Source of the DNA: Planctomycetota bacterium
GTDB taxonomy: Bacteria; Planctomycetota; Phycisphaerae; UBA1845
Reading direction: 5' to 3'
DNA: 64,000 bases
NCBI GenBank assembly: GCA_024276605.1
Contig: JAJRWX010000001.1
Span: 1-64,000 of the forward strand
Of this stretch, positions 1-64,000 are shown one piece after another (position 1 is the first letter of the stretch; the number at the start of each line of letters is the position of its first letter). The position numbers were made by a program, and so were the translations under genes. The notes below the pieces were generated by a model. The model ran no database searches and was not told the origin of the DNA. It was given only the letters and a program-made list of their open reading frames with translations.

Positions 1-168
1 CCTCGCCTGGTAAAGTTCGGTCGCCAGGTTGCCCCATGATCCGGGCCAACCAAACGGAACACCAGCCGGGTTTGAAGAGGCGCAAGCCATCCAGCGTACG
101 CAAGGTATTTAGACAGCTTGTTACGGGCGCGGTTCGGTAGGTGTGTCCCGCTGGGGGTACCGAACTGA

Positions 169-1905
169 ATGGCCATGACTCAAGCTGAGATAGCTCAAGC
201 GTTTGAACGGATAGCCGACTTGTTGGAGATCGACGGTGGCGATCGGTTCCGCATCAATAGTTATCGCCGTGTCTCACGCACTATCAAAGATACAACCGAA
301 GACCTCGAAGCGCTGGCTAAGACGAACAAGCTGACATCTCTACCCGGCGTGGGTAAAGGTACAGCTGAGCGTATCTATCAATTCATAGAGACCGGCTCGA
401 TTGATGTTTTGAACGAGTTGGAATCCAAGCTCCCGCCAGGATTACCTGCGCTGCTCGAAATACCCGGTATGGGGCCTAAGAAGGTCGCGCTGGTACATGA
501 CCGGCTTGATGTCAAATGCATGGATGATCTTCAGCGTGTCATTCAATCCGGCGCCTTAGCGGAGTTGCCCGGATTAGGCGCCACCAGCGTAAAAAAAATA
601 GCAGAAGGTATCGCTTTTCTCGAAAGCAGCGGAGGACGCACACCTTTGGGCATTGCGTGGCCCATTGCGGATGCCCTTGTGGATCAGGTGCGGGCAATGC
701 AGGGTGTACGGCGCGTAGAGATAGCCGGTTCCTTGCGACGCGGTCGGGAAACCATAGGTGACATCGATATTTTATGTGAAGCTGACAACGGGGAAGCTAT
801 TATCAAACAATTTGTTTCGTTCGATGATGTTCAGCGCGTCCTGGCTTCAGGGGTTACGAAAGGATCGGTGACGGTTGAGCGGGACAAGGGTAAGGAATTA
901 CAAGTTGATCTTCGGGTCGTACCGACGGAATCTTTTGGGGCGGCTTTACAGTATTTTACAGGATCGAAAGAACACAACGTTGGACTGCGTGAAATAGCGG
1001 TCAAGAAAAAATTACGACTCAATGAATACGGTTTGTTTGACGGCGAGCATTCGGTTGCGGGAGAGCGGGAAGAGGACATCTATCAGGCGCTGAATGTTAA
1101 GTACGTGCCAGCGGAATTACGTGAAGATCGCGGTGAGTTGCTGGGCAATACCAACTTCGATGATTTGGTTACCTTGGCTGACATCCGAGGCGATTTGCAC
1201 ATGCACACGGTGGCTAGTGATGGAAAAAGTACGATAGTAGACATGGCGCTGGCCGCGAAAGCGCTGGGGTACGAATACATCGCTATTTGTGATCACTCCA
1301 AGAGCAGTACCATTGCCAACGGCTTATCGATTGAGCGCATGCAAGCGCATATCGAAGCCATTCGTGAGACGAACGATCGCACGGAAGGGATTACGATTCT
1401 TGTAGGTTGTGAGTGCGATATTTTATCTGATGGCACGATGGATTATCCAGCGGATATTCTTGCGCAGTGCGAGTGGGTTGTCGGCAGTATTCACTCGGCC
1501 ATGGGTAGTGGGTCTAAGAAATTGTCAGCGACTCAGCGTACCATCGCAGCTATGGAAAATCCGTATGTGTGTGTCATTGGCCATCCGACGGGACGACTTA
1601 TTCATCGCCGCAAACCGATGGACTTGGATATGGCTATGATTATCGAGACAGCGAAACGAACACATACTATGCTGGAGATCAATGCCGCCTGGCAACGATT
1701 GGACCTGAAAGATGTGCACGTTCGGCAAGCGATCGCGGGTGGTGTCATGCTGTCGATCAATACGGATGCGCATCGAACGCTGGGTTTGGCGCAGATGCGT
1801 TATGGCGTCACCACGGCTCGTCGCGGCGGTGCAACCGGGCAAAATATAGCCAATTGCCTCTCGCTGGAAAAGCTGCGGCATCGGGTAGCTGAGAAGCGAT
1901 CGTAA
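169..1905 (+). CDS. polX: DNA polymerase/3'-5' exonuclease PolX family (HhH + pol beta-like + PHP domain)
   Basis: 578 aa ORF; N-terminal HhH motifs (LPGVGKGTAERIY, IPGMGPKKVALV), GSLRRGRETIGDIDIL polymerase motif, C-terminal PHP domain (DLHMHTVASDGKST, INTDAH). Confidence 0.95.
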   Translation: MAMTQAEIAQAFERIADLLEIDGGDRFRINSYRRVSRTIKDTTEDLEALAKTNKLTSLPGVGKGTAERIYQFIETGSIDVLNELESKLPPGLPALLEIPGMGPKKVALVHDRLDVKCMDDLQRVIQSGALAELPGLGATSVKKIAEGIAFLESSGGRTPLGIAWPIADALVDQVRAMQGVRRVEIAGSLRRGRETIGDIDILCEADNGEAIIKQFVSFDDVQRVLASGVTKGSVTVERDKGKELQVDLRVVPTESFGAALQYFTGSKEHNVGLREIAVKKKLRLNEYGLFDGEHSVAGEREEDIYQALNVKYVPAELREDRGELLGNTNFDDLVTLADIRGDLHMHTVASDGKSTIVDMALAAKALGYEYIAICDHSKSSTIANGLSIERMQAHIEAIRETNDRTEGITILVGCECDILSDGTMDYPADILAQCEWVVGSIHSAMGSGSKKLSATQRTIAAMENPYVCVIGHPTGRLIHRRKPMDLDMAMIIETAKRTHTMLEINAAWQRLDLKDVHVRQAIAGGVMLSINTDAHRTLGLAQMRYGVTTARRGGATGQNIANCLSLEKLRHRVAEKRS

Positions 1906-2105
1906 CGGAGGTGATCATCCGCTGTGTGACCGTAGGCTTGCGCCGTACGGCTCTGACTTGTGATACAGGCATGGACAATTAGGTTACATCGTGCCATACT
2001 TCGTCTGAGGGTTTCGACCCGCGCCGTAGTCTATATTTTTTTGCGGCGCGACCTACATTGAAAACTGAGTTTGGTTGGGATATCAGGAAGGATAATTGGG
2101 AAGAT

Positions 2106-2996
2106 ATGAGCATTCTGGTCAACCGCGAAACTAAAATCATCTGCCAGGGTATAACGGGCAAGGCCGGGTCTTTTCATACGGCTGCGTGCATTGAGTATGG
2201 TGCGAAGTTCGTGGGCGGCGTATCTCCCGGCAAGGGAGGTACGAAATCCGAACATGGTCTGCCAGTGTTTGATACATGTCATGCAGCCGTAGCTGATACC
2301 GGCGCGGAAGTGTCCATGATCTTCGTCCCTGCAGCGTTTGCGGCGGATGCCGTGATGGAGGCATCGGATGCCGGCTGCTCATTGGTAGTGCTCATCACCG
2401 AGGGTATTCCCACGCTGGATATGGTGCGTGCCCGTCACTACCTGGATGATAAAGGCACGTTGTTGATTGGTCCGAATTGCCCCGGTGTAATTACGCCCGG
2501 CCAATGCAAGATCGGTATCATGCCCGGCTATATTCATAAAGCGCCCGATCAAGGGACTAAGTGTGTTGGTATCATTTCCCGTAGTGGCACGCTAACTTAC
2601 GAAGCGGTTTGGCAATGTACCAGTCGCGATATCGCGCAGTCCACATGCGTGGGGATCGGCGGTGATCCAGTAAAAGGGCTGAACTTTATCGAACTCCTTG
2701 ACCTGTTCGAGAAGGATCATGAAACCGACGGAATGATTATGATCGGCGAGATCGGCGGTACGGACGAAGAAGAAGCTGCCAAGTACATTGACGAACACAT
2801 CACCAAGCCTGTGGTGGCCTTTATTGCCGGTCAGACGGCACCCCCCGGGAAGCGCATGGGTCATGCCGGTGCGATTATCAGCGGTGGAGAAGGTACGGCC
2901 GGTTCGAAAATGTCCGCTTTACGTGAAGCCGGTGTTAGCGTAGCCGATTCGCCGGCGCTATTGGGCGAAGCGATGCAAAAAGCCCTTGCTGCATAG
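2106..2996 (+). CDS. sucD: Succinyl-CoA ligase (ADP-forming) alpha subunit
   Basis: ORF track gives 2058 start; [21 protein letters not shown] at 2106 is the likelier start. [19 protein letters not shown] and [14 protein letters not shown] motifs. Confidence 0.95.
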
Positions 2997-3104
2997 CGTT
3001 TTATGGCGCTGGGATGGCAACTAGTACTGTGAGCGATCTTTGCGTTGCCAGCTTGTCTATTGCAGCACAGCCTTTCGCGCTACGTTGCGCGTTGACGACG
3101 GTTA

Positions 3105-3977
3105 ATGATACACGAACAAAACGATTGCACACCTGAGTCAACAACCCACGCAGCGCCGGAAGTCTCCTCTGATATTCCCACCGCCCGACCTATTGCGAAT
3201 GAGTTTGAGGTTCCGGTCAGTCCAATCGATGCTATGCTTTTAGCACCTATAAGTAAAAAAGCCGCATGGAAGGATTTGGGGCTGATTGTTCTGATTCTGT
3301 TTGTAAGTGAATTTTTTGTCGGTATGATAGCGGGGATTTTGTTCGGGGGTGATTATCAAAACGATGCGGCACAAGCGGATTTTGGGCGGCGCATGCTCAT
3401 TCCCATCATCGCCACGCGTACCGTCGTTGTACTGCTAACGATTCCCTGGCTGACGCGAAGAAGACACTTGCCTGCCGCAGCCAATGGTTTGACCTGGCGA
3501 AAATTTCCTATCAATGCCATGCTGGGTATCGGCGCGACGGGTGTGGCCTATGCGCTGATTTTGATTTGGATGGTTTCTTGTTCATTGGTTTGGCCTGAGG
3601 TTATCGAGCAAATGCAGGAAAACGCCGGTCGCATTATGTCTCTTATCCCCAAACAACACCCACTTAATTTTGCCCTGCTCTCACTGATGATCGGTGTATA
3701 TGAGGAGGTTTTATTTCGCGGTTTTTTAATGACCCGACTGCGCCGTATAACCGGTAGCTGGCTGGTAGCGGTTCTGGTGGTGACAGTTATATTCACTATG
3801 CTGCATGCCCAAGATCAGACCTCGGTAGCCCTGGGACCTATCGCGATACTAGGCTTGTTATTTGGCGTGGTGACTATCTGGCGACGCTCTCTCGTACCGG
3901 CCATCGTCGGACATACGCTTTTCGACCTGTCGCAATTCCTCAATTTATACATTCAGGCGGGGGATTCATGGCAATAG
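3105..3977 (+). CDS. CPBP family intramembrane metalloprotease
   Basis: Multiple TM segments; EEVLFRGFLMTRL and HAQDQ / GHTLFDLSQF motifs typical of the CPBP (CAAX protease/bacteriocin-processing) family. Confidence 0.85.
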   Translation: MIHEQNDCTPESTTHAAPEVSSDIPTARPIANEFEVPVSPIDAMLLAPISKKAAWKDLGLIVLILFVSEFFVGMIAGILFGGDYQNDAAQADFGRRMLIPIIATRTVVVLLTIPWLTRRRHLPAAANGLTWRKFPINAMLGIGATGVAYALILIWMVSCSLVWPEVIEQMQENAGRIMSLIPKQHPLNFALLSLMIGVYEEVLFRGFLMTRLRRITGSWLVAVLVVTVIFTMLHAQDQTSVALGPIAILGLLFGVVTIWRRSLVPAIVGHTLFDLSQFLNLYIQAGDSWQ

Positions 3978-4085
3978 CTGCTCTAGGTCGCCCTCCGAGC
4001 CTCCCACACCGTTTGGTTTACACAGAGCCATCGTAGGACTATAGTTAGTGGCGTGCCTGTGGCGTGCGATGGTGAATCGTAGCTA

Positions 4086-5426
4086 GTGTGCAAGGCGCCA
4101 ACTGGATTCATGGCCGAACAACATGTTCGGCGTTATTTGCTTATGCAGAAACACCCCGATTTACCTGAAGCTTTCGCCGAGTTGGGCATTGAAGTACATT
4201 TTCTCAAAGGGCTAGCCAAACTCAATTTCGTACAGCCCTCCGATATCCAACGCGTGATGATCCCACCCGCCCTAGCCGGACGGGATATTTTAGGTCAAGC
4301 GCGAACAGGTACTGGTAAAACGGCTGCCTTCGGGCTTCCTATATTACAGAATATTGATCCATCTGCTCGTCTTCAGGCGATTTGTTTGGTGCCCACGCGC
4401 GAATTAGCCGTACAGGTGACGGCTGAGCTATCACGGCTTTCACAGTGTACGGACCTGCACATTGTTGCGATTTACGGCGGTCAAAAAGTGGCGACTCAAC
4501 TTCATCAATTGGGACGCAAGCCCCACTTTGTGGTTGGCACACCGGGGCGCGTGCTCGATTTCATACAGCGCGGCGTTCTTCAATTGGGGTTGCTCAAGTT
4601 TGTCGTGCTCGATGAGGTGGATCGGATGCTGGACATCGGGTTTCGCGATGACATTCGAAACATCCTTAGCCGTATTCGGGTTGAGCATCAAACGATCTTC
4701 GTATCGGCAACGATCGAGGATGAGATCAGACGGTTGGCCAAGCGCTACATGAACGATCCTGCTGAGCTTAACGTCTCGAGAGATCACATGACGGTGGATG
4801 CGGTCGATCAGTCTTATATCACCGCAGAACCACGGGATAAATATCGCTTGCTTCGTCTTGTGTTGAAGCAGGAAGACCCTCCGATCTGCATCGTGTTTTG
4901 CAATACGAAAGCCGTGGCCCGTAAGATCACCAAAAAATTACATGCCGACAACATCAACGCGATGGAGATTCACGGGGATTTAGCTCAGCGTCAGCGTGAT
5001 CGAGTGATGGCCAGTTTTCGCAGTCATAAGATCAATGTGCTGGTAGCCACGGATTTAGCCGCCCGTGGAATCGACGTCAGTGAAATTTCGCACATTATTA
5101 ACTACGATATTCCGCAGGATCCAGAGGTTTATGTACACCGCATCGGTCGTACGGCACGCATGGGTGCACGGGGAGTGGCCATCACGTTTGTGGGTAACGA
5201 CCAGGGGAAAGAGTTAACCAACGTTGAAATGCTCATTAACGAGCAAATTCGTCATCGGGAGGTCAATGGTTTTCGTCCCAGCCAACCACCGCCATCCGCT
5301 CCAACTCATGACGCCCCATCGTCCGCGCCGTCCAGTGCTACCGATACGTCAGTCAAGACAAAAACCTCCCCTCCGCGACAAACGTTGGGTAGTAAGTTTA
5401 AGACGAGGCGACGGCGACGGCTCTAG
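4086..5426 (+). CDS. DEAD-box ATP-dependent RNA helicase
   Basis: ARTGTGKTAAFGLP, PTRELAVQ, VLDEVDRMLD (DEVD variant of DEAD), SATIEDE, HRIGRTARMG; Arg-rich C-terminus KFKTRRRRRL. Start may be 4110. Confidence 0.9.
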   Translation: MCKAPTGFMAEQHVRRYLLMQKHPDLPEAFAELGIEVHFLKGLAKLNFVQPSDIQRVMIPPALAGRDILGQARTGTGKTAAFGLPILQNIDPSARLQAICLVPTRELAVQVTAELSRLSQCTDLHIVAIYGGQKVATQLHQLGRKPHFVVGTPGRVLDFIQRGVLQLGLLKFVVLDEVDRMLDIGFRDDIRNILSRIRVEHQTIFVSATIEDEIRRLAKRYMNDPAELNVSRDHMTVDAVDQSYITAEPRDKYRLLRLVLKQEDPPICIVFCNTKAVARKITKKLHADNINAMEIHGDLAQRQRDRVMASFRSHKINVLVATDLAARGIDVSEISHIINYDIPQDPEVYVHRIGRTARMGARGVAITFVGNDQGKELTNVEMLINEQIRHREVNGFRPSQPPPSAPTHDAPSSAPSSATDTSVKTKTSPPRQTLGSKFKTRRRRRL

Positions 5427-5497
5427 CATGGCGAGCATATCGCGTATCGAGACAACAGGTAAACTCACCAATCTCAGGCTAAACAGGCCGCTTTACG

Positions 5498-6559
5498 ATG
5501 ACAACACCGGAAGAACAAATCGATATGCCTGAAGATAATGTCACTAATGTGACACCGTCGGAACAAGACGATGCCGGTGAACAAGTGTTGCAATATCTCG
5601 TGCGCCGCAGGATAGCCGGGCGCCGTTTGGATAAGTATTTGCAACATTTGCATCCCCGCATATCGCGCACAGCTATTCAAAAGTATATCAAGCAAGGAGA
5701 CGTGACGGTCAATGGAATGCCCAGTAAAGCGAGTTATGAACCTGCCGGCGATGATCTGATAGAAATACGGCTTCCGCCGCCTCCGCCTACCCGATTGATA
5801 CCGGAAAACATCCCGTTGGAAATTGTCTACGAAGACGATTGGATGATGGTGATTAATAAGGCTGCAGGCATTATCTGTCACCCGGCTAATGCGACCCAAT
5901 CGGGTACGATAGCCAATGCCGCCGCATACCACGCTAAGCAGTTGAGTAAAGGTGGCGATGCGTTTCGACCGGGTATTGTACATCGCTTGGATAAGAATAC
6001 GACGGGCATCATGCTGATTGCCAAGTGCGACGAAGCCCATTGGCGCATCTCTCTGCAATTTGAACGCCGCACGATCAAAAAGCAATACTTCGCCGTATGT
6101 TGGGGGGATATAAAACTGGACGGCGATCTGATTAACAAACCTCTCGCACCGCATCCCGAGACCACACAACGCATGGTGTTGCCATCGGCTATGCCACCCA
6201 GACAAGCTATGTTTAAGGAGGCGGTGACGCAATATCGTGTGAACACGCGCTACCGGGGATTTACCAGTGTAGACCTATTCCCCAAGACGGGGCGCACACA
6301 TCAACTACGCATTCACATGGCCTCCATCGGTCACCCGATGGTGGGCGACAAACTGTACGGTGGAAATCTCGTGAGCGAATTTGATCTAAACGGGAAAGGA
6401 AGCACCGATCCATTATTCGACTTTCAGGCACTACACGCGCGCCGCATCAGTCTGATCCACCCTATCCTCGAAAAACAGGTTGAATTCGAAGCGCCGCTGC
6501 CGGAGCATTTGCTAAAACTTTGTGATTTGCTTGAGGCAAGGCAACAGCGTTCCAGTTAG
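5498..6559 (+). CDS. RluA/RluD family pseudouridine synthase with S4 domain
   Basis: S4-like N-terminus (RRLDKYLQHLHPRISRTAIQKYIKQGDVTVNG), HRLDKNTTGIMLIAK catalytic motif, GRTHQLRIHMASIGHP. Confidence 0.93.
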   Translation: MTTPEEQIDMPEDNVTNVTPSEQDDAGEQVLQYLVRRRIAGRRLDKYLQHLHPRISRTAIQKYIKQGDVTVNGMPSKASYEPAGDDLIEIRLPPPPPTRLIPENIPLEIVYEDDWMMVINKAAGIICHPANATQSGTIANAAAYHAKQLSKGGDAFRPGIVHRLDKNTTGIMLIAKCDEAHWRISLQFERRTIKKQYFAVCWGDIKLDGDLINKPLAPHPETTQRMVLPSAMPPRQAMFKEAVTQYRVNTRYRGFTSVDLFPKTGRTHQLRIHMASIGHPMVGDKLYGGNLVSEFDLNGKGSTDPLFDFQALHARRISLIHPILEKQVEFEAPLPEHLLKLCDLLEARQQRSS

Positions 6560-6608
6560 AAACAGTTTGTTCCTTCCGAACCGCGCCCGTGACAGGCTGT
6601 CGAAATAA

Positions 6609-6784
6609 TAGTGCTGTGTCACAGCTTAATGTTCGGGTTCATCCAGGGTGGCATGGGCAACGTTTTTTTTGCCCGTGTCGGCCTCCGGAACTACACGGGT
6701 AAGTCCCGATGTATCCCGACTTTACGTCGGAATACATCGGGACTTACCCATGCCATCCGAATTCTTAGCTGTGACAAAACACTA
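6609..6784 (+). repeat. Palindromic MITE/REP-like element, family 1 copy A
   Basis: Terminal inverted repeat TAGTGCTGTGTCACAGCTTA / rc(right) TAGTGTTTTGTCACAGCTAA; internal GGTGGCATGGGCAA...TTACCCATGCCATCC and long stem AAGTCCCGATGTATCCCGAC/GTCGGAATACATCGGGACTT. Homologous to copies at 32535 and 37130. Confidence 0.9.
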
Positions 6785-7243
6785 GTTTTTTGTTTCTACG
6801 GTTAGTTCGAGTTCGACGGCGGCATTGAGTGGTAATTCCGCCACACCGACAGCGGCACGGACATGTCGGCCTGCCTCACCGAAAATATCGGCGAATAGAT
6901 CACTTGCACCGTTGGCGACTTTGGGTTGATCCGTAAAACCCGGCGCACCACTCACATAGACAGCCACACGCACAATGCGGGCGATGTTATCAATACCACC
7001 GGCTAACTCCGCTGCGGCAGCTAACCCATTCATGGCGGACAATCGCGCGGCCCCGATAGCCTGCTCTAGTGTCACATCCTGACCAACTTTTCCACTGCAC
7101 GTGATTTTTCCGTCACGCACAGGAATTTGGCCACTGGTATGAATGAGATTACCGGTGCGGATCGCGGGTATATAACTACCAACTGGTTTAGTTACGGCTG
7201 GGAGTGTGAGAGAAAGGTCAGCCAACTGTTCACTAGGTTTCAT
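6782..7243 (-). CDS. RidA/YjgF family (reactive intermediate deaminase-like)
   Basis: 153 aa; IRTGNLIHTSGQIPVRDG, GARLSAMNGLAA, GVAELPLNAAVELELTVE. TAG stop lies in the end of repeat copy A. Confidence 0.92.
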   Translation of the reverse strand: MKPSEQLADLSLTLPAVTKPVGSYIPAIRTGNLIHTSGQIPVRDGKITCSGKVGQDVTLEQAIGAARLSAMNGLAAAAELAGGIDNIARIVRVAVYVSGAPGFTDQPKVANGASDLFADIFGEAGRHVRAAVGVAELPLNAAVELELTVETKN

Positions 7244-7245
7244 TG

Positions 7246-8271
7246 TTAATCTCCTGATGGAGTGTCATGAATCGCCGAGTGCCGGACCTGTGTCGGACGG
7301 TCTTGCGCCGATGAAGCCGGCTCTACGTCCTTACTTTCTTGATTTAATTCGATATAGCTGCGGTCAACCGATTTTTCAACCAGCGGTTTAGTTGAGACTT
7401 CTTCCTGTTTTACACGGTCAGTGCTTGAGCTATCGTCGTTAACTTGCTGTGACGGGTTTTGGGTTGCGGCGCTACCCTGTTGACTGTCAGCATTGTATTG
7501 TGCGGCATATAAGTTGTATTCAACATCGAGATCATCGACTTCATCCAATGGCGTTGGGTCGAACAGATGAATCTGAATCTCAGAACTATGTGTTGCCTGT
7601 TTTACGCTAATGCGTTTTTGTCGTATGAGTTCCAACAGGGCGAGGAACAATCCAATCATCTCCGCCCGACTTCTTCCAGTAAATATGCTACTGAAGCTAT
7701 ATGCCCCGCCGGCTCTTTGTAGGGTGTCGATCACATCATCGGCGTGTAGTGCTATGGGTGTGTCATCGATGGTGACTTGGTGAGCGACTTCGCTTTTGCC
7801 CGTTTGTTCGAGAATACGGTTGAAAGCATCGAACAGATCCCATAGTTCGAGGTTATCCATTTCGACTTCATCAGGATCGCGCGGCGGTAATACCGGGCTT
7901 CGCATATGTTTTAGGGCTTGCTCAGAAGCGCACGATTCGAGTGAGCGAGCCGCTTCTTTGTACTTTTTGTATTCGAGAAGTTGATGGACAAGTTCGAGAC
8001 GCGGGTCGATCATTTCTTCGTCAAGTTCTTCAGGCGGCGGCGATGGTAATAATAGCCTTGATTTTATTTCCATCAGCGTAGCCGCCAGGATGAGAAACTC
8101 GCCTATGATTTCAGGGTCCAACCGTTCCAACACTTCCACGTATTGCATGTACTCTTGCATGATGCGTGAAATGGGGATGTCGTAAATATCGATCTCCTCT
8201 CGCTGGATCAAAAACAGCAAGAGATCGAGCGGGCCATGATAGACATCGAGTGCTACTCTATAATCACCCAC
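7246..8271 (-). CDS. scpA: Segregation and condensation protein A
   Basis: DVYHGPLDLLLFLIQREEIDIYDIPISRIMQEY, EFLILAATLMEIKSRLLLP; long C-terminal low-complexity tail. 8-nt overlap with trpS. Confidence 0.93.
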   Translation of the reverse strand: MGDYRVALDVYHGPLDLLLFLIQREEIDIYDIPISRIMQEYMQYVEVLERLDPEIIGEFLILAATLMEIKSRLLLPSPPPEELDEEMIDPRLELVHQLLEYKKYKEAARSLESCASEQALKHMRSPVLPPRDPDEVEMDNLELWDLFDAFNRILEQTGKSEVAHQVTIDDTPIALHADDVIDTLQRAGGAYSFSSIFTGRSRAEMIGLFLALLELIRQKRISVKQATHSSEIQIHLFDPTPLDEVDDLDVEYNLYAAQYNADSQQGSAATQNPSQQVNDDSSSTDRVKQEEVSTKPLVEKSVDRSYIELNQESKDVEPASSAQDRPTQVRHSAIHDTPSGD

Positions 8272-9250
8272 GGTGTGTTTCCTTTCCCACCAGCAAACCG
8301 CACACCTCGCGCACCTCAGCCATAACCTTACCGGCCACCGCGCGAGCGCGATGGGCAGCCGTGGTTAATACATCCTCGACATAGTCGGGGTCGGCTTCGA
8401 GTTGCTCACGTTTATCACGGGCCGGACCTAATTCGCGTTCAACCACGTCAAACAGTTGTTGCTTGGCCTCACCATATCCCAAACCGCCACGCCGGTAGGC
8501 TTGTTCAAGTTGTTCTACTTCGTCTGACGTAGCGAGCAATTTGTATATGGCAAAAACGTTACAAGTCTCGGGATTTTTCGGGTCTTGAACGGGGGTGGAA
8601 TCGGTCTTGATACCCATGATTTGCTTACGCACTTTTTTGGGCGGATCGAATAAGTTGATCGTATTGCCATAACTTTTCGACATTTTTTGACCATCCAAAC
8701 CGGGCACGACGTGGGCCTGGTTAAGTCGAATCTGCGGAATCTTTAACACTTCGCAATTAAAGGCATGATTGAAATGTCCGGCCATGTCCGCCGCCATCTC
8801 TACATGCTGGGTTTGATCCTTACCCACGGGGACCACATCGCTTTTATAGATCAATATATCCGCAGCCATTAAGACAGGATAGCAGAACAATCCCATGGAA
8901 GGTGCGATTTCTTTGGCGATTTTATCTTTGTAGGACGTAGCCCGTTCAAGCAAACCTTTTCCTGTGACCGTGGAGAGAATCCAAGCCAGTTCGGCCACTT
9001 CCGGGATGTCGCTCTGGCGAAACAGATTGGCTTTGTCCGGGTCAAGCCCGAAGGCGAGATAGTCCAACGCGACGTCGCAGGTCAATTGACGTAATAGTGT
9101 GGCGTCTTGTATGGTCGTCAGCGAATGGTAGTTAGCTATAAAGTAAAAGCATTCGTTGTCGCGCTGAAGGTGAATGTGTTGCTTCATGGCCCCCAGGTAG
9201 TTACCCAGATGCAATTTTCCGTTGGATTGGACCCCTGACAACACGCGCAT
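8264..9250 (-). CDS. trpS: Tryptophanyl-tRNA synthetase
   Basis: MRVLSGVQSNGKLHLGNYLGA, DQTQHVEMAADMA, GLDGQKMSKSYGN (KMSKS). Confidence 0.97.
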   Translation of the reverse strand: MRVLSGVQSNGKLHLGNYLGAMKQHIHLQRDNECFYFIANYHSLTTIQDATLLRQLTCDVALDYLAFGLDPDKANLFRQSDIPEVAELAWILSTVTGKGLLERATSYKDKIAKEIAPSMGLFCYPVLMAADILIYKSDVVPVGKDQTQHVEMAADMAGHFNHAFNCEVLKIPQIRLNQAHVVPGLDGQKMSKSYGNTINLFDPPKKVRKQIMGIKTDSTPVQDPKNPETCNVFAIYKLLATSDEVEQLEQAYRRGGLGYGEAKQQLFDVVERELGPARDKREQLEADPDYVEDVLTTAAHRARAVAGKVMAEVREVCGLLVGKETHRG

Positions 9251-9358
9251 ACGCTAAACCTCCTTTGCAGGAAAGGTCGGCGTTTGTGAGGCTGTTGTCA
9301 AGACTGTCGATCTCGAAGAGTCGTGAGAGGGTCCGTGACAGATTAGGCGGGCTTGAGT

Positions 9359-9525
9359 GGGGTGGCATGGACAAGCGTCGCGTTGAAGGAATCGCGGATG
9401 AAAAGAGGCGTAGGGGCGACGCTTGCCCGTGCTTTTCCTCGGTTACGCCTGCACGGGCAAACGCCGCGTGCAGCATCCATTGGACATTCGACAGCCCGAT
9501 TCCGCGGCGTTTGTCCATGCCACCC
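9359..9525. repeat. Cruciform-like palindromic repeat
   Basis: Left GGGTGGCATGGACAAGCGTCGC versus rc(right) GGGTGGCATGGACAAACGCCGC; nested stems CAAGCGTCGC/GCGACGCTTG and CCCGTGC/GCACGGG. Confidence 0.8.
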
Positions 9526-9623
9526 AATCGCCATTTTGTCATGCACCCCGGTGAGAAGCGTGTGCCCGGCATAAGCTTGACCGTCGCTTGTGGGGGCAGG
9601 ATACTGTTCTTTTCTACGGGGGA

Positions 9624-10118
9624 ATGAGACGATTTATGGATTTCGCGGCCATTCAATTGCTGATTCTCGATGTGGATGGCGTACTTACTGATGGCTGCAT
9701 CGTCACAACCGCCGACGGGGAGTTGCAGAAGGCGTTTTATGTCCAAGATGGCTTTGCGCTCAAGCGATGGCAGGCAGCCGGTCACGAAGTGGCCTTGCTA
9801 ACGGGAAGAGAATCCGAAGCTGTAGCTCATAGAGCAGCTGAACTGGGCATTACGCGTGTTTGTCAGGGCGTTGAGGACAAAAGCAGCGTGTATCGATCTT
9901 GGCTCGCCGAGATCGGTGTGTCCGATAAGCAGGTCGCATACGTAGGCGACGATTGGCCCGACCTCGACGTGATGCGACGGGTGGGACTTCCCATAGCCGT
10001 GGCTAACGCCGTACCCGCCGTGAAGCGTGTCGCTGATTATGTCACGCGCCGTCGTGGAGGCTATGGTGCGGTGGCGGAAATCATCGAACTTATTCTGCGA
10101 AAGCAGAACCAATGGTAA
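9624..10118 (+). CDS. kdsC: KDO-8-phosphate phosphatase-like HAD hydrolase (KdsC family)
   Basis: LLILDVDGVLTDGCI, ALLTGRESEAV, YVGDDWPDLDVM; start 9624 or 9636. Confidence 0.9.
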   Translation: MRRFMDFAAIQLLILDVDGVLTDGCIVTTADGELQKAFYVQDGFALKRWQAAGHEVALLTGRESEAVAHRAAELGITRVCQGVEDKSSVYRSWLAEIGVSDKQVAYVGDDWPDLDVMRRVGLPIAVANAVPAVKRVADYVTRRRGGYGAVAEIIELILRKQNQW

Positions 10119-13100
10119 GTCATACATCAACAAATCGCCGATCGAATCGTCCACGTAGGGCTATGCGCATGCGCCGTCGCGCTAGCGGCCTGCTGCGCGG
10201 GATTGTCGTTAGCCTGGCGACACTGGCGATTTTACTCGTATGCTTTTCCATTTATCAGTTCAGCCAAATCGATCCGCAAGCTACTCAATCGCCTCAGGTT
10301 TCTCGCTTGCCGCAGTTACCACAAAAAAAATTGGGCCAGGAGCAGCATTCCAAAGATGGCGTACCTGTGTCGGGTGGTCGTGTGGGGACGGTGCTGCGCA
10401 GTAAGCTTTCGTTGTTTCGTCCCGATAGTGACCGAGCCTGGGGCGAGGTTGAAGTGGGGCGACTGACACCCGTCGCAGGGCAGGCCAACGAAATGGCGCT
10501 CGATAACCCGGTGATTCGACTTCGCACGCAGGATGGACATGGCGTACGCATTACGGCTAAGGAAGCGATCGTGGAGGGTCGAATCAGTCATGGTTTAACA
10601 CCCGTGCGGGGCAGGTTGTTTAGCGGCGTCGTTATTGAATATGATCGATTGTCCGAGCAGCAACGGGCACTTCTACCTGAAGATACGCGTCATGTGTTGG
10701 AACCGTCTCAAGTCGTACGTATCGAAGCGGATGAAATCGTGTTTGATGTAGAGTATTCAAAAGTTGTCGTACCAGGCCCCCTGGCCATACTTGCCTCGGA
10801 TGTGACGTTTCGGTCAGCCAATATGGAGATACGTTTTGATGAATCAGCCGGTCGTGTTGATTATCTGCACATTGAAAGCGGGGGGACGATTGAACTGAAA
10901 GGTGGAGCCGGAAACTTGGGCATGACGGATACCCAGGAGACGGAGCCGGAGAATTCGGTGGTTGATTGGATTCGACAGACCATTACCGCACGCATATTGG
11001 CCGCACAGCAACATCAGGCTGCAACGGACGTGATGGATGAAGGAGCGCAGGTCGCTGCTACTGACGACGCGCTTCCGGTGTTCTCCGTGACGGATGATCC
11101 TTCGGAGGCTGAGGCGGCGAAGCCTACGTTGAAGTATATTGCGCGCTTTGCAGACACTGTCGATGCGAGACAGGTGGTCAGCAACAAAACGGTTGCACGG
11201 CTCGAAGCGGATACGCTTGAAATTCTACGTAGTGTATCAGCTGATGATCGGCGGCAGGTACAAACGCAAACCGACTTGCAGGAAAGTAAGTCGCAACAGG
11301 CATCGGAGAATTCCGACGAAACCATTTCACTGACATGGAAGGGACACTTTTTATTGGAAGCCTGCGCAAAAAACGATGCGCGGTGTGCGCCGGCTGTCAG
11401 GTCTCTACTCACGGCTACGGGGGCACCTGTTAGACTCTCCAACGACGAAGGTGAAGCCACGTGCGGCCAATTGATATACAACCCGGATGATGGCAGCGTG
11501 AAGCTCAATGAACTGGGGGAAACGACGGTGGTGGTTCGTTCTCTGGCGGAAGGCGAGATTCACGGGCGAGGTATCGAATTGCATCCCGATGACGAGACGA
11601 TCGTTATCCACGTTACCGGTCCGGGAGTCTTGGTGCGTAACGACCATGCGTCAACCTCTTCGAGAACCAGAGGCGGCATGTTGACTGGTCAATCATCACC
11701 ATCACAAACCGTCAATAAAAACACGAAAACGAGAAAAGCTTTATCTGTCACGTTCAGCGAAAGTCTGGATGTCACAGGCCATTATGAGAGTCGTAGCAAG
11801 TTGAGCTTTTCAGAAGGAATTCGACGCACACGAGAACGTGTACTCGACAAAGCGGTTTTTGTCGGCCATGTATCGCTCAAAGAGCAAGAGGCATCGCTCG
11901 CAGCAGATCATCTCGCGTTATACTTCGGCAAGGAGACCGTCGGGCGTCAGCAAGAGCAAACCATACGGCGTGTCGAAACAAGAGGCCATGTGCGACTCGA
12001 TCGACTCCATGATAGTTTGGTCTGTAGCGAACTGGATGTCATCGTCACGACCGACGCCGATGGCCGGTTGATGCCTTTGGTGGCCACAGCGAAAAGAGAC
12101 ATCGTAGCCACACAGGAGGACCGGACGATTCGTGCACGCGACCGCCTCATCCTGGACTTTCAAACCGTCACACGCCCTGCCCCACCGTTTGATGCAAATA
12201 AGGCTTACCAAGCTGCGTTGAGCGCTGGTGTAAATCCTCAAGAAGTTGACTGGGAGGCAAAGCGACGTGAGCACGAAATGAAGGTGCGTACGGAAATCGG
12301 GGCGAAGCGGTTGCGGGCCTACGGCGATGTGATGGTGACGGACGAATCTCAGGCTTTGGAATTGACTGCGCAGGAATTGGATTGTTCGATTGTCAATGGT
12401 AGTGACATAGATAAGACATTGATTGTCGGTACGCAAACGCAGCCCGCGTCGGTCACTATCGGTGAATTCACCGTGACCGGCGAGCAGGTCAATGTGAACG
12501 TGCTCGATGAGTGGGCGCAGGTTCCCGGTGCTGGACGTATGACTTTTCAATCACACAAAGATTTGGACGGCAGGCAACTGGAACGCCCCATCCCGGTATC
12601 GATTACGTGGGAAGAGTGGATGAAATTTCAGGGTCGAGAGAATCGTTCTGTTTTTTCAGGAGATGTCCACGCCACCAGCGCCGGCGGTACCACGTTTGAT
12701 TGTCAACAATTGGTCGTCGAGTTTGACGATATTGCCCCCGCCAAGACTCAGTCACAACGGGGTCATTGGTGGATTTTTGATAAATTCTTGCAACGATTTG
12801 AACGCGATCAACAGCACCGCATGGCTAAGCGTGGTATACTCGCTAAGGAGCCGGCCTATATATTGGCCACGGGGCGAGCTGTGGTGCAGACAACATTTAT
12901 GGATGAGGTTACGGGGGCCTTGCGAACCCGAGCACGTCTCGCCGGTCCGCAACTATCGGTCAACTTGCGGCGTGGGATGTCAAAAATGCTCATCGAAGGT
13001 GCCGGCGATTTACTGATTGAAGATTTTCGGCCCGCCAGCGACGCTACCGCACAACATAGCGAGGCATCACCACGCGGGTTTTTTGGGACAGAGGCCGATG

Positions 13101-13615
13101 CAGGGCCATCGAAAACATTTGTTACATGGGCAGAGGCAATGTGGTACGACTTTTCCATCGATCAAACACGATTTGAGGGTGATATTAACTTAAAGCACTT
13201 CAGCGGAGACAATTTACAACGCCTCTTTGGCAATGCGAAGCTTGTCAGCACGGAAACCACTTCGGGGCGCGCGACATTTTTATCCTGTGATGTCCTGACC
13301 ATCGATTTTCTTGGCCGGCAATCAGCCGGAATGCGCTCGCAGCAGCAAATGGGTAGATTAAGCACGACACAGTTGCGCCAGTTCCATGCCTCAGGCCAAG
13401 TGAAACTACAAGACCAAACGGAAGGACTTTCTTTAACTGCCACTGACCTGACATTCGAACGTGATCGAGAACTTCTCATTATACAAGGTCAACCCGCACG
13501 CATTATTCAACAACGCCAGGGACAATTGCCGGTCGATGCCACCGTGAAACGGGCCTTCTATAATTTACGCACCAAAAGACTCGAATCACAGCAAGCGATT
13601 ATTCGTGGCCGATAG
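10112..13615 (+). CDS. Large LptC/LptA (OstA)-like envelope protein
   Basis: 1167 aa, N-terminal TM/signal anchor, repeated OstA-like beta patterns (GKLVST..TFLSCDVLTIDF, GHVSLKEQEASLAADHLALYF, ASGQVKLQDQTEGLSLTATDLTFERDRELLIIQGQPARI); starts inside the end of kdsC. Confidence 0.7.
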   Translation: MVSHTSTNRRSNRPRRAMRMRRRASGLLRGIVVSLATLAILLVCFSIYQFSQIDPQATQSPQVSRLPQLPQKKLGQEQHSKDGVPVSGGRVGTVLRSKLSLFRPDSDRAWGEVEVGRLTPVAGQANEMALDNPVIRLRTQDGHGVRITAKEAIVEGRISHGLTPVRGRLFSGVVIEYDRLSEQQRALLPEDTRHVLEPSQVVRIEADEIVFDVEYSKVVVPGPLAILASDVTFRSANMEIRFDESAGRVDYLHIESGGTIELKGGAGNLGMTDTQETEPENSVVDWIRQTITARILAAQQHQAATDVMDEGAQVAATDDALPVFSVTDDPSEAEAAKPTLKYIARFADTVDARQVVSNKTVARLEADTLEILRSVSADDRRQVQTQTDLQESKSQQASENSDETISLTWKGHFLLEACAKNDARCAPAVRSLLTATGAPVRLSNDEGEATCGQLIYNPDDGSVKLNELGETTVVVRSLAEGEIHGRGIELHPDDETIVIHVTGPGVLVRNDHASTSSRTRGGMLTGQSSPSQTVNKNTKTRKALSVTFSESLDVTGHYESRSKLSFSEGIRRTRERVLDKAVFVGHVSLKEQEASLAADHLALYFGKETVGRQQEQTIRRVETRGHVRLDRLHDSLVCSELDVIVTTDADGRLMPLVATAKRDIVATQEDRTIRARDRLILDFQTVTRPAPPFDANKAYQAALSAGVNPQEVDWEAKRREHEMKVRTEIGAKRLRAYGDVMVTDESQALELTAQELDCSIVNGSDIDKTLIVGTQTQPASVTIGEFTVTGEQVNVNVLDEWAQVPGAGRMTFQSHKDLDGRQLERPIPVSITWEEWMKFQGRENRSVFSGDVHATSAGGTTFDCQQLVVEFDDIAPAKTQSQRGHWWIFDKFLQRFERDQQHRMAKRGILAKEPAYILATGRAVVQTTFMDEVTGALRTRARLAGPQLSVNLRRGMSKMLIEGAGDLLIEDFRPASDATAQHSEASPRGFFGTEADAGPSKTFVTWAEAMWYDFSIDQTRFEGDINLKHFSGDNLQRLFGNAKLVSTETTSGRATFLSCDVLTIDFLGRQSAGMRSQQQMGRLSTTQLRQFHASGQVKLQDQTEGLSLTATDLTFERDRELLIIQGQPARIIQQRQGQLPVDATVKRAFYNLRTKRLESQQAIIRGR

Positions 13616-14088
13616 CGGGCTTACTCGCAACCAAGTGCGAGTCATTAAATAAATACCCGTAAACAGCACAAATACTGCTCCAAAACCAGCTTTATTTGCG
13701 GAGAACACTTCATGGTGAGCACTGTACACATTTTTTTTTACATTTCACTTGTCTCCGATAATGCGCGGGGCATACAATGGTGCAGTGAGTTCGACTGCTA
13801 CAACCAAACCCTTATGTTTTGCAGCGGAAAGAACTCTGATGCCTCGGCGACATTGGTGCGCATAGTGTAAAAACTTGGTGCGCGCGATGACGAGGCATGA
13901 CCACGGGTGCATAGTTATTATCCTACACTGATACGATTGAAACAAAGCCGTAAGCATAGGGCCGACAAGGCCGTCAATGCTTAACAGGCGATTGATTTTC
14001 CTGAGGGGAAAGATTGTAAAGGAATGGGCCTGCGTTGTGTCTATCCATGTGCTTTCCGTGCGGGGAAAGAGGTAGCCACAACAAAGGT

Positions 14089-14145
14089 GATGGATGCTTG
14101 GGTGTCAGAACCGTTGGAGCGCGAGCCTTCACCCAAGCGTCCATC
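14089..14145. terminator. Inverted repeat (possible terminator/REP) 3' of purN
   Basis: GATGGATGCTTGGGTG (14089-14104) / CACCCAAGCGTCCATC (14130-14145), 15/16 paired; lies between convergent genes. Confidence 0.45.
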
Positions 14146-14190
14146 CGTTCCTCTATCGAGTGAATATACGTTTGACGTACATGGCATCCG

Positions 14191-14811
14191 CTACTCTGGT
14201 AGCATGACCACCCTACCGTTTTCCAAGTGAATGCGCTGTTCACAAAACAACCGTAACGCATCGGGGTACGCGATGCATTCCTGTTCAAAAATACGTGTAG
14301 CCAGTGTCTCGGGTGTGTCATTATCGGTCACCTGGACCTTGCGCTGTAAAATGACTGGTCCATGATCATATTCGTTATCACAAAAATGGACCGTACAGCC
14401 ACTTTCTTTTTTACCCGCAGCAAGCACCGCCTCGTGTACGCGATGACCGAACATCCCCTGACCGCCAAATTCGGGTAATAGTGCAGGGTGAATGTTTATC
14501 ACGCGCCCTAGAAATGATTCCGGAATGCGCCATAGCGACATAAACCCAGCCATACATACAAGATCAACCGCCTTCACCGCTTCGGTGATCTTGGCTTGAA
14601 ATGCTTCAACAGGAAGTTGTTTGCGATCAATGATGACGGTTTTCAGGTCGTATTGTTGTGCGCGTTCGATACCGGCTACATCGGCCCGCGAGCTGATGAC
14701 GATATCAATCTTCGCGTTGAGTTGCTGGTCACGGATATGTTCGTGCAGGTTGGCCATGGTACGACCACCACCGGACAACAGCACAGCCAAACGCAATCGT
14801 TTGTGGCTCAT
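14191..14811 (-). CDS. purN: Phosphoribosylglycinamide formyltransferase
   Basis: LAVLLSGGGRTMANL, VCMAGFMSLW, INIHPALLPEFGG, GCTVHFCDNEYDHGPVILQ. Confidence 0.92.
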   Translation of the reverse strand: MSHKRLRLAVLLSGGGRTMANLHEHIRDQQLNAKIDIVISSRADVAGIERAQQYDLKTVIIDRKQLPVEAFQAKITEAVKAVDLVCMAGFMSLWRIPESFLGRVINIHPALLPEFGGQGMFGHRVHEAVLAAGKKESGCTVHFCDNEYDHGPVILQRKVQVTDNDTPETLATRIFEQECIAYPDALRLFCEQRIHLENGRVVMLPE

Positions 14812-14878
14812 GATTGGGTCACTTCCACGATCCAGTGTGGTGTCGTAGGGCGTTCTGTGCTTGAGCGTAACCTTAAAA

Positions 14879-17869
14879 TCAACGCGCGATCTTCTTTTTT
14901 CGGGAGGTCGAAGACTTTTTTGTCGATCGCCCGGCCTTTGTTTTTACCTTTGATGATTGCTTCGTCTTTGTTGTAGCTTTAGTTTTTGTCTTGCGAGCGC
15001 GCGACGATGATTTACCCATCGCTTGCGCACCGTCTTCAATGGCTGCTTGAGCTGCGGCTAATCGGGCAATGGGCACCCGATAGGGACTACAGGATACGTA
15101 ATCCAGCCCGACTTGATAACAAAAACGGATGGATGCTGGGTCTCCGCCGTGCTCACCACAAATGCCAAGTTTCAGTTTCGGTCTGGTTTCTCGCCCCGTT
15201 TCGCAGGCCAGTTGCACCAATAACCCTACGCCTTGCACATCCAACGACTGAAAAGGATCGTGCGCAAAAATACCAGCCTTGGCTTCGTCCACATAGTCAG
15301 GCAGGAACCGCCCGGCATCATCGCGTGATAGGCCCATAGTCATTTGCGTCAGGTCGTTGGTACCGAAACTAAAGAATTCCGCAACCTCGGCCATCTGATC
15401 CGCGACAAGCGCAGCTCGTGGCGTTTCGATCATGGTGCCGACAAGATAATTGACCTTCGCCTTTTTCTCTTTGAGCACGGTGTCGGCCATGCGGTGTGTT
15501 TGATCTACGAGAAGACCTAGCTCCTTCGCATCAATGCTGAGTGGAATCATAATTTCAGGCAACACTTTTATACCGCGACGCTTACACGCGACGGCTGCTT
15601 CCATGATAGCCCGGACTTGCATATCCAAAATTTCGGGATAGGTGATGCACAAACGACACCCACGATGACCTAGCATGGGATTGGACTCGTGCAATTTTTC
15701 GATGCGATCGCGAATATCTTGGGTGGTAAATTTGACGAAGGTAGCAGCTTTTACACCTTTAATTTCGTCGCGCAGTGCGGCATTAAGATCATCCACCGCA
15801 GCTTGTAGTGCTGCTTGGTTGTCGTCTTGTGGAAGAAACTCATGCAGCGGGGGGTCGATCAGACGGATGGTGACGGGTAGCCCATTCATGGCTTTGAAAA
15901 TACCCTCAAAATCGCGCCGTTGATAAGGGAGAAGTTTTGCCAGCGCTGACTGACGATGTTCGAGCGTATTCGCCAGGATCATTTCACGCATGGCTCGAAT
16001 GCGTTGTGGTTCATTCGGATCGAAAAACATATGTTCCGTGCGACACAAACCAATCCCCTCTGCGCCAAAACCTACGGCTTTAGCTGCATCTGCGGGGGTG
16101 TCAGCGTTGGTTCGCACTTTGAGTGTTCGTCGTTGGTCGCACCATTTCATCAGTGTGTCATACTCGGCTGGGGCTTGTGGACGGGCAAGATCAATGGTGC
16201 CATCGTAAACTTCACCCGTTCCGCCATCCAACGTGATCGCATCACCTTCGCGTATGACCCGACCGTTAAATGAGATTTGACTGGCCTTGTAATCAACGAC
16301 TAATTCACTACTGCCAACGATGCAGCACTTCCCCCAGCCACGCGCAACCACTGCGGCATGTGATGTTTTCCCACCGGTTGATGTTAAAATGCCGGCTGCG
16401 ACGTGCATGCCACCGACATCTTCCGGGGATGTTTCCTTACGCACGAGGATCACTGTATTCCCGTCGCGGGCACGTTCTTCGGCACGCTCTGCAGAAAGGG
16501 CGATTTCACCGCAAGCGGCTCCGGGAACGGCACCAATGCCACAACCTAGTCGCCGTTGGGAAAGTTCACCGGCGGAGATACTGGCGTCAAGCACAGGGTA
16601 AAATAATCGTTCCACATCTACCTCTTGGATGCGCAGGATAGCTTGATCTTTGGTGATAATGGGCTTGCCGGATAGTGCTAGATATTTTTTAGGAAGATAT
16701 TTTTTCTTGACCAGTTGCTTAGCCACGGCTGCGGTGATAATGCCTTTGGTTGCTTGATCAACGGCAATCTTGAACGCAGCCTGAGGAGATCGTTTGCCAA
16801 TGCGACATTGCAGCATGTACAGCTTGTTACGCTCGATGGTAAATTCAAGGTCTTGCATGTCCTTATAATGTAGCTCAAGGATAACGCGTACGGCTTCGAG
16901 TTGACCATACGCTTCAGGCATCAGGCGCTTTAATTCGATGAGAGGTATCGGCGTGCGTACACCGGCTACGACATCTTCGCCTTGCGCGTTAATCAGTAAA
17001 TCACCGTAGAAGCATGGCTCGCCCGTACTGGGGTCACGCGTGAAACACACGCCCGTTCCACAATCGTCACCCATGTTACCGAAGACCATCTGGCAGATAT
17101 TGACGGCTGTTCCGTGCAGTCCGGTGATGTTTTCCACGCGGCGGTAGGTCCGGGCTTTTTCGGAATCCCAACTTTCAAAAACCGCGTTGATCGCACCTTT
17201 TAGCTGTTCGAACGGTGACTGAGGAAATTTTTCTGAGCAGTGCTTGGTGTAAATACCCTTGAATGTATCAACAAGTTCAGCCAATTCGTCAGCGTCCACA
17301 TCCGTATCTTCGATCTGCTCGTGAGAAGATTTTCCTAAACGAACGCGGGTCTTATTGTTTTTCAATTCATCGAAGGCGTCTTCAAACAACAAACGATCTA
17401 CCCCTTTTGCGGTTGCGCCGTACATCATAATTAACCGTCGATAGGCATCGAATGCGAATCGGCGATTCTTGGCTGCACCGGCTAGTCCTTCGACGGATTG
17501 ATCATTGAGACCAAGATTGAGAATCGTTTCCATCATACCCGGCATGGACCGAGCCGCGCCGGACCTGACGGATACGAGTAAGGGGTTCTTGTTATCGCCA
17601 AGCTTTTTCTTACAAGTGCGTTCCAGTTTTGCGAGCATGGTCCGAACTTGTTTTTCCAAACCGCTTGGCCATCTCCCGCCAGATTTGTTATAGGTTTTGC
17701 ATGCGTCTGTGGAGATCGTAAAACCTGCGGGTACGGGTAGGCCGATGTTGGTCATTTCCGCCAGGCCGGCCCCTTTGCCGCCCAGAAGCTCCTTCTGGTC
17801 GTTACGTCCGTCAGCTTTACCGTTACCGAAAAAATAGACTTGTTTGCGCGCTGCTTGCGTCCCTGCCAT
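14879..17869 (-). CDS. ppdK: Pyruvate, phosphate dikinase with Lys/Ser/Thr-rich C-terminal extension
   Basis: GGKGAGLAEMTNIGLPVPAGFTI, GGKTSHAAVVARGWGKCCIVG, FFSFGTNDLTQMTMGLSRDD, GICGEHGGDP; tail KTKTKATTKTKQSSKVKTKAGRSTKKSSTSRKKK. Confidence 0.97.
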   Translation of the reverse strand: MAGTQAARKQVYFFGNGKADGRNDQKELLGGKGAGLAEMTNIGLPVPAGFTISTDACKTYNKSGGRWPSGLEKQVRTMLAKLERTCKKKLGDNKNPLLVSVRSGAARSMPGMMETILNLGLNDQSVEGLAGAAKNRRFAFDAYRRLIMMYGATAKGVDRLLFEDAFDELKNNKTRVRLGKSSHEQIEDTDVDADELAELVDTFKGIYTKHCSEKFPQSPFEQLKGAINAVFESWDSEKARTYRRVENITGLHGTAVNICQMVFGNMGDDCGTGVCFTRDPSTGEPCFYGDLLINAQGEDVVAGVRTPIPLIELKRLMPEAYGQLEAVRVILELHYKDMQDLEFTIERNKLYMLQCRIGKRSPQAAFKIAVDQATKGIITAAVAKQLVKKKYLPKKYLALSGKPIITKDQAILRIQEVDVERLFYPVLDASISAGELSQRRLGCGIGAVPGAACGEIALSAERAEERARDGNTVILVRKETSPEDVGGMHVAAGILTSTGGKTSHAAVVARGWGKCCIVGSSELVVDYKASQISFNGRVIREGDAITLDGGTGEVYDGTIDLARPQAPAEYDTLMKWCDQRRTLKVRTNADTPADAAKAVGFGAEGIGLCRTEHMFFDPNEPQRIRAMREMILANTLEHRQSALAKLLPYQRRDFEGIFKAMNGLPVTIRLIDPPLHEFLPQDDNQAALQAAVDDLNAALRDEIKGVKAATFVKFTTQDIRDRIEKLHESNPMLGHRGCRLCITYPEILDMQVRAIMEAAVACKRRGIKVLPEIMIPLSIDAKELGLLVDQTHRMADTVLKEKKAKVNYLVGTMIETPRAALVADQMAEVAEFFSFGTNDLTQMTMGLSRDDAGRFLPDYVDEAKAGIFAHDPFQSLDVQGVGLLVQLACETGRETRPKLKLGICGEHGGDPASIRFCYQVGLDYVSCSPYRVPIARLAAAQAAIEDGAQAMGKSSSRARKTKTKATTKTKQSSKVKTKAGRSTKKSSTSRKKKIAR

Positions 17870-17991
17870 GATGATTGTCCTGAAAAGAAATATAACCTGT
17901 CGTTAATGTTGCTTCGATCATAATCTTCTTAGTACAAGCGTCAATCGACATGCGTGGGATTCGATCAACGGGTGAGGGATGGATAAAACGT

Positions 17992-19542
17992 CTATTCCCA
18001 CTCGATCGTCGAGGGCGGTTTGGAGGAGACATCGTAAACCACACGATTAGCCCCACTGACTTCGTTGATAATCCGGGTTGAGATTCGACCGAGTACTTCA
18101 TAATCAATGCGCACCCAGTCCGCCGTCATAAAATCAGCACTTTCCACAAAACGCACCGCGATCACATGTTGCCCGGCATAACTGCGGTCATCACCCATCA
18201 CACCGACTGTGCTAATCGGTAGCAATACGCCAAACGCCTGGGCGATTTTGTTATACCAACCGGCTACACGTATTTCCTCGAGAATAATATCGTCAGCCGC
18301 TCGTAGAATACGCAATCGCTGTGGTGTAATCTCTCCCATAATTCGCACGGCTAAGCCTGGTCCGGGGAAGGGGTGTCGCCAGACAATCTGCTCAGGAAGC
18401 CCCAAGTGCTCACCCACGCGGCGGACCTCATCTTTGAAAAGATCACGCAATGGTTCAACCAATTCAAAACCAAGCTTTTCGGGTAATCCACCTACGTTGT
18501 GATGCAGTTTAATGTTAGCTGCGATGCCGGCTGCACTATGTCCCGATTCGATCACATCGGGATAAAGCGTTCCTTGAGCAAGAAAACGTGCCCCATCGAT
18601 TTTTTTTGCCTCAGACTTGAAAACCTCGATGAACTCATGGCCAATAATTTTTCTCTTTTCTTGCGGGTCCGTAACACCGGTTAGTCGAGAGAGAAATCTT
18701 TCAGACGCATCCACGGACCGCAGGTTCATATGAGAATGTTGCTTAAACGTGGCTTCCACAAGATCAGTTTCGCGGTTACGCATCAAGCCGTTATCAACAT
18801 AAATACAGATCAGCCGATCGCCAATAGCTTCGTGAATGAGTGCTGCGACGACACTGCTATCGACACCACCGGACAGGCCGCAAATCACGCGATCCGTTTC
18901 GCCGACCTTCTCGCGAATCGCTTTGATCGACTCGTCCGCGACGTGATCCACTTGCCAATCTCCGGTGCAATGGCAAATGTCATAAAGAAAGTTGCGAATG
19001 ATCTGGTTGCCGCAAGGTGTATGAAAAACCTCCGGATGAAATTGCACACCGTACATCGGCCTACTTTTATGTCTCATCGCGGCGTAAGGGCAGGTATTTG
19101 TTTTTGCCAGTGCAATAAAATCGCCTGAAAGTTCTTTCACGATATCGCCATGACTCATCCAAACCGTAGCCTGCGTGGGCACATGATTCAATAAGGCATC
19201 TTCCACGAAAATTTCGAGCTGAGTACGACCGTATTCGCGTGATTCACCCGCACCGATATCAGACCCCAATAAATCGCAGGCCAGTTGCATGCCATAACAA
19301 ATGCCCAGCACGGGAAGACCCATGTCCATAATCTCCGGCGAGCATGTTGGGGCATCAGCCGCGTACACGCTGGCCGGACCGCCGGAGAAAATGAGACCGA
19401 CCGCGTGATGATCGCGTATCTCCTGCGGCGAGACGCTGGGGGATACGATCACGCTATGCACGCGGTTCTCGCGTACCCGCCGGGCAATTAACTGGACGAA
19501 TTGGCTACCAAAATCGATGATGACTATAGTTGCAGGTTTCAT
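17992..19542 (-). CDS. guaA: GMP synthase (glutamine-hydrolysing)
   Basis: [50 protein letters not shown]-terminal PPSTIEWE. Confidence 0.97.
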
Positions 19543-19718
19543 GTCTGTTTGATTCTCAATGATGTCTCGATCATGATAGGTTCTCGTCCCCCGGATGTGT
19601 ACATAGTGAAATTCTGGAGACCATCTGTCAAATCAATCAGCGGACACGATCTTTTCTTTGATTGTGCTAAAAAAACGCAGTTCTGTTCGTTTGTACCAAT
19701 CCAGTGCGGTCATACTAT

Positions 19719-20759
19719 CTAAAACTGAACACGCATAACCTCGAACAACCATTGTTGTGCATAATCCACACCGTACCACCATGCCATAGCCAAACCGGTG
19801 GCCATGGCGGGAACACCTATAGCCATAAACACCACCACGCGCTGCCGCGTATCCTCAGGCGCGGTAGTGGCTAGTCTGATTAGCCAAAACCACCATAGCA
19901 CCAAGCCGATAGCTGCGATGACGCCGGCTGTGATTGTTGGTACCTCAGGCGCCGGCATCCAACGCCACCCCGCAATTAGACCGGCTTGAAGCAAGGGTAA
20001 TAACGGCATGAGCAAACACGTAACGGCTAATGGGGCTAACCATGCACAGCTATAATGAATCGCAGCGGACATACGCTGCTCATGTCGATAAGCTGAGGTG
20101 TGCGATTTGGTGATACCGATACGCAACAGTGACAGAAAAAGCCAAAGGGTCAGTCCACCACCCAGTATCCCCAACACAACCCCGGTGGCTGACTGTGCCG
20201 GGTTCCACCAGAAATCAACATACGTTTGTGGGACAAGGTTTGTGGGTAACGGGCGCGGCCGAGAGATTACATGTTTCCAAAGCTGTCCGGAAGGCGTGAT
20301 AGAACCCGTTGGTTCTACTGCAGGAAGTGATGTCACCTGCCGCCAACCAACGATCGACAATTGCAGTAGACTAAGAGCCAGTGCCGACAATATTGCAGCC
20401 AGCCAAGCAAATCGTCGCGAAGCAGCCGACGAGCGCATCATAGCTATGTGTTTGAGACGATGGTTACCTGCCAGGTATACCCACCAACACATGGCCCACC
20501 ATCCGCTTTCGCGGTGGGCGAAGTGTTTAGCGTACGGTGTGACGTCCGCACCCGTGACACGATCATCGCCAAATACATAGCCACACAGGTCGCATCGTGC
20601 GTGACGGTCCGGACCTACAAGTTGGCCACACGCAGAACAACGAAAGATGGTGGTAACTGTTTGTTGATCCGTTCGAGTCAAGCCTCTTCGTCTTATCTTT
20701 CTGTGTATGTATTGGGTAAACCTCCCCGCATGAGTACGCAGGTCATAACCAAGGTGCAA
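19719..20759 (-). CDS. Hypothetical membrane protein with N-terminal zinc-ribbon-like motif
   Basis: 346 aa; CSACGQ...CDLCGYVFGDD followed by several TM segments. Confidence 0.65.
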   Translation of the reverse strand: MHLGYDLRTHAGRFTQYIHRKIRRRGLTRTDQQTVTTIFRCSACGQLVGPDRHARCDLCGYVFGDDRVTGADVTPYAKHFAHRESGWWAMCWWVYLAGNHRLKHIAMMRSSAASRRFAWLAAILSALALSLLQLSIVGWRQVTSLPAVEPTGSITPSGQLWKHVISRPRPLPTNLVPQTYVDFWWNPAQSATGVVLGILGGGLTLWLFLSLLRIGITKSHTSAYRHEQRMSAAIHYSCAWLAPLAVTCLLMPLLPLLQAGLIAGWRWMPAPEVPTITAGVIAAIGLVLWWFWLIRLATTAPEDTRQRVVVFMAIGVPAMATGLAMAWWYGVDYAQQWLFEVMRVQF

Positions 20760-20815
20760 GGAAACAACCGCAGCTATGGTGTCATATCATCACTTTCCAA
20801 AGTTATAGGCATTTC

Positions 20816-21253
20816 TCAATCTAGCGGTACATCGCTCACACTCGCCTGATCTACCGGCACCCACAGCGGAGACATAATAGCACTAACGGGTAAGCTGGCT
20901 ATGTTGGCTCCATAGCGTATCGGTCCATAAACAAAATAGAGAGGTTCTTCGAAAGTCCACGCAAACTGGTCATCGTTACTACCGGCCTGTTCGATCGGAT
21001 CCTCGAAGAATAAAGGTCCGTGTATGATGTGTCCCGTATGCGCTGCACACAAAATTTCTTCAAATGGTCGAACTTGTTGCTCACCGGTTGACACATGTGC
21101 ATTACGCACACCCTGCTCAGAGGGTGTCATGGTGATGGTCTCGGCAGATAGTTCATCGTAATTCGGATTAATCATCAATGAACACCCTGCCGCTAAAAAT
21201 AGGAAAACAATGGCGGCACATCCCGATACTAAACGCCCAACTGGGTTAATCAT
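20816..21253 (-). CDS. Small lipoprotein of unknown function
   Basis: Signal with lipobox-like [16 protein letters not shown]; overlaps the end of guaB by 8 nt (translational coupling). Confidence 0.6.
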
Positions 21254-22745
21254 GGTGATTCTCCATAGCGAAGTTCGGTGACTCTTTCGTAATGGTCACA
21301 TCGTGAGGTTTAGACTCTATGACACTGGCAGATGTCACCCGCGTAAACGTCGCTAGTGTTCTAAGATCGTCAATCGTGGCTGTTCCGCAATACCCCATAC
21401 CTGATCTAAGCCCGCCTACTAGCTGATAGACAAATTCCGACAAAGGCCCGCGATAAGGTACGCGCCCTTCCACGCCTTCAGGCACAAGCTTTCGAGATGG
21501 TGCATTTGCCGATTGGCCATACCGCTCGGCTGAGCCTTTGACCATCGCACCAAGCGAACCCATGCCGCGATATTCCTTGAACCGTCTACCGCGCCATGTT
21601 ACCGTCTCGCCCGGTGCTTCCTCCAAACCGGCGAAAAGTGAACCGAGCATGACCGTATGTGCCCCCGCAGCAAGTGCCTTGCTAATATCGCCTGATTGAC
21701 GAACTCCGCCATCGGCAATAACGGGTACATGGGCCGCACACGCCACAGAACAGACATTCAAAATAGCACTTAGTTGTGGGACACCAACGCCCGAAACGAC
21801 GCGCGTCGTGCAAATACTACCCGGCCCAATGCCGACTTTAAGGGCATCCACCCCGGCCTCGATTAAATCCTTAGCCGCGTCCGCCGTGGCAATGTTACCA
21901 GCCACGATGTTGATGTCATGGCGTTTTTTAATCTGCTTCACGGTATCGATCACGTTGTCGCTATGTCCATGGGCCGTATCAACCACGATCACGTCGACAT
22001 CACTGGCAATCAACGACTCCACGCGATCGTAATCATGTACACCCACGGCTGCACCCACGCGAAGTCGTCCGCGTTAATCCTTACAGCTAACAGGAAAGTG
22101 TCGACTGCGCTCGATGTCGCGCATAGTGATGAGACCCGCGAGCTTGTTTTGCTTATCAATAAGCAGAAGCTTTTCGACCTTCTTACGTTTGAGAATTTCC
22201 CACGCCTCCGCTAGGCTCGTTTCCGGTGGTCCGGTGACAAGGTGCTGACTGGTCATCACGTCTCGAATGTTGAGGTTTTCACTTTCGAGATATTTCATAT
22301 CACGGCGCGTGATAATGCCCACCAAACCTTTATCCGGGTCAATGATAGGCACGCCGGAGATGTTTTGCAGTGACATGAGTGCCTTGGCCTTAGCCACCGG
22401 TTCATCGGGTGCGAGCGTGACCGGATCGATAATGACACCACTCTCAGAGCGCTTCACGATATGGACCTCGCGACACTGCGCCTCTATGTTGAGATTTTTG
22501 TGGATGATGCCGATCCCACCCTCTTGGGCGAGACAAATGGCTAAGCGAGATTCCGTGACGGTATCCATCGCCGCAGATACCAGCGGAATATTCAACGTAA
22601 TATCACGGGTTAGTTGCGTTCGTAAATTAATGTTGTCAGGAAGAATGGAAGAACGGCGCGGAAGTAGCAAAACATCGTCAAAAGTCAAAGATTCCGATCG
22701 AATTCGCTGATCCGCCGCGGCGGTAGCGGCATTGTCCTTGGTCAT
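21246..22745 (-). CDS. guaB: IMP dehydrogenase, interrupted by an in-frame TAA at 22074-22076
   Basis: N-terminal ORF ([18 protein letters not shown], two CBS domains, [20 protein letters not shown]) and C-terminal ORF ([30 protein letters not shown]-like [19 protein letters not shown]) are in the same frame: [17 protein letters not shown]. Confidence 0.95.
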
Positions 22746-22923
22746 TTGGGTACCTTTCGATCCAGCACCTGGAAAGATACGGTACGCTGGCCGTCGTAAG
22801 CCGTCAAGTAAGTGAGGTGGATAGTCGAGCCAATTGCACCGCGGCTGACATCAGGTATGTTCGTCCTGTGTAGGCCAATCCAGTAATCATATACTTCTAC
22901 ACAATTTGATTGGGAAAACAATA

Positions 22924-25431
22924 TTAACGACGTGAGGAATCAAAGGAAGAATAACGCTTGGGTCGTAATTTTTGGAAAGTGGCTGTTGAACGCCGCCGAC
23001 CGAACGTAATGAGTTCAGCCGTATCGACTTGTCCGTCGGCATTGGTATCCGCCGCTTGTAGTGCAGACCAACCATTTTGACGTAACTCTTTGATAGTAAG
23101 TGATGTTACAGGTTGATACATTACGGTCATCGAGCTGGGGACATTGAGCGGGCAACAACTTGTTACCGCAATAAGCTGGAACGATTCCAGGATGAAGGCT
23201 TCATCCAAAGCATCTACGATGCCGTCAGCGTTGATGTCAGCATGGGGGCCGACCGTACCACACGGCGTATTCGGATCTACGGTCTGATCCATTTGTGTAA
23301 TCAAAGATGCCAAATCGAGCATGTCGATTACGGCATTATTATCCAGATTGCCTCCGATCAGCCAATTGCCATTAAGCAATGGATCACCCACACACGAAGA
23401 CTGATAGATATTATTGGATATGGTCACTCTCCCGGACGATGGTAGCGTGTGTTTGGGGTCACGCACGGTGACGCACGAATAAAGACCACGAGGAAGCTCC
23501 AACACAACCTGGGCCGAGGCGGTGGTGCGCTGCCTGACAAAGGTGACATCCCGCTGAAGAATTAGAGGGTCTTGGGCACAATCGGAATAAATGGTTAGCT
23601 CCAGGCAACGATCCACTCGATCCGCCAAAATGGTTGGTGAAAGCTCAACATCAACTTCCATGGTGTGCATATTCCCAACATCCACTGTCCATTGACAGTC
23701 AATAGATTTGTTGCAACTGTCTTGCGTCGTGCATTGAAACTCGTAATGACCGGGCAGAAAGATACCCCCGCCCACGATCAATGCGTTCGGGTCGATAATG
23801 CCGCCGCCACCCGTGGCTGAACATTCAACACTGAGTGGACCATCACATCCACCGGTAGCAGAAGGAGATTCCCAGGCGACCGTCGCCGTGGTTACCCCGG
23901 CATCTAAGTTTGTCACGACACTGCCTGGACAAACCATTTCCGGGGGAGCGCCGGTAGTACGTAATTGATCCAAACAGCAGGGCTTATAGGTTACCGACGA
24001 TCCCTTTGTGTCCGTTAATAGCGTATCTTTAGGGCTTTCACTGATAAAACATAAGTCGGTGGTATCACAGGCGGTAAGCGCCTGAAACGTCAACACCGCC
24101 ATCGTGACTTCCCCATTAGAACCGGAGTGCGTAAGCGGCGTCCCTACGGCATAGAAAATACTACCCGCACCTTCATCAATATCCCTGAATACTTGCGAAC
24201 TAAACGGTGAATTGCTGTCTGCCAAGCTACCCGGCGACACGGATAAAAACTGAAGCTGACTCGGATCATATTGAATGTTGAATTGTCCACCAAAGATAGC
24301 CGCTGAACTGACGCCAAGATTGACGTGAATATCGAAGATGGCACCTTGGTTATAACAAGTTACCGATGGATCGGCACGCTCAATACAAAGGTCCGGTTCC
24401 AATACGCAGGAACACACTCCAGCAATCTGATCGCACACTGAAAACAAACAATCATCGTCGTTCGTACAGGTCATCGCATCAATGGAGGTACCCACGCATA
24501 TACCGACCTGATTGCAATTATCATTGACTGTACAATCTTCAAGGTCGTCACAGGGATCAACACAAAATTCCTGCATGATGTTAACAATGGTACCCGCTAA
24601 ATCGGTACCCGGGTCTTGTGTTTGGTGGGCTACACCGCCAGTGCCTGCGGCTAAATCAGAAGCTAATTGCAACACACACCTATCCGCGCCGGTTCCGACG
24701 ATAGGCGCGACGATGACACCGTTCGCTTTGGCCAGAAGCATCGCGTTGATGACGGCGTCTCTATCCGCACCGGGATCGCTACAGCCATATGGAAAATTGC
24801 CGTCGCAAGCACCTTCATCGCTGATGGGAATGATGATGCGACGAGAACCTGTCGTCCAGGGAAATTTCGTAGCCACAATAGCCGTCGCCGGCCCCCACGA
24901 CTCGCGTGATGAGAAGGTGTTGGGAAATTGACACGAACCGTTATCGCCCGGAACGTCCGGACCGAGCAAAGTGACCACATCATTGGTCAAACAGGAAAAG
25001 TGACGTCCCGGTGTCTCTGTGATGCCTAGGAATACCGGATTGACTTGAATGCCTTCCAAGGCTAAGTCAGCGACAATGTCGGTCATTTGTGCGCACAAAG
25101 CCGCAGCTTCATCGGCCATCGATCCGGAGGTGTCCATGATGAACACGACATCAAGCGGGGGACAGGATGGATTGAAAGTGCAAGGGACGCAACCAGCAAT
25201 AGGGGCGAATTCACAGGTGTTATTCAAACATAGGTTCACGGTGCAGGCATTGGCATCATCGCATTGTGAATTCACAGTGCAACTAACACCTCGATTGGCA
25301 AGTCCGGTATTCTCGCCTGCAGCAACAGGAGAGTAGATAGCAACCGACCACGCGACCATACATGCTTGTATGGTCAGCCTACAACGCTTGGCTGATGTCC
25401 TGTTGGACCATAGTTGCAATACACACCTCAC
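22924..25431 (-). CDS. Secreted vWA / cohesin-like / HYR-like / dockerin protein
   Basis: DVVFIMDTSGSMADEA (MIDAS); FDIHVNLGVSSAAIFGGQFNIQYDPSQLQFLSVSPG (cohesin-like); PEMVCPGSVVTNLD...GHYEFQCTTQDSCNKS (HYR-like); GNLDNNAVIDMLDLASLI...ADINADGIVDALDEAFIL and DTNADGQVDTAEL (dockerin/EF-hand). Confidence 0.75.
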   Translation of the reverse strand: MRCVLQLWSNRTSAKRCRLTIQACMVAWSVAIYSPVAAGENTGLANRGVSCTVNSQCDDANACTVNLCLNNTCEFAPIAGCVPCTFNPSCPPLDVVFIMDTSGSMADEAAALCAQMTDIVADLALEGIQVNPVFLGITETPGRHFSCLTNDVVTLLGPDVPGDNGSCQFPNTFSSRESWGPATAIVATKFPWTTGSRRIIIPISDEGACDGNFPYGCSDPGADRDAVINAMLLAKANGVIVAPIVGTGADRCVLQLASDLAAGTGGVAHQTQDPGTDLAGTIVNIMQEFCVDPCDDLEDCTVNDNCNQVGICVGTSIDAMTCTNDDDCLFSVCDQIAGVCSCVLEPDLCIERADPSVTCYNQGAIFDIHVNLGVSSAAIFGGQFNIQYDPSQLQFLSVSPGSLADSNSPFSSQVFRDIDEGAGSIFYAVGTPLTHSGSNGEVTMAVLTFQALTACDTTDLCFISESPKDTLLTDTKGSSVTYKPCCLDQLRTTGAPPEMVCPGSVVTNLDAGVTTATVAWESPSATGGCDGPLSVECSATGGGGIIDPNALIVGGGIFLPGHYEFQCTTQDSCNKSIDCQWTVDVGNMHTMEVDVELSPTILADRVDRCLELTIYSDCAQDPLILQRDVTFVRQRTTASAQVVLELPRGLYSCVTVRDPKHTLPSSGRVTISNNIYQSSCVGDPLLNGNWLIGGNLDNNAVIDMLDLASLITQMDQTVDPNTPCGTVGPHADINADGIVDALDEAFILESFQLIAVTSCCPLNVPSSMTVMYQPVTSLTIKELRQNGWSALQAADTNADGQVDTAELITFGRRRSTATFQKLRPKRYSSFDSSRR

Positions 25432-25599
25432 CCGATTAGTTAACCTGAATCACCGCGTCCCCTCCAATGGATTTGGCGAAACCGAAGTACTCCCCCCATG
25501 CTCTATACTTAGGTTACTGCGGCATAGTGATCAAAGTCAACAATCAATTTTTTCGGACCATAATCACATATCGAAATATGATACATATCAATCCTCTGG

Positions 25600-28167
25600 T
25601 CATGGGCCTACAAGCTCCTGTAGGAAAGAGGCATAATCCGCCTGCTCGATCGTCCCGTCATTGTCCATGTCATAAATACGGGCACATTCTGCCTGTGGTG
25701 GTAAAAATCCAGTGACACTGCTCTGTGCCGTGAAACATCTCATAAACCCGGCAATGTCAATCAACTCGATCCGACCATTGTCGTCAATGTCGCCTAGTAG
25801 ACACCCATCGCGACAATCGCCGCTAAGCTGGCAAACCGGCTCAAAAGGAGGAAGGCTGAGACATTCACTGATGCTTTGAATACCAATGCAGGCACTGTTC
25901 GGGTCGCCATAAAGGCAACAAAGATCGGGATCAGGACAAACGCACGAGCCGCCGGGATTAGTCATGGGGCAAAGGTCGTCGCAGTCTGACAAGCCGTCGT
26001 TATCCGTATCCTCATTGTCGATGCACAGCGATTCCGCAGCACACTCTGAATCATTGAAGCATGGCTGACCGAAATCCACAATGCCGTTGCATATGCGATC
26101 GCAGGCGGTCGGCAAGCCATCTCCATCACAATCCTGTTCACACTCGTCGGGAAAATCATTGTTATTGCAATCGCCGCTCACCTGACCATTGCCATCCGGA
26201 TCACTCGGATCGGTGTCACAGTTGTCCGGTATGGCATTGCCATTGCAGTCAGAAAAAGCTATTTCACACTCATCGGGAATGCCATGGCCCGCGACACCCA
26301 GCGGTTGACAATCCGCACTCAACCCACACAACGGTATAGCCGTACATCCTGGGGCATTGCAATCGATATCGCATTCGTCCGGGATACTATTGCCGTTGCA
26401 GTCTGCCGGTCCGACTGCAGGCCCTACTGAAGAAACTGTGGCCCGGTCATTGGTTCCCGGTTTGAATAGACCAAGTGTCACCGTCGTCGCCGCCGGCGGC
26501 GCCGGTGAAATGAAACCGTAACTGTACATCGTACTAAATCGAAGGGCGTTTCCGTTGACATTGGCGTTGTAACTTGGAAACAGTACAGCACAACTGCCAA
26601 TGCCACCGTTAAGGCATTCGCTATCATTAAAACATGATGCACCTATATTGTCTCCCGCGATGCAGCGCTTAGCCTGCGCGCCAGTACATAGCCCGGATGT
26701 GGCTCCGTCGCAATCAGTATGATCGATACACCGTGCTCCCGCTAAGTCACCGCCGACACAAGTATCCAGTTGATAAGGTCGGCATAACCCGCCGTTAGGG
26801 CAACCGACGTCATCTACGCATGGTGCGCCGGGTAAGTCACCCCCCACGCAAGCATGAGCAGACCAGGTAATCGCGTCGCCTGCCTCTGAAGCGACCCAAT
26901 CGGTCAGGTCATAGACTTCGCCACTATGATAGTTTACGTCATGAAAAAAGAAGTTGCGGTTGCTTTGATTGGTGGGTACGGGCACGCGAAAAAACGCCCC
27001 TGATCGGTCCGAATTCAAGTTGAAAATAGCGTAATCGTAACGCCACTCCGCCGTGCGTAGTGGGCTAGCCTTTGCTGCCAGAATGAATTGCCCTTCACCT
27101 GGAATCTGAATGGTGGTTTCAGTCACCCCCACACACGTGTCGCCCGCATCAGGACAATCCGCCGTGGTGATGCACGGCATCGCAGATGCCTGACAATATC
27201 GGTTCGGTAGACATACTTCGCCCACACCCGGGCAATCTGTATCAATCACGCAAGGCGTCAGAGCTACGTCACACAAACCTTGCGGATCATTTTTGCCCCA
27301 TGCAAAAATAGCAGGTTTCCCGGGAACGGTAACGTCCTGAGCATTGAATCGAAACAATCCGTTTTGTAAGCCAATATCCGTCGGGCGATAGGCGGCGTTG
27401 TTTAACGCATTACCCGAAGCAGCATCGTCCTGGGCTAAGTACTGCACTTCCAAATAATATGAGGCCCCGGGGTTTGACGCCGGATCGAGATCAGCATCGA
27501 GCACCTGCATACGACCGCCGAGGACCGGGTAATTACAGGCCATGCTATCGCAATCCTGGTCGAGGGTGCAGGGCGCGCCGTCATCGATTCCGCCGACACA
27601 AAACTTATCCGGTCGGCGCGGGGTTGGCGGAAATTCGCCGGTAAACGCGTTTACCTCGGAATGCGGACCGAGGGTGCTTCGATCACCGTTTAATGTGCTG
27701 TTATAGGTGTCGCGGCAATTGACACCTAGAGTGTTCGCGAGAGGTGGTACTATACAACTTGTATTACAACAAAAATCGCAGTTCGCGTCACACAACAAAC
27801 AATCTTTTGTTTCAGTGGCAAAACCATGCTTAACCCAGGCAAGCCCGATTTGTTCAAAGCGCCCGGATTTTAAGCGGTAAACATTTTGTGTAATGATGGG
27901 GTGCTGTGCCGTTGAGGAATCCCAATTAGCCGGTGCATCACCAACATTGCAGGAAGTCGTCGCGATACCAAAGGCCGAAGTGTCTCCATCGCGTCCCCAG
28001 CTAGTTTGGCCGCTATTGAGAAAGGCAACATCAGAAACAATAATATCAGGCCCGGTAGCCGGTAACGTAGCTTCTACCCGCTCACTGGATATGTGCAGCC
28101 CCGATCCCATAGACCCCAGGCCTACTAAAATAACTATGCCCAGCGCAGTGCAACTTAACAACTTCAT
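25600..28167 (-). CDS. Secreted Cys-rich protein with C-terminal dockerin and DCNGNxIPDxCD repeats
   Basis: Signal peptide from MKLLSCTALGIVILVGLG (28167); many CxxGxxxGxxCxxDxDC repeats; DCNGNSIPDECDIDC; C-terminal GDIDDNGRIELIDIAGFMRCF...YDMDNDGTIEQADYASFLQELV. Confidence 0.75.
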   Translation of the reverse strand: MKLLSCTALGIVILVGLGSMGSGLHISSERVEATLPATGPDIIVSDVAFLNSGQTSWGRDGDTSAFGIATTSCNVGDAPANWDSSTAQHPIITQNVYRLKSGRFEQIGLAWVKHGFATETKDCLLCDANCDFCCNTSCIVPPLANTLGVNCRDTYNSTLNGDRSTLGPHSEVNAFTGEFPPTPRRPDKFCVGGIDDGAPCTLDQDCDSMACNYPVLGGRMQVLDADLDPASNPGASYYLEVQYLAQDDAASGNALNNAAYRPTDIGLQNGLFRFNAQDVTVPGKPAIFAWGKNDPQGLCDVALTPCVIDTDCPGVGEVCLPNRYCQASAMPCITTADCPDAGDTCVGVTETTIQIPGEGQFILAAKASPLRTAEWRYDYAIFNLNSDRSGAFFRVPVPTNQSNRNFFFHDVNYHSGEVYDLTDWVASEAGDAITWSAHACVGGDLPGAPCVDDVGCPNGGLCRPYQLDTCVGGDLAGARCIDHTDCDGATSGLCTGAQAKRCIAGDNIGASCFNDSECLNGGIGSCAVLFPSYNANVNGNALRFSTMYSYGFISPAPPAATTVTLGLFKPGTNDRATVSSVGPAVGPADCNGNSIPDECDIDCNAPGCTAIPLCGLSADCQPLGVAGHGIPDECEIAFSDCNGNAIPDNCDTDPSDPDGNGQVSGDCNNNDFPDECEQDCDGDGLPTACDRICNGIVDFGQPCFNDSECAAESLCIDNEDTDNDGLSDCDDLCPMTNPGGSCVCPDPDLCCLYGDPNSACIGIQSISECLSLPPFEPVCQLSGDCRDGCLLGDIDDNGRIELIDIAGFMRCFTAQSSVTGFLPPQAECARIYDMDNDGTIEQADYASFLQELVGP

Positions 28168-28493
28168 GCTTCCCCCCCCAGACTCGCGATTTCGGACAAG
28201 CCAACTATACGCACACTTACAAGATGCATGCAAACCGTTGGCATGTATCGCTACCTATAAATACACACCGCATACTAAAACTATAGCACTTCATAACCGA
28301 GTATTCAATGGTCCGGGACACAGGTTGCGTGCCTGTATCCATGTTCCGAAAACAAGCGAGTAGGGCGATTGTCATACCGAAACATTATGGCGAAAGCTAA
28401 CCAGGCTATGGCTATGTGGATGATAAATGCAGCCAGAAGTGGTGAGTCCGATATAATCCTGTTTGAATCAATCGTCTCACTGCCAAAGACCTA

Positions 28494-29035
28494 CTACAGG
28501 TAATTAAGTAGGTTTATCATTTTTGAGAACCGTGTAATGACAGTGAGCAGCTCAGTATGTATGGTAACCAACGCCTCGAGAATCCAGATCCTCAGTGTTT
28601 GCGATGATGTCTCCAGTTTCGTAGTTGTAAATCCAGCCCAAAGCCCCGCATTCTTGTTAACCGATGGTGGATCGTTGGTTTGCAATTCAATTCCGATAGC
28701 CCCGACATACGGGCCGACGGTCAGTGGAGGAATGTTGTGTAGGTACGGTCTATAGATGTTTATGCCGACGGTGTTTCCGATGTTGCCGGCTGCGTCGGTC
28801 TTCAAAAGTCAATTGATCGATGAACGTCGTCTCCAAGCTGTCGGCGCCTAGCCATTGACCGCTATGTTCAGCATGGTACAGGTCAATAGCTGTTCGAAAC
28901 GTCTTTAAGTTAGCACGTACCGCAGTTTCATTAACCGCTATAGCGCCGCGGCTAATACGCGGAACGGCGAGAGCTTCGATGATACCAAGTAATGACAATC
29001 ACGATGACCAGTTCGACTAGCGAGAAGCATGGGTT
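28494..29035 (-). pseudogene. Degenerate type II secretion/type IV pseudopilin (PulG-like)
   Basis: Minus strand carries CFSLVELVIVIVI, LGIIEALAVPRISRGA...LKTFRTAIDLYHAEHSGQW...FIDQLT, and KTDAAGNIGNTVGINIYRPYLHNIPPLTVG in three successive frames. Confidence 0.8.
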
Positions 29036-29243
29036 TCTAAACTGCCGAAGTGACTACAGATTACCTACCATAGATAATGGTGTATCGACGACATGCATGG
29101 ACATGGCAAGCACGCCTCATCTGTAACATCTTTGAGTAGAAAACGCGCGAGTTAAGATCAATACAACGAAGCGATCAAATGTTTCATGGGATAGTTTTAC
29201 CAGCGCTCACCTTTCGGCCTTGTTTTGAAAAGCCTGACCCTGG

Positions 29244-30167
29244 TTATGGCCCTGCGATCATCAAGGCGTAGGCCAGCCCGGCAGTGGCCAGGTGAATAAT
29301 GAGCGGAACCAAAAAGCTGTTGGTCCGATAGGCTATGAATGCCAATATAACTCCACCAGGGAATGAAAGGATCAATTCTCGTGGATCTTTACTCAGGTGA
29401 ACCAAGCTAAAATGTAGTGCCGACACGAAAACTGCGATCAAGCAACCATCCGGCATCCCCAACCATCGCGTAGCGGCCAGTAGGCCTTTAGCCCCTTTTG
29501 TCGGTTGTGCCAATCCGAACCATTGCAGGTTTCTCTTTCTGCCGCTGGTCGTTGAGATGTGTACCTCAGCGACACTCGGCCAACGTAATCCTTGCCGAGC
29601 CAGTGCCAACACCACGCCGTGAAACAAAAAATGCTCGGTAAACATATTCAAGATGTTGTAACTAATAAACACAGCATGACCGGCTCGTTCGATATGAGGC
29701 TTATAATAAGGGGTAAAATGCTCACTTTGTGTCATCCACACGACGAAAGGAAGTGACAACAGGACGCTGACGAAAATAAGTCTGATGCCGATTTTGTTCG
29801 GCAGGCGAAGCCCCAAGTCAGCGGGCTTGCCTCGTCCGATGATGAGCATCATCAGGTAGGGCATGATCCCGAGGCACAGCACCATGTAGGCACCATTGCG
29901 TAATTCAAAAGTAGCGGGGCCTACATATATGGATCCCACAGCTGAAGAAATCCCACGGACAATTGGCCCGTAAAACAACCGTTGCACCGCCCGCATGGGT
30001 GCCGGCCAGTCTGATGGAAAGAAATCTAATAGCGCCAGGCTGTACACAAACGAAATAAGGATAGCGACAACGCATACGGCTGATGATCCGTGCCTCCTTG
30101 GGGTGCAAGTTACCGTGGTACTATCCATTGGCTTCTTCCGCTTCATCGCCAAGACTAAACGCTCCAT
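29244..30167 (-). CDS. CPBP family intramembrane metalloprotease
   Basis: Multi-TM; TEHFLFHGVVLALARQGL, ALHFSLVHLSKDPREL. Confidence 0.7.
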   Translation of the reverse strand: MERLVLAMKRKKPMDSTTVTCTPRRHGSSAVCVVAILISFVYSLALLDFFPSDWPAPMRAVQRLFYGPIVRGISSAVGSIYVGPATFELRNGAYMVLCLGIMPYLMMLIIGRGKPADLGLRLPNKIGIRLIFVSVLLSLPFVVWMTQSEHFTPYYKPHIERAGHAVFISYNILNMFTEHFLFHGVVLALARQGLRWPSVAEVHISTTSGRKRNLQWFGLAQPTKGAKGLLAATRWLGMPDGCLIAVFVSALHFSLVHLSKDPRELILSFPGGVILAFIAYRTNSFLVPLIIHLATAGLAYALMIAGP

Positions 30168-30720
30168 CGTGATCGTATAGGCAACGCCGTCGGGCGGGTT
30201 GTCCTATGATGAGTCGGTATCGGTCTTTAGATTGTTTGCTCAGTGGCACTGGAAACTCCGCAGTGTAGCATCGATACGATATAATTCCGCATCACTTTAT
30301 CGGAATATGAAAGTTATTGGAAAGAAATACGTTAGTGGACGGGTTTCATTGATAGATGCTTAAAACGGGAATATACTGAGGTGCGGTTCTCATTGTGCGG
30401 TTTTGGTGTTTGAACGCCCGCAGTGAGTGAGCCGGCGGTGCATAGAAAAACGAATCGCAACAGGGTCTGTTGCTTAATTGTGTGCCCGCTAATAGACAGG
30501 GGAGAGAAGTCAATCACAGGGGGAAAAAGTACTCTTTCAATTCCATAACGTGGGTCATTGGCCTGTTCAGTGTACGGCAACGCCTGAGATGCTTGAGTAT
30601 TCCGGCTGGTATGTTTGTCGTCGCTGAGGAGTGGATTTACTCCGGGGCTTTTGGCAATGATGGCACTCGCTTGTGGCTTGAGAATGCTCTCACTGAATCT
30701 TCAATTGGGGATGATGTAAC

Positions 30721-32517
30721 ATGGTAAGTAATTCGTCGCATATTATATTGGCTTTAGTGACTATGCTCTGCTACGCCGCTAACGCACATGGCCAAGTGGT
30801 CACAGCTGATGATTGTGCAAACCCTGATGTGATTAGCGGTCTAGGCTTATTTGATTTCAACAATCTTGCGGCGACATCCATCGGACCGGACCATCAAGCT
30901 TGTTTAGACATTGGGGAAGCTGGTATCGGCTCGGATGTGTGGGCGCTTTGGACGGCTCCTTGTACGGGTTTTGTCAAGCTGGACACCTGTGGCACAACGA
31001 CGATTGATACTAAATTAGCGGTCTACTCGGGCAACCTTTGTCCGATCGACGATAGCACTCTGTTGGATTGCAGTGATGATGACATTGATTGCTTGTTGCA
31101 ATCGCGTGTGTGGTTTCAAGCGACGCAAGGTGCGCAGTATCTCATTCGATTGGGCACTTACCCCGGCGAACCTCCCGGTCTGGGTAGCTTTAACCTGGAT
31201 ATGGTTTGCGATACGCTGGCGTGCAGCGAACCTATAGAAAACTGCCAAGCTTTAGATTTTACCGGCGCGACGGCCAGTACCGGTGATACGATTCGCATCG
31301 CAGAAAACTTCACGCCCAACTGCAGTGGTGACTTATCGAGCATTTGCTGGTGGGGTGAATACGACACCCTCAATCCGCGATTGGATGCTTTTACCATTCG
31401 TTATTACGACGATAATGGTGGCGTGCCTGGGAATTTACTTGCGACATTCGTCCAAGGAACCTCGCTGAGCGTGACGGCGCCTCTACTTGTCGCCGATGGT
31501 ATAGACGCTGGTAATCGTTTTACCATCTATGGATACACGGCAAATCATGCCCCGTTACCTATGTTGTCCAATCAGCAGTATTGGGTGGAAATTACCAATC
31601 CGACAGGCTTGTTTGGGGACTGGTTTTGGGGGTTTGCACAGTTTGGCGATGAGATTTCAGTACGCGACATCAACCCGTTTGGTTACGAGCAAACCGATCT
31701 CCAAACGCGCAACTATGCCTTTTGTACGAATTTATTGCAATCCCCACCCCCGGAACCTTTGTGCGTGAGTGCGACGGGAGCGTGCGATACTGTGGGCATC
31801 ACGCCGGGCTGTGATGACTTATCCTGTTGTGAGCGTGTGTGTCAGTGTGATCCTTGCTGCTGTGAGGCGGATCCCACGATTCCCGGTTGCTTAGGCATCT
31901 GGGATGCTGCTTGTGCAGGATTTGGGGCGGGTAACAGTGGCTGTGGTGCGGCGGCGATTTGCGGCGCACCTTGCGGCGCGTGTGTGGATATTGATGTAGC
32001 TGATCCCACCAATTGTTCGATGGACATAGCCATCCCCCATGATCGCGGGAGTAGCTCACCGGCCTTTGCGCCTTCAACCGTGACGCTGACGATGACCAAC
32101 GGCGGGGATACGGATTGCGATACGTCCAACGTAAACTTGGCCAATTTCACGATTAGCTTCGAACCTATGATACCCGCAGGTGCACCGGATATATTTGATG
32201 TACTGGTGATTGATAACGTGGCTATGGTGGAACTAACCGGACCCTTACCTGCCGGTGTTTGGACATGTATAACGCATAGCGCCGGTGCCAAAGTATGCAG
32301 TGGTCAGCTACCGGGTGACATCGACCGAAATGGTATGAGTGACGCCTCGGATGTGGGTACGATGAAGGCAAATTTGTCCGTAGGCTCCGCCGAGGACATC
32401 GACCGAAGCGGCTCAGCTAATACGCTTGACTTACTAACTACGCTCGACCTATTAGCCGGGGCGGATGCCTTTGGTGTGCGGATCGACGAGTTTGCCGGCC
32501 CCTGTCCAACGCCGTGA
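30721..32517 (+). CDS. Secreted Cys-rich protein with C-terminal dockerin-like region
   Basis: Signal peptide; CCERVCQCDPCCCEADPTIPGCLGIWDAACAGFG Cys motif; GDIDRNGMSDASDVGTMKANLSVGSAEDIDRSGSANTLDLLTTLDLL. Confidence 0.7.
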   Translation: MVSNSSHIILALVTMLCYAANAHGQVVTADDCANPDVISGLGLFDFNNLAATSIGPDHQACLDIGEAGIGSDVWALWTAPCTGFVKLDTCGTTTIDTKLAVYSGNLCPIDDSTLLDCSDDDIDCLLQSRVWFQATQGAQYLIRLGTYPGEPPGLGSFNLDMVCDTLACSEPIENCQALDFTGATASTGDTIRIAENFTPNCSGDLSSICWWGEYDTLNPRLDAFTIRYYDDNGGVPGNLLATFVQGTSLSVTAPLLVADGIDAGNRFTIYGYTANHAPLPMLSNQQYWVEITNPTGLFGDWFWGFAQFGDEISVRDINPFGYEQTDLQTRNYAFCTNLLQSPPPEPLCVSATGACDTVGITPGCDDLSCCERVCQCDPCCCEADPTIPGCLGIWDAACAGFGAGNSGCGAAAICGAPCGACVDIDVADPTNCSMDIAIPHDRGSSSPAFAPSTVTLTMTNGGDTDCDTSNVNLANFTISFEPMIPAGAPDIFDVLVIDNVAMVELTGPLPAGVWTCITHSAGAKVCSGQLPGDIDRNGMSDASDVGTMKANLSVGSAEDIDRSGSANTLDLLTTLDLLAGADAFGVRIDEFAGPCPTP

Positions 32518-32534
32518 TCGGTGACAAAAGGGGT

Positions 32535-32709
32535 TAGTGCTTTGTCACAGCTAAGAATTCGGGTGGCATGGGCAAGTCCCGATGTATCCCGACCCTACGT
32601 CGGGGTACATCGGGACTTGCCCGTGTAGTTCCGGAGGCCATCACGGGCAAAAAAAGCCTTGCCCATGCCACCCTCGATGATCCAAACATTAAGCTTTAAC
32701 ACAGCACTA
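32535..32709 (-). repeat. Palindromic MITE/REP-like element, family 1 copy B (inverted relative to A)
   Basis: Reverse complement aligns nearly end-to-end with copies A and C; CTAG-type termini. Confidence 0.9.
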
Positions 32710-33066
32710 GCTAACCGAGGCGCCGGCTTCTATATCGCTATCCGTGGTGACGACAATCACCCGTTCGTGGCCGGCATCGCTAGCAGCCAGCAGCATACCC
32801 TGGCTTTCCAACCCGCGCATCATGCGCGGCGCGAGGTTGGCGACGATGATGAGATGCTTACCCACAAGTGATTCCGGGGTGTAATAGCCGCGCAAGCCGG
32901 CACAAATCTGACGCTGCTCATCGCCGAGGTCTACCTGAAGTACGATCAATTTATCCGCATTGGGGTGGTCTTTGGCTTCGACAACCCGGCCAACGCGTAG
33001 TTTGACCTTTACGAAATCGTCAAAAGTAATGGTATCATCATTGGTTGGTGTTGGTTGATCGGCCAT
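32707..33066 (-). CDS. Stand-alone tRNA-binding (EMAPII/MetRS-beta-like) domain protein
   Basis: ITFDDFVKVKLRVGRVVEAKDHPNADKLIVLQVDLGDEQRQICAGLRGYYTPESLVGKHLIIVANLAPRMMRGLESQGMLLAA. TAG stop lies in the end of repeat copy B. Confidence 0.9.
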   Translation of the reverse strand: MADQPTPTNDDTITFDDFVKVKLRVGRVVEAKDHPNADKLIVLQVDLGDEQRQICAGLRGYYTPESLVGKHLIIVANLAPRMMRGLESQGMLLAASDAGHERVIVVTTDSDIEAGASVS

Positions 33067-33227
33067 GCGCTCCTCGTGTTGTTCGGGATTCCAAGTCGTA
33101 GATGTCTGCTATCATTATCTTACCATCACGAGTGTACTTGGTCAGCAAATCGTTCGCAACCGAGCAAAACAGTGGAAAGACTGATGCGGGTGTGTGACAG
33201 TATCGGCGGCTTTAATGTCGTGCTCAA

Positions 33228-33482
33228 GTGCAGCCTGAAAGGCTGACCGACAGTAGCCGTGGGCAAGTCCCGCTTGTTGCGGGACGCCGCCCACGGTAAC
33301 TGCAGCGCCCGTATAAGTGAACCCTGAAAGGGGTCGTATAAGCGTAGCCTCGCAATACGCACGCCATCGAATATACGACCCTTTCAGGGTCGGACGACTC
33401 GTCGGCGACGCTATCCGGTGGCGACGTCCGCCTGAGGCGGACTTGCCACCGGCTACTATCGAGCAGACTTTCAGCCTGTAAG
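33228..33482. repeat. Composite nested palindromic repeat
   Basis: Outer arms CCTGAAAGGCTGACCGACAGTAGCCG / rc CTGAAAGTCTGCTCGATAGTAGCCG; ACCCTGAAAGGGGTCGTATA / TATACGACCCTTTCAGGGT; hairpins CCGTGGGCAAGTCCCGC-GCGGGACGCCGCCCACGG and CCGGTGGCGACGTCCGCC-GGCGGACTTGCCACCGG. Confidence 0.85.
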
Positions 33483-33754
33483 CCCCACCCGCTGATTCTG
33501 TCATTTAGCCAGACTGATGTGTGGCTAAAGAATCGCAACCATTGCTTGCGGACATAAGCTACGTCTCTACAATTCAGTGGAGACTCAATGGCGAATGTGC
33601 TTTCTATTAGAGCAAGGTTTTTGTTGTGTAGCGGTAACCGGTACAAAGAAAGACGTTTTCGTCCGGCACATCCGCGCGGGCTAAAGCCGGTGGCTCGTTA
33701 CACAATAAGTGATGCTGCTCTAAGCCGTGATCTTTTAGCTATTGGCATGACATA

Positions 33755-34876
33755 ATGAAACTTTATCCACTGACATTTGATCCTATATTCAAACCTAAAA
33801 TTTGGGGCGGGCGAAAGCTGCAAACGCTGTTGGGTAAAAAACTGCCGCCGGATGTGCCCATTGGTGAATCCTGGGAAATTGCCGATCTGGAAGACGATCA
33901 ATCGATCGTAGCTTTTGGACCTGCCAAGGGTAAGACGCTCCGTGAGATGATGGACCTTTGGGGAACTGATTTACTTGGGGCGGCTGAGCCGTTCGAAGGG
34001 CGCTTCCCTTTGTTGATAAAATTCTTGGATGCCAGCGAGACGCTTAGTGTTCAGGTCCATCCGGACATGGCTATGGCTAATCGGCTGGGTGGACGGGTGC
34101 GTATTAAAAACGAAACGTGGTACGTCGTAGCTGCCGAACCGGATGGCCATATCTATCGTGGTGTGCGTGAAGGCGTCGATGCGCAGGCATTGCGTGCGGC
34201 TATCGACGATCATGGTGTAGAAGATTTGCTCAACAAAATACCCGTTAGCCAGGGGCACGCCTACTACCTACCCAGCGGGACGATCCATGCCCTAGGCGCT
34301 GGGGTTGTGGTCGCTGAGGTGCAAACGCCATCGGACATTACCTATCGCGTGTTCGATTGGAACCGCGTCGAAGAAGCGACAGGCAAGCCTAGAACGCTAC
34401 ACGTAGATGAGGCGATGCAGTGCATTTCGTTTGATACTACCCCCATCGCAGGAGAAGATGTACATCACATAGCCAGTGTCTGGACCTCGCAAACTCAGTT
34501 GATCCGATGCGAATCGTTCGCGCTGGACCGCGTGCGCATGGCCGGGGGTGTTGACCAGACTATTCCGACGGATGGTTTCGTGGTTTGGATGTTGTTGGAT
34601 GGCGAAGTGAGGATCCGTTGTGAAGGATTCACTCAGCCGTTTACCTTTGTGGCGGGCCAAACCATTTTAATTCCTGCCGGGATAAAAGGGGCAAGGGTTG
34701 AGAGTGAAATATCTTCGATGTGGTTGGAGGCATCACTGCCTATCGCTAGCCCGTTGAGTGCCTTTGAAAGGCCGGAGAGGGAAAGTCCAGGCGATGCACA
34801 CCAAGCGCACGAAACATTAGTACAAATAAAAACACCCGAACAATCTCGGCTGACAGGTGACAAGCAAGGCGGTTAG
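33755..34876 (+). CDS. manA: Class I mannose-6-phosphate isomerase
   Basis: FKPKIWGGRKLQTLLGKKLP, GESWEIADLEDD, FPLLIKFLDASETLSVQVHPDMAMA, YYLPSGTIHALGAG. Confidence 0.93.
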   Translation: MKLYPLTFDPIFKPKIWGGRKLQTLLGKKLPPDVPIGESWEIADLEDDQSIVAFGPAKGKTLREMMDLWGTDLLGAAEPFEGRFPLLIKFLDASETLSVQVHPDMAMANRLGGRVRIKNETWYVVAAEPDGHIYRGVREGVDAQALRAAIDDHGVEDLLNKIPVSQGHAYYLPSGTIHALGAGVVVAEVQTPSDITYRVFDWNRVEEATGKPRTLHVDEAMQCISFDTTPIAGEDVHHIASVWTSQTQLIRCESFALDRVRMAGGVDQTIPTDGFVVWMLLDGEVRIRCEGFTQPFTFVAGQTILIPAGIKGARVESEISSMWLEASLPIASPLSAFERPERESPGDAHQAHETLVQIKTPEQSRLTGDKQGG

Positions 34877-34919
34877 TTGCTCTTAGCAGAGGCGCTGACC
34901 CAATTCAACCATAAGCCTG

Positions 34920-35804
34920 GTGGGAAAGAACGTAGCAGAAATGCCCTTATTTACAGTAGAAAAACTTCGGCGGGCCAAGAAAACGATTTATATCGTGGCC
35001 TGCATGTACATCGTGGTCGGATTATTGCTGGCGGTTACAGCCGCATTAGCCGGTGATCGTTTGAGTGCGTTCTTAGGTTTTCTTATTATCACCGGCGCGT
35101 TGGCTTGTGGCGCGGTGCTGGTGGTGTTGCTACGTTTTGGCGTGCATTTATCAAACATTGGCGATCAACTGCAGCAGTTACATAACCAACTGATCAAAGT
35201 TCAACACATACAACGGCAGTTTAACTCTGCGGTGGTAGGCGAGGCACCACAAAAATCGTTGACGAAACCGGGGAAGCAAGACCAACAAGTTGATGAGGTG
35301 CTCGTAGCCGCTACGTTGGACAGAAGCCGCTTTCCTCGTTTGGCTAAAATCATGGATAGCGAACCATCCGGTCAATCTTCTGCAGATGGTGTCTCGTCGA
35401 AAGAAACAACGTCAACCAATGGTCGACGACATGACGTTGAGGTCAAAACACCCGTGAGCAAGCGTACACTCATAAAACTGCCGCGCACGTGGCAGACCGC
35501 GCATCGCGAAGGGGATATCGTGGCTTGTCGGGCGATGTTGTCTACGTATATGGACACGGCTGAGCCGGCAGCGGTCGAGGTGATGACCGTTCAACTTGAA
35601 CAACTCATCGATCAAGCGGCTGCCCATTTACGTCAATCATTCGTCGGCCACATTCATAATGAGGATTATGCTGGTGCGCTAGCGGTGGGTCATCGCATCG
35701 TCGAGCTTATGCCTGAGCACGGATTGGCTGAGGAGTTCAAGCAAATCAAACCACATCTCAATGAGCGTGTCAGGCAGATCGAACAAACTGCGGCTTTGAT
35801 GTAG
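34920..35804 (+). CDS. Hypothetical membrane protein
   Basis: Two N-terminal TM segments, then charged helical C-terminal part (possible coiled coil). Confidence 0.6.
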   Translation: MGKNVAEMPLFTVEKLRRAKKTIYIVACMYIVVGLLLAVTAALAGDRLSAFLGFLIITGALACGAVLVVLLRFGVHLSNIGDQLQQLHNQLIKVQHIQRQFNSAVVGEAPQKSLTKPGKQDQQVDEVLVAATLDRSRFPRLAKIMDSEPSGQSSADGVSSKETTSTNGRRHDVEVKTPVSKRTLIKLPRTWQTAHREGDIVACRAMLSTYMDTAEPAAVEVMTVQLEQLIDQAAAHLRQSFVGHIHNEDYAGALAVGHRIVELMPEHGLAEEFKQIKPHLNERVRQIEQTAALM

Positions 35805-35826
35805 TGTTTGATGAAGCGCGACTACA

Positions 35827-37098
35827 TCAGTAGGCGCGCTGCAGGCGGCTACCGGGGAAATAGTATCGCAGGATTTCTGCAGCACTTTTCCCCTCCCGTG
35901 CCTGCCCCTCCATGCCCCATTGGCAAAGGCCAAGTCCATGGCCAAAGCCTCGACCGTTGTCAAAGATAACCGTTTCTCCGGATACACGCATGCGAAAATC
36001 AGAACTGCGAAGCTGATTGCCGCCGATAGCGAGTCGGAACTGTTCGACCAGCATGTCGTGATGTTGATCGTCTTTGCCTCGGAGGCGAATGGTGACTGGT
36101 CGCCCCTGTGCCGAGCGCTGGACGATGGATAAATCGCGCAGCGTGCCCAGAGAGCGCAATGAATCATAGCGGGCTACTATGCGACGGAAAATCTCGTGTT
36201 TTGTCAGGCGTACCGGCTCCCAGCGGTAGGTATTTCCCGGTGCGATTCGGCAATAATCGCAAGCGACACCACCGGCCAGGGGCGCTATGTCGTCTTCCGC
36301 TCCGAAGATAGCCGCTGACTGGGTCATACCTCCACAAGCTGCGCTGTAATAGGTACGTATGATCTGTGATTGCTTGCCATCGTCATAGATACAGACGATG
36401 CCTTCCGTATACTTGGTAGCTTGTATAGCGCGCCGGCCTGTGCGGTCCTCACGCAATCCAGCATACACTTGCGAGCCTTGTCCATCGGTTACATCCCATG
36501 ACTTCGATTGTCTTCGTTGCATCTGCCTGAGTACAAAGCTGCGGGCTATGATGGCCTGGGCGCGGTAGGCCTGCTTGGCAAAGGTAGGCCAAACTTCTCG
36601 GGCGACGACACCGGCAACATAACTTTCCACGTCTACATGGTTGACGATGTTAATATGGCCGGTGTCAGAGAGAGAGCACCGCATTGAACCGGGGTACGAA
36701 ATGACATCTTGCCACTTTCTATTTTTATACTTTGATAATTCTATCGGCGCAATCTGTGACGATTGCACGATGACTTCCTGTGCGTCGTACACAACGTCGT
36801 CTATTTCGATCACTCCTTGCCGGGCGCGGATAGACATCCACTGATGAGGCGCAGCTTGATGGAGTATATCACCCGCTGTATTTTCGAAAGTGAGTGAGTC
36901 TGTGGAGCGAACTTTGAATAGCTTTACGTTTGAGCCGATCAACACGCGAACGCTGCGCAAGGGTGTTTCTGTCTTGGTGGTAGTGATTATTTTCGCCTCT
37001 GCGGATGAATGGATGATGACAAGCAGTGCCGCATAGCGTAACCAGACCGGTATTAGCGAAACGTAGGTGTTGGCCATATCCCTGGGCGTTGTTGACAT
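35827..37098 (-). CDS. SpoIID/LytB domain protein
   Basis: INIVNHVDVESYVAGVVAREVWPTFAKQAYRAQAIIARSFVLRQM; YYSAACGGMTQSAAIFG; GFGHGLGLCQWGMEGQAREGKSAAEILRYYFPGS. Confidence 0.92.
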   Translation of the reverse strand: MSTTPRDMANTYVSLIPVWLRYAALLVIIHSSAEAKIITTTKTETPLRSVRVLIGSNVKLFKVRSTDSLTFENTAGDILHQAAPHQWMSIRARQGVIEIDDVVYDAQEVIVQSSQIAPIELSKYKNRKWQDVISYPGSMRCSLSDTGHINIVNHVDVESYVAGVVAREVWPTFAKQAYRAQAIIARSFVLRQMQRRQSKSWDVTDGQGSQVYAGLREDRTGRRAIQATKYTEGIVCIYDDGKQSQIIRTYYSAACGGMTQSAAIFGAEDDIAPLAGGVACDYCRIAPGNTYRWEPVRLTKHEIFRRIVARYDSLRSLGTLRDLSIVQRSAQGRPVTIRLRGKDDQHHDMLVEQFRLAIGGNQLRSSDFRMRVSGETVIFDNGRGFGHGLGLCQWGMEGQAREGKSAAEILRYYFPGSRLQRAY

Positions 37099-37129
37099 AA
37101 GGGCTGATCCGACATCGTGTGCGGTTAGC

Positions 37130-37306
37130 TAGTGCTGTGTTACAGCTTATGTTTCGGGTTCATCGTGGGTGGCATGGGCAAAGATTTTTTTTGCCCGTGG
37201 CGGTCACCGGAACAACACGGGTAAGTCCCGATGTATCCCGAGCTAGCTTCGGGATACATCGGGACTTACCCATGCCACCCGAATTCTTAGCTGTGTCAAG
37301 GCACTA
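37130..37306 (+). repeat. Palindromic MITE/REP-like element, family 1 copy C
   Basis: Flanked by CTAG on both sides; same TIRs and internal hairpins as copy A; long stem CCCGATGTATCCCGA/TCGGGATACATCGGG. Confidence 0.9.
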
Positions 37307-37430
37307 GGATTGTACCGGCGATTGTCCTAAATACCACGCTATGCAATAAACGAGCATATGATAGCCGCAAGAGGGCGTGAAAAAGCCCTCCACGTCCAAT
37401 GTATCAGCGGATTCTAGCGCAGCGCGGGAT

Positions 37431-38402
37431 TTATGATGCGCGGAAAGACAAACCAAATCGTTCCAACTGATTCTTGATTTCGTTAAGTGATGTTTGTCCG
37501 AAATTTTGGATAGAGATAAGTTCTTTTTCCGTTTTCTCAGCGAGTTCACCCATCGTCGCAATACCCATCCATTGCAGGCATTTACGTGAACGGACGGACA
37601 GTTCCATGTCCGACACCGGCCTGTGATAGTTTTCGGCAGCACTGAGAACCGGGGGTTGTTCGGGTAGGGCGGCGGAAGCAGCGGCAGGCTGTTCCGACTG
37701 TATAGCTTGACCTATTCGAAGATGTTGATTGTCTAGCAGGTTTTTGATTTCAGTAAGCGATGTTTCACCGAAGTTTTTGTACGCGAGAAGCTCCGCCTCC
37801 GTTGTTTTCAGTAAATCATTAAGCGTATGGACCCCCATCTGTCGCAGACAATTTCTACTTCGCACGCTAAGTTCAAAATCGCTGATGGGCTGCTCAAGCG
37901 TGGCGAATCGTTTTTCGCGTTCCATGGCCCGGCGCTCGTCGAAGACCATGGAGTATGAACTTTCGACGGATTTGAGAAAGTGTCGGGCACGCCAGTTGTT
38001 CGGGTCGGCTTCAAGTACGGTGCGCAAACATTGCTCAGCTTCAGCCAGTCGCCCACGTTCTTCAAACAAAAGGGCGATATTCAGGAGTACCTGAATAGAG
38101 ACTTTCTCACCGGTAATACATTCCTGGTAGTAACTAAATGCCGCATTGTCGTCACCATATTGGTCGCTAATGTTAGCCAAGCGAAAGGCAGCGTCCTGAT
38201 GATGCGGGTCAAGGTCCAATGCCTCAAGATAACAATCCACAGCAGCTAAGCGATCACCGCCGGCCTCCAGAAGATATCCCTTCAGGAATCGAAGACCTGC
38301 CCGGTTTTCGTCATTTTCTTGGCTTGTCGCCAGCGCTGCTTTTGCTTCGTCTAGTTGATCGCTCTTAATCTGTTGTGAGATCGATTGGAGTGTGGCCGTC
38401 AT
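37431..38402 (-). CDS. TPR protein with two RNA polymerase alpha-CTD-like domains
   Basis: N-terminal TPRs (YLEALDLDPHHQDAAFRLANI..., EQCLRTVLEADPNNWRAR); two copies of FELSVRSRNCLRQMGVHTLNDLLKTTEAELLAYKNFGETSLTEIKNLL / MELSVRSRKCLQWMGIATMGELAEKTEKELISIQNFGQTSLNEIKNQL. Confidence 0.9.
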   Translation of the reverse strand: MTATLQSISQQIKSDQLDEAKAALATSQENDENRAGLRFLKGYLLEAGGDRLAAVDCYLEALDLDPHHQDAAFRLANISDQYGDDNAAFSYYQECITGEKVSIQVLLNIALLFEERGRLAEAEQCLRTVLEADPNNWRARHFLKSVESSYSMVFDERRAMEREKRFATLEQPISDFELSVRSRNCLRQMGVHTLNDLLKTTEAELLAYKNFGETSLTEIKNLLDNQHLRIGQAIQSEQPAAASAALPEQPPVLSAAENYHRPVSDMELSVRSRKCLQWMGIATMGELAEKTEKELISIQNFGQTSLNEIKNQLERFGLSFRAS

Positions 38403-38566
38403 TACCTGCCTTCCGAGTATCTTGACTTTGCGTCGTATCCGCCACGGGTAAACAACCCAACTGCACCGCCAGCTAGACGGTTGAACTTGAGACCCCGTTA
38501 TCCATAAGGGTCGTCAATTGTACGAACGAAACCAACAACTGACAACTACCCTGTTTCGCGATTGGC

Positions 38567-38917
38567 TCAGGTGGCTCCGGTCGCCTCGTCTGTTAGTTTC
38601 CGTAGCAGGCGAAAATCGTAAATTCCGGCATTATGGCCATCCGACCAGGTAAATTGGATGGCGTAATGGCCCACGAGTTGGGCATTTGTGACACGCCAAC
38701 TGGTCGGGTCGGATTTGAGTATTTGGAGCGGGTTTTCCTGCTTATTCTCCCGTTCGGTTCGGCAGGTCGCACATGGGCAGACTTGCCGCAACTGAGGGAG
38801 GGAAAACTCACTGCTCGATCCGTCCTGCCATTGGATGCGCAGTGTTTGCGCGGCGATGCTTACCTTCAGGTCAGCCGGCGTCGTGTTATTTGTGGGATCC
38901 TTGGGGGCATTCATCAT
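38567..38917 (-). CDS. DUF971 (GBBH-like N-terminal domain) protein
   Basis: LRIQWQDGSSSEFSLPQLRQVCPCATC...VGHYAIQFTWSDGHNAGIYDFRLLRKL. Confidence 0.88.
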   Translation of the reverse strand: MMNAPKDPTNNTTPADLKVSIAAQTLRIQWQDGSSSEFSLPQLRQVCPCATCRTERENKQENPLQILKSDPTSWRVTNAQLVGHYAIQFTWSDGHNAGIYDFRLLRKLTDEATGAT

Positions 38918-38951
38918 GTTGGTATATCTTACCAGAGTGCGTGTCCGCAGG

Positions 38952-40031
38952 CTACGCTGTGGAGCTTACCAGTTGCGGGACGACTGATTCTTCCGCCGGT
39001 GTCGATGGCTGGGCCAGAGCCGGGGCGGGACAATACAGGTGTTTTTTGAAAAATTGGGTGATTCTCTGCCCGTAGGCCTCCGGTGCGATGGTCACGGATT
39101 GGTTGTGCTTGGCATGGGGTACGATCCAAATCTCCTTTGGTCCTCTCGCCTTTTCGTACAATACCTGCGACTGTTGGATGGGGATGTAACTATCTTTTTC
39201 ACCGTGGATGAACAAAATGGATCGACGACTCAGCCGTTTGACCCCCTTCCTCACCGACGGGAAACGGCACTGAAACGTACGGGAAAATTCTCTAAACACG
39301 AACCAGCGATGTAATTGCCAGATTAACGGTGGGTGGTATTTTACGATGAAGCGAAGCCGAGCGAAGGTCAGCGCAAATCGTTTGAACAGAAATTCCAGGG
39401 CCGTATCACTACTAAAAGCCCCGTCGGTTACAATCGCACGTACGTTTTCTCGCTCAGCAGCAGCTAGGATGGCAGCACCACCACCGCGCGATATGCCGAA
39501 CAATCCCACATCTCGCCCTCGACCCTTACGCTCCAAGTAATCCCCTATGAAATCGATGGCTGCTAGCATGTCCGACCGCTCACGCCGGCTGGGCCATTGC
39601 CTGGGTCGATAATCCGGTTCGCCCTGAGATTGGCCGTGGCCTCGAAAATCAAAGGTGAATACGTCGTATCCTGCATCCAGCAGTGATGAGGTATATCGAA
39701 AGGCGCTGGATCGTTCGCTGGCGAATTCGTGCGCGAATACGATCATACCCAACGTCGGCCTATCCACAGCCCCGGAAATAATAAGGCCCCGTAAGCCAAA
39801 CCCATCCGCAGACTGAAAGCTAACTTCTTCACCGGGATAGTGGTTGATGATCCCGTTACCTGTTTCAGATGTTGGTGCGGCTCCATCCAGTAGGCGTATC
39901 GCCGCTCGGGCGTACTTTCGCAAGACGGTGATTGGATAACATATGAGCAGCGACACAGCGACGATAATCACACAGGCGCCTATGTGATCGTTAATGAAAT
40001 GTACAAACTCTGAAAAAAACGACATCATCAT
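38952..40031 (-). CDS. Alpha/beta hydrolase
   Basis: VFTFDFRGHGQSQGEPDYR, VGLFGISRGGGAAILAA nucleophile elbow, SILFIHGEKDSYIPIQQS; N-terminal TM. Confidence 0.88.
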   Translation of the reverse strand: MMMSFFSEFVHFINDHIGACVIIVAVSLLICYPITVLRKYARAAIRLLDGAAPTSETGNGIINHYPGEEVSFQSADGFGLRGLIISGAVDRPTLGMIVFAHEFASERSSAFRYTSSLLDAGYDVFTFDFRGHGQSQGEPDYRPRQWPSRRERSDMLAAIDFIGDYLERKGRGRDVGLFGISRGGGAAILAAAERENVRAIVTDGAFSSDTALEFLFKRFALTFARLRFIVKYHPPLIWQLHRWFVFREFSRTFQCRFPSVRKGVKRLSRRSILFIHGEKDSYIPIQQSQVLYEKARGPKEIWIVPHAKHNQSVTIAPEAYGQRITQFFKKHLYCPAPALAQPSTPAEESVVPQLVSSTA

Positions 40032-40205
40032 GATTTCAGCACATAGAGACTATGCCCTCGAAATTTCTTGAATTCGACCCGATTCGTTTTACCTGACCAT
40101 GACCGCTTGCGTCAGCATGGTAGCGGTGTTTACCGAACACATGACGATTTGGCAAGTGCTCTTTTGAGGCAATGTTTCGTGGGTTGGGTGATCCATCCTG
40201 CCGAA

Positions 40206-41165
40206 TTATCGATTGACATTGGCGGCTGACATAGGTTTTGCACCTTGCAGTACGCGGATCACATCATCCACCACGTTATTCATTCTGGCCTGACTGGCGG
40301 GCGTTTTGGCACCAATGTGGGGTGTGAAAATAACGTGGGGTGCTGTTAATAGTGGATGATCGGCACTAGGTGGCTCCTCGTCGAGTACATCCAAGGCTGC
40401 GCCACCCATGGCACCATGATGCAATCGATTGGCTAACGCTGAACTATCAACCACCTGCCCGCGGGACGTGTTAATGAGCAAAGCGTCCGCCTTAAACTGC
40501 GCCAGCGCTTCTGAATCAATCAGGCATCGCGTCAGGTCGGTAAGTGGAACATGCAGACTCACGACGTCAGCACGGCGGTATAAGGCCTCTTTCTCGACGG
40601 GTGTAGCTGTGAAGTCGAGCGACGGCGGACTGACAATGTCGTTGTAGATGACGGACATGCCCAGGCCGATATGACAGCGCCGCGCTACTGCCTGACCAAT
40701 ACGACCCATACCAATAATGCCCAGCGTCATCTCAGAAAGCTCATGAGCCATCGCATTTGCGCGGGCTTGTTTATAATCGCCACTTCGAATAGCGGCATCG
40801 TGGGCAGGAATATCTCGCAGCAGCCCCAGCATCAAGGCGATGGTAAGTTCTGCTACCGCGCCGGTGGCCGCTGCGGGCGTATGGACTACCGTGACGCCAT
40901 GCTCGCTAGCGGCGACAACATCGATGTTGTCCAGACCCACGCCGCCTCGACCAATAACCTTGAGCTTGGTGGCGCACGCAATGACATCGCGCGTTACATG
41001 AGCATAAGTGCGTACCAATAGAGCATCGCAATCCACCACGGCTTCGCGCAAGTCGGCTTCGTCACACGAATCCAAAGTTGTCACCCGCCCCACCGCGCGT
41101 AAACGATCCAACGCTTCCGGTGAGAAACGCTCAGCTACAACAATGTGTAATGCGGGGTCAGCCAT
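40206..41165 (-). CDS. D-3-phosphoglycerate dehydrogenase-like D-2-hydroxyacid dehydrogenase
   Basis: VIGRGGVGLDNIDVVAASEHGVTVVHTP, LGIIGMGRIGQAVARR, LINTSRGQVVDSSALANRL, HPLLTAPHVIFTPHIGAKT. Confidence 0.9.
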   Translation of the reverse strand: MADPALHIVVAERFSPEALDRLRAVGRVTTLDSCDEADLREAVVDCDALLVRTYAHVTRDVIACATKLKVIGRGGVGLDNIDVVAASEHGVTVVHTPAAATGAVAELTIALMLGLLRDIPAHDAAIRSGDYKQARANAMAHELSEMTLGIIGMGRIGQAVARRCHIGLGMSVIYNDIVSPPSLDFTATPVEKEALYRRADVVSLHVPLTDLTRCLIDSEALAQFKADALLINTSRGQVVDSSALANRLHHGAMGGAALDVLDEEPPSADHPLLTAPHVIFTPHIGAKTPASQARMNNVVDDVIRVLQGAKPMSAANVNR

Positions 41166-41250
41166 GCACGCGATCTTCCAGCGTAGAACCAGAAGCGTCA
41201 ACGGCTTGTGGAGACGACACGGCGCAGCGTCGGCGTGATGATTATGTCAA

Positions 41251-41370
41251 TCACCCCACTGATTGAGGCCATAGGGCGGCCATGAAAAAGGTGATGGTTG
41301 CCGCTGTGATGAGCCAGAATCGGTGGTTTGCACCGGCTTCAAAATGTCGAGGGTCTAAGACGGTTGGCAT
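41251..41370 (-). CDS. Small single-TM protein (39-41 aa), missing from the supplied ORF track
   Basis: Translation MPTVLDPRHFEAGANHRFWLITAATITFFMAALWPQSVG*; in-frame ATG also at 41376; GGAG Shine-Dalgarno-like motif 8 nt upstream of 41370. Confidence 0.55.
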   Translation of the reverse strand: MPTVLDPRHFEAGANHRFWLITAATITFFMAALWPQSVG

Positions 41371-41557
41371 CGGCATTTCTCCTGCGGGAACCAGCCCCGC
41401 ATCCGCAGCTTGCCAATTTCGCTTCAAATAAGCGATAAGCGGCGGATTATCGACCTAGCAGAACGCTCCACCTTATAGCATACCATAGGAATTCCCTCCG
41501 TGCAGTCTGAAATTGAACGGGGCACCTAAACATAGTACCCGGTGACGGTAGCCCGGG

Positions 41558-42436
41558 GTGGAAATGCGAGTACTGCTCTGGCCAAACGAGTGGCGTTACC
41601 TATTATCGGTTATTGTGAAACAGGCTATTCATCATGACATACTCTCGCTAGCTCGTGATCTGGCCCGTGAGGCGGTGGGCATTGCTGCTTCCTACCTGGG
41701 TAAAGCGGCTACAAGTTTCAAGGCGGACTGCAGCGTGGTTACCGAAGCGGACCATGCGATTCAGACGTATATCATCGAACAAGTGGCTAAACGGTTTCCC
41801 GATCACGCTTTCATCGGCGAAGAGTCGATGGCTTCCTCCCCCGGCCAAGTCGATCCGCGTACCACTCAGTACACCTGGGTGGTAGACCCCATCGATGGAA
41901 CACGAAATTATGTAGCCGGCTTTCCCAGTTACGCTACGTCGATCGGCGTGTTGGAATATTTCAAACCGGTCGTAGGGGTTATACATGAGCACTTGCTGAA
42001 TCGCAGCTATACCGCGGTGAAGGGTGGTGGAGCGAAGCGAGATGGTCAGCCGATTTCCGTTGTTACCCCGCCGCCGGGCACGGATTTACTGTTGGCTGGA
42101 CCATCAAGTAAAAATCGACCGACGACGACAATTCTGCAAAAGATCATCACGATGCAAGGGTTGATCTATCGTAATGTGGGCAGCTCCGCTATTCACCTGG
42201 CTATGGTGGCAGACGGTTGTTGTGCGGGTGCGTTTGCACACCGATGCAAACTCTGGGATATCGCAGCCGGTTTGCTGATCGTCGAAGAAGCCGGTGGTGT
42301 GGTGACGTCGCTTACCGGTGAGCCGCTTGTTCCCTTTGATTTAACGGCGAACTTACAAGCTGATATTCCTTTTGTTGCGGGTAATCCCAGAGATCACAAC
42401 AGGTTGCTGGACATCACACGACCCATGTTTGCGTAG
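41558..42436 (+). CDS. Inositol monophosphatase family protein
   Basis: TEADHAIQTYI, FIGEES, WVVDPIDGTRNYVAGFPSYATSIGV, LWDIAAGLLIVEEAGGVVT. Confidence 0.93.
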   Translation: MEMRVLLWPNEWRYLLSVIVKQAIHHDILSLARDLAREAVGIAASYLGKAATSFKADCSVVTEADHAIQTYIIEQVAKRFPDHAFIGEESMASSPGQVDPRTTQYTWVVDPIDGTRNYVAGFPSYATSIGVLEYFKPVVGVIHEHLLNRSYTAVKGGGAKRDGQPISVVTPPPGTDLLLAGPSSKNRPTTTILQKIITMQGLIYRNVGSSAIHLAMVADGCCAGAFAHRCKLWDIAAGLLIVEEAGGVVTSLTGEPLVPFDLTANLQADIPFVAGNPRDHNRLLDITRPMFA

Positions 42437-42515
42437 GTATGCGTTGTACACCAGTGCTCGAACACCCATCCGTGATCTTATGCCGCCCGCTGGTTGGTAG
42501 GACATGATGGCGGCT

Positions 42516-42986
42516 TTACTGGTTGTTCGACGCATCATCGCGCAGCTTGCGTAAATCGTCACGAAAAAGCTCTGCTTCTCTGCGGGCGACATCAGCAGCA
42601 TCTCGTGAGATGGCGGCTTCTTTGTGTGATCGTTCAAGCGTTTCGAGCAGGTTTTTGGTTTCGGTCAGCTTTTGTTCGAGTTGAGATCGCTTTTCGACAA
42701 TGTCACCCAACGCTTCGCTAGCCTGTGTCCACTGCGTTTTAACCTGAGCGTTGATCACTTCGGCTAATTTCCGAATGCCTGCTTCGATTTCATCGACGGC
42801 CTGTTGGGTACCTTCCGGTGCGTAAGTGTTTTCCGGTACCTGTGGTGTTGGTGTAGCCGGCGTGTTTGCCTCGGTATTTGACGCCGTTACATCAGGCGTA
42901 GGGTTTATGATATCATCAGATAGGACGTTGGCCTCGAATTCATCCGGAGTTACCGGCGTAGGCTCAACAATCTCACTCGTGGCCAA
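42516..42986 (-). CDS. Hypothetical coiled-coil protein (possibly the C-terminal half of the upstream ORF)
   Basis: 156 aa Pro/Thr-rich then coiled-coil; begins at TTG inside the end of ORF 42950..43882. Confidence 0.4.
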   Translation of the reverse strand: MATSEIVEPTPVTPDEFEANVLSDDIINPTPDVTASNTEANTPATPTPQVPENTYAPEGTQQAVDEIEAGIRKLAEVINAQVKTQWTQASEALGDIVEKRSQLEQKLTETKNLLETLERSHKEAAISRDAADVARREAELFRDDLRKLRDDASNNQ

Positions 42987-43882
42987 ATATCGTCAGTTGA
43001 TTGGTCGTCCTGGCGGTCAATCTGCTGCTGTGCCGGACTGGTTGAGACTTCTTGGGTGCTGTCGGTGGTATCTTCAACCTGGGGTTGATCTTCTACGGGA
43101 TGAGCATCCATACCCGCCGTATCAGACGACTGGGACTCATCCGAAGGGGTTGATGGTTCGGTTAGCGCGGCTACTGCGTCTTCTATGTCGCTAAGAACTT
43201 CAGCGTCCTTAGTGGCATCCTCGCACGGCATCGGGAGATTATCATCCACATCTTGCGGAGCCATTTCTTCCCGCGCTACCTCGCCGGTTATGGTATCTTC
43301 AGGCAGTTCCGGTTCAACATTTTGTATAGGAGGTTCTTCGGTGTTCTCTTGGTTGTCGCCGACCTGATCGACCGCAGTGTCGGGATTGAGTGGCTCACCT
43401 TGTTGGACGGGAGAACTATCGTCTACGAGGGTAGCCAGTTTCTCTTCCGCTTCGGCGAGCATGTCTATCGCTACCTCTGCCGTAGATTTGTTTAGGGAAG
43501 TCGAGGATTCTTCACTTTCCTCGATAACGCCTACTTCGACGGCTTCCTGTACGATGTTGTGAGCTTCATCATTTACGACAGACATGATGATTTCCTTTCG
43601 CACGCTTGGAAAAGCGCGATCAATATGGTCAATCATTTCTTCAACAAGCGGATGCTGGGCATCGTGCAAAATCTTTTTTAGTTCCTTGCGATCGGCTTGG
43701 TTATAGCGACCGGTAGGCGCCTGCCCGATAGGCGTACACCGAAACACCACATGCCGTTGCGCGCGCCGCAAAATTTCTAACTCTGTCCGCAGACATAGAA
43801 GATCGTGTGGATTGTGCACCACGATAGATGTCACGCAGCCATCGCGAGGAATGGAATAATGTCGAGGGAAAAAGTCCATCAT
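42950..43882 (-). CDS. Hypothetical acidic low-complexity protein
   Basis: 310 aa; N-terminal globular region, then Asp/Glu/Ser/Thr-rich. Confidence 0.5.
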   Translation of the reverse strand: MMDFFPRHYSIPRDGCVTSIVVHNPHDLLCLRTELEILRRAQRHVVFRCTPIGQAPTGRYNQADRKELKKILHDAQHPLVEEMIDHIDRAFPSVRKEIIMSVVNDEAHNIVQEAVEVGVIEESEESSTSLNKSTAEVAIDMLAEAEEKLATLVDDSSPVQQGEPLNPDTAVDQVGDNQENTEEPPIQNVEPELPEDTITGEVAREEMAPQDVDDNLPMPCEDATKDAEVLSDIEDAVAALTEPSTPSDESQSSDTAGMDAHPVEDQPQVEDTTDSTQEVSTSPAQQQIDRQDDQSTDDIWPRVRLLSLRR

Positions 43883-44205
43883 CTATTTCGCAATCCATGC
43901 GCCTGGGCGCTTTCGGTGCAACGATCCCTCTATGTCAACAACCTATCACGATGTTCCGTAAACAGCGCATGAGGTACCCACAAGTACGTCGGATTTTGCT
44001 TTGTGCATCTTCAAATGGTAGCGCCGACCGGTATGTCTTTTCGGACCTGCGTATGCACTTTCTACTTTTCCGTTGGGACGGTTTTTATAGGCGCCTACAT
44101 GATAGACTATTTACACGCGACGAGGTAAGCGCTAGGCTTGTCTTTGGCGAAGTCGTAACGACCTCCGATAAATATCTCACCAGTGATGAGTGAAAAACAT
44201 TTACC

Positions 44206-46437
44206 ATGAACGGACTGACATCGACTGTCACTGCAAGACCACGCTTGGTCGTATGTCTTTGGCTTCTGATCGCAACCGTATGCTATTGGGGAGCGCCGCG
44301 CATTCCCACATTGCTGGAAGATGATCGGACTCATTTTCTTCCTAAAAATATGCCATCACAAGAGGCGGCAGCACTACTCAAACAAGAGTTTCCGGACGCT
44401 GCCTACGCAAGCCGATTGGTGGTCGTGTTTAGTCACGAGCACGGTTTAGCGGATATTGATCGCAAGGTTATCAAACGCGCATCATCAGCACTTGAAGAAA
44501 AAAGCGAGGCTATGGATTGGCGCGTGCGCTCGGCAAGCTTATGGCCGTTTCTCGCGCCGCTGTTGGAAAGTGCCGATGGCCAAGTCGCGCTCATCGTTGT
44601 GGAATTGCCCGCCGGCCCACTCACGCATCATAGCGTAAAAAGAGCACGATACGTGCGTGAGATCGTTCAGCCGTTGATCAAAGATACGTCGCTGGCCGTC
44701 GAGTTCACCGGCGACGCCGCACTCGGTGAACTGCTCGATGAAAAAGCCAAGCATGATGTTGATCGCACGACCTTGTGGGCATTTATCGCTGTGGCTTGCA
44801 TACTTCTTTTCGTATATCGCTCTCCGGTGGCGATGTTACTACCGGTGGTGACCGTGGCCATGGCCCTCCTGGTTTCGCTGGGTTTGATCGGACGGGCGGC
44901 AGCCTGGGGTTTGCCGATTAACGGCCTGGTTGAGATGTTTATCGTCGTCATCCTCGCCGGATCGGGCGTGGACTATTGCCTTTTTCTATTCGCACGTTTT
45001 CGAGAACACATGGCTGAAGGTGATGATGCGCGCTGCGCTGTCCAGGCCTGCTTACAGCGCATCGCCCCGGCTATTCTCGCCAGTGCGGGAACTAACGCCG
45101 CAGCCATGTGTACCCTGGCTCTGGCATCGAATCGTGATTTGTCAACATCCGGACCAACCATTGCGTTTGCTATTGTGATTGTCACAGTCACGGTATTGAC
45201 ACTTACACCTGCGATGATGTGTCTGGTAGGGCGTTATCTGGTCTGGCCGATGCGCATCGAACCGACCACCCATGATAGTCGTCTGTGGTCGAGCGTCGCA
45301 CGGATCGTCACGCAGCGCCCCGGACTTGTCGTGTTGTGTACGCTGATGATGATCGCGCCTTGGTGCATGGTTGGTATGCGTGTTGAGCCGTTGTTTGATG
45401 CCTATGAAGAATATCCGGCGGATTCATCGTTCGTTCGCGGCGCACGCCGTATTGAAGCACATTGGTATCATGGTCGTCCCGTTGCTGAGCAAACGTTACT
45501 TGTCACGTTGCCGGAATCCGTAGACACCATTGATCGTACAGGTCGTCTCTCATCGACCATGGATTCCCTGGCCGTGTATCTGACAGAGCATTTTCCGCTG
45601 GCTTATATGCGTGATATTTATCATCCGCTTGGGCGCCGGACTTCTGAAAATGTCAAAACTGCGACACTACCGTCCTGGTTATCCATACCGAAATCGTTGA
45701 TGCGGCCTTACTTCGTGGGCGCCTCAGATCGGGTGTTGCGCCTGGACATTGGCCTATGGGGTGAGCCTCGATCCAATGAGACCCTGGACCGAATCGAACC
45801 TCTGCGCCAAGGTGTGCGGGATGTTCTAAGTCATGCGCTGCCGCGCCCGAATGGACCGCTACCCGTCGAAGTTCATATCGCCGGCAGCAGCGCAGATTAT
45901 GTCGACAATCGCATGATTCGAGATCGTGATTTCAAAGTGGTAGCCGTTGTAGCGGTACTCGTGGTTGCATTGATTTTATATTGGTTGGTGCATTCAATCG
46001 CGCAGACGGTCATTTTGGTCGCAGCCACGCTCATCACCTATTTGGCAGCATACGGCGTAACGTGGTGGCTGGCGGTCAACTTTCTGGGCGTATCAAGCCT
46101 TAGTTATCAGATTGATTTTCTGCTATTTATCGTCGTACTCAGTCTTGGGCAGGACTATAATATCTACGTCGTGACACGTGTGCGCGAAGAACTCGACCGT
46201 GCCCATCCGCAAGAGGCTATTCGGATGGCGATTATCAAAACAGGTCAAGTCGTTAGTAGTTGTGGATTGATTATGGCTGCGGCGTTTGGGTCCATGGCGA
46301 GTGGATCGCTGGTACTTATGAAAGAGTTTGCCATTGCACTGGCACTGGGTATCCTGATCGATACGTTTGTGATTCGTCCGCTGCTTATACCGGCAACTTT
46401 GCTTCTGTTGGAGCGACGAAATCGCGCAGAAGCGTAA
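44206..46437 (+). CDS. MMPL/RND-superfamily transporter
   Basis: 743 aa, ~12 TM, two MMPL-like halves; AGSGVDYCLFLFARFREHM and SLGQDYNIYVVTRVREEL motifs. Confidence 0.9.
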   Translation: MNGLTSTVTARPRLVVCLWLLIATVCYWGAPRIPTLLEDDRTHFLPKNMPSQEAAALLKQEFPDAAYASRLVVVFSHEHGLADIDRKVIKRASSALEEKSEAMDWRVRSASLWPFLAPLLESADGQVALIVVELPAGPLTHHSVKRARYVREIVQPLIKDTSLAVEFTGDAALGELLDEKAKHDVDRTTLWAFIAVACILLFVYRSPVAMLLPVVTVAMALLVSLGLIGRAAAWGLPINGLVEMFIVVILAGSGVDYCLFLFARFREHMAEGDDARCAVQACLQRIAPAILASAGTNAAAMCTLALASNRDLSTSGPTIAFAIVIVTVTVLTLTPAMMCLVGRYLVWPMRIEPTTHDSRLWSSVARIVTQRPGLVVLCTLMMIAPWCMVGMRVEPLFDAYEEYPADSSFVRGARRIEAHWYHGRPVAEQTLLVTLPESVDTIDRTGRLSSTMDSLAVYLTEHFPLAYMRDIYHPLGRRTSENVKTATLPSWLSIPKSLMRPYFVGASDRVLRLDIGLWGEPRSNETLDRIEPLRQGVRDVLSHALPRPNGPLPVEVHIAGSSADYVDNRMIRDRDFKVVAVVAVLVVALILYWLVHSIAQTVILVAATLITYLAAYGVTWWLAVNFLGVSSLSYQIDFLLFIVVLSLGQDYNIYVVTRVREELDRAHPQEAIRMAIIKTGQVVSSCGLIMAAAFGSMASGSLVLMKEFAIALALGILIDTFVIRPLLIPATLLLLERRNRAEA

Positions 46438-46499
46438 GTGAAGATCATTGGCTTATATCGCTGCATGCGTAGTTAGATTGTGGTTGGCATGGGCAAGTA

Positions 46500-46883
46500 G
46501 TGGCGGAGACGGTGACCGGTTGTATGGAGACAAAGGATCAGACATTTCGATCGCGTCAACGGCTTCATCTACGGTGCGACTATACACGGGCGTTTTCGAA
46601 AAAGCGCACGGCAAGTGATGACGCCCTGATTGTGTATGTGGCTGAGAACGGGTTGTCGTGGTCTAGGCTAGGCATGAGCATAAGTCGCCGCCTGGGAAAC
46701 GCCGTACATCGAAACTATGCACGCAGGCGCATTCGTGAAGCGTTCCGTCGCGTGAAATACGACTTGCCGCAAGGATTGGATGTCGTATGTGTAGCTAGAA
46801 ACGGTGTGTTGAATAAAAAAACGAATCTGGAGCGCGTGCTCGTGCGCCTGGTGCGCAAGGCTACATCGCGCCGTCCGCAGTAG
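46500..46883 (+). CDS. rnpA: Ribonuclease P protein component
   Basis: SRQRLHLRCDYTRAFSKKRTASDD...RLGMSISRRLGNAVHRNYARRRIREAFRRVKYDLPQGLDVVCVARNG. Confidence 0.92.
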   Translation: MAETVTGCMETKDQTFRSRQRLHLRCDYTRAFSKKRTASDDALIVYVAENGLSWSRLGMSISRRLGNAVHRNYARRRIREAFRRVKYDLPQGLDVVCVARNGVLNKKTNLERVLVRLVRKATSRRPQ

Positions 46884-46907
46884 CTTTATCCAAACGGACA
46901 TAAAGTG

Positions 46908-46945
46908 ACTCACCCGGTACGGCATGGCAGCCGCACCGGGTGAGT
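46908..46945. terminator. Probable bidirectional terminator hairpin
   Basis: Perfect 11-bp arms ACTCACCCGGT (46908-46918) / ACCGGGTGAGT (46935-46945) between convergent rnpA and HTH gene. Confidence 0.65.
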
Positions 46946-46959
46946 TACAGAATAAACCA

Positions 46960-47319
46960 CTACGCCTTCAAGAGCCGCGAAACGTTTTTATCTACGAAAT
47001 AGCGGCCGTTCTTGAGGTCGATACTCACACCGGCGTCTTCGAGATTGTTGAGGTATCTAAATACTGTGCGGCGTGACGATTTCAACTTACGACCCAACTC
47101 AGCGATGGATACGCCCTTTTCCATCAAGTTAATCATCTTAAGCTGTCGGCCATAGATGGATCGCTCGCTTTCCAGCTCTTTACACAACACTTCCGCCGCT
47201 TTTTTGACGGCAGGATTTTTGTCATAATGTCGCGATTTACGAGCTGATTTAAGCGCTACGTGAATCGCAAAGGTTTCCGTGAAATCGGATCGAGAACTTA
47301 ACTGCCCAGCCATAATCAT
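46960..47319 (-). CDS. HTH transcriptional regulator (DeoR-like wHTH)
   Basis: IYGRQLKMINLMEKGVSIAELGRKLKSSRRTVFRYLNNLEDAGVSI. Confidence 0.75.
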   Translation of the reverse strand: MIMAGQLSSRSDFTETFAIHVALKSARKSRHYDKNPAVKKAAEVLCKELESERSIYGRQLKMINLMEKGVSIAELGRKLKSSRRTVFRYLNNLEDAGVSIDLKNGRYFVDKNVSRLLKA

Positions 47320-47535
47320 TACTCCTTAACATAGTGCCCTAGGCCTAACCTCAGCCTATCCCGCAGGATGCCTATAACGACAACCCACGGCGGCGGTGTA
47401 TCTTATTTAACGCCCCATAGATACCATAGTCGAGTTACGTTATACTGACAATAGCTGGCACTAAAAAATTTATCGTCAACCGTGCCGCGAGTGGGGCACT
47501 CACTCGGCTGGCTGACCGCCCTGGGAGCTTTCCTC

Positions 47536-48612
47536 ATGCCCTACCTGCATTGGTCCAAAACACGCCCCACCGCTCGGTATAACTTGGCGGGTAGCGGGGT
47601 ACCCACGGCAGGGCCGAAATCCTTCGATACCACCCTACCAGCCATCGGGTTGACCAGTAAAGGGCCTTATGGCGATCCGGCCCTGCTGGAAATCTTGGCA
47701 AATCGATATGGCGTAGGGACCAATCAGGTGCTCCCGGTGCCGGGAACCAGCATGGCTAACTTTGTCGCTCTCGCAGCCACCGGCAGGAGTGGGCATGCCG
47801 TAGCCATGGAAATGCCTGTCTACGAACCCATAGCACTATGCGGTCAGTTTCTCAATATACCCAGAATACCGCTTTCTCGACCTCCTGAGAATGGTTTTAG
47901 CCTAGATGAAGAAAGTCTGGCCCAAGCCCTGGCCCAGGGGGCCAAACTTGTAGTGGTAACCAATTTACACAACCCGTCCGGGCATTACCTAGAAGCTGAA
48001 ACGCTGAAGCAAATCGCACACCAATGCCGTGCAATGGACGCAACCTTATGGGTGGACGAAGTTTACCTCGATGCCGTCCATATCACTTCCGGGGCTCCAC
48101 GGTGGTCTGCCGTGTCGTTGGGTGACAATATCGTGATTACGAACTCGCTGACCAAGGTGTACGGACTTAGCGGGTTGCGTTGTGGGTGGATCGTCGGGCC
48201 GTCAGCCATCCTGTCCCAAGCACGTGTAATTGTGAATTTGCTCCACGTCGACCTGCCCACGCCCACTAGCGAATTAGCCTTACGGGCGCTGAACCAGATG
48301 CCGTTGCTTGAAAAGCGATATCTAGCGTTTTACGAAGCCGGCCAACCGACCTATCGCCGCTGGGTAGCCGACGAAAAAAGGATCCGATCATACCCCAACT
48401 TTGGTGCTCTTTTCGAATCTTTTCAGTTGCCACCCAGTGTCACCTCGGCGCAACTTGAGGCGCTGTTGGTTGAAAAATATGAAACGCAGGTTGTCCCCGG
48501 GCAATTTTTTGGGATAGCCGATCATATTCGCATCAGTACAGCTCTGGAGCCGGCAGACCTGTCTGAAGGTCTGTCTAGAATCAGCCAAGCTTTGGATGAA
48601 CTGGTTGGGTGA
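47536..48612 (+). CDS. PLP-dependent aminotransferase class I/II
   Basis: YGVGTNQVLPVPGTSMANFVALAA, NLHNPSGHYLEAETLKQIAHQC, LWVDEVYLDA, NSLTKVYGLSGLRCGWIVG; ORF track start 47482, ATG at 47536 fits better. Confidence 0.88.
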   Translation: MPYLHWSKTRPTARYNLAGSGVPTAGPKSFDTTLPAIGLTSKGPYGDPALLEILANRYGVGTNQVLPVPGTSMANFVALAATGRSGHAVAMEMPVYEPIALCGQFLNIPRIPLSRPPENGFSLDEESLAQALAQGAKLVVVTNLHNPSGHYLEAETLKQIAHQCRAMDATLWVDEVYLDAVHITSGAPRWSAVSLGDNIVITNSLTKVYGLSGLRCGWIVGPSAILSQARVIVNLLHVDLPTPTSELALRALNQMPLLEKRYLAFYEAGQPTYRRWVADEKRIRSYPNFGALFESFQLPPSVTSAQLEALLVEKYETQVVPGQFFGIADHIRISTALEPADLSEGLSRISQALDELVG

Positions 48613-48622
48613 GATTTCGAAT

Positions 48623-49672
48623 TTAACCAAGGACAGCCAATACGCTTGGATCCCATTCCAGGGCAAACCGACCATCTTCCTCGCGTCGCCAGGTTAGCGG
48701 GGTATGTAACGGCAACGGTGACAATGGCCAGGTATGCCCCACATCAGTCGTCGCCAGAACCGGGTTATGCCAGAAGGCGGGGAGGTGATACTTCAATAGC
48801 GCAAGCATGGATGCGCGTTGATCGATTTCACCCATATGAAAATCACCCAGTAAGATGCCCTCGCAGTCGTCCCAGTAGTTCGCCAGCGTCAAGTGGGATA
48901 GGAAGCGATCGAATCGTTCGATTTTATCGTTGAAATCTTCAAGCATCAGCCAATGCCCTTTGGGGCGAACGGATGCATCATAACGCGAACCGACCACCGT
49001 CGACAATACGGTCAGATTGCCCCCCACCATGCACACCTCAGTCACGTCGGACATATCGCCCATCAACAGGTCTGCATGGATGGTGCGCGATGACGGTTTT
49101 CCTTTCAACATATGAACGATGTCGCGGAAAAAGTTTTCGCACTCCGGTATGAGTTGCTTTCTTGTCCAAGCCGGTGGATGATCGCGCGCGGCTGGGGGGG
49201 CATCGGGATGTTGCGAGGCATAGCGCAACAATCCATAAACTAAAAATGCGACACCCATATCGTATACGCCGATGCCCATTCGATAGGCACCTACGATATT
49301 GACCAGTGGCGTCAGTTCACTAAATCCCAACACCGCTATGGGTGTGCGTCGATCAGACAATACATCAAAATCGATATGTGGCAGTATGCGCGTAAACCAC
49401 GCCCCCCCGCGAATGGTGACGATGGCGCGCACGTTAGGGTCCGCCAAGGCGTTTTGAATGTCAGCTGCGCGTCGCTGGTCATCCGAGCGGCCACCTTGCT
49501 CATCCGATTCCTGCGGTGCTAGTAGTTCAGTGTCAGCCGTTACTTCCAGAGAATCGCCGACCACACGTTGTACAAAGGTCACAAAGGCGTCTTCCGACGT
49601 TAGATTGAGGCGCTTAAAGAATGAAGCGCACGAACCAGCCGGGGCGATGAGATGCAACTTAGGCTTATCCAC
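48623..49672 (-). CDS. LD-carboxypeptidase (S66 family)-like
   Basis: LHLIAPAGS, RAIVTIRGGAW, IAVLGFSELTPLVN, WDDCEGILLGDF, TDVGHTWPLSPLPLHTPLTW. GTG at 49672 is a likely start (track start 49726 overlaps BtpA). Confidence 0.8.
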   Translation of the reverse strand: MDKPKLHLIAPAGSCASFFKRLNLTSEDAFVTFVQRVVGDSLEVTADTELLAPQESDEQGGRSDDQRRAADIQNALADPNVRAIVTIRGGAWFTRILPHIDFDVLSDRRTPIAVLGFSELTPLVNIVGAYRMGIGVYDMGVAFLVYGLLRYASQHPDAPPAARDHPPAWTRKQLIPECENFFRDIVHMLKGKPSSRTIHADLLMGDMSDVTEVCMVGGNLTVLSTVVGSRYDASVRPKGHWLMLEDFNDKIERFDRFLSHLTLANYWDDCEGILLGDFHMGEIDQRASMLALLKYHLPAFWHNPVLATTDVGHTWPLSPLPLHTPLTWRREEDGRFALEWDPSVLAVLG

Positions 49673-49676
49673 CGGA

Positions 49677-50459
49677 TTAACCCAACCCCGCAGCTTCAGC
49701 GAAGGCTTTCGCGCGATCGGGGTCAACGGGGTTCACGGTGATACCGTCTTTTTTAAGGGATGTCCCGACAATGACCCCGCCGGTTTTTCCTAGTAATTCA
49801 GCCACGGTTTCATGTGTAACACCGCTACCCACAAACAGACGTCTATCCGGCACCGCTTGTTGAATGGTATCAATGTCACGTGGGTCAGTCGGGGCACCTG
49901 TAGCTGGACCGGAGACGATCAGACCATCGGCTAGCCCGCGATAAGCCGTCTCTCGCGCAGCCTCAGCCAGGTCTTGTTGGCCAAGAGGCACGGCGTGTTT
50001 CACATGTACATCCGCTAAAATGCAAACCCGTTTACCGAGTAGTTTACGATAGCGCAGCGTCTGATCGGCCCGGCCTTCAATCATGCCCTGGTCAGTAGCC
50101 ATCACTCCGGTATGCACGTTGACACGCATAAACGAAGCCGACGTTGCGGCTGCGATACCAAGCGCCGCATTGGCGTCATTACGTAATACATTTACACCAA
50201 GTGGGACGCGGGTCTCTTGTGCGATACGATCAATCACCCGGGTTATTCCTGCGATGGTTGCAGGGCCTACGTCGGTAGCGGTGAATGGATGATCGCCGAA
50301 GTTTTCGATGATGAGCGCGTTGAACCCAGCTTGCACGAGTATGCTCGCGTCGTTGATAGCCCGCTCTAATACCGCGTCCATGCAGGTGTGGTTCGGTGAA
50401 CCCGGTAATGCGGGAAGATGGACGACGCCAATGAGCGATATGGAAGGTAGATCGATCAT
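49677..50459 (-). CDS. BtpA/SgcQ family protein
   Basis: IGVVHLPALPGSPNH, LIIENFGDHPFTATDVGPATIAGITRVIDRI, LGVNVLRNDANAALGIAAATSASFMRVNVHTGVMATDQG. Confidence 0.92.
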   Translation of the reverse strand: MIDLPSISLIGVVHLPALPGSPNHTCMDAVLERAINDASILVQAGFNALIIENFGDHPFTATDVGPATIAGITRVIDRIAQETRVPLGVNVLRNDANAALGIAAATSASFMRVNVHTGVMATDQGMIEGRADQTLRYRKLLGKRVCILADVHVKHAVPLGQQDLAEAARETAYRGLADGLIVSGPATGAPTDPRDIDTIQQAVPDRRLFVGSGVTHETVAELLGKTGGVIVGTSLKKDGITVNPVDPDRAKAFAEAAGLG

Positions 50460-50542
50460 GTAATTATCACGCTGCTCCTACCCAGAAAATAATATGCTGC
50501 CTTGCCTACGTCGTTCTTATAGCGGGGTGCGCCGGCAAAGAT

Positions 50543-50890
50543 TCAATCGCTTGACGATCGAAAGACGGCTACGACATCTTCGATGGGCACGACGAACAGG
50601 CAATTATCTTTCTCGAATTCAACCGGAATGGCATGTTTTGGATTAAACAACACACGGTCGTATTGACGGACGGGGAAATTGTCGTCTTTCTCAATCTGGG
50701 CGGAGACAGCCACGATGCGACCGGTGATGTTAGGAATTTCGATCGAATCAGGTAACTCGATGCCGCCCTTGGTGACCTTTTTATCCTCATCCTTGCGAAT
50801 CAACACCCGTTCGCCGAGCGGTTCCACGGTTTCGAGTCGTGCATTTTGTGTCTTTGGTTTGTTTGGCATTCTCTTGGCTTCCATCGGCAT
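50543..50890 (-). CDS. groES: GroES-like 10 kDa co-chaperonin
   Basis: VEPLGERVLIRKDEDKKVTKGGIELPDS...GRIVAVSAQIE...VRQYDRVLFNPKHAIPVEFEKDNCLFVVPIEDVVAVF. Confidence 0.8.
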   Translation of the reverse strand: MPMEAKRMPNKPKTQNARLETVEPLGERVLIRKDEDKKVTKGGIELPDSIEIPNITGRIVAVSAQIEKDDNFPVRQYDRVLFNPKHAIPVEFEKDNCLFVVPIEDVVAVFRSSSD

Positions 50891-50978
50891 TTAGAGACAG
50901 CGGTCTTCACCATCGTCGTAACCGCTGCGAACACCCGGTATTGTAAGCGAATTCCCTTCCCATGACCACGCGCTGGTA

Positions 50979-51010
50979 CCCCATCCTTTGTCTACTGACA
51001 AAGGATGGGG
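50979..51010. promoter_or_regulatory. Perfect 14-bp inverted repeat upstream of groES
   Basis: CCCCATCCTTTGTC-TACT-GACAAAGGATGGGG. Confidence 0.5.
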
Positions 51011-51516
51011 AATGGAAGAAAGTCGAGTAGATTGGAATGCGTAATTAACGGATACGAGTGATAAATGAGTGGGTGGAGGAAAATGGGCGGAAGGGCATTC
51101 TGCATCCATGGATTGTAGCGTTGGTCGTTGATCTTTTTTCATTATTCGCGCCTCGACATTTTTGGGTTGCGATGTTTGGTTCGTATCCAAGTAAGCGCGT
51201 GATCCGAGCCTGTAGCGCGAGCGCCCGGTGTCTTCGGATAGTCATCCACGCCGTAGATGTTCTACGTGTTCGCAGCATGTATGGCATTTCAAAGACACGG
51301 GACGCTGGCGATCGTCGCTCGGATTTGTTTGGCAGAACGACCTGCCTGACGAACTGTGGAAGTGCCTATATGTTGGCATCATCGACTCCCCCATGTCCAA
51401 ACAGAAGGACATGGGTCACCCGCCTGAAAGAGATTTGCTAACAAGCACTTTTCCGGCACCCGCGCAACGTCATCAGACATCAACGACCGAAGTGCGAACT
51501 TAACGACGCGAGACGT

Positions 51517-51638
51517 GTGGCATGCCCAAGCCCCTAGGCGCGGGCATGTTTGGATTGAACATGAAGCTGGCGCGCGCTTTGGCATCATATTCTCCAACGC
51601 CTATTCCATGCCCGCGCTTTTAAGCTTGGGCATGCCAC
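51517..51638. repeat. Palindromic repeat family 2, copy 1
   Basis: GTGGCATGCCCAAGCCCCTAGGCGCGGGCATG ... CATGCCCGCGCTTTTAAGCTTGGGCATGCCAC. Confidence 0.9.
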
Positions 51639-51745
51639 TCGCCGTCGCATCGATGACATTTTGGCCGGGGCAATATTGTTTCATCTAAGTATGAATCGAC
51701 AATAGTATGTGCGTCGTTATTCGATTCATGTCTCTTCATGATGGT

Positions 51746-52042
51746 TTAGTTAATATCGTTATGCCCTTGGGACGATTCGATGACGCCAGCCCCGTGACAT
51801 TTTACGCAGGTTTCGATATATCCTTTGCGTATTTGGTAGTAAATGAGCCAACCACCTAGCGCAAACATACCCATATACCGTGAAGTTATGTCCTGATGTA
51901 TCTCTAACGCCATGCGACTAATACCGTATATACCCAACACAACTAGTGCTATACCAAACATTATGGAGCAGCACCAAAACCAGAAGCAACTAACTGTTTT
52001 TAGCCCATGGCAGTCCGGGCATTGCGTATCTGCCATAATTAA
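51746..52042 (-). CDS. Small membrane protein with DnaJ-like CxxCxG zinc motifs
   Basis: MADTQCPDCHGLKTVSCFW...two TM...CVKCHGAGVIESSQGHNDIN. The longer track ORF (to 52138) begins inside repeat copy 2, so a start near MADTQ is preferred (approximate coordinate). Confidence 0.55.
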   Translation of the reverse strand, partial: LIMADTQCPDCHGLKTVSCFWFWCCSIMFGIALVVLGIYGISRMALEIHQDITSRYMGMFALGGWLIYYQIRKGYIETCVKCHGAGVIESSQGHNDIN

Positions 52043-52121
52043 TCTTGTAAAGACGCTCGGAAATCGTTTTCTAAAGACCAAATGCACTGCAACAATCGTA
52101 CCCACAAATACTGCGCCTGCA

Positions 52122-52264
52122 ACGTGTGGTATGCCCAAGCCCCAAGCCCCAAGCCCCTAGGCGCGGGCATGTTGGATTGAACATGAAGCTGGCGCGCGCT
52201 TTGACATAATATTCACTGGCGCCTATTCCATGCCCGCGCTTTTAAGCTTGGGCATGCCACACGT
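52122..52264. repeat. Palindromic repeat family 2, copy 2 (with short CCCAAGC tandem expansion)
   Basis: ACGTGTGGTATGCCCAAGCCCCAAGCCCCAAGCCCCTAGGCGCGGGCATG ... CATGCCCGCGCTTTTAAGCTTGGGCATGCCACACGT. Confidence 0.9.
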
Positions 52265-52275
52265 CACCCGTCGAA

Positions 52276-52800
52276 CTATCCCGAATCCCCGAATTCTCCC
52301 CGCAGCCGTCCATACGTAGTGGTGTACCGCTCGAAGGCTTCATTCAGGGCTTTGAAGCGATAGACTTCCAAGACCTCATCAATCGGGGGCCGCTCCGAGC
52401 ATTCTATCACGTCGATTGGCCCCCCGTACCAATGGAATGAGATCGGCCAACACGCTGGAGCAAAGTCTTCGCAGAGCCCGTTGGCTCTTGAATGAACAGC
52501 AAATGCAATGCGCACTCGATCCGAAGGAAACCTTCCTTCGACCATTGCGAAGTTCATAAAGCAACATTCGAATCCTATTAAGACTTTCGGTTTGATTTCT
52601 AAGACATATAGCTGAGCATGTTCCGACAAACCCTCGTAGGGATACTTAACGATCCGATCTATTCCGATGTCAAATTCAAGTGCTGTGGCCGAACCACGAG
52701 CGACAGCATATTGCTCATTCTTGGCTTCACGCACGAGACGGTCAAGCAAATCCTGCTCGCGGCCAGTAAGCTTACGTTGTTGTCTCTTTACCCAGCCCAC
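52276..52800 (-). CDS. Hypothetical protein
   Basis: 174 aa ORF with plausible globular composition; no recognised motif. Confidence 0.45.
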   Translation of the reverse strand: MGWVKRQQRKLTGREQDLLDRLVREAKNEQYAVARGSATALEFDIGIDRIVKYPYEGLSEHAQLYVLEIKPKVLIGFECCFMNFAMVEGRFPSDRVRIAFAVHSRANGLCEDFAPACWPISFHWYGGPIDVIECSERPPIDEVLEVYRFKALNEAFERYTTTYGRLRGEFGDSG

Positions 52801-53010
52801 TCCAAACCCTCGGTTTTGAACTGTCAGGCGCTCCTCAATTACTAGTCCATATCCAGTGTGTTTCTACGACATTACCTGCGCGGTCCATTATAACCGTACC
52901 ATCAGCATCAATCGGACGCCCACCTGCCATTTCCGTCGCTCAGATATGCATACGGACCACATAGATCTTACCGTTCTTTATGATAGATGCCACCTGCCAG
53001 TTTGCGGCAG

Positions 53011-53129
53011 GTGGTATGCCCAAGACCCTAGGCGCGGGCATGTTGGATTGTAAATGAAGCTGGCGCACTTTTGCCCTATACTCGCCAACGCCTATTCCAT
53101 GCCCGCGCTTTTAAGCTTGGGCATGCCAC
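53011..53129. repeat. Palindromic repeat family 2, copy 3
   Basis: GTGGTATGCCCAAGACCCTAGGCGCGGGCATG ... CATGCCCGCGCTTTTAAGCTTGGGCATGCCAC; left end abuts another hairpin CCACCTGCC/GGCAGGTGG (about 52991-53014). Confidence 0.9.
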
Positions 53130-53344
53130 CCACCTCCTCCCACTCGCATGTAGAAACGCATACGGACGTAGTACATGAACAGTCGTTATCAATCGGCTTT
53201 ATCGGGCGTCTTCCATGTGGCTGGTTCATTTCATCCATTATCGGATTCGACCGAAGAACCGAGTGACGAGCGCTGTCATATTGAATGGATAACGAAGTCT
53301 TTGAATGATCGATTCAACGGCAAAGTTCTCATGCGCAAACCTAG

Positions 53345-54793
53345 TTGTTGGTGAATATGCAATTTAACTCGATAGCATTTTTGGTATTTCTTCCCCTCGT
53401 ATGGGCTATGTACCATACGCTGCGCAAGTCCCAGGCGCGGATATGTTTTCTCTTAGCTGCAAGCTATGTGTTCTATGCGTGGTGGCGTGTGGACTATACG
53501 CTTCTTCTACTGGCTTCGACGCTGACGGATTATACTTGCGGTCGGTTGATGGAAAAGCATGGGCGAAGGCGACGGTTAACGCTTTTGCTTGTAAGTCTGC
53601 TAGCCAATCTTTCCATCCTGATTGTATTTAAGTATTGGACTTTTCTCGCATCTATCAGTTCGTCCATCGCCGCAGTTGTTCGCCCCGGCTTAGAACTACC
53701 CACGCTTGATTTATTACTTCCGCTCGGCATCTCGTTCTACACCTTTCAAACGATTGGCTACACCATAGATGTCTATCGTGGCCGCATCACCGCTGAGAGG
53801 AACATTGTTCACTTCGCATTATATGTGTCGTTTTTCCCGCAACTCGTCGCTGGTCCTATTGAACGACCCGCGCGACTGTTGCCACAGATCAAGGCTGCCC
53901 GCTCGGCTAATATCAGCGAAATTGTATCCGGTCTGCGCTTGATGCTCTGGGGCATGTTCAAAAAGGTAGTCATTGCTGACACACTTTCGATTTACGTTGA
54001 CATCGTGTACGACGCGCCACAAGGTCACAACGGTGCTCAACTGATGTTGGCAACGGTGTTCTTTGCGATGCAGATTTATTGTGATTTCTCCGGGTATACC
54101 GACATCGCGATTGGTTGCGGGCGTACGTTAGGATTTGATTTGATGAAAAACTTTCGTCGCCCTTATCTCGCCTGGTCTTTTACTGAGTTTTGGCGGCGCT
54201 GGCACATTTCACTGTCCAGTTGGTTTAGAGATTATGTGTATATACCGTTGGGTGGATCTAAGTGCCATGCATCGCGTACCACCTTCAACTTACTGGTCAC
54301 TTTTCTGATCAGCGGGTTATGGCATGGGGCCAATTGGACCTTCATCGTTTGGGGTGGTGTCCACGGTATGTTCGTGTTGATCGAGCGTATGATCCATCGA
54401 CCAAGCCGGGTCCACGATACATCATTACCTATGGGTACGCGCTTGCTGGGGATGGTTGTGACGCTGACCTGCGTGACGTTGGCGTGGATCTTCTTTCGAG
54501 CGAACTCGCTTTCAGACGCATGGTATATCGTGACGCATCTGTTGATCGACGTCACGCGCCAAGGCATCAGTTGCAATTTGTATCGTGACTATCTGCTGAA
54601 GTGTTTGCTACTTGTCGTCATCCTCGTAGGTTACGAATGCTGGGAGGAAAAATGTGAAACAACAACGACGGCTTCGCTCTGGGATCACATGCCAACCACG
54701 GTGCGGTGGGGAGGCTATTGGACGGTCACGGTGAGTATATTGCTGTTTGGTCAACTAACGGGATTGAACCAGTTCATCTATTTTCAGTTTTAG
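53345..54793 (+). CDS. MBOAT family O-acyltransferase (AlgI/DltB-like)
   Basis: LPLGISFYTFQTIGYTIDVYRG, FVQLVAGPIER-like FFPQLVAGPIERPARLLPQI, DFSGYTDIAIGCGRTLGFDLMKNFRRPY, EFWRRWHISLSSWFRDYVYIPLGG, GLWHGANWTFIVWGGVHG. Confidence 0.95.
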   Translation: MLVNMQFNSIAFLVFLPLVWAMYHTLRKSQARICFLLAASYVFYAWWRVDYTLLLLASTLTDYTCGRLMEKHGRRRRLTLLLVSLLANLSILIVFKYWTFLASISSSIAAVVRPGLELPTLDLLLPLGISFYTFQTIGYTIDVYRGRITAERNIVHFALYVSFFPQLVAGPIERPARLLPQIKAARSANISEIVSGLRLMLWGMFKKVVIADTLSIYVDIVYDAPQGHNGAQLMLATVFFAMQIYCDFSGYTDIAIGCGRTLGFDLMKNFRRPYLAWSFTEFWRRWHISLSSWFRDYVYIPLGGSKCHASRTTFNLLVTFLISGLWHGANWTFIVWGGVHGMFVLIERMIHRPSRVHDTSLPMGTRLLGMVVTLTCVTLAWIFFRANSLSDAWYIVTHLLIDVTRQGISCNLYRDYLLKCLLLVVILVGYECWEEKCETTTTASLWDHMPTTVRWGGYWTVTVSILLFGQLTGLNQFIYFQF

Positions 54794-54912
54794 AGCAAGC
54801 TTTATTTTTATGTCGTGGTCAAAACAACATGATTCCCGCAAGGCTGCCATAAAAAGAGATACTCAATAACGCGCAATGATGTAATGTTGCGTAAGTAACA
54901 CGGACCACCATC

Positions 54913-56106
54913 ATGACACATTCCGCATGGCCTGAGCTCTTGACGCCGACTACACCCCAAGGGGTACCGGGGCCGAGTGAATCTAAAGCATGTCTCGATG
55001 AACCGTGGCATAACCGAACCGGGACGACGGTCGGTATGGCACAGCCAACGGGATGGTGGGCGATGGCTTTATTGGCTAAGCGTTTTGTCATTTTCCTGAG
55101 TGGGTTGGTTGTTATATTCACAGTGCTCGAAGGTGTGTTGGTATGGCAGGCCAAGACTTACCCTAAGCCTCGTCGATTCATCCCCAGGTATCCCACACCC
55201 TATGTGGAATTCTACTCCGAGGCCATGTACCACGGTGATGGTATATCCACCAACGATGCTGGGTTCCGCTATAGTGAGTTACCCAAACGAAAACCGGAGG
55301 GAGAAATACGCATTTTCATGCTAAGTAGTAGTTTGGGTTTTATCGGAAAAACCAACGACACGACGATCCCAGGTTTTATGGAAGCGATGTTGGCAGACGC
55401 AAACACAGCTTCGGCGCCACGCGTTCGCGTGATCAACGCAGCTAGTTTGTCGTTGGCCACTAGACAATCACTGGTGTTGTTAGTCACAAAAATCCTTGAT
55501 TATGAGCCTGATGTAATCATCGTGTTTCACGGTCCGGAAACACTTTTCTATGCCGTCCACGAAGATCGCCGATTAGGATACCCCTATGCTTTTGCCATTC
55601 GAGAATCTCAAGACCAAAAACTCAAGCAATATTTGGAGTACCCTAACCATTTCCTGGCTGCGATAGCCAGCATGCAGACCATGCACGAATTCCAGCCTGA
55701 TCTGGCGAGAACGATGGTTCAGGAGGAACTTTCGACCTTTACAAAGCAAGAGCCTATCACTTCGATGGAAGAGTTAACACCACATATTGAAGGTGTAGCC
55801 AATGATATTTGTAGGATGATTCACATTTCAGCGACATTTGGCTGTCGCACGATGGTAGCGATACCACCCTGGCATGCGCGTGGTCTGGTCCACGATGCGG
55901 TCCCCATACTCAAGGAGCTATTGTCGCAACAATGTCAAGACGAAGATGAAACCGGGGCGGTTTTCGTCAATACCAGTCAATGGGAAAAATCTTTAACCGT
56001 CCAGCATGTCTGGCACCCCGACAGTATCCACTGGACGGATGAAGGAAATCAAATCATTGCTAGTAAGTTCGTAAAGGCACTACGTGAAAATGGTATGGTG
56101 AAATAG
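54913..56106 (+). CDS. Membrane-anchored SGNH/GDSL-like protein
   Basis: N-terminal TM; IFMLSSSLGFIGKTND, RVINAASLSLATRQSLVLLVTKILDYEPDVIIVFHGPET, C-terminal DSIHWTDEGNQIIASKFVKAL. Confidence 0.7.
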   Translation: MTHSAWPELLTPTTPQGVPGPSESKACLDEPWHNRTGTTVGMAQPTGWWAMALLAKRFVIFLSGLVVIFTVLEGVLVWQAKTYPKPRRFIPRYPTPYVEFYSEAMYHGDGISTNDAGFRYSELPKRKPEGEIRIFMLSSSLGFIGKTNDTTIPGFMEAMLADANTASAPRVRVINAASLSLATRQSLVLLVTKILDYEPDVIIVFHGPETLFYAVHEDRRLGYPYAFAIRESQDQKLKQYLEYPNHFLAAIASMQTMHEFQPDLARTMVQEELSTFTKQEPITSMEELTPHIEGVANDICRMIHISATFGCRTMVAIPPWHARGLVHDAVPILKELLSQQCQDEDETGAVFVNTSQWEKSLTVQHVWHPDSIHWTDEGNQIIASKFVKALRENGMVK

Positions 56107-56140
56107 ATGCTAACAGCGAATCCTAAACCCGCCTTGCCGT

Positions 56141-56896
56141 TTAAGCATCTTTTGATAACTCAGCTACCACATCGTCTGAAATGTCTGAGTTGGAATAAAC
56201 CGCGTCCACGTCGTCGTTTTCTTCCAGTGCGTCGATTAATTTCATGACTTTTCTGGCAGCTTTGGCGTCCAACGAAATGAGATTATCTGCCACCATTGAG
56301 ATATCCGCCGATTGAATTTCTATGTTAGCGGCTAAAATGGCATCGCGCACGCTTTCAAAAATATCCGGTGCGCATAATACTTCGTGGATGTGAGCGGATG
56401 AGGAAACGTCATCTGCACCGGCTTCGATGCCTATCTCCATGATCTGATCTTCATCGGCTTTGTCGCGCTCAATGACAATGACGCCTTTTTGCTTAAATTG
56501 AAAAGCGACGCAATTGCTAGGCCCGAGATTGCCTCCTGCACGATCAAAAATTTTCTTAATTTCACCACTGGTACGGTTGCGGTTGTCAGTGACCGCTTTG
56601 CACATGACCGCTACGCCGCCATGACCATAACCTTCGTAGAGCACATCTTCGTAGCTTTCACCCTCCAACTCACCAGTGCCTTTTTTAATAGCTTTCTCGA
56701 TGGTGTCTTTGGGCATGTTGTCCGCCTTGGCTTTGTCCACAGCCAAGCGCAGTGTGGGATTATCCGCTATGTTGCCGCCACCCGTTTTCGCAGCCATGGT
56801 GACGGCACGGGCGAGTTTGCTCCAGCTTTTCCCACGTTTGGCATCCAGCGCGGCTTTTTTATGCTTGATGGTAGACCATTTCGAGTGACCGGACAC
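56141..56896 (-). CDS. YebC/PmpR family (TACO1-like) protein
   Basis: SGHSKWSTIKHKKAALDAKRGKSWSKLARAVTMAAKTGGGNIADNPTLRLAVDKAKADNMPKDTIEKAIKKGTG; GTG start at 56896. Confidence 0.95.
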   Translation of the reverse strand: MSGHSKWSTIKHKKAALDAKRGKSWSKLARAVTMAAKTGGGNIADNPTLRLAVDKAKADNMPKDTIEKAIKKGTGELEGESYEDVLYEGYGHGGVAVMCKAVTDNRNRTSGEIKKIFDRAGGNLGPSNCVAFQFKQKGVIVIERDKADEDQIMEIGIEAGADDVSSSAHIHEVLCAPDIFESVRDAILAANIEIQSADISMVADNLISLDAKAARKVMKLIDALEENDDVDAVYSNSDISDDVVAELSKDA

Positions 56897-56962
56897 GGTG
56901 AGACTCCTCATGCTTCGTTGATAAACTCGTTACATTCGTCGATTCAATTATACAGATGACAG

Positions 56963-59900
56963 CTACTTTACGCTATCGGCCTGACCAGCAGCCTCTAACG
57001 CCGTCATCGCGACGGGGGGTTGACCACCTGCACGGGCAGATGAGATTTTTTGGTTAGTCAGTTGGGCAATCCGTTTAAGCTCGGAGGTGCTTGGCAGGTC
57101 TTCGTCTCTTTTGGCTAAGGCATCCCGTGAGGCAGTCCAATAGCCAATGGCCTCATCGGTAAGTTCCAGTCGCCAGTATACATCCCCCAGGTGATCAAGT
57201 ACCACCGGGTCAGCCTCATCGACTCGCCCCAGCGCACGATCAAGCCATTTCTTGGCAGCCTCGAACTGACCCTTCTTATACATCAGCCACCCGTAGGTAT
57301 CGAGATAAGCCCGATTTCTAGGTGATTGACTCACCGCATAGCGAATCATGCGCTCAGCTTCTTCCAGACGAATACCCTGATCGATCCATCCGTAGGCCAC
57401 GTCATTGTTAAATCCAACGTCTCTCGGCCTGATTTGCAACGCTTTTTCCAAAGTTTCCGTCGCTTTTCGATCTTGCCCCCAAAGTTGAAAACACTGTCCC
57501 AACGCCACGAGGTATTGAAACCGAGCTTGTGGATATTGTGTTTCCACTAACCAATCTTCAAGTAAGTCGCTCGCTTTTTCGTAGTCCTTGCTGTCCATAT
57601 AGAGCAAAGCTTCCAACGAATGTAGCTGGATGATTCGACGTTCTAATTTTTCCAACGAAAAAGGCTCATCCGGCTGAAAGGGCAACGGACGCGACGCACG
57701 CTTGGCATTGTCCTGGGGTTGAGGACGGTGCGTACGTGCGTGTATCAGTTTGATCGTTTCATCCGTTAGTGCATCGATATAGTCAGCCGCTTCATCGAAT
57801 CGCTCAGCCCGGCGCAATGCTATGATTAATCTATCTTGAAAATACTGGCGGTTGAACGTATGCAGCAGCACCTCACGTGACAATTGTCGCACATCGTCAT
57901 AGGCCTCTGTTTCAGTTAGCACTTCGATAAGTAGCGCTAAGGCGCCGTCGCTATCCGGATCCTCCGACATCCAATCCAAGGCATACTGCTGTGCTCGTGT
58001 AAATTGCTTATCGACCATAAGGGCTGCGACCAAGTCGGTCAGCTTATCGCGATCTGCCGGTTCTTTATCAAAAGCCGCTTCACGAATGGCGACAGCCTGC
58101 GCGCTACGATCATTGATCGAGTAAGATCGAGCCAGTAGCGATAACCACACCTCACCGTCCGGTGCCTCCGACCATCGGCGTAGCAGTTCGATTTGCTCAT
58201 CAATCCGTTTCGTTTCTTGCAGTATCTCTACGATGAGTTGCCGATACTGCAAAAGATATCGCTTACGGATGGTCGTACTATCTTGGTAGGGTCGAGCCAT
58301 GGCCAGCGCAGCGTCGTAGTCCCGTAGCGTCCAGTAGAGATCAGCCAACGCCAGGCGCCACGTGTGACGATTGGGTCGGCGACGTAACAGTTCCTTGAGT
58401 AAATCAATGGCGGTTTCAAAATCCAGCATTTGCTGACTTGTCACGACCACACCGAATGTCGCATCCTCGTTATCCGGATCGGCTTCCATCGCATGGCGGT
58501 AGATTTGCAGCACCGGCTCGGGATCCTCCTCGGGGATGTACGTCTCAGCCACAGCCAACCATAAGTCGACGTTGTCGGGATATTGTTCCGTCAGTTTCAT
58601 CAGTTGCGCGCGATAGGTAATCGGATCAATCTGCGGTAATTGATCTACCAGCACCTGACATCGTGCGCGTTGCACTTCATCCGATGCATGGGTGGCAAGA
58701 TATCGAAACGCCGTTAGTGCAAATTCCGGCTTGCCATCGCTAATATATAAGCGTCCCAACAATTCACGTGCCCGATCTTGGCTGGGTTGTTGATCCAACA
58801 GAACGCGCAATTGCCGCTGTGCTTGCAGCCTCTTCCCTTTGTTCACGTACACCTGCGAAAGCGCCAGCATGGCATCCGTGTTGGTGCGGTCCAATTGAAT
58901 AGCCGCTTTGAAATGTTGCTCTGCGGCATCATGGTCATCGAGGCGTTCGTATATTGTACCCAACAACATTTCTAACCCGGCAGATTCGGGCTGGTCATCT
59001 TGCTTGCGAGCCACCACGCGCAACGCTTGGTCGTACTGATAATCATCCATTAACATGGAAGCGAGCAGGCGGCGTGCCGGTGCAAAGGAAGCATTGGCTT
59101 TGAGAGATTGATCGAGCAACGATCTAGCCAGTTCATATCGTTTGTCGGTTAGTGATACCCTTGCTAGCAGTAAAGATTCCCACGCGCTCTCGCATGTCAT
59201 GGGTGGATCCAACAAGGCGCGTATCGCATCGGGATATTGTGAAAGTTGATTAGCCGTCTCCGCTAACAGTGCATCACCATCCGGGTGTGTGGCTAGTCCA
59301 GCTGCGCTTTGCCGTAAGGCACCAACCCAATCCTTTTGGGATAAATAAAGTTGTACTAAGCGCTCTCGGACGGCAACTTGTTGCGGGTATCGCTGGAGAT
59401 AATCTTGCAGCGTCTGCTTAGATGCCTGCACACGACCGGCATCATGCAGCGCACCGGCTAAGGATAAGACCAAATGTGCTTTGTCAGGCTCTTGCTGATA
59501 AAACGTTCCCAGTTGATCAATGAGCGCATCACGACGCCCAAGTTTCAAAAACATATTCGTCACTAAGGAGACCGTAGGCTCATCGACTTGACTAATTTTA
59601 CAAATGGTGTCTATCGCTTGCTGCGTACGACCCGCTTGATCGAGAAGTTTTGCATAGCGGACGATGGTTGCGACCTCGGCGTCCTTAGCTGTGGCCGCCG
59701 GCGCAAGGGCTATCGCAGCTTGATGAAAACGACCAAGCTTAGCCAATAACTCTGATTTTTCTACGGATGCCAGCCCCCCGGTCGCCCGCAGAAGCGTGAC
59801 GGCTTGATTTTGCTTAATATCCGGGCCGGACGTAGCCGCAGTGCGCTCAAAGGCGTTATAGGCATCCAGAGAAGCCTGCACATATCCTTGTCGTGACAAC

Positions 59901-60484
59901 GCCTCAGCTACATAGTATTGACTGCGCAGCGCAATGGAGGGGTCTTGTTGGATACTAGGACACGCCAGTGCCGTGCGAAAAGCTACAATAGCTTCTTCTT
60001 CTTCTTCGCCGTCCGCCATCGCACATTGGCCAAGTACAAGGTAGGCACCGGCGTCATCCGGCGACTGTGCAATGGCACTTTCTGCGTGTGAGCGTGCACG
60101 CCTGGTGTTTCCAGCCTCCCAGTGCAATTGTGCCATCTCGCGGTGGATCATGGCATGCTGGGGATCAAATCGCAGCGCCCGATCAAGCTCACGCGAAGCC
60201 TGCGTGAAACGCTGTTCACTCATCAAGCTACGCGCCCGCGCCACGCGCTTGGCTGCTCGCTCGGATAGCGGAGGAAGCGGTTGGGCAGCCTCGATCGTTT
60301 CAATGGCTGGTGTAAGTTCGTCCAGGTGAAGGTAAGCCCGTGCGGGGTTCAGTGCCTCAGCTTGATCTGGAGCATTCGCAGCATCGGTTATACCCAATGC
60401 TACCCGGTTCGTCGAACAGGCGGGCATGGACAACAAGCCGATTAGAAAAAAGGAGAAGATGATCATGCCGATCCTCTTTGGCAT
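56963..60484 (-). CDS. Large TPR-repeat lipoprotein
   Basis: Lipobox MPKRIGMIIFSFFLIGLLSMPACS starting at 60484; dense TPR repeats. The track start at 60823 overlaps the neighbouring HhH gene and is unlikely. Confidence 0.85.
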   Translation of the reverse strand: MPKRIGMIIFSFFLIGLLSMPACSTNRVALGITDAANAPDQAEALNPARAYLHLDELTPAIETIEAAQPLPPLSERAAKRVARARSLMSEQRFTQASRELDRALRFDPQHAMIHREMAQLHWEAGNTRRARSHAESAIAQSPDDAGAYLVLGQCAMADGEEEEEAIVAFRTALACPSIQQDPSIALRSQYYVAEALSRQGYVQASLDAYNAFERTAATSGPDIKQNQAVTLLRATGGLASVEKSELLAKLGRFHQAAIALAPAATAKDAEVATIVRYAKLLDQAGRTQQAIDTICKISQVDEPTVSLVTNMFLKLGRRDALIDQLGTFYQQEPDKAHLVLSLAGALHDAGRVQASKQTLQDYLQRYPQQVAVRERLVQLYLSQKDWVGALRQSAAGLATHPDGDALLAETANQLSQYPDAIRALLDPPMTCESAWESLLLARVSLTDKRYELARSLLDQSLKANASFAPARRLLASMLMDDYQYDQALRVVARKQDDQPESAGLEMLLGTIYERLDDHDAAEQHFKAAIQLDRTNTDAMLALSQVYVNKGKRLQAQRQLRVLLDQQPSQDRARELLGRLYISDGKPEFALTAFRYLATHASDEVQRARCQVLVDQLPQIDPITYRAQLMKLTEQYPDNVDLWLAVAETYIPEEDPEPVLQIYRHAMEADPDNEDATFGVVVTSQQMLDFETAIDLLKELLRRRPNRHTWRLALADLYWTLRDYDAALAMARPYQDSTTIRKRYLLQYRQLIVEILQETKRIDEQIELLRRWSEAPDGEVWLSLLARSYSINDRSAQAVAIREAAFDKEPADRDKLTDLVAALMVDKQFTRAQQYALDWMSEDPDSDGALALLIEVLTETEAYDDVRQLSREVLLHTFNRQYFQDRLIIALRRAERFDEAADYIDALTDETIKLIHARTHRPQPQDNAKRASRPLPFQPDEPFSLEKLERRIIQLHSLEALLYMDSKDYEKASDLLEDWLVETQYPQARFQYLVALGQCFQLWGQDRKATETLEKALQIRPRDVGFNNDVAYGWIDQGIRLEEAERMIRYAVSQSPRNRAYLDTYGWLMYKKGQFEAAKKWLDRALGRVDEADPVVLDHLGDVYWRLELTDEAIGYWTASRDALAKRDEDLPSTSELKRIAQLTNQKISSARAGGQPPVAMTALEAAGQADSVK

Positions 60485-60567
60485 AGGCCTGGATGTATCG
60501 CATTCACAACCCCAGGCCAATCCACTTGCCCCAACAGCCGGCTTAGATGTCATCCTTGGCAATGAGA

Positions 60568-61245
60568 TCACGCTTTTGCCCTGGTTGTTTTCCGTTTGCT
60601 TGTGGTCGCGGGTTTCTTCTTTTTTGCGGATGAGCCGGGTTTTTTTGTAGGCGAAAAAGAACTCATTACATAATAAAACTCTTTGGCATCCGCGGCGCTG
60701 ATGTGTCGTTCGAGAAAAGCCTGCACTTCGCCGCGCGAGGCCTGTGGATGAACGAGGTCTGCCTGGCGTAAAGCTTCGAGCAAACGGTCGTCCACCGGAA
60801 TACCATGACCGCCCAAACTCCACAACGTAACCGCAGCCACGGCGTAATCATCGACACCATTGAGCGCTTCCAAATAAGCCCGTGCATCACGCCTGCCCAT
60901 GCCGTGAAGCCGGTCGAGTGACAACACGTTTTCATGCTCATATACGGAATGCAGGGCATCCAACAACTGGCGACACCGCGCCTTCGCCGACTGCGGTGCC
61001 GAACCGATCGCAACTTCGACCTCGTCGACCGTCGATACGCGGACTTCATTCCAGTCGACCATGTTGGTTAGCAGACGAGAGGTATACTTCTCACCGCGTT
61101 CGTCACCAACAGCTACACCAAATATGGCAATACACAGTCGATTCAACGGATCGTCCAAGGGAGGCGCTTCGATTGATTCCGCAGCAGCACGAATTTTAGT
61201 GAACGCTTTTTTTACACGCCCCGCGTACATGGTTCCCTGCTTCAT
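60568..61245 (-). CDS. HhH-GPD/endonuclease III-like protein with Lys-rich tail
   Basis: LDRLHGMGRRDARAYLEALNGVDDYAVAAVTLWSLGGHGIPVDDRLLEALRQADLV; tail KKPGSSAKKKKPATTSKRKTTRAKA; ATGA overlap with rbfA. Confidence 0.7.
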   Translation of the reverse strand: MKQGTMYAGRVKKAFTKIRAAAESIEAPPLDDPLNRLCIAIFGVAVGDERGEKYTSRLLTNMVDWNEVRVSTVDEVEVAIGSAPQSAKARCRQLLDALHSVYEHENVLSLDRLHGMGRRDARAYLEALNGVDDYAVAAVTLWSLGGHGIPVDDRLLEALRQADLVHPQASRGEVQAFLERHISAADAKEFYYVMSSFSPTKKPGSSAKKKKPATTSKRKTTRAKA

Positions 61246-61712
61246 ATTTTTGGTTCCTCCGAATTCTCTCCCGTATCAGCAGACTCAGGCGGCATGTTGT
61301 GCCCCTCATCTGCTCTTTCCCCATTTTCCTCAAAAAGGTGCGGATATTTTTGACGATTCCTTGCAAGCAACTCGTTCGTCGCCTGTGCCCGCTGCGCTGC
61401 AACGTCCCCATCAAAGCAAAGTCTTGGGCAGTGGCGCATGTTTAGCTCTTGGGCGACTGTGCGCTGTAGCATCCCCCCCGCATGACGCAAAGCTGATAAT
61501 GTTCGGCGTTGGGCTGCGTCGTTGCCGCGCACGTGAATATAGACTTTGGCTTGTTGTTTGTCGCGAGAGATTTCCACCCGTGTAATCGTCGTAGCCAGCG
61601 GTTCAACGCGGGGATCCTCCAGTCGATAAGCAATCGTTTCGCTAACGACGCGACGTATGAGGCTTTCAATTTTTAATTTCCGAAAAGAACTCATCTTCCT
61701 AACCCTCACCAC
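61242..61712 (-). CDS. rbfA: Ribosome-binding factor A
   Basis: FRKLKIESLIRRVVSETIAYRLEDPRVEPLATTITRVEISRDKQQAKVYIHV; LNMRHCPRLCFDGD. Confidence 0.9.
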   Translation of the reverse strand: MVRVRKMSSFRKLKIESLIRRVVSETIAYRLEDPRVEPLATTITRVEISRDKQQAKVYIHVRGNDAAQRRTLSALRHAGGMLQRTVAQELNMRHCPRLCFDGDVAAQRAQATNELLARNRQKYPHLFEENGERADEGHNMPPESADTGENSEEPKI

Positions 61713-61719
61713 TCATATC

Positions 61720-62001
61720 TTATACAAAGCTACGATCGTAATCGATCAGTGTCAGTCTTGGCGTTGCCCTGACAGTATCAACCAACTTGTCGAACTGCGC
61801 GTGCAAAGGTCGTGCTTCACGGGAGACCATGGCCACAGCCAGGCGACAACGTTTAGGTAAATCATGAAAAGCAACCTCAGCTATCGATACATTAAATCGA
61901 TTCCCCAATCGCTGCTTAAGCCCGTGAATGACACTACGTTTATCTTTAAGGCTACGCGCTTCCAGTGTAGCTAATTCCAGCGTCAAAATACCAACAACCA
62001 T
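61720..62001 (-). CDS. DUF503 (YlxP-like) protein
   Basis: VVGILTLELATLEARSLKDKRSVIHGLKQRLGNRFNVSIAEVAFHDLPKRCRLAVAMVS. Confidence 0.92.
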   Translation of the reverse strand: MVVGILTLELATLEARSLKDKRSVIHGLKQRLGNRFNVSIAEVAFHDLPKRCRLAVAMVSREARPLHAQFDKLVDTVRATPRLTLIDYDRSFV

Positions 62002-62006
62002 AATGA

Positions 62007-63137
62007 TTAATCATGCAGTAGCTTCGCGGCAAACCGTCCATCGTCAATGTCAATCTTAAACAGTCGCAATTTACCGTCGGAGGTTAAGTATGGAATAATA
62101 CCAATGCGCACTAGCGTTTTAAGGACAAACGGTTGATCGGATTCGCTGACATTATAAAAACCAAGTTCCGAACGTACGTGATCCTGATCAAAAGAATAAT
62201 TTACATCGGTTGAAATATAATTGTTCACCAGCGCTTCGATCGAACAACCCTTATCTTCACCTACGTGCATTCGAGGTAAAAATAAAGCACGTACGCCGCG
62301 AGAACGCCGATTGCGAATCGTGACACCGCGATACTGACGGACCAAAGAAAACTGTCCATCTGATTCATGGATGAAAAAGTCCGTGGCTTCATCCGGAATG
62401 AAAAACCGTTGTAACAAATCATTCCGCTTGGCATCATCGGCATCCTGTAGCGAGCGACGAAAATCGTTATATCCAGGGTATCTGGTCAAATTACGGTCGC
62501 CCCAAGGAAACACCACTTCCACGATATAGTTTCCATCCGACAAATCTCTCTGCTTTCCCACACCATCAAGCCGTAGACACCCGCTTATTTCGTAGATGCG
62601 CCCTTCTGCAGGGGCGCGATCTGCTTGGATACAGTAAATCGCTGCACCGCTAGGCGTCGAGGTGGTATACAAATTGGGGTACTTATTTCTACTAATCAAC
62701 CCGGGGCGCGCTGCGGGTTTTGGTGTTCTGCGAGGCTGACGCCCCCTCGTTTTCGGCTGATCGACCTGGCTGCTGGGTGTCGTTCGTTTGATAACCGTCT
62801 GGATACCACCCTCTTCAAATAGCGGCATGACAAATTTCCTACCTACCACGAGCACGATAATCAATAGCAGCGCCGCGTAACACATGCGAAGTACAATCGC
62901 AAAAGGATTGAGATCCCCAGGTTTACGTTTCGTCGCTGCCTTCTTTTTTTGTTTGCGTCGTCGGCGAGGCTGCTCATTTTCCTGTCGCTGTACGTCGGAA
63001 AATAGAAAATCCAGTTCGTCCCCTTGCGGGTCAGGCACGTTGGCCGACTTACCACAATACGAACAACGAACGACGCCACCGGCGTCTTCGTCTTTGGCTC
63101 GAACCGTATGACCACATTCAGCTTTGAATTCGATCAT
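62007..63137 (-). CDS. Hypothetical protein with N-terminal zinc ribbon and one TM helix
   Basis: FKAECGHTVRAKDEDAGGVVRCSYCGKSANVPDPQGDELDFLFSDVQ; TM near AIVLRMCYAALLLIIVLVVGRKFV. Confidence 0.6.
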   Translation of the reverse strand: MIEFKAECGHTVRAKDEDAGGVVRCSYCGKSANVPDPQGDELDFLFSDVQRQENEQPRRRRKQKKKAATKRKPGDLNPFAIVLRMCYAALLLIIVLVVGRKFVMPLFEEGGIQTVIKRTTPSSQVDQPKTRGRQPRRTPKPAARPGLISRNKYPNLYTTSTPSGAAIYCIQADRAPAEGRIYEISGCLRLDGVGKQRDLSDGNYIVEVVFPWGDRNLTRYPGYNDFRRSLQDADDAKRNDLLQRFFIPDEATDFFIHESDGQFSLVRQYRGVTIRNRRSRGVRALFLPRMHVGEDKGCSIEALVNNYISTDVNYSFDQDHVRSELGFYNVSESDQPFVLKTLVRIGIIPYLTSDGKLRLFKIDIDDGRFAAKLLHD

Positions 63138-63314
63138 GCGCAGGTCATCGCTGGAATTAGGTCAACATGTTTGACAACCACATGACAACCGTCAGCCACT
63201 GCGTTTGGGTAAGCATCCTTGCAGATACCCTGCCCGTCCGTCACAACACGTAGAGTCATGTCAACTTATCGTCTATACACATGCACAAAAACGAATGCCG
63301 TAAGACCGCGGCGA

Positions 63315-64000
63315 CTATTCGAGTGTGCGCGCCGTCTTGATGATTTCGTACGCTTCGAGGATATCACCTACGTGAATATCGTCAAAGCCTTCGAGTCGAA
63401 TACCACATTCAAAACCGTTTTTTACTTCCTTCACGTCATCCTTAAAGCGACGGAGCGAGGCAATCGCAGAACCATCACGCACCACCACGCCGTCACGAAC
63501 AACTTTGATCAAATGCTTGCGATCGATCACGCCGTCGGTAACGTATGAACCGGCAATCGCGCTACCCTTTTTACCAAAACGGAACAAGTCACGGACCTCT
63601 ATTCGACCACGGGTCTCTACGCTCTCTTTAGGTGCCAGCAATCCTTCCAAAGCCTTCTTCACATCGTCAACAACATTGTAAATCACGCGATAAGGACGTA
63701 CATCCACGCCGTGCATATCCGCTAATCGTTTGACCCCCATCACCATATCCACACGGTAAGCGACGACGATGCCATGGCTTGTGGCTGCCAATAACACATC
63801 ACTATCGTTGACGGCGCCCACGGCAGCGTGTCGTATGACAAGCTTAACTTCATCATCCGGGAAGTCACCTAACGCCTGTCGCAACGCAACGATACTGCCA
63901 TCCACGTCTGCTTTGATGATAAGATTAAGTATCGGAATATCCGCAGAGTTGCGACGAAAAAGCACATCCTGTAATGTGCGCACTTTTGTGGATTTCAGGC
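63315..64000 (-). CDS. infB: Translation initiation factor IF-2, C-terminal part (runs off the window edge)
   Basis: [116 protein letters not shown]-like; reading frame continues to 64000. Confidence 0.95.
   Translation of the reverse strand, partial: [227 protein letters not shown]

Follow-up and report, generated by a model that had tools for sequence, protein, structure and literature searches.

To which class of small repeats should one assign a palindromic element that combines transposon-like ends with REP-like hairpins? REPINs and MITEs are held as separate bacterial repeat classes with different transposases, and the question was raised by three copies of such an element in a 64,000-nucleotide stretch of planctomycete DNA (hereafter the window, meaning this whole stretch). 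The genome is a 4.5-Mb MAG of an uncultured planctomycete in 110 contigs, with junctions known from the assembly alone. A sequence-only reading had placed the copies, labelled them "MITE/REP" and described terminal inverted repeats (TIRs) of ~20 bp, a GGGCAA..TTGCCC hairpin, a CCCGTG..CACGGG pairing and a long stem. Coordinates and strands of copies A, B and C proved to be as given there, their end-to-end alignment holds over the whole length, and all of these structural parts are present. The features of the window are the following.

6609..6784, + strand: copy A, the 176-bp element with the flanking TA on each side counted in
6609..6628, + strand: left terminal inverted repeat of copy A, which matches the right end of the IS
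6765..6784, − strand: right terminal inverted repeat of copy A, which matches the left end of the IS
6646..6758, no strand: REPIN core of copy A, GGGTGGCATGGGCAA...CCATGCCATCC, two inverted REPs
6652..6677, + strand: hairpin 1 of copy A, CATGGGCAA / TTGCCCGTG
6697..6749, + strand: hairpin 2 of copy A, 24-bp stem, tip CTTTACG at 6720-6726
32535..32709, − strand: copy B, 175 bp, between convergent genes
32561..32673, no strand: REPIN core of copy B, hairpin-2 tip CGTAGGG
37130..37306, + strand: copy C, 177 bp, between tandem genes
37167..37280, no strand: REPIN core of copy C, hairpin-2 tip GCTAGCT
9329..9549, no strand: second element type, ~220 bp, a same-head REPIN (GGGTGGCATGGACAA...) within different ends (GGGTGCAWGACARATTRGGCGGG)

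Three copies are real and dispersed, but a genome search with copy A and with a TIR pattern brought their number to dozens. Copy A as a query gave 155 candidates, of which 40 were scored and all 40 matched, while the TIR pattern had 82+80 = 162 near matches genome-wide versus 1+1 for its reversed control. The exact copy number is an estimate, with ~0.78 Mb outside the window sampled as stretches (~0.85 Mb directly examined). Both ends were found in 47 of the copies examined, 38 of them near full length; short versions of 108–143 bp have the same ends. The family is non-coding, shorter than ~300 bp and present in many dispersed copies, as is usual for MITEs. In the public genome collection the end-derived pattern matches only Planctomycetota MAGs (Planctomycetaceae, Pirellulaceae, Phycisphaerae), and paired copies of these ends lie ~110–145 bp apart at many other Planctomycetota loci.

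The base just outside TAGTG...CACTA is C at the left in 42/47 copies and G at the right in 44/47, both being found in 39/47. Flanks of the form C-TA-element-TA-G mean that the element proper runs from GTG to CAC with TA on both sides within CTAG. Copies A and B reside in ATAG and TTAG, so the CTAG rule is a preference. A CTAG/TA target with TA duplication is reported for IS630 in references given by PMC2170065. Empty-site orthologues, asked for by the sequence-only reading, were found: at the position orthologous to copy C the congener G001 shows an unoccupied AGCTAG, just as expected for an empty site, and in neither congener (G001, G002) does the orthologous spacer, which separates convergent genes, contain copy B.

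The ends of the element point to a resident transposon. A multi-copy IS of the IS630 family in the same genome has ends that agree with them in 28/30 and 23/30 bp, which answers the proposal to look for an IS whose ends match the TIRs. Profile searches of this genome for IS630 and DDE_3 yielded one decayed fragment only, and the IS was therefore located via its ends. Its left end, TAGTGCTTTGTCACAGCTAAGAAT (in some cases with 1–2 changes), was registered at 13 contig junctions and is followed in nearly all of them by the ORF start MQKKYVVRLSDEERDTLREV, while the other end encodes the C-terminus TLREETAAWSTDVNATQRGVDWQMKIEDARCKLKSVYPKIKA. The element is non-autonomous, as had been supposed, for the assembly of this genome contains no full IS630 transposase gene; since the interior of the IS falls in assembly gaps, mobilisation in trans is what we infer. 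A complete relative of the IS is available in a Phycisphaerae MAG (L149 5534-6758, 1225 bp), with both TIRs and two overlapping ORFs, matching positions 1–107 and 114–297 of the IS630 model NF033545, plus PF13358 (DDE_3). Its C-terminus is almost identical to that of the IS studied here. The transposase of this relative is split in two frames that meet at CTTAAAAAAAC, an A7 run which, judged by its sequence, is likely a programmed-frameshift site. IS630 genes of same-family and same-order relatives were also considered as partners and set aside, as these TIRs were not seen flanking them.

Between the ends, positions 38–150 are occupied by a 113-bp REPIN core, GGGTGG-CATGGGCAA..TTGCCCGTG, a spacer, and CACGGGYAAG..CTTRCCCATG-CCACCC, that is, an inverted pair of REPs (GGGTGGCATGGGYAA hairpins) whose two hairpins have outward-facing GTGG tags. 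The internal motif GGTGGCATGGGYAA (tag plus stem) matches this genome 85+90 = 175 times versus 0 for its reversed control. The same head was counted 11 times in G001, 41 in G002, 175 in G020, and 20 each in G012 and G018 (reversed control 0–1 across these genomes), and also 10 times in G035, a member of another family. In G001 and G002 most of the REPs stand as single hairpins, TIR-free and unrelated in their flanks, in G020 and G035 they form inverted pairs ~78 bp long, and REPs without MITE ends occur in the own genome too (within the ~0.85 Mb directly examined). The REPs are numerous and extragenic, as is usual for REPINs. The second, ~220-bp element type was represented there by 5 two-headed copies, including that at 9329-9549 in the window. 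Hence the "MITE/REP" label stands in a modified form. Its MITE part is borne out by the TIRs, the TA/CTAG target, the matching multi-copy IS and the empty sites, while REP is the name of a separate module inside and not an alternative name for the whole. As far as can be judged from sequence comparison, the element is a REPIN carried within an IS630 MITE, and both halves of the label apply.

RAYT genes flanked by GGGTGGCATG hairpins were found in G011, G012, G001, G002 and the own genome; that of G011 (L192) scores above the cut-off of the RAYT model NF047646, and the REP-flanked RAYT of the own genome looks frameshifted and decayed. The RAYT-flanking REPs share the GGGTGGCATG head with the MITE REPs and differ in the stem (CATGCCC vs CATGGGY). 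The two strongest Y1 transposases of the genome (C18) were tried as partners and rejected, being IS200/IS605-like and free of this REP flanking.

Modularity of the core was also indicated by incomplete copies. Among 13 one-ended copies away from contig ends, nine lose homology at most 2 bp from position 38 or 150, that is, at the REPIN edges, and under a null model with uniform breakpoints nine was never reached in 200,000 draws. In one copy (C23:57265) a type-1 end is combined with the REPIN and end of type 2. The one-ended copies L070 and L099 finish near CTAG, and some one-ended copies may have a different, IS630-like second end. Judging by these alignments, one-ended copies may be read as modular exchange at REPIN edges.

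Folding, suggested earlier as a check, showed that copy A folds far better than shuffled sequences, both as DNA (−53 kcal/mol, z −10.5) and as RNA (−101.5, z −13.3), and no shuffle equals either value. The sequence-only reading took loop variation between kept arms for a sign of conserved secondary structure, which holds only in part. The stem-tip differences are real, but the tips are mostly exact inversions rather than free loops: in copies otherwise near-identical the 7-nt tip of hairpin 2 alternates between CTTTACG and CGTAAAG, and a further subfamily has CTATACG alongside CGTATAG, so that in two subfamilies the pairs are exact reverse complements. Double-changed cells over the whole structure numbered 14 versus 2.5 in shuffles, all of them in hairpin 2 and 0 in the terminal stem, and nearly all came without one-sided intermediates (UA 29 and CG 6, for instance, with none between). 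With tip inversions and so few one-sided intermediates, palindrome turnover at the DNA level explains the pattern at least as well as RNA selection. Selection on RNA arms was kept as possible only, neither required nor preferred, because UA-to-CG and CG-to-UA changes occur with almost no one-sided intermediates.

Several copies meet genes at their stop codons. The CTAG of the right end of copy A supplies the TAG stop of a YjgF/RidA-like gene (6782-7243, − strand), and the end of copy B supplies that of the ORF 32707-33066 (− strand). Over the sampled copies, 13 of 89 element ends with enough flank provide, through the TAG of the element itself, the exact stop of an open frame ≥100 codons long, not all of these frames being proven genes, and 14 of the 15 long open frames entering an element share that one frame. 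Many copies lie exactly on a gene stop because the CTAG target contains the TAG stop codon. Since TA duplication within C-TAG rebuilds the stop, such insertions should be nearly neutral and tolerated at gene 3′ ends. Where the flanks could be read (25 copies), the neighbouring ORFs converge on the element in 11 cases and diverge from it in none.

Terminal sequences, target, one unoccupied CTAG site, REPs that lack MITE ends, module edges and tip inversions are all observed in these sequences, and on this basis we consider it probable that the element is an IS630-type MITE mobilised in trans, with a captured REPIN core amplified as cargo. An IS630-family transposase acting in trans most likely excises the element and inserts it at TA in CTAG, duplicating TA. 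A REPIN, the kind of REP pair that is usually spread by RAYT/Y1 enzymes, would have been captured between IS-derived ends at an ancestral stage and later multiplied as their cargo, with its edges acting as module boundaries. The long palindrome may flip and self-correct as DNA, probably via hairpin or cruciform template switching. We infer the action of this particular IS, the RAYT origin of the REPIN and the mechanism of inversion, as well as mobility and any regulatory role of the element.

Other explanations have to be compared with this one. The element might be no more than an IS630 MITE that developed its structured core internally, GGGTGGCATGG hairpins elsewhere being decayed MITE remnants and not REPs. 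In the sampled stretches of the genome a large share of exact REP heads does have a TIR within 60 bp, and some REPINs of G020, G018 and G023 have CTAG-like or CACTA ends nearby. Nevertheless we regard this origin as unlikely: remnants would not readily account for the mostly single, TIR-free hairpins with unrelated flanks in G001 and G002, for the same head next to RAYT genes and inside a second element with unrelated ends, or for breakpoints that coincide with REPIN edges. The converse, a REPIN mobilised by RAYT with incidental or hitch-hiked inverted repeats around it, agrees with the REPIN anatomy of the core and with related RAYTs in the clade that have matching heads. It is very improbable, as full-length copies keep both IS-type ends and the CTAG/TA target, an IS630 signature unexpected from RAYT movement.

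The very stable fold and the location just past stop codons, often between convergent genes (11/25), could suggest that what is copied is a functional unit at the RNA level, a conserved structured RNA such as a terminator, riboswitch or small RNA. The Rfam search gave no family at gathering score, the copies preserve terminal sequences and the CTAG target and not structure alone, while the inverted tips and the scarcity of one-sided intermediates among the double changes testify to turnover at the DNA level, and we give this interpretation only a slight chance. That the repeat is an artefact of a fragmented MAG may come to mind since many contigs end within the element or its IS, but this is hardly credible given that the copies of the window are internal to a 68-kb contig and differ in their flanks, that syntenic flanks of congeners are without them, and that the 47 paired copies have distinct flanks.

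If a REPIN indeed travels as cargo of an IS630 MITE, an element that is both links two repeat classes, and IS630 carriage offers a route for REP spread without a working RAYT, which could explain 175 REP heads in a genome whose REP-flanked RAYT looks decayed. A target that restores the stop codon is a simple reason for tolerance and gathering at gene 3′ ends, and through their exact tip inversions the copies preserve a natural record of how the palindrome turns over. One can tentatively go further and suppose, with somewhat more doubt than confidence, that the REPINs of these planctomycetes are exchangeable cassettes, inserted into and lost from unrelated MITEs at fixed edges. One repeat would then be spread by two independent machineries, the single-strand one of Y1 RAYT and the cut-and-paste one of DDE transposases, and CTAG/stop-codon targeting would deliver REP hairpins to gene 3′ ends, where they possibly act on transcripts. 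A REPIN carried by an IS630 MITE was not found described in open-access full text (subscription papers lie outside this scope), each half being a known kind.

Among known systems, RUP of Streptococcus pneumoniae, a MITE of IS630-Spn1 (PMC3049150, PMC2229807), is similarly short, non-coding and structured, with TIRs like those of a resident IS630, a TA target and more than 100 copies. In anatomy, to which this comparison is confined, RUP is an AT-rich 107-bp simple repeat without a REP/REPIN core, whereas the planctomycete element, 176 bp long, has a core of hairpins and uses CTAG and the stop codons of genes as insertion sites. Correia elements/NEMIS, described as IS630-derived (PMC2817692), resemble it, again in anatomy, by ~105–155 bp, long TIRs, TA ends, several size classes and intergenic position, but have no REP pair inside by their descriptions. 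With IS630 and ISY100 of the Tc1/mariner/IS630 family, as far as PMC2170065 describes them, the element shares the CTAG/TA target and the TA duplication, and its putative partner IS the DDE transposase of the same family; these transposons are autonomous, unlike the element, and in the planctomycete relative of the IS the transposase is split at the A7 run. The core itself resembles REPINs and RAYT-associated REPs (PMC3116915, PMC2817692, PMC3733652) in its two inverted REPs and in a GTRG-type tag beside an imperfect hairpin, RAYTs being flanked by REPs; GTGG tags are known in RAYT REPs of Pseudomonas fluorescens (PMC2817692) and for Opitutus terrae (PMC3733652). Unlike RAYT REPs, the REPs of the MITE differ in their stems from those beside the resident RAYT, and unlike usual REPINs many copies are here locked in IS630 ends, a DDE and not a Y1 transposase being their probable means of spread.

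A second REPIN-bearing repeat, about 220 bp long, was registered in which ends GGGTGCAWGACARATTRGGCGGG enclose a longer REPIN, the head of which, GGGTGGCATGG, is common to the REPIN of the main MITE. The same IS630-type ends as in the main MITE were found in a 108-bp MITE that has a different core, GATCAGAGCCGCGACCGTGAGGGAGCGGAC, and carries no REPIN.

Copies of the two repeats
9329-9549 of the window: ~220-bp second repeat
C109:132908, C23:99321, C23:123896 and C14:92646 (elsewhere in this genome): further copies of the ~220-bp second repeat
Loci L061, L066, L069, L078 and L082: 108-bp MITE with GATCAGAGCCGCGACCGTGAGGGAGCGGAC core

Direct joins of elements or IS ends, reading CACTAGTG, were registered at loci L016, L025, L027 and L061. 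Insertion re-creates CTAG at either end, so that existing copies are able to serve as a target for the next insertion. A complete IS630-family IS of 1225 bp occupies positions 5534-6758 of JAJDDY010000027.1 (L149, Phycisphaerae MAG); its transposase is broken into two frames at CTTAAAAAAAC, suggesting that programmed frameshifting operates there.

In the window's own genome a truncated MITE end (L196, C18:98692) has a gene for an IS200/IS605-like tyrosine transposase as a neighbour at a distance of ~0.4 kb; this gene carries its own CCGTGGG-type repeats on its flanks. Another locus (L320, C23:18000-20300) contains a RAYT gene between GTGTGGCATGCCCAAGCC and GGGTGGCATGCCCAAGCC REPs, its C-terminal frame apparently lost.

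REPINs of genomes from other genera, G020 and G023 (L263, L266, L274), likewise seem to be bounded by CTAG or CACTA ends, unlike in sequence to those of the main MITE, hinting that REPINs were captured independently in these genera.
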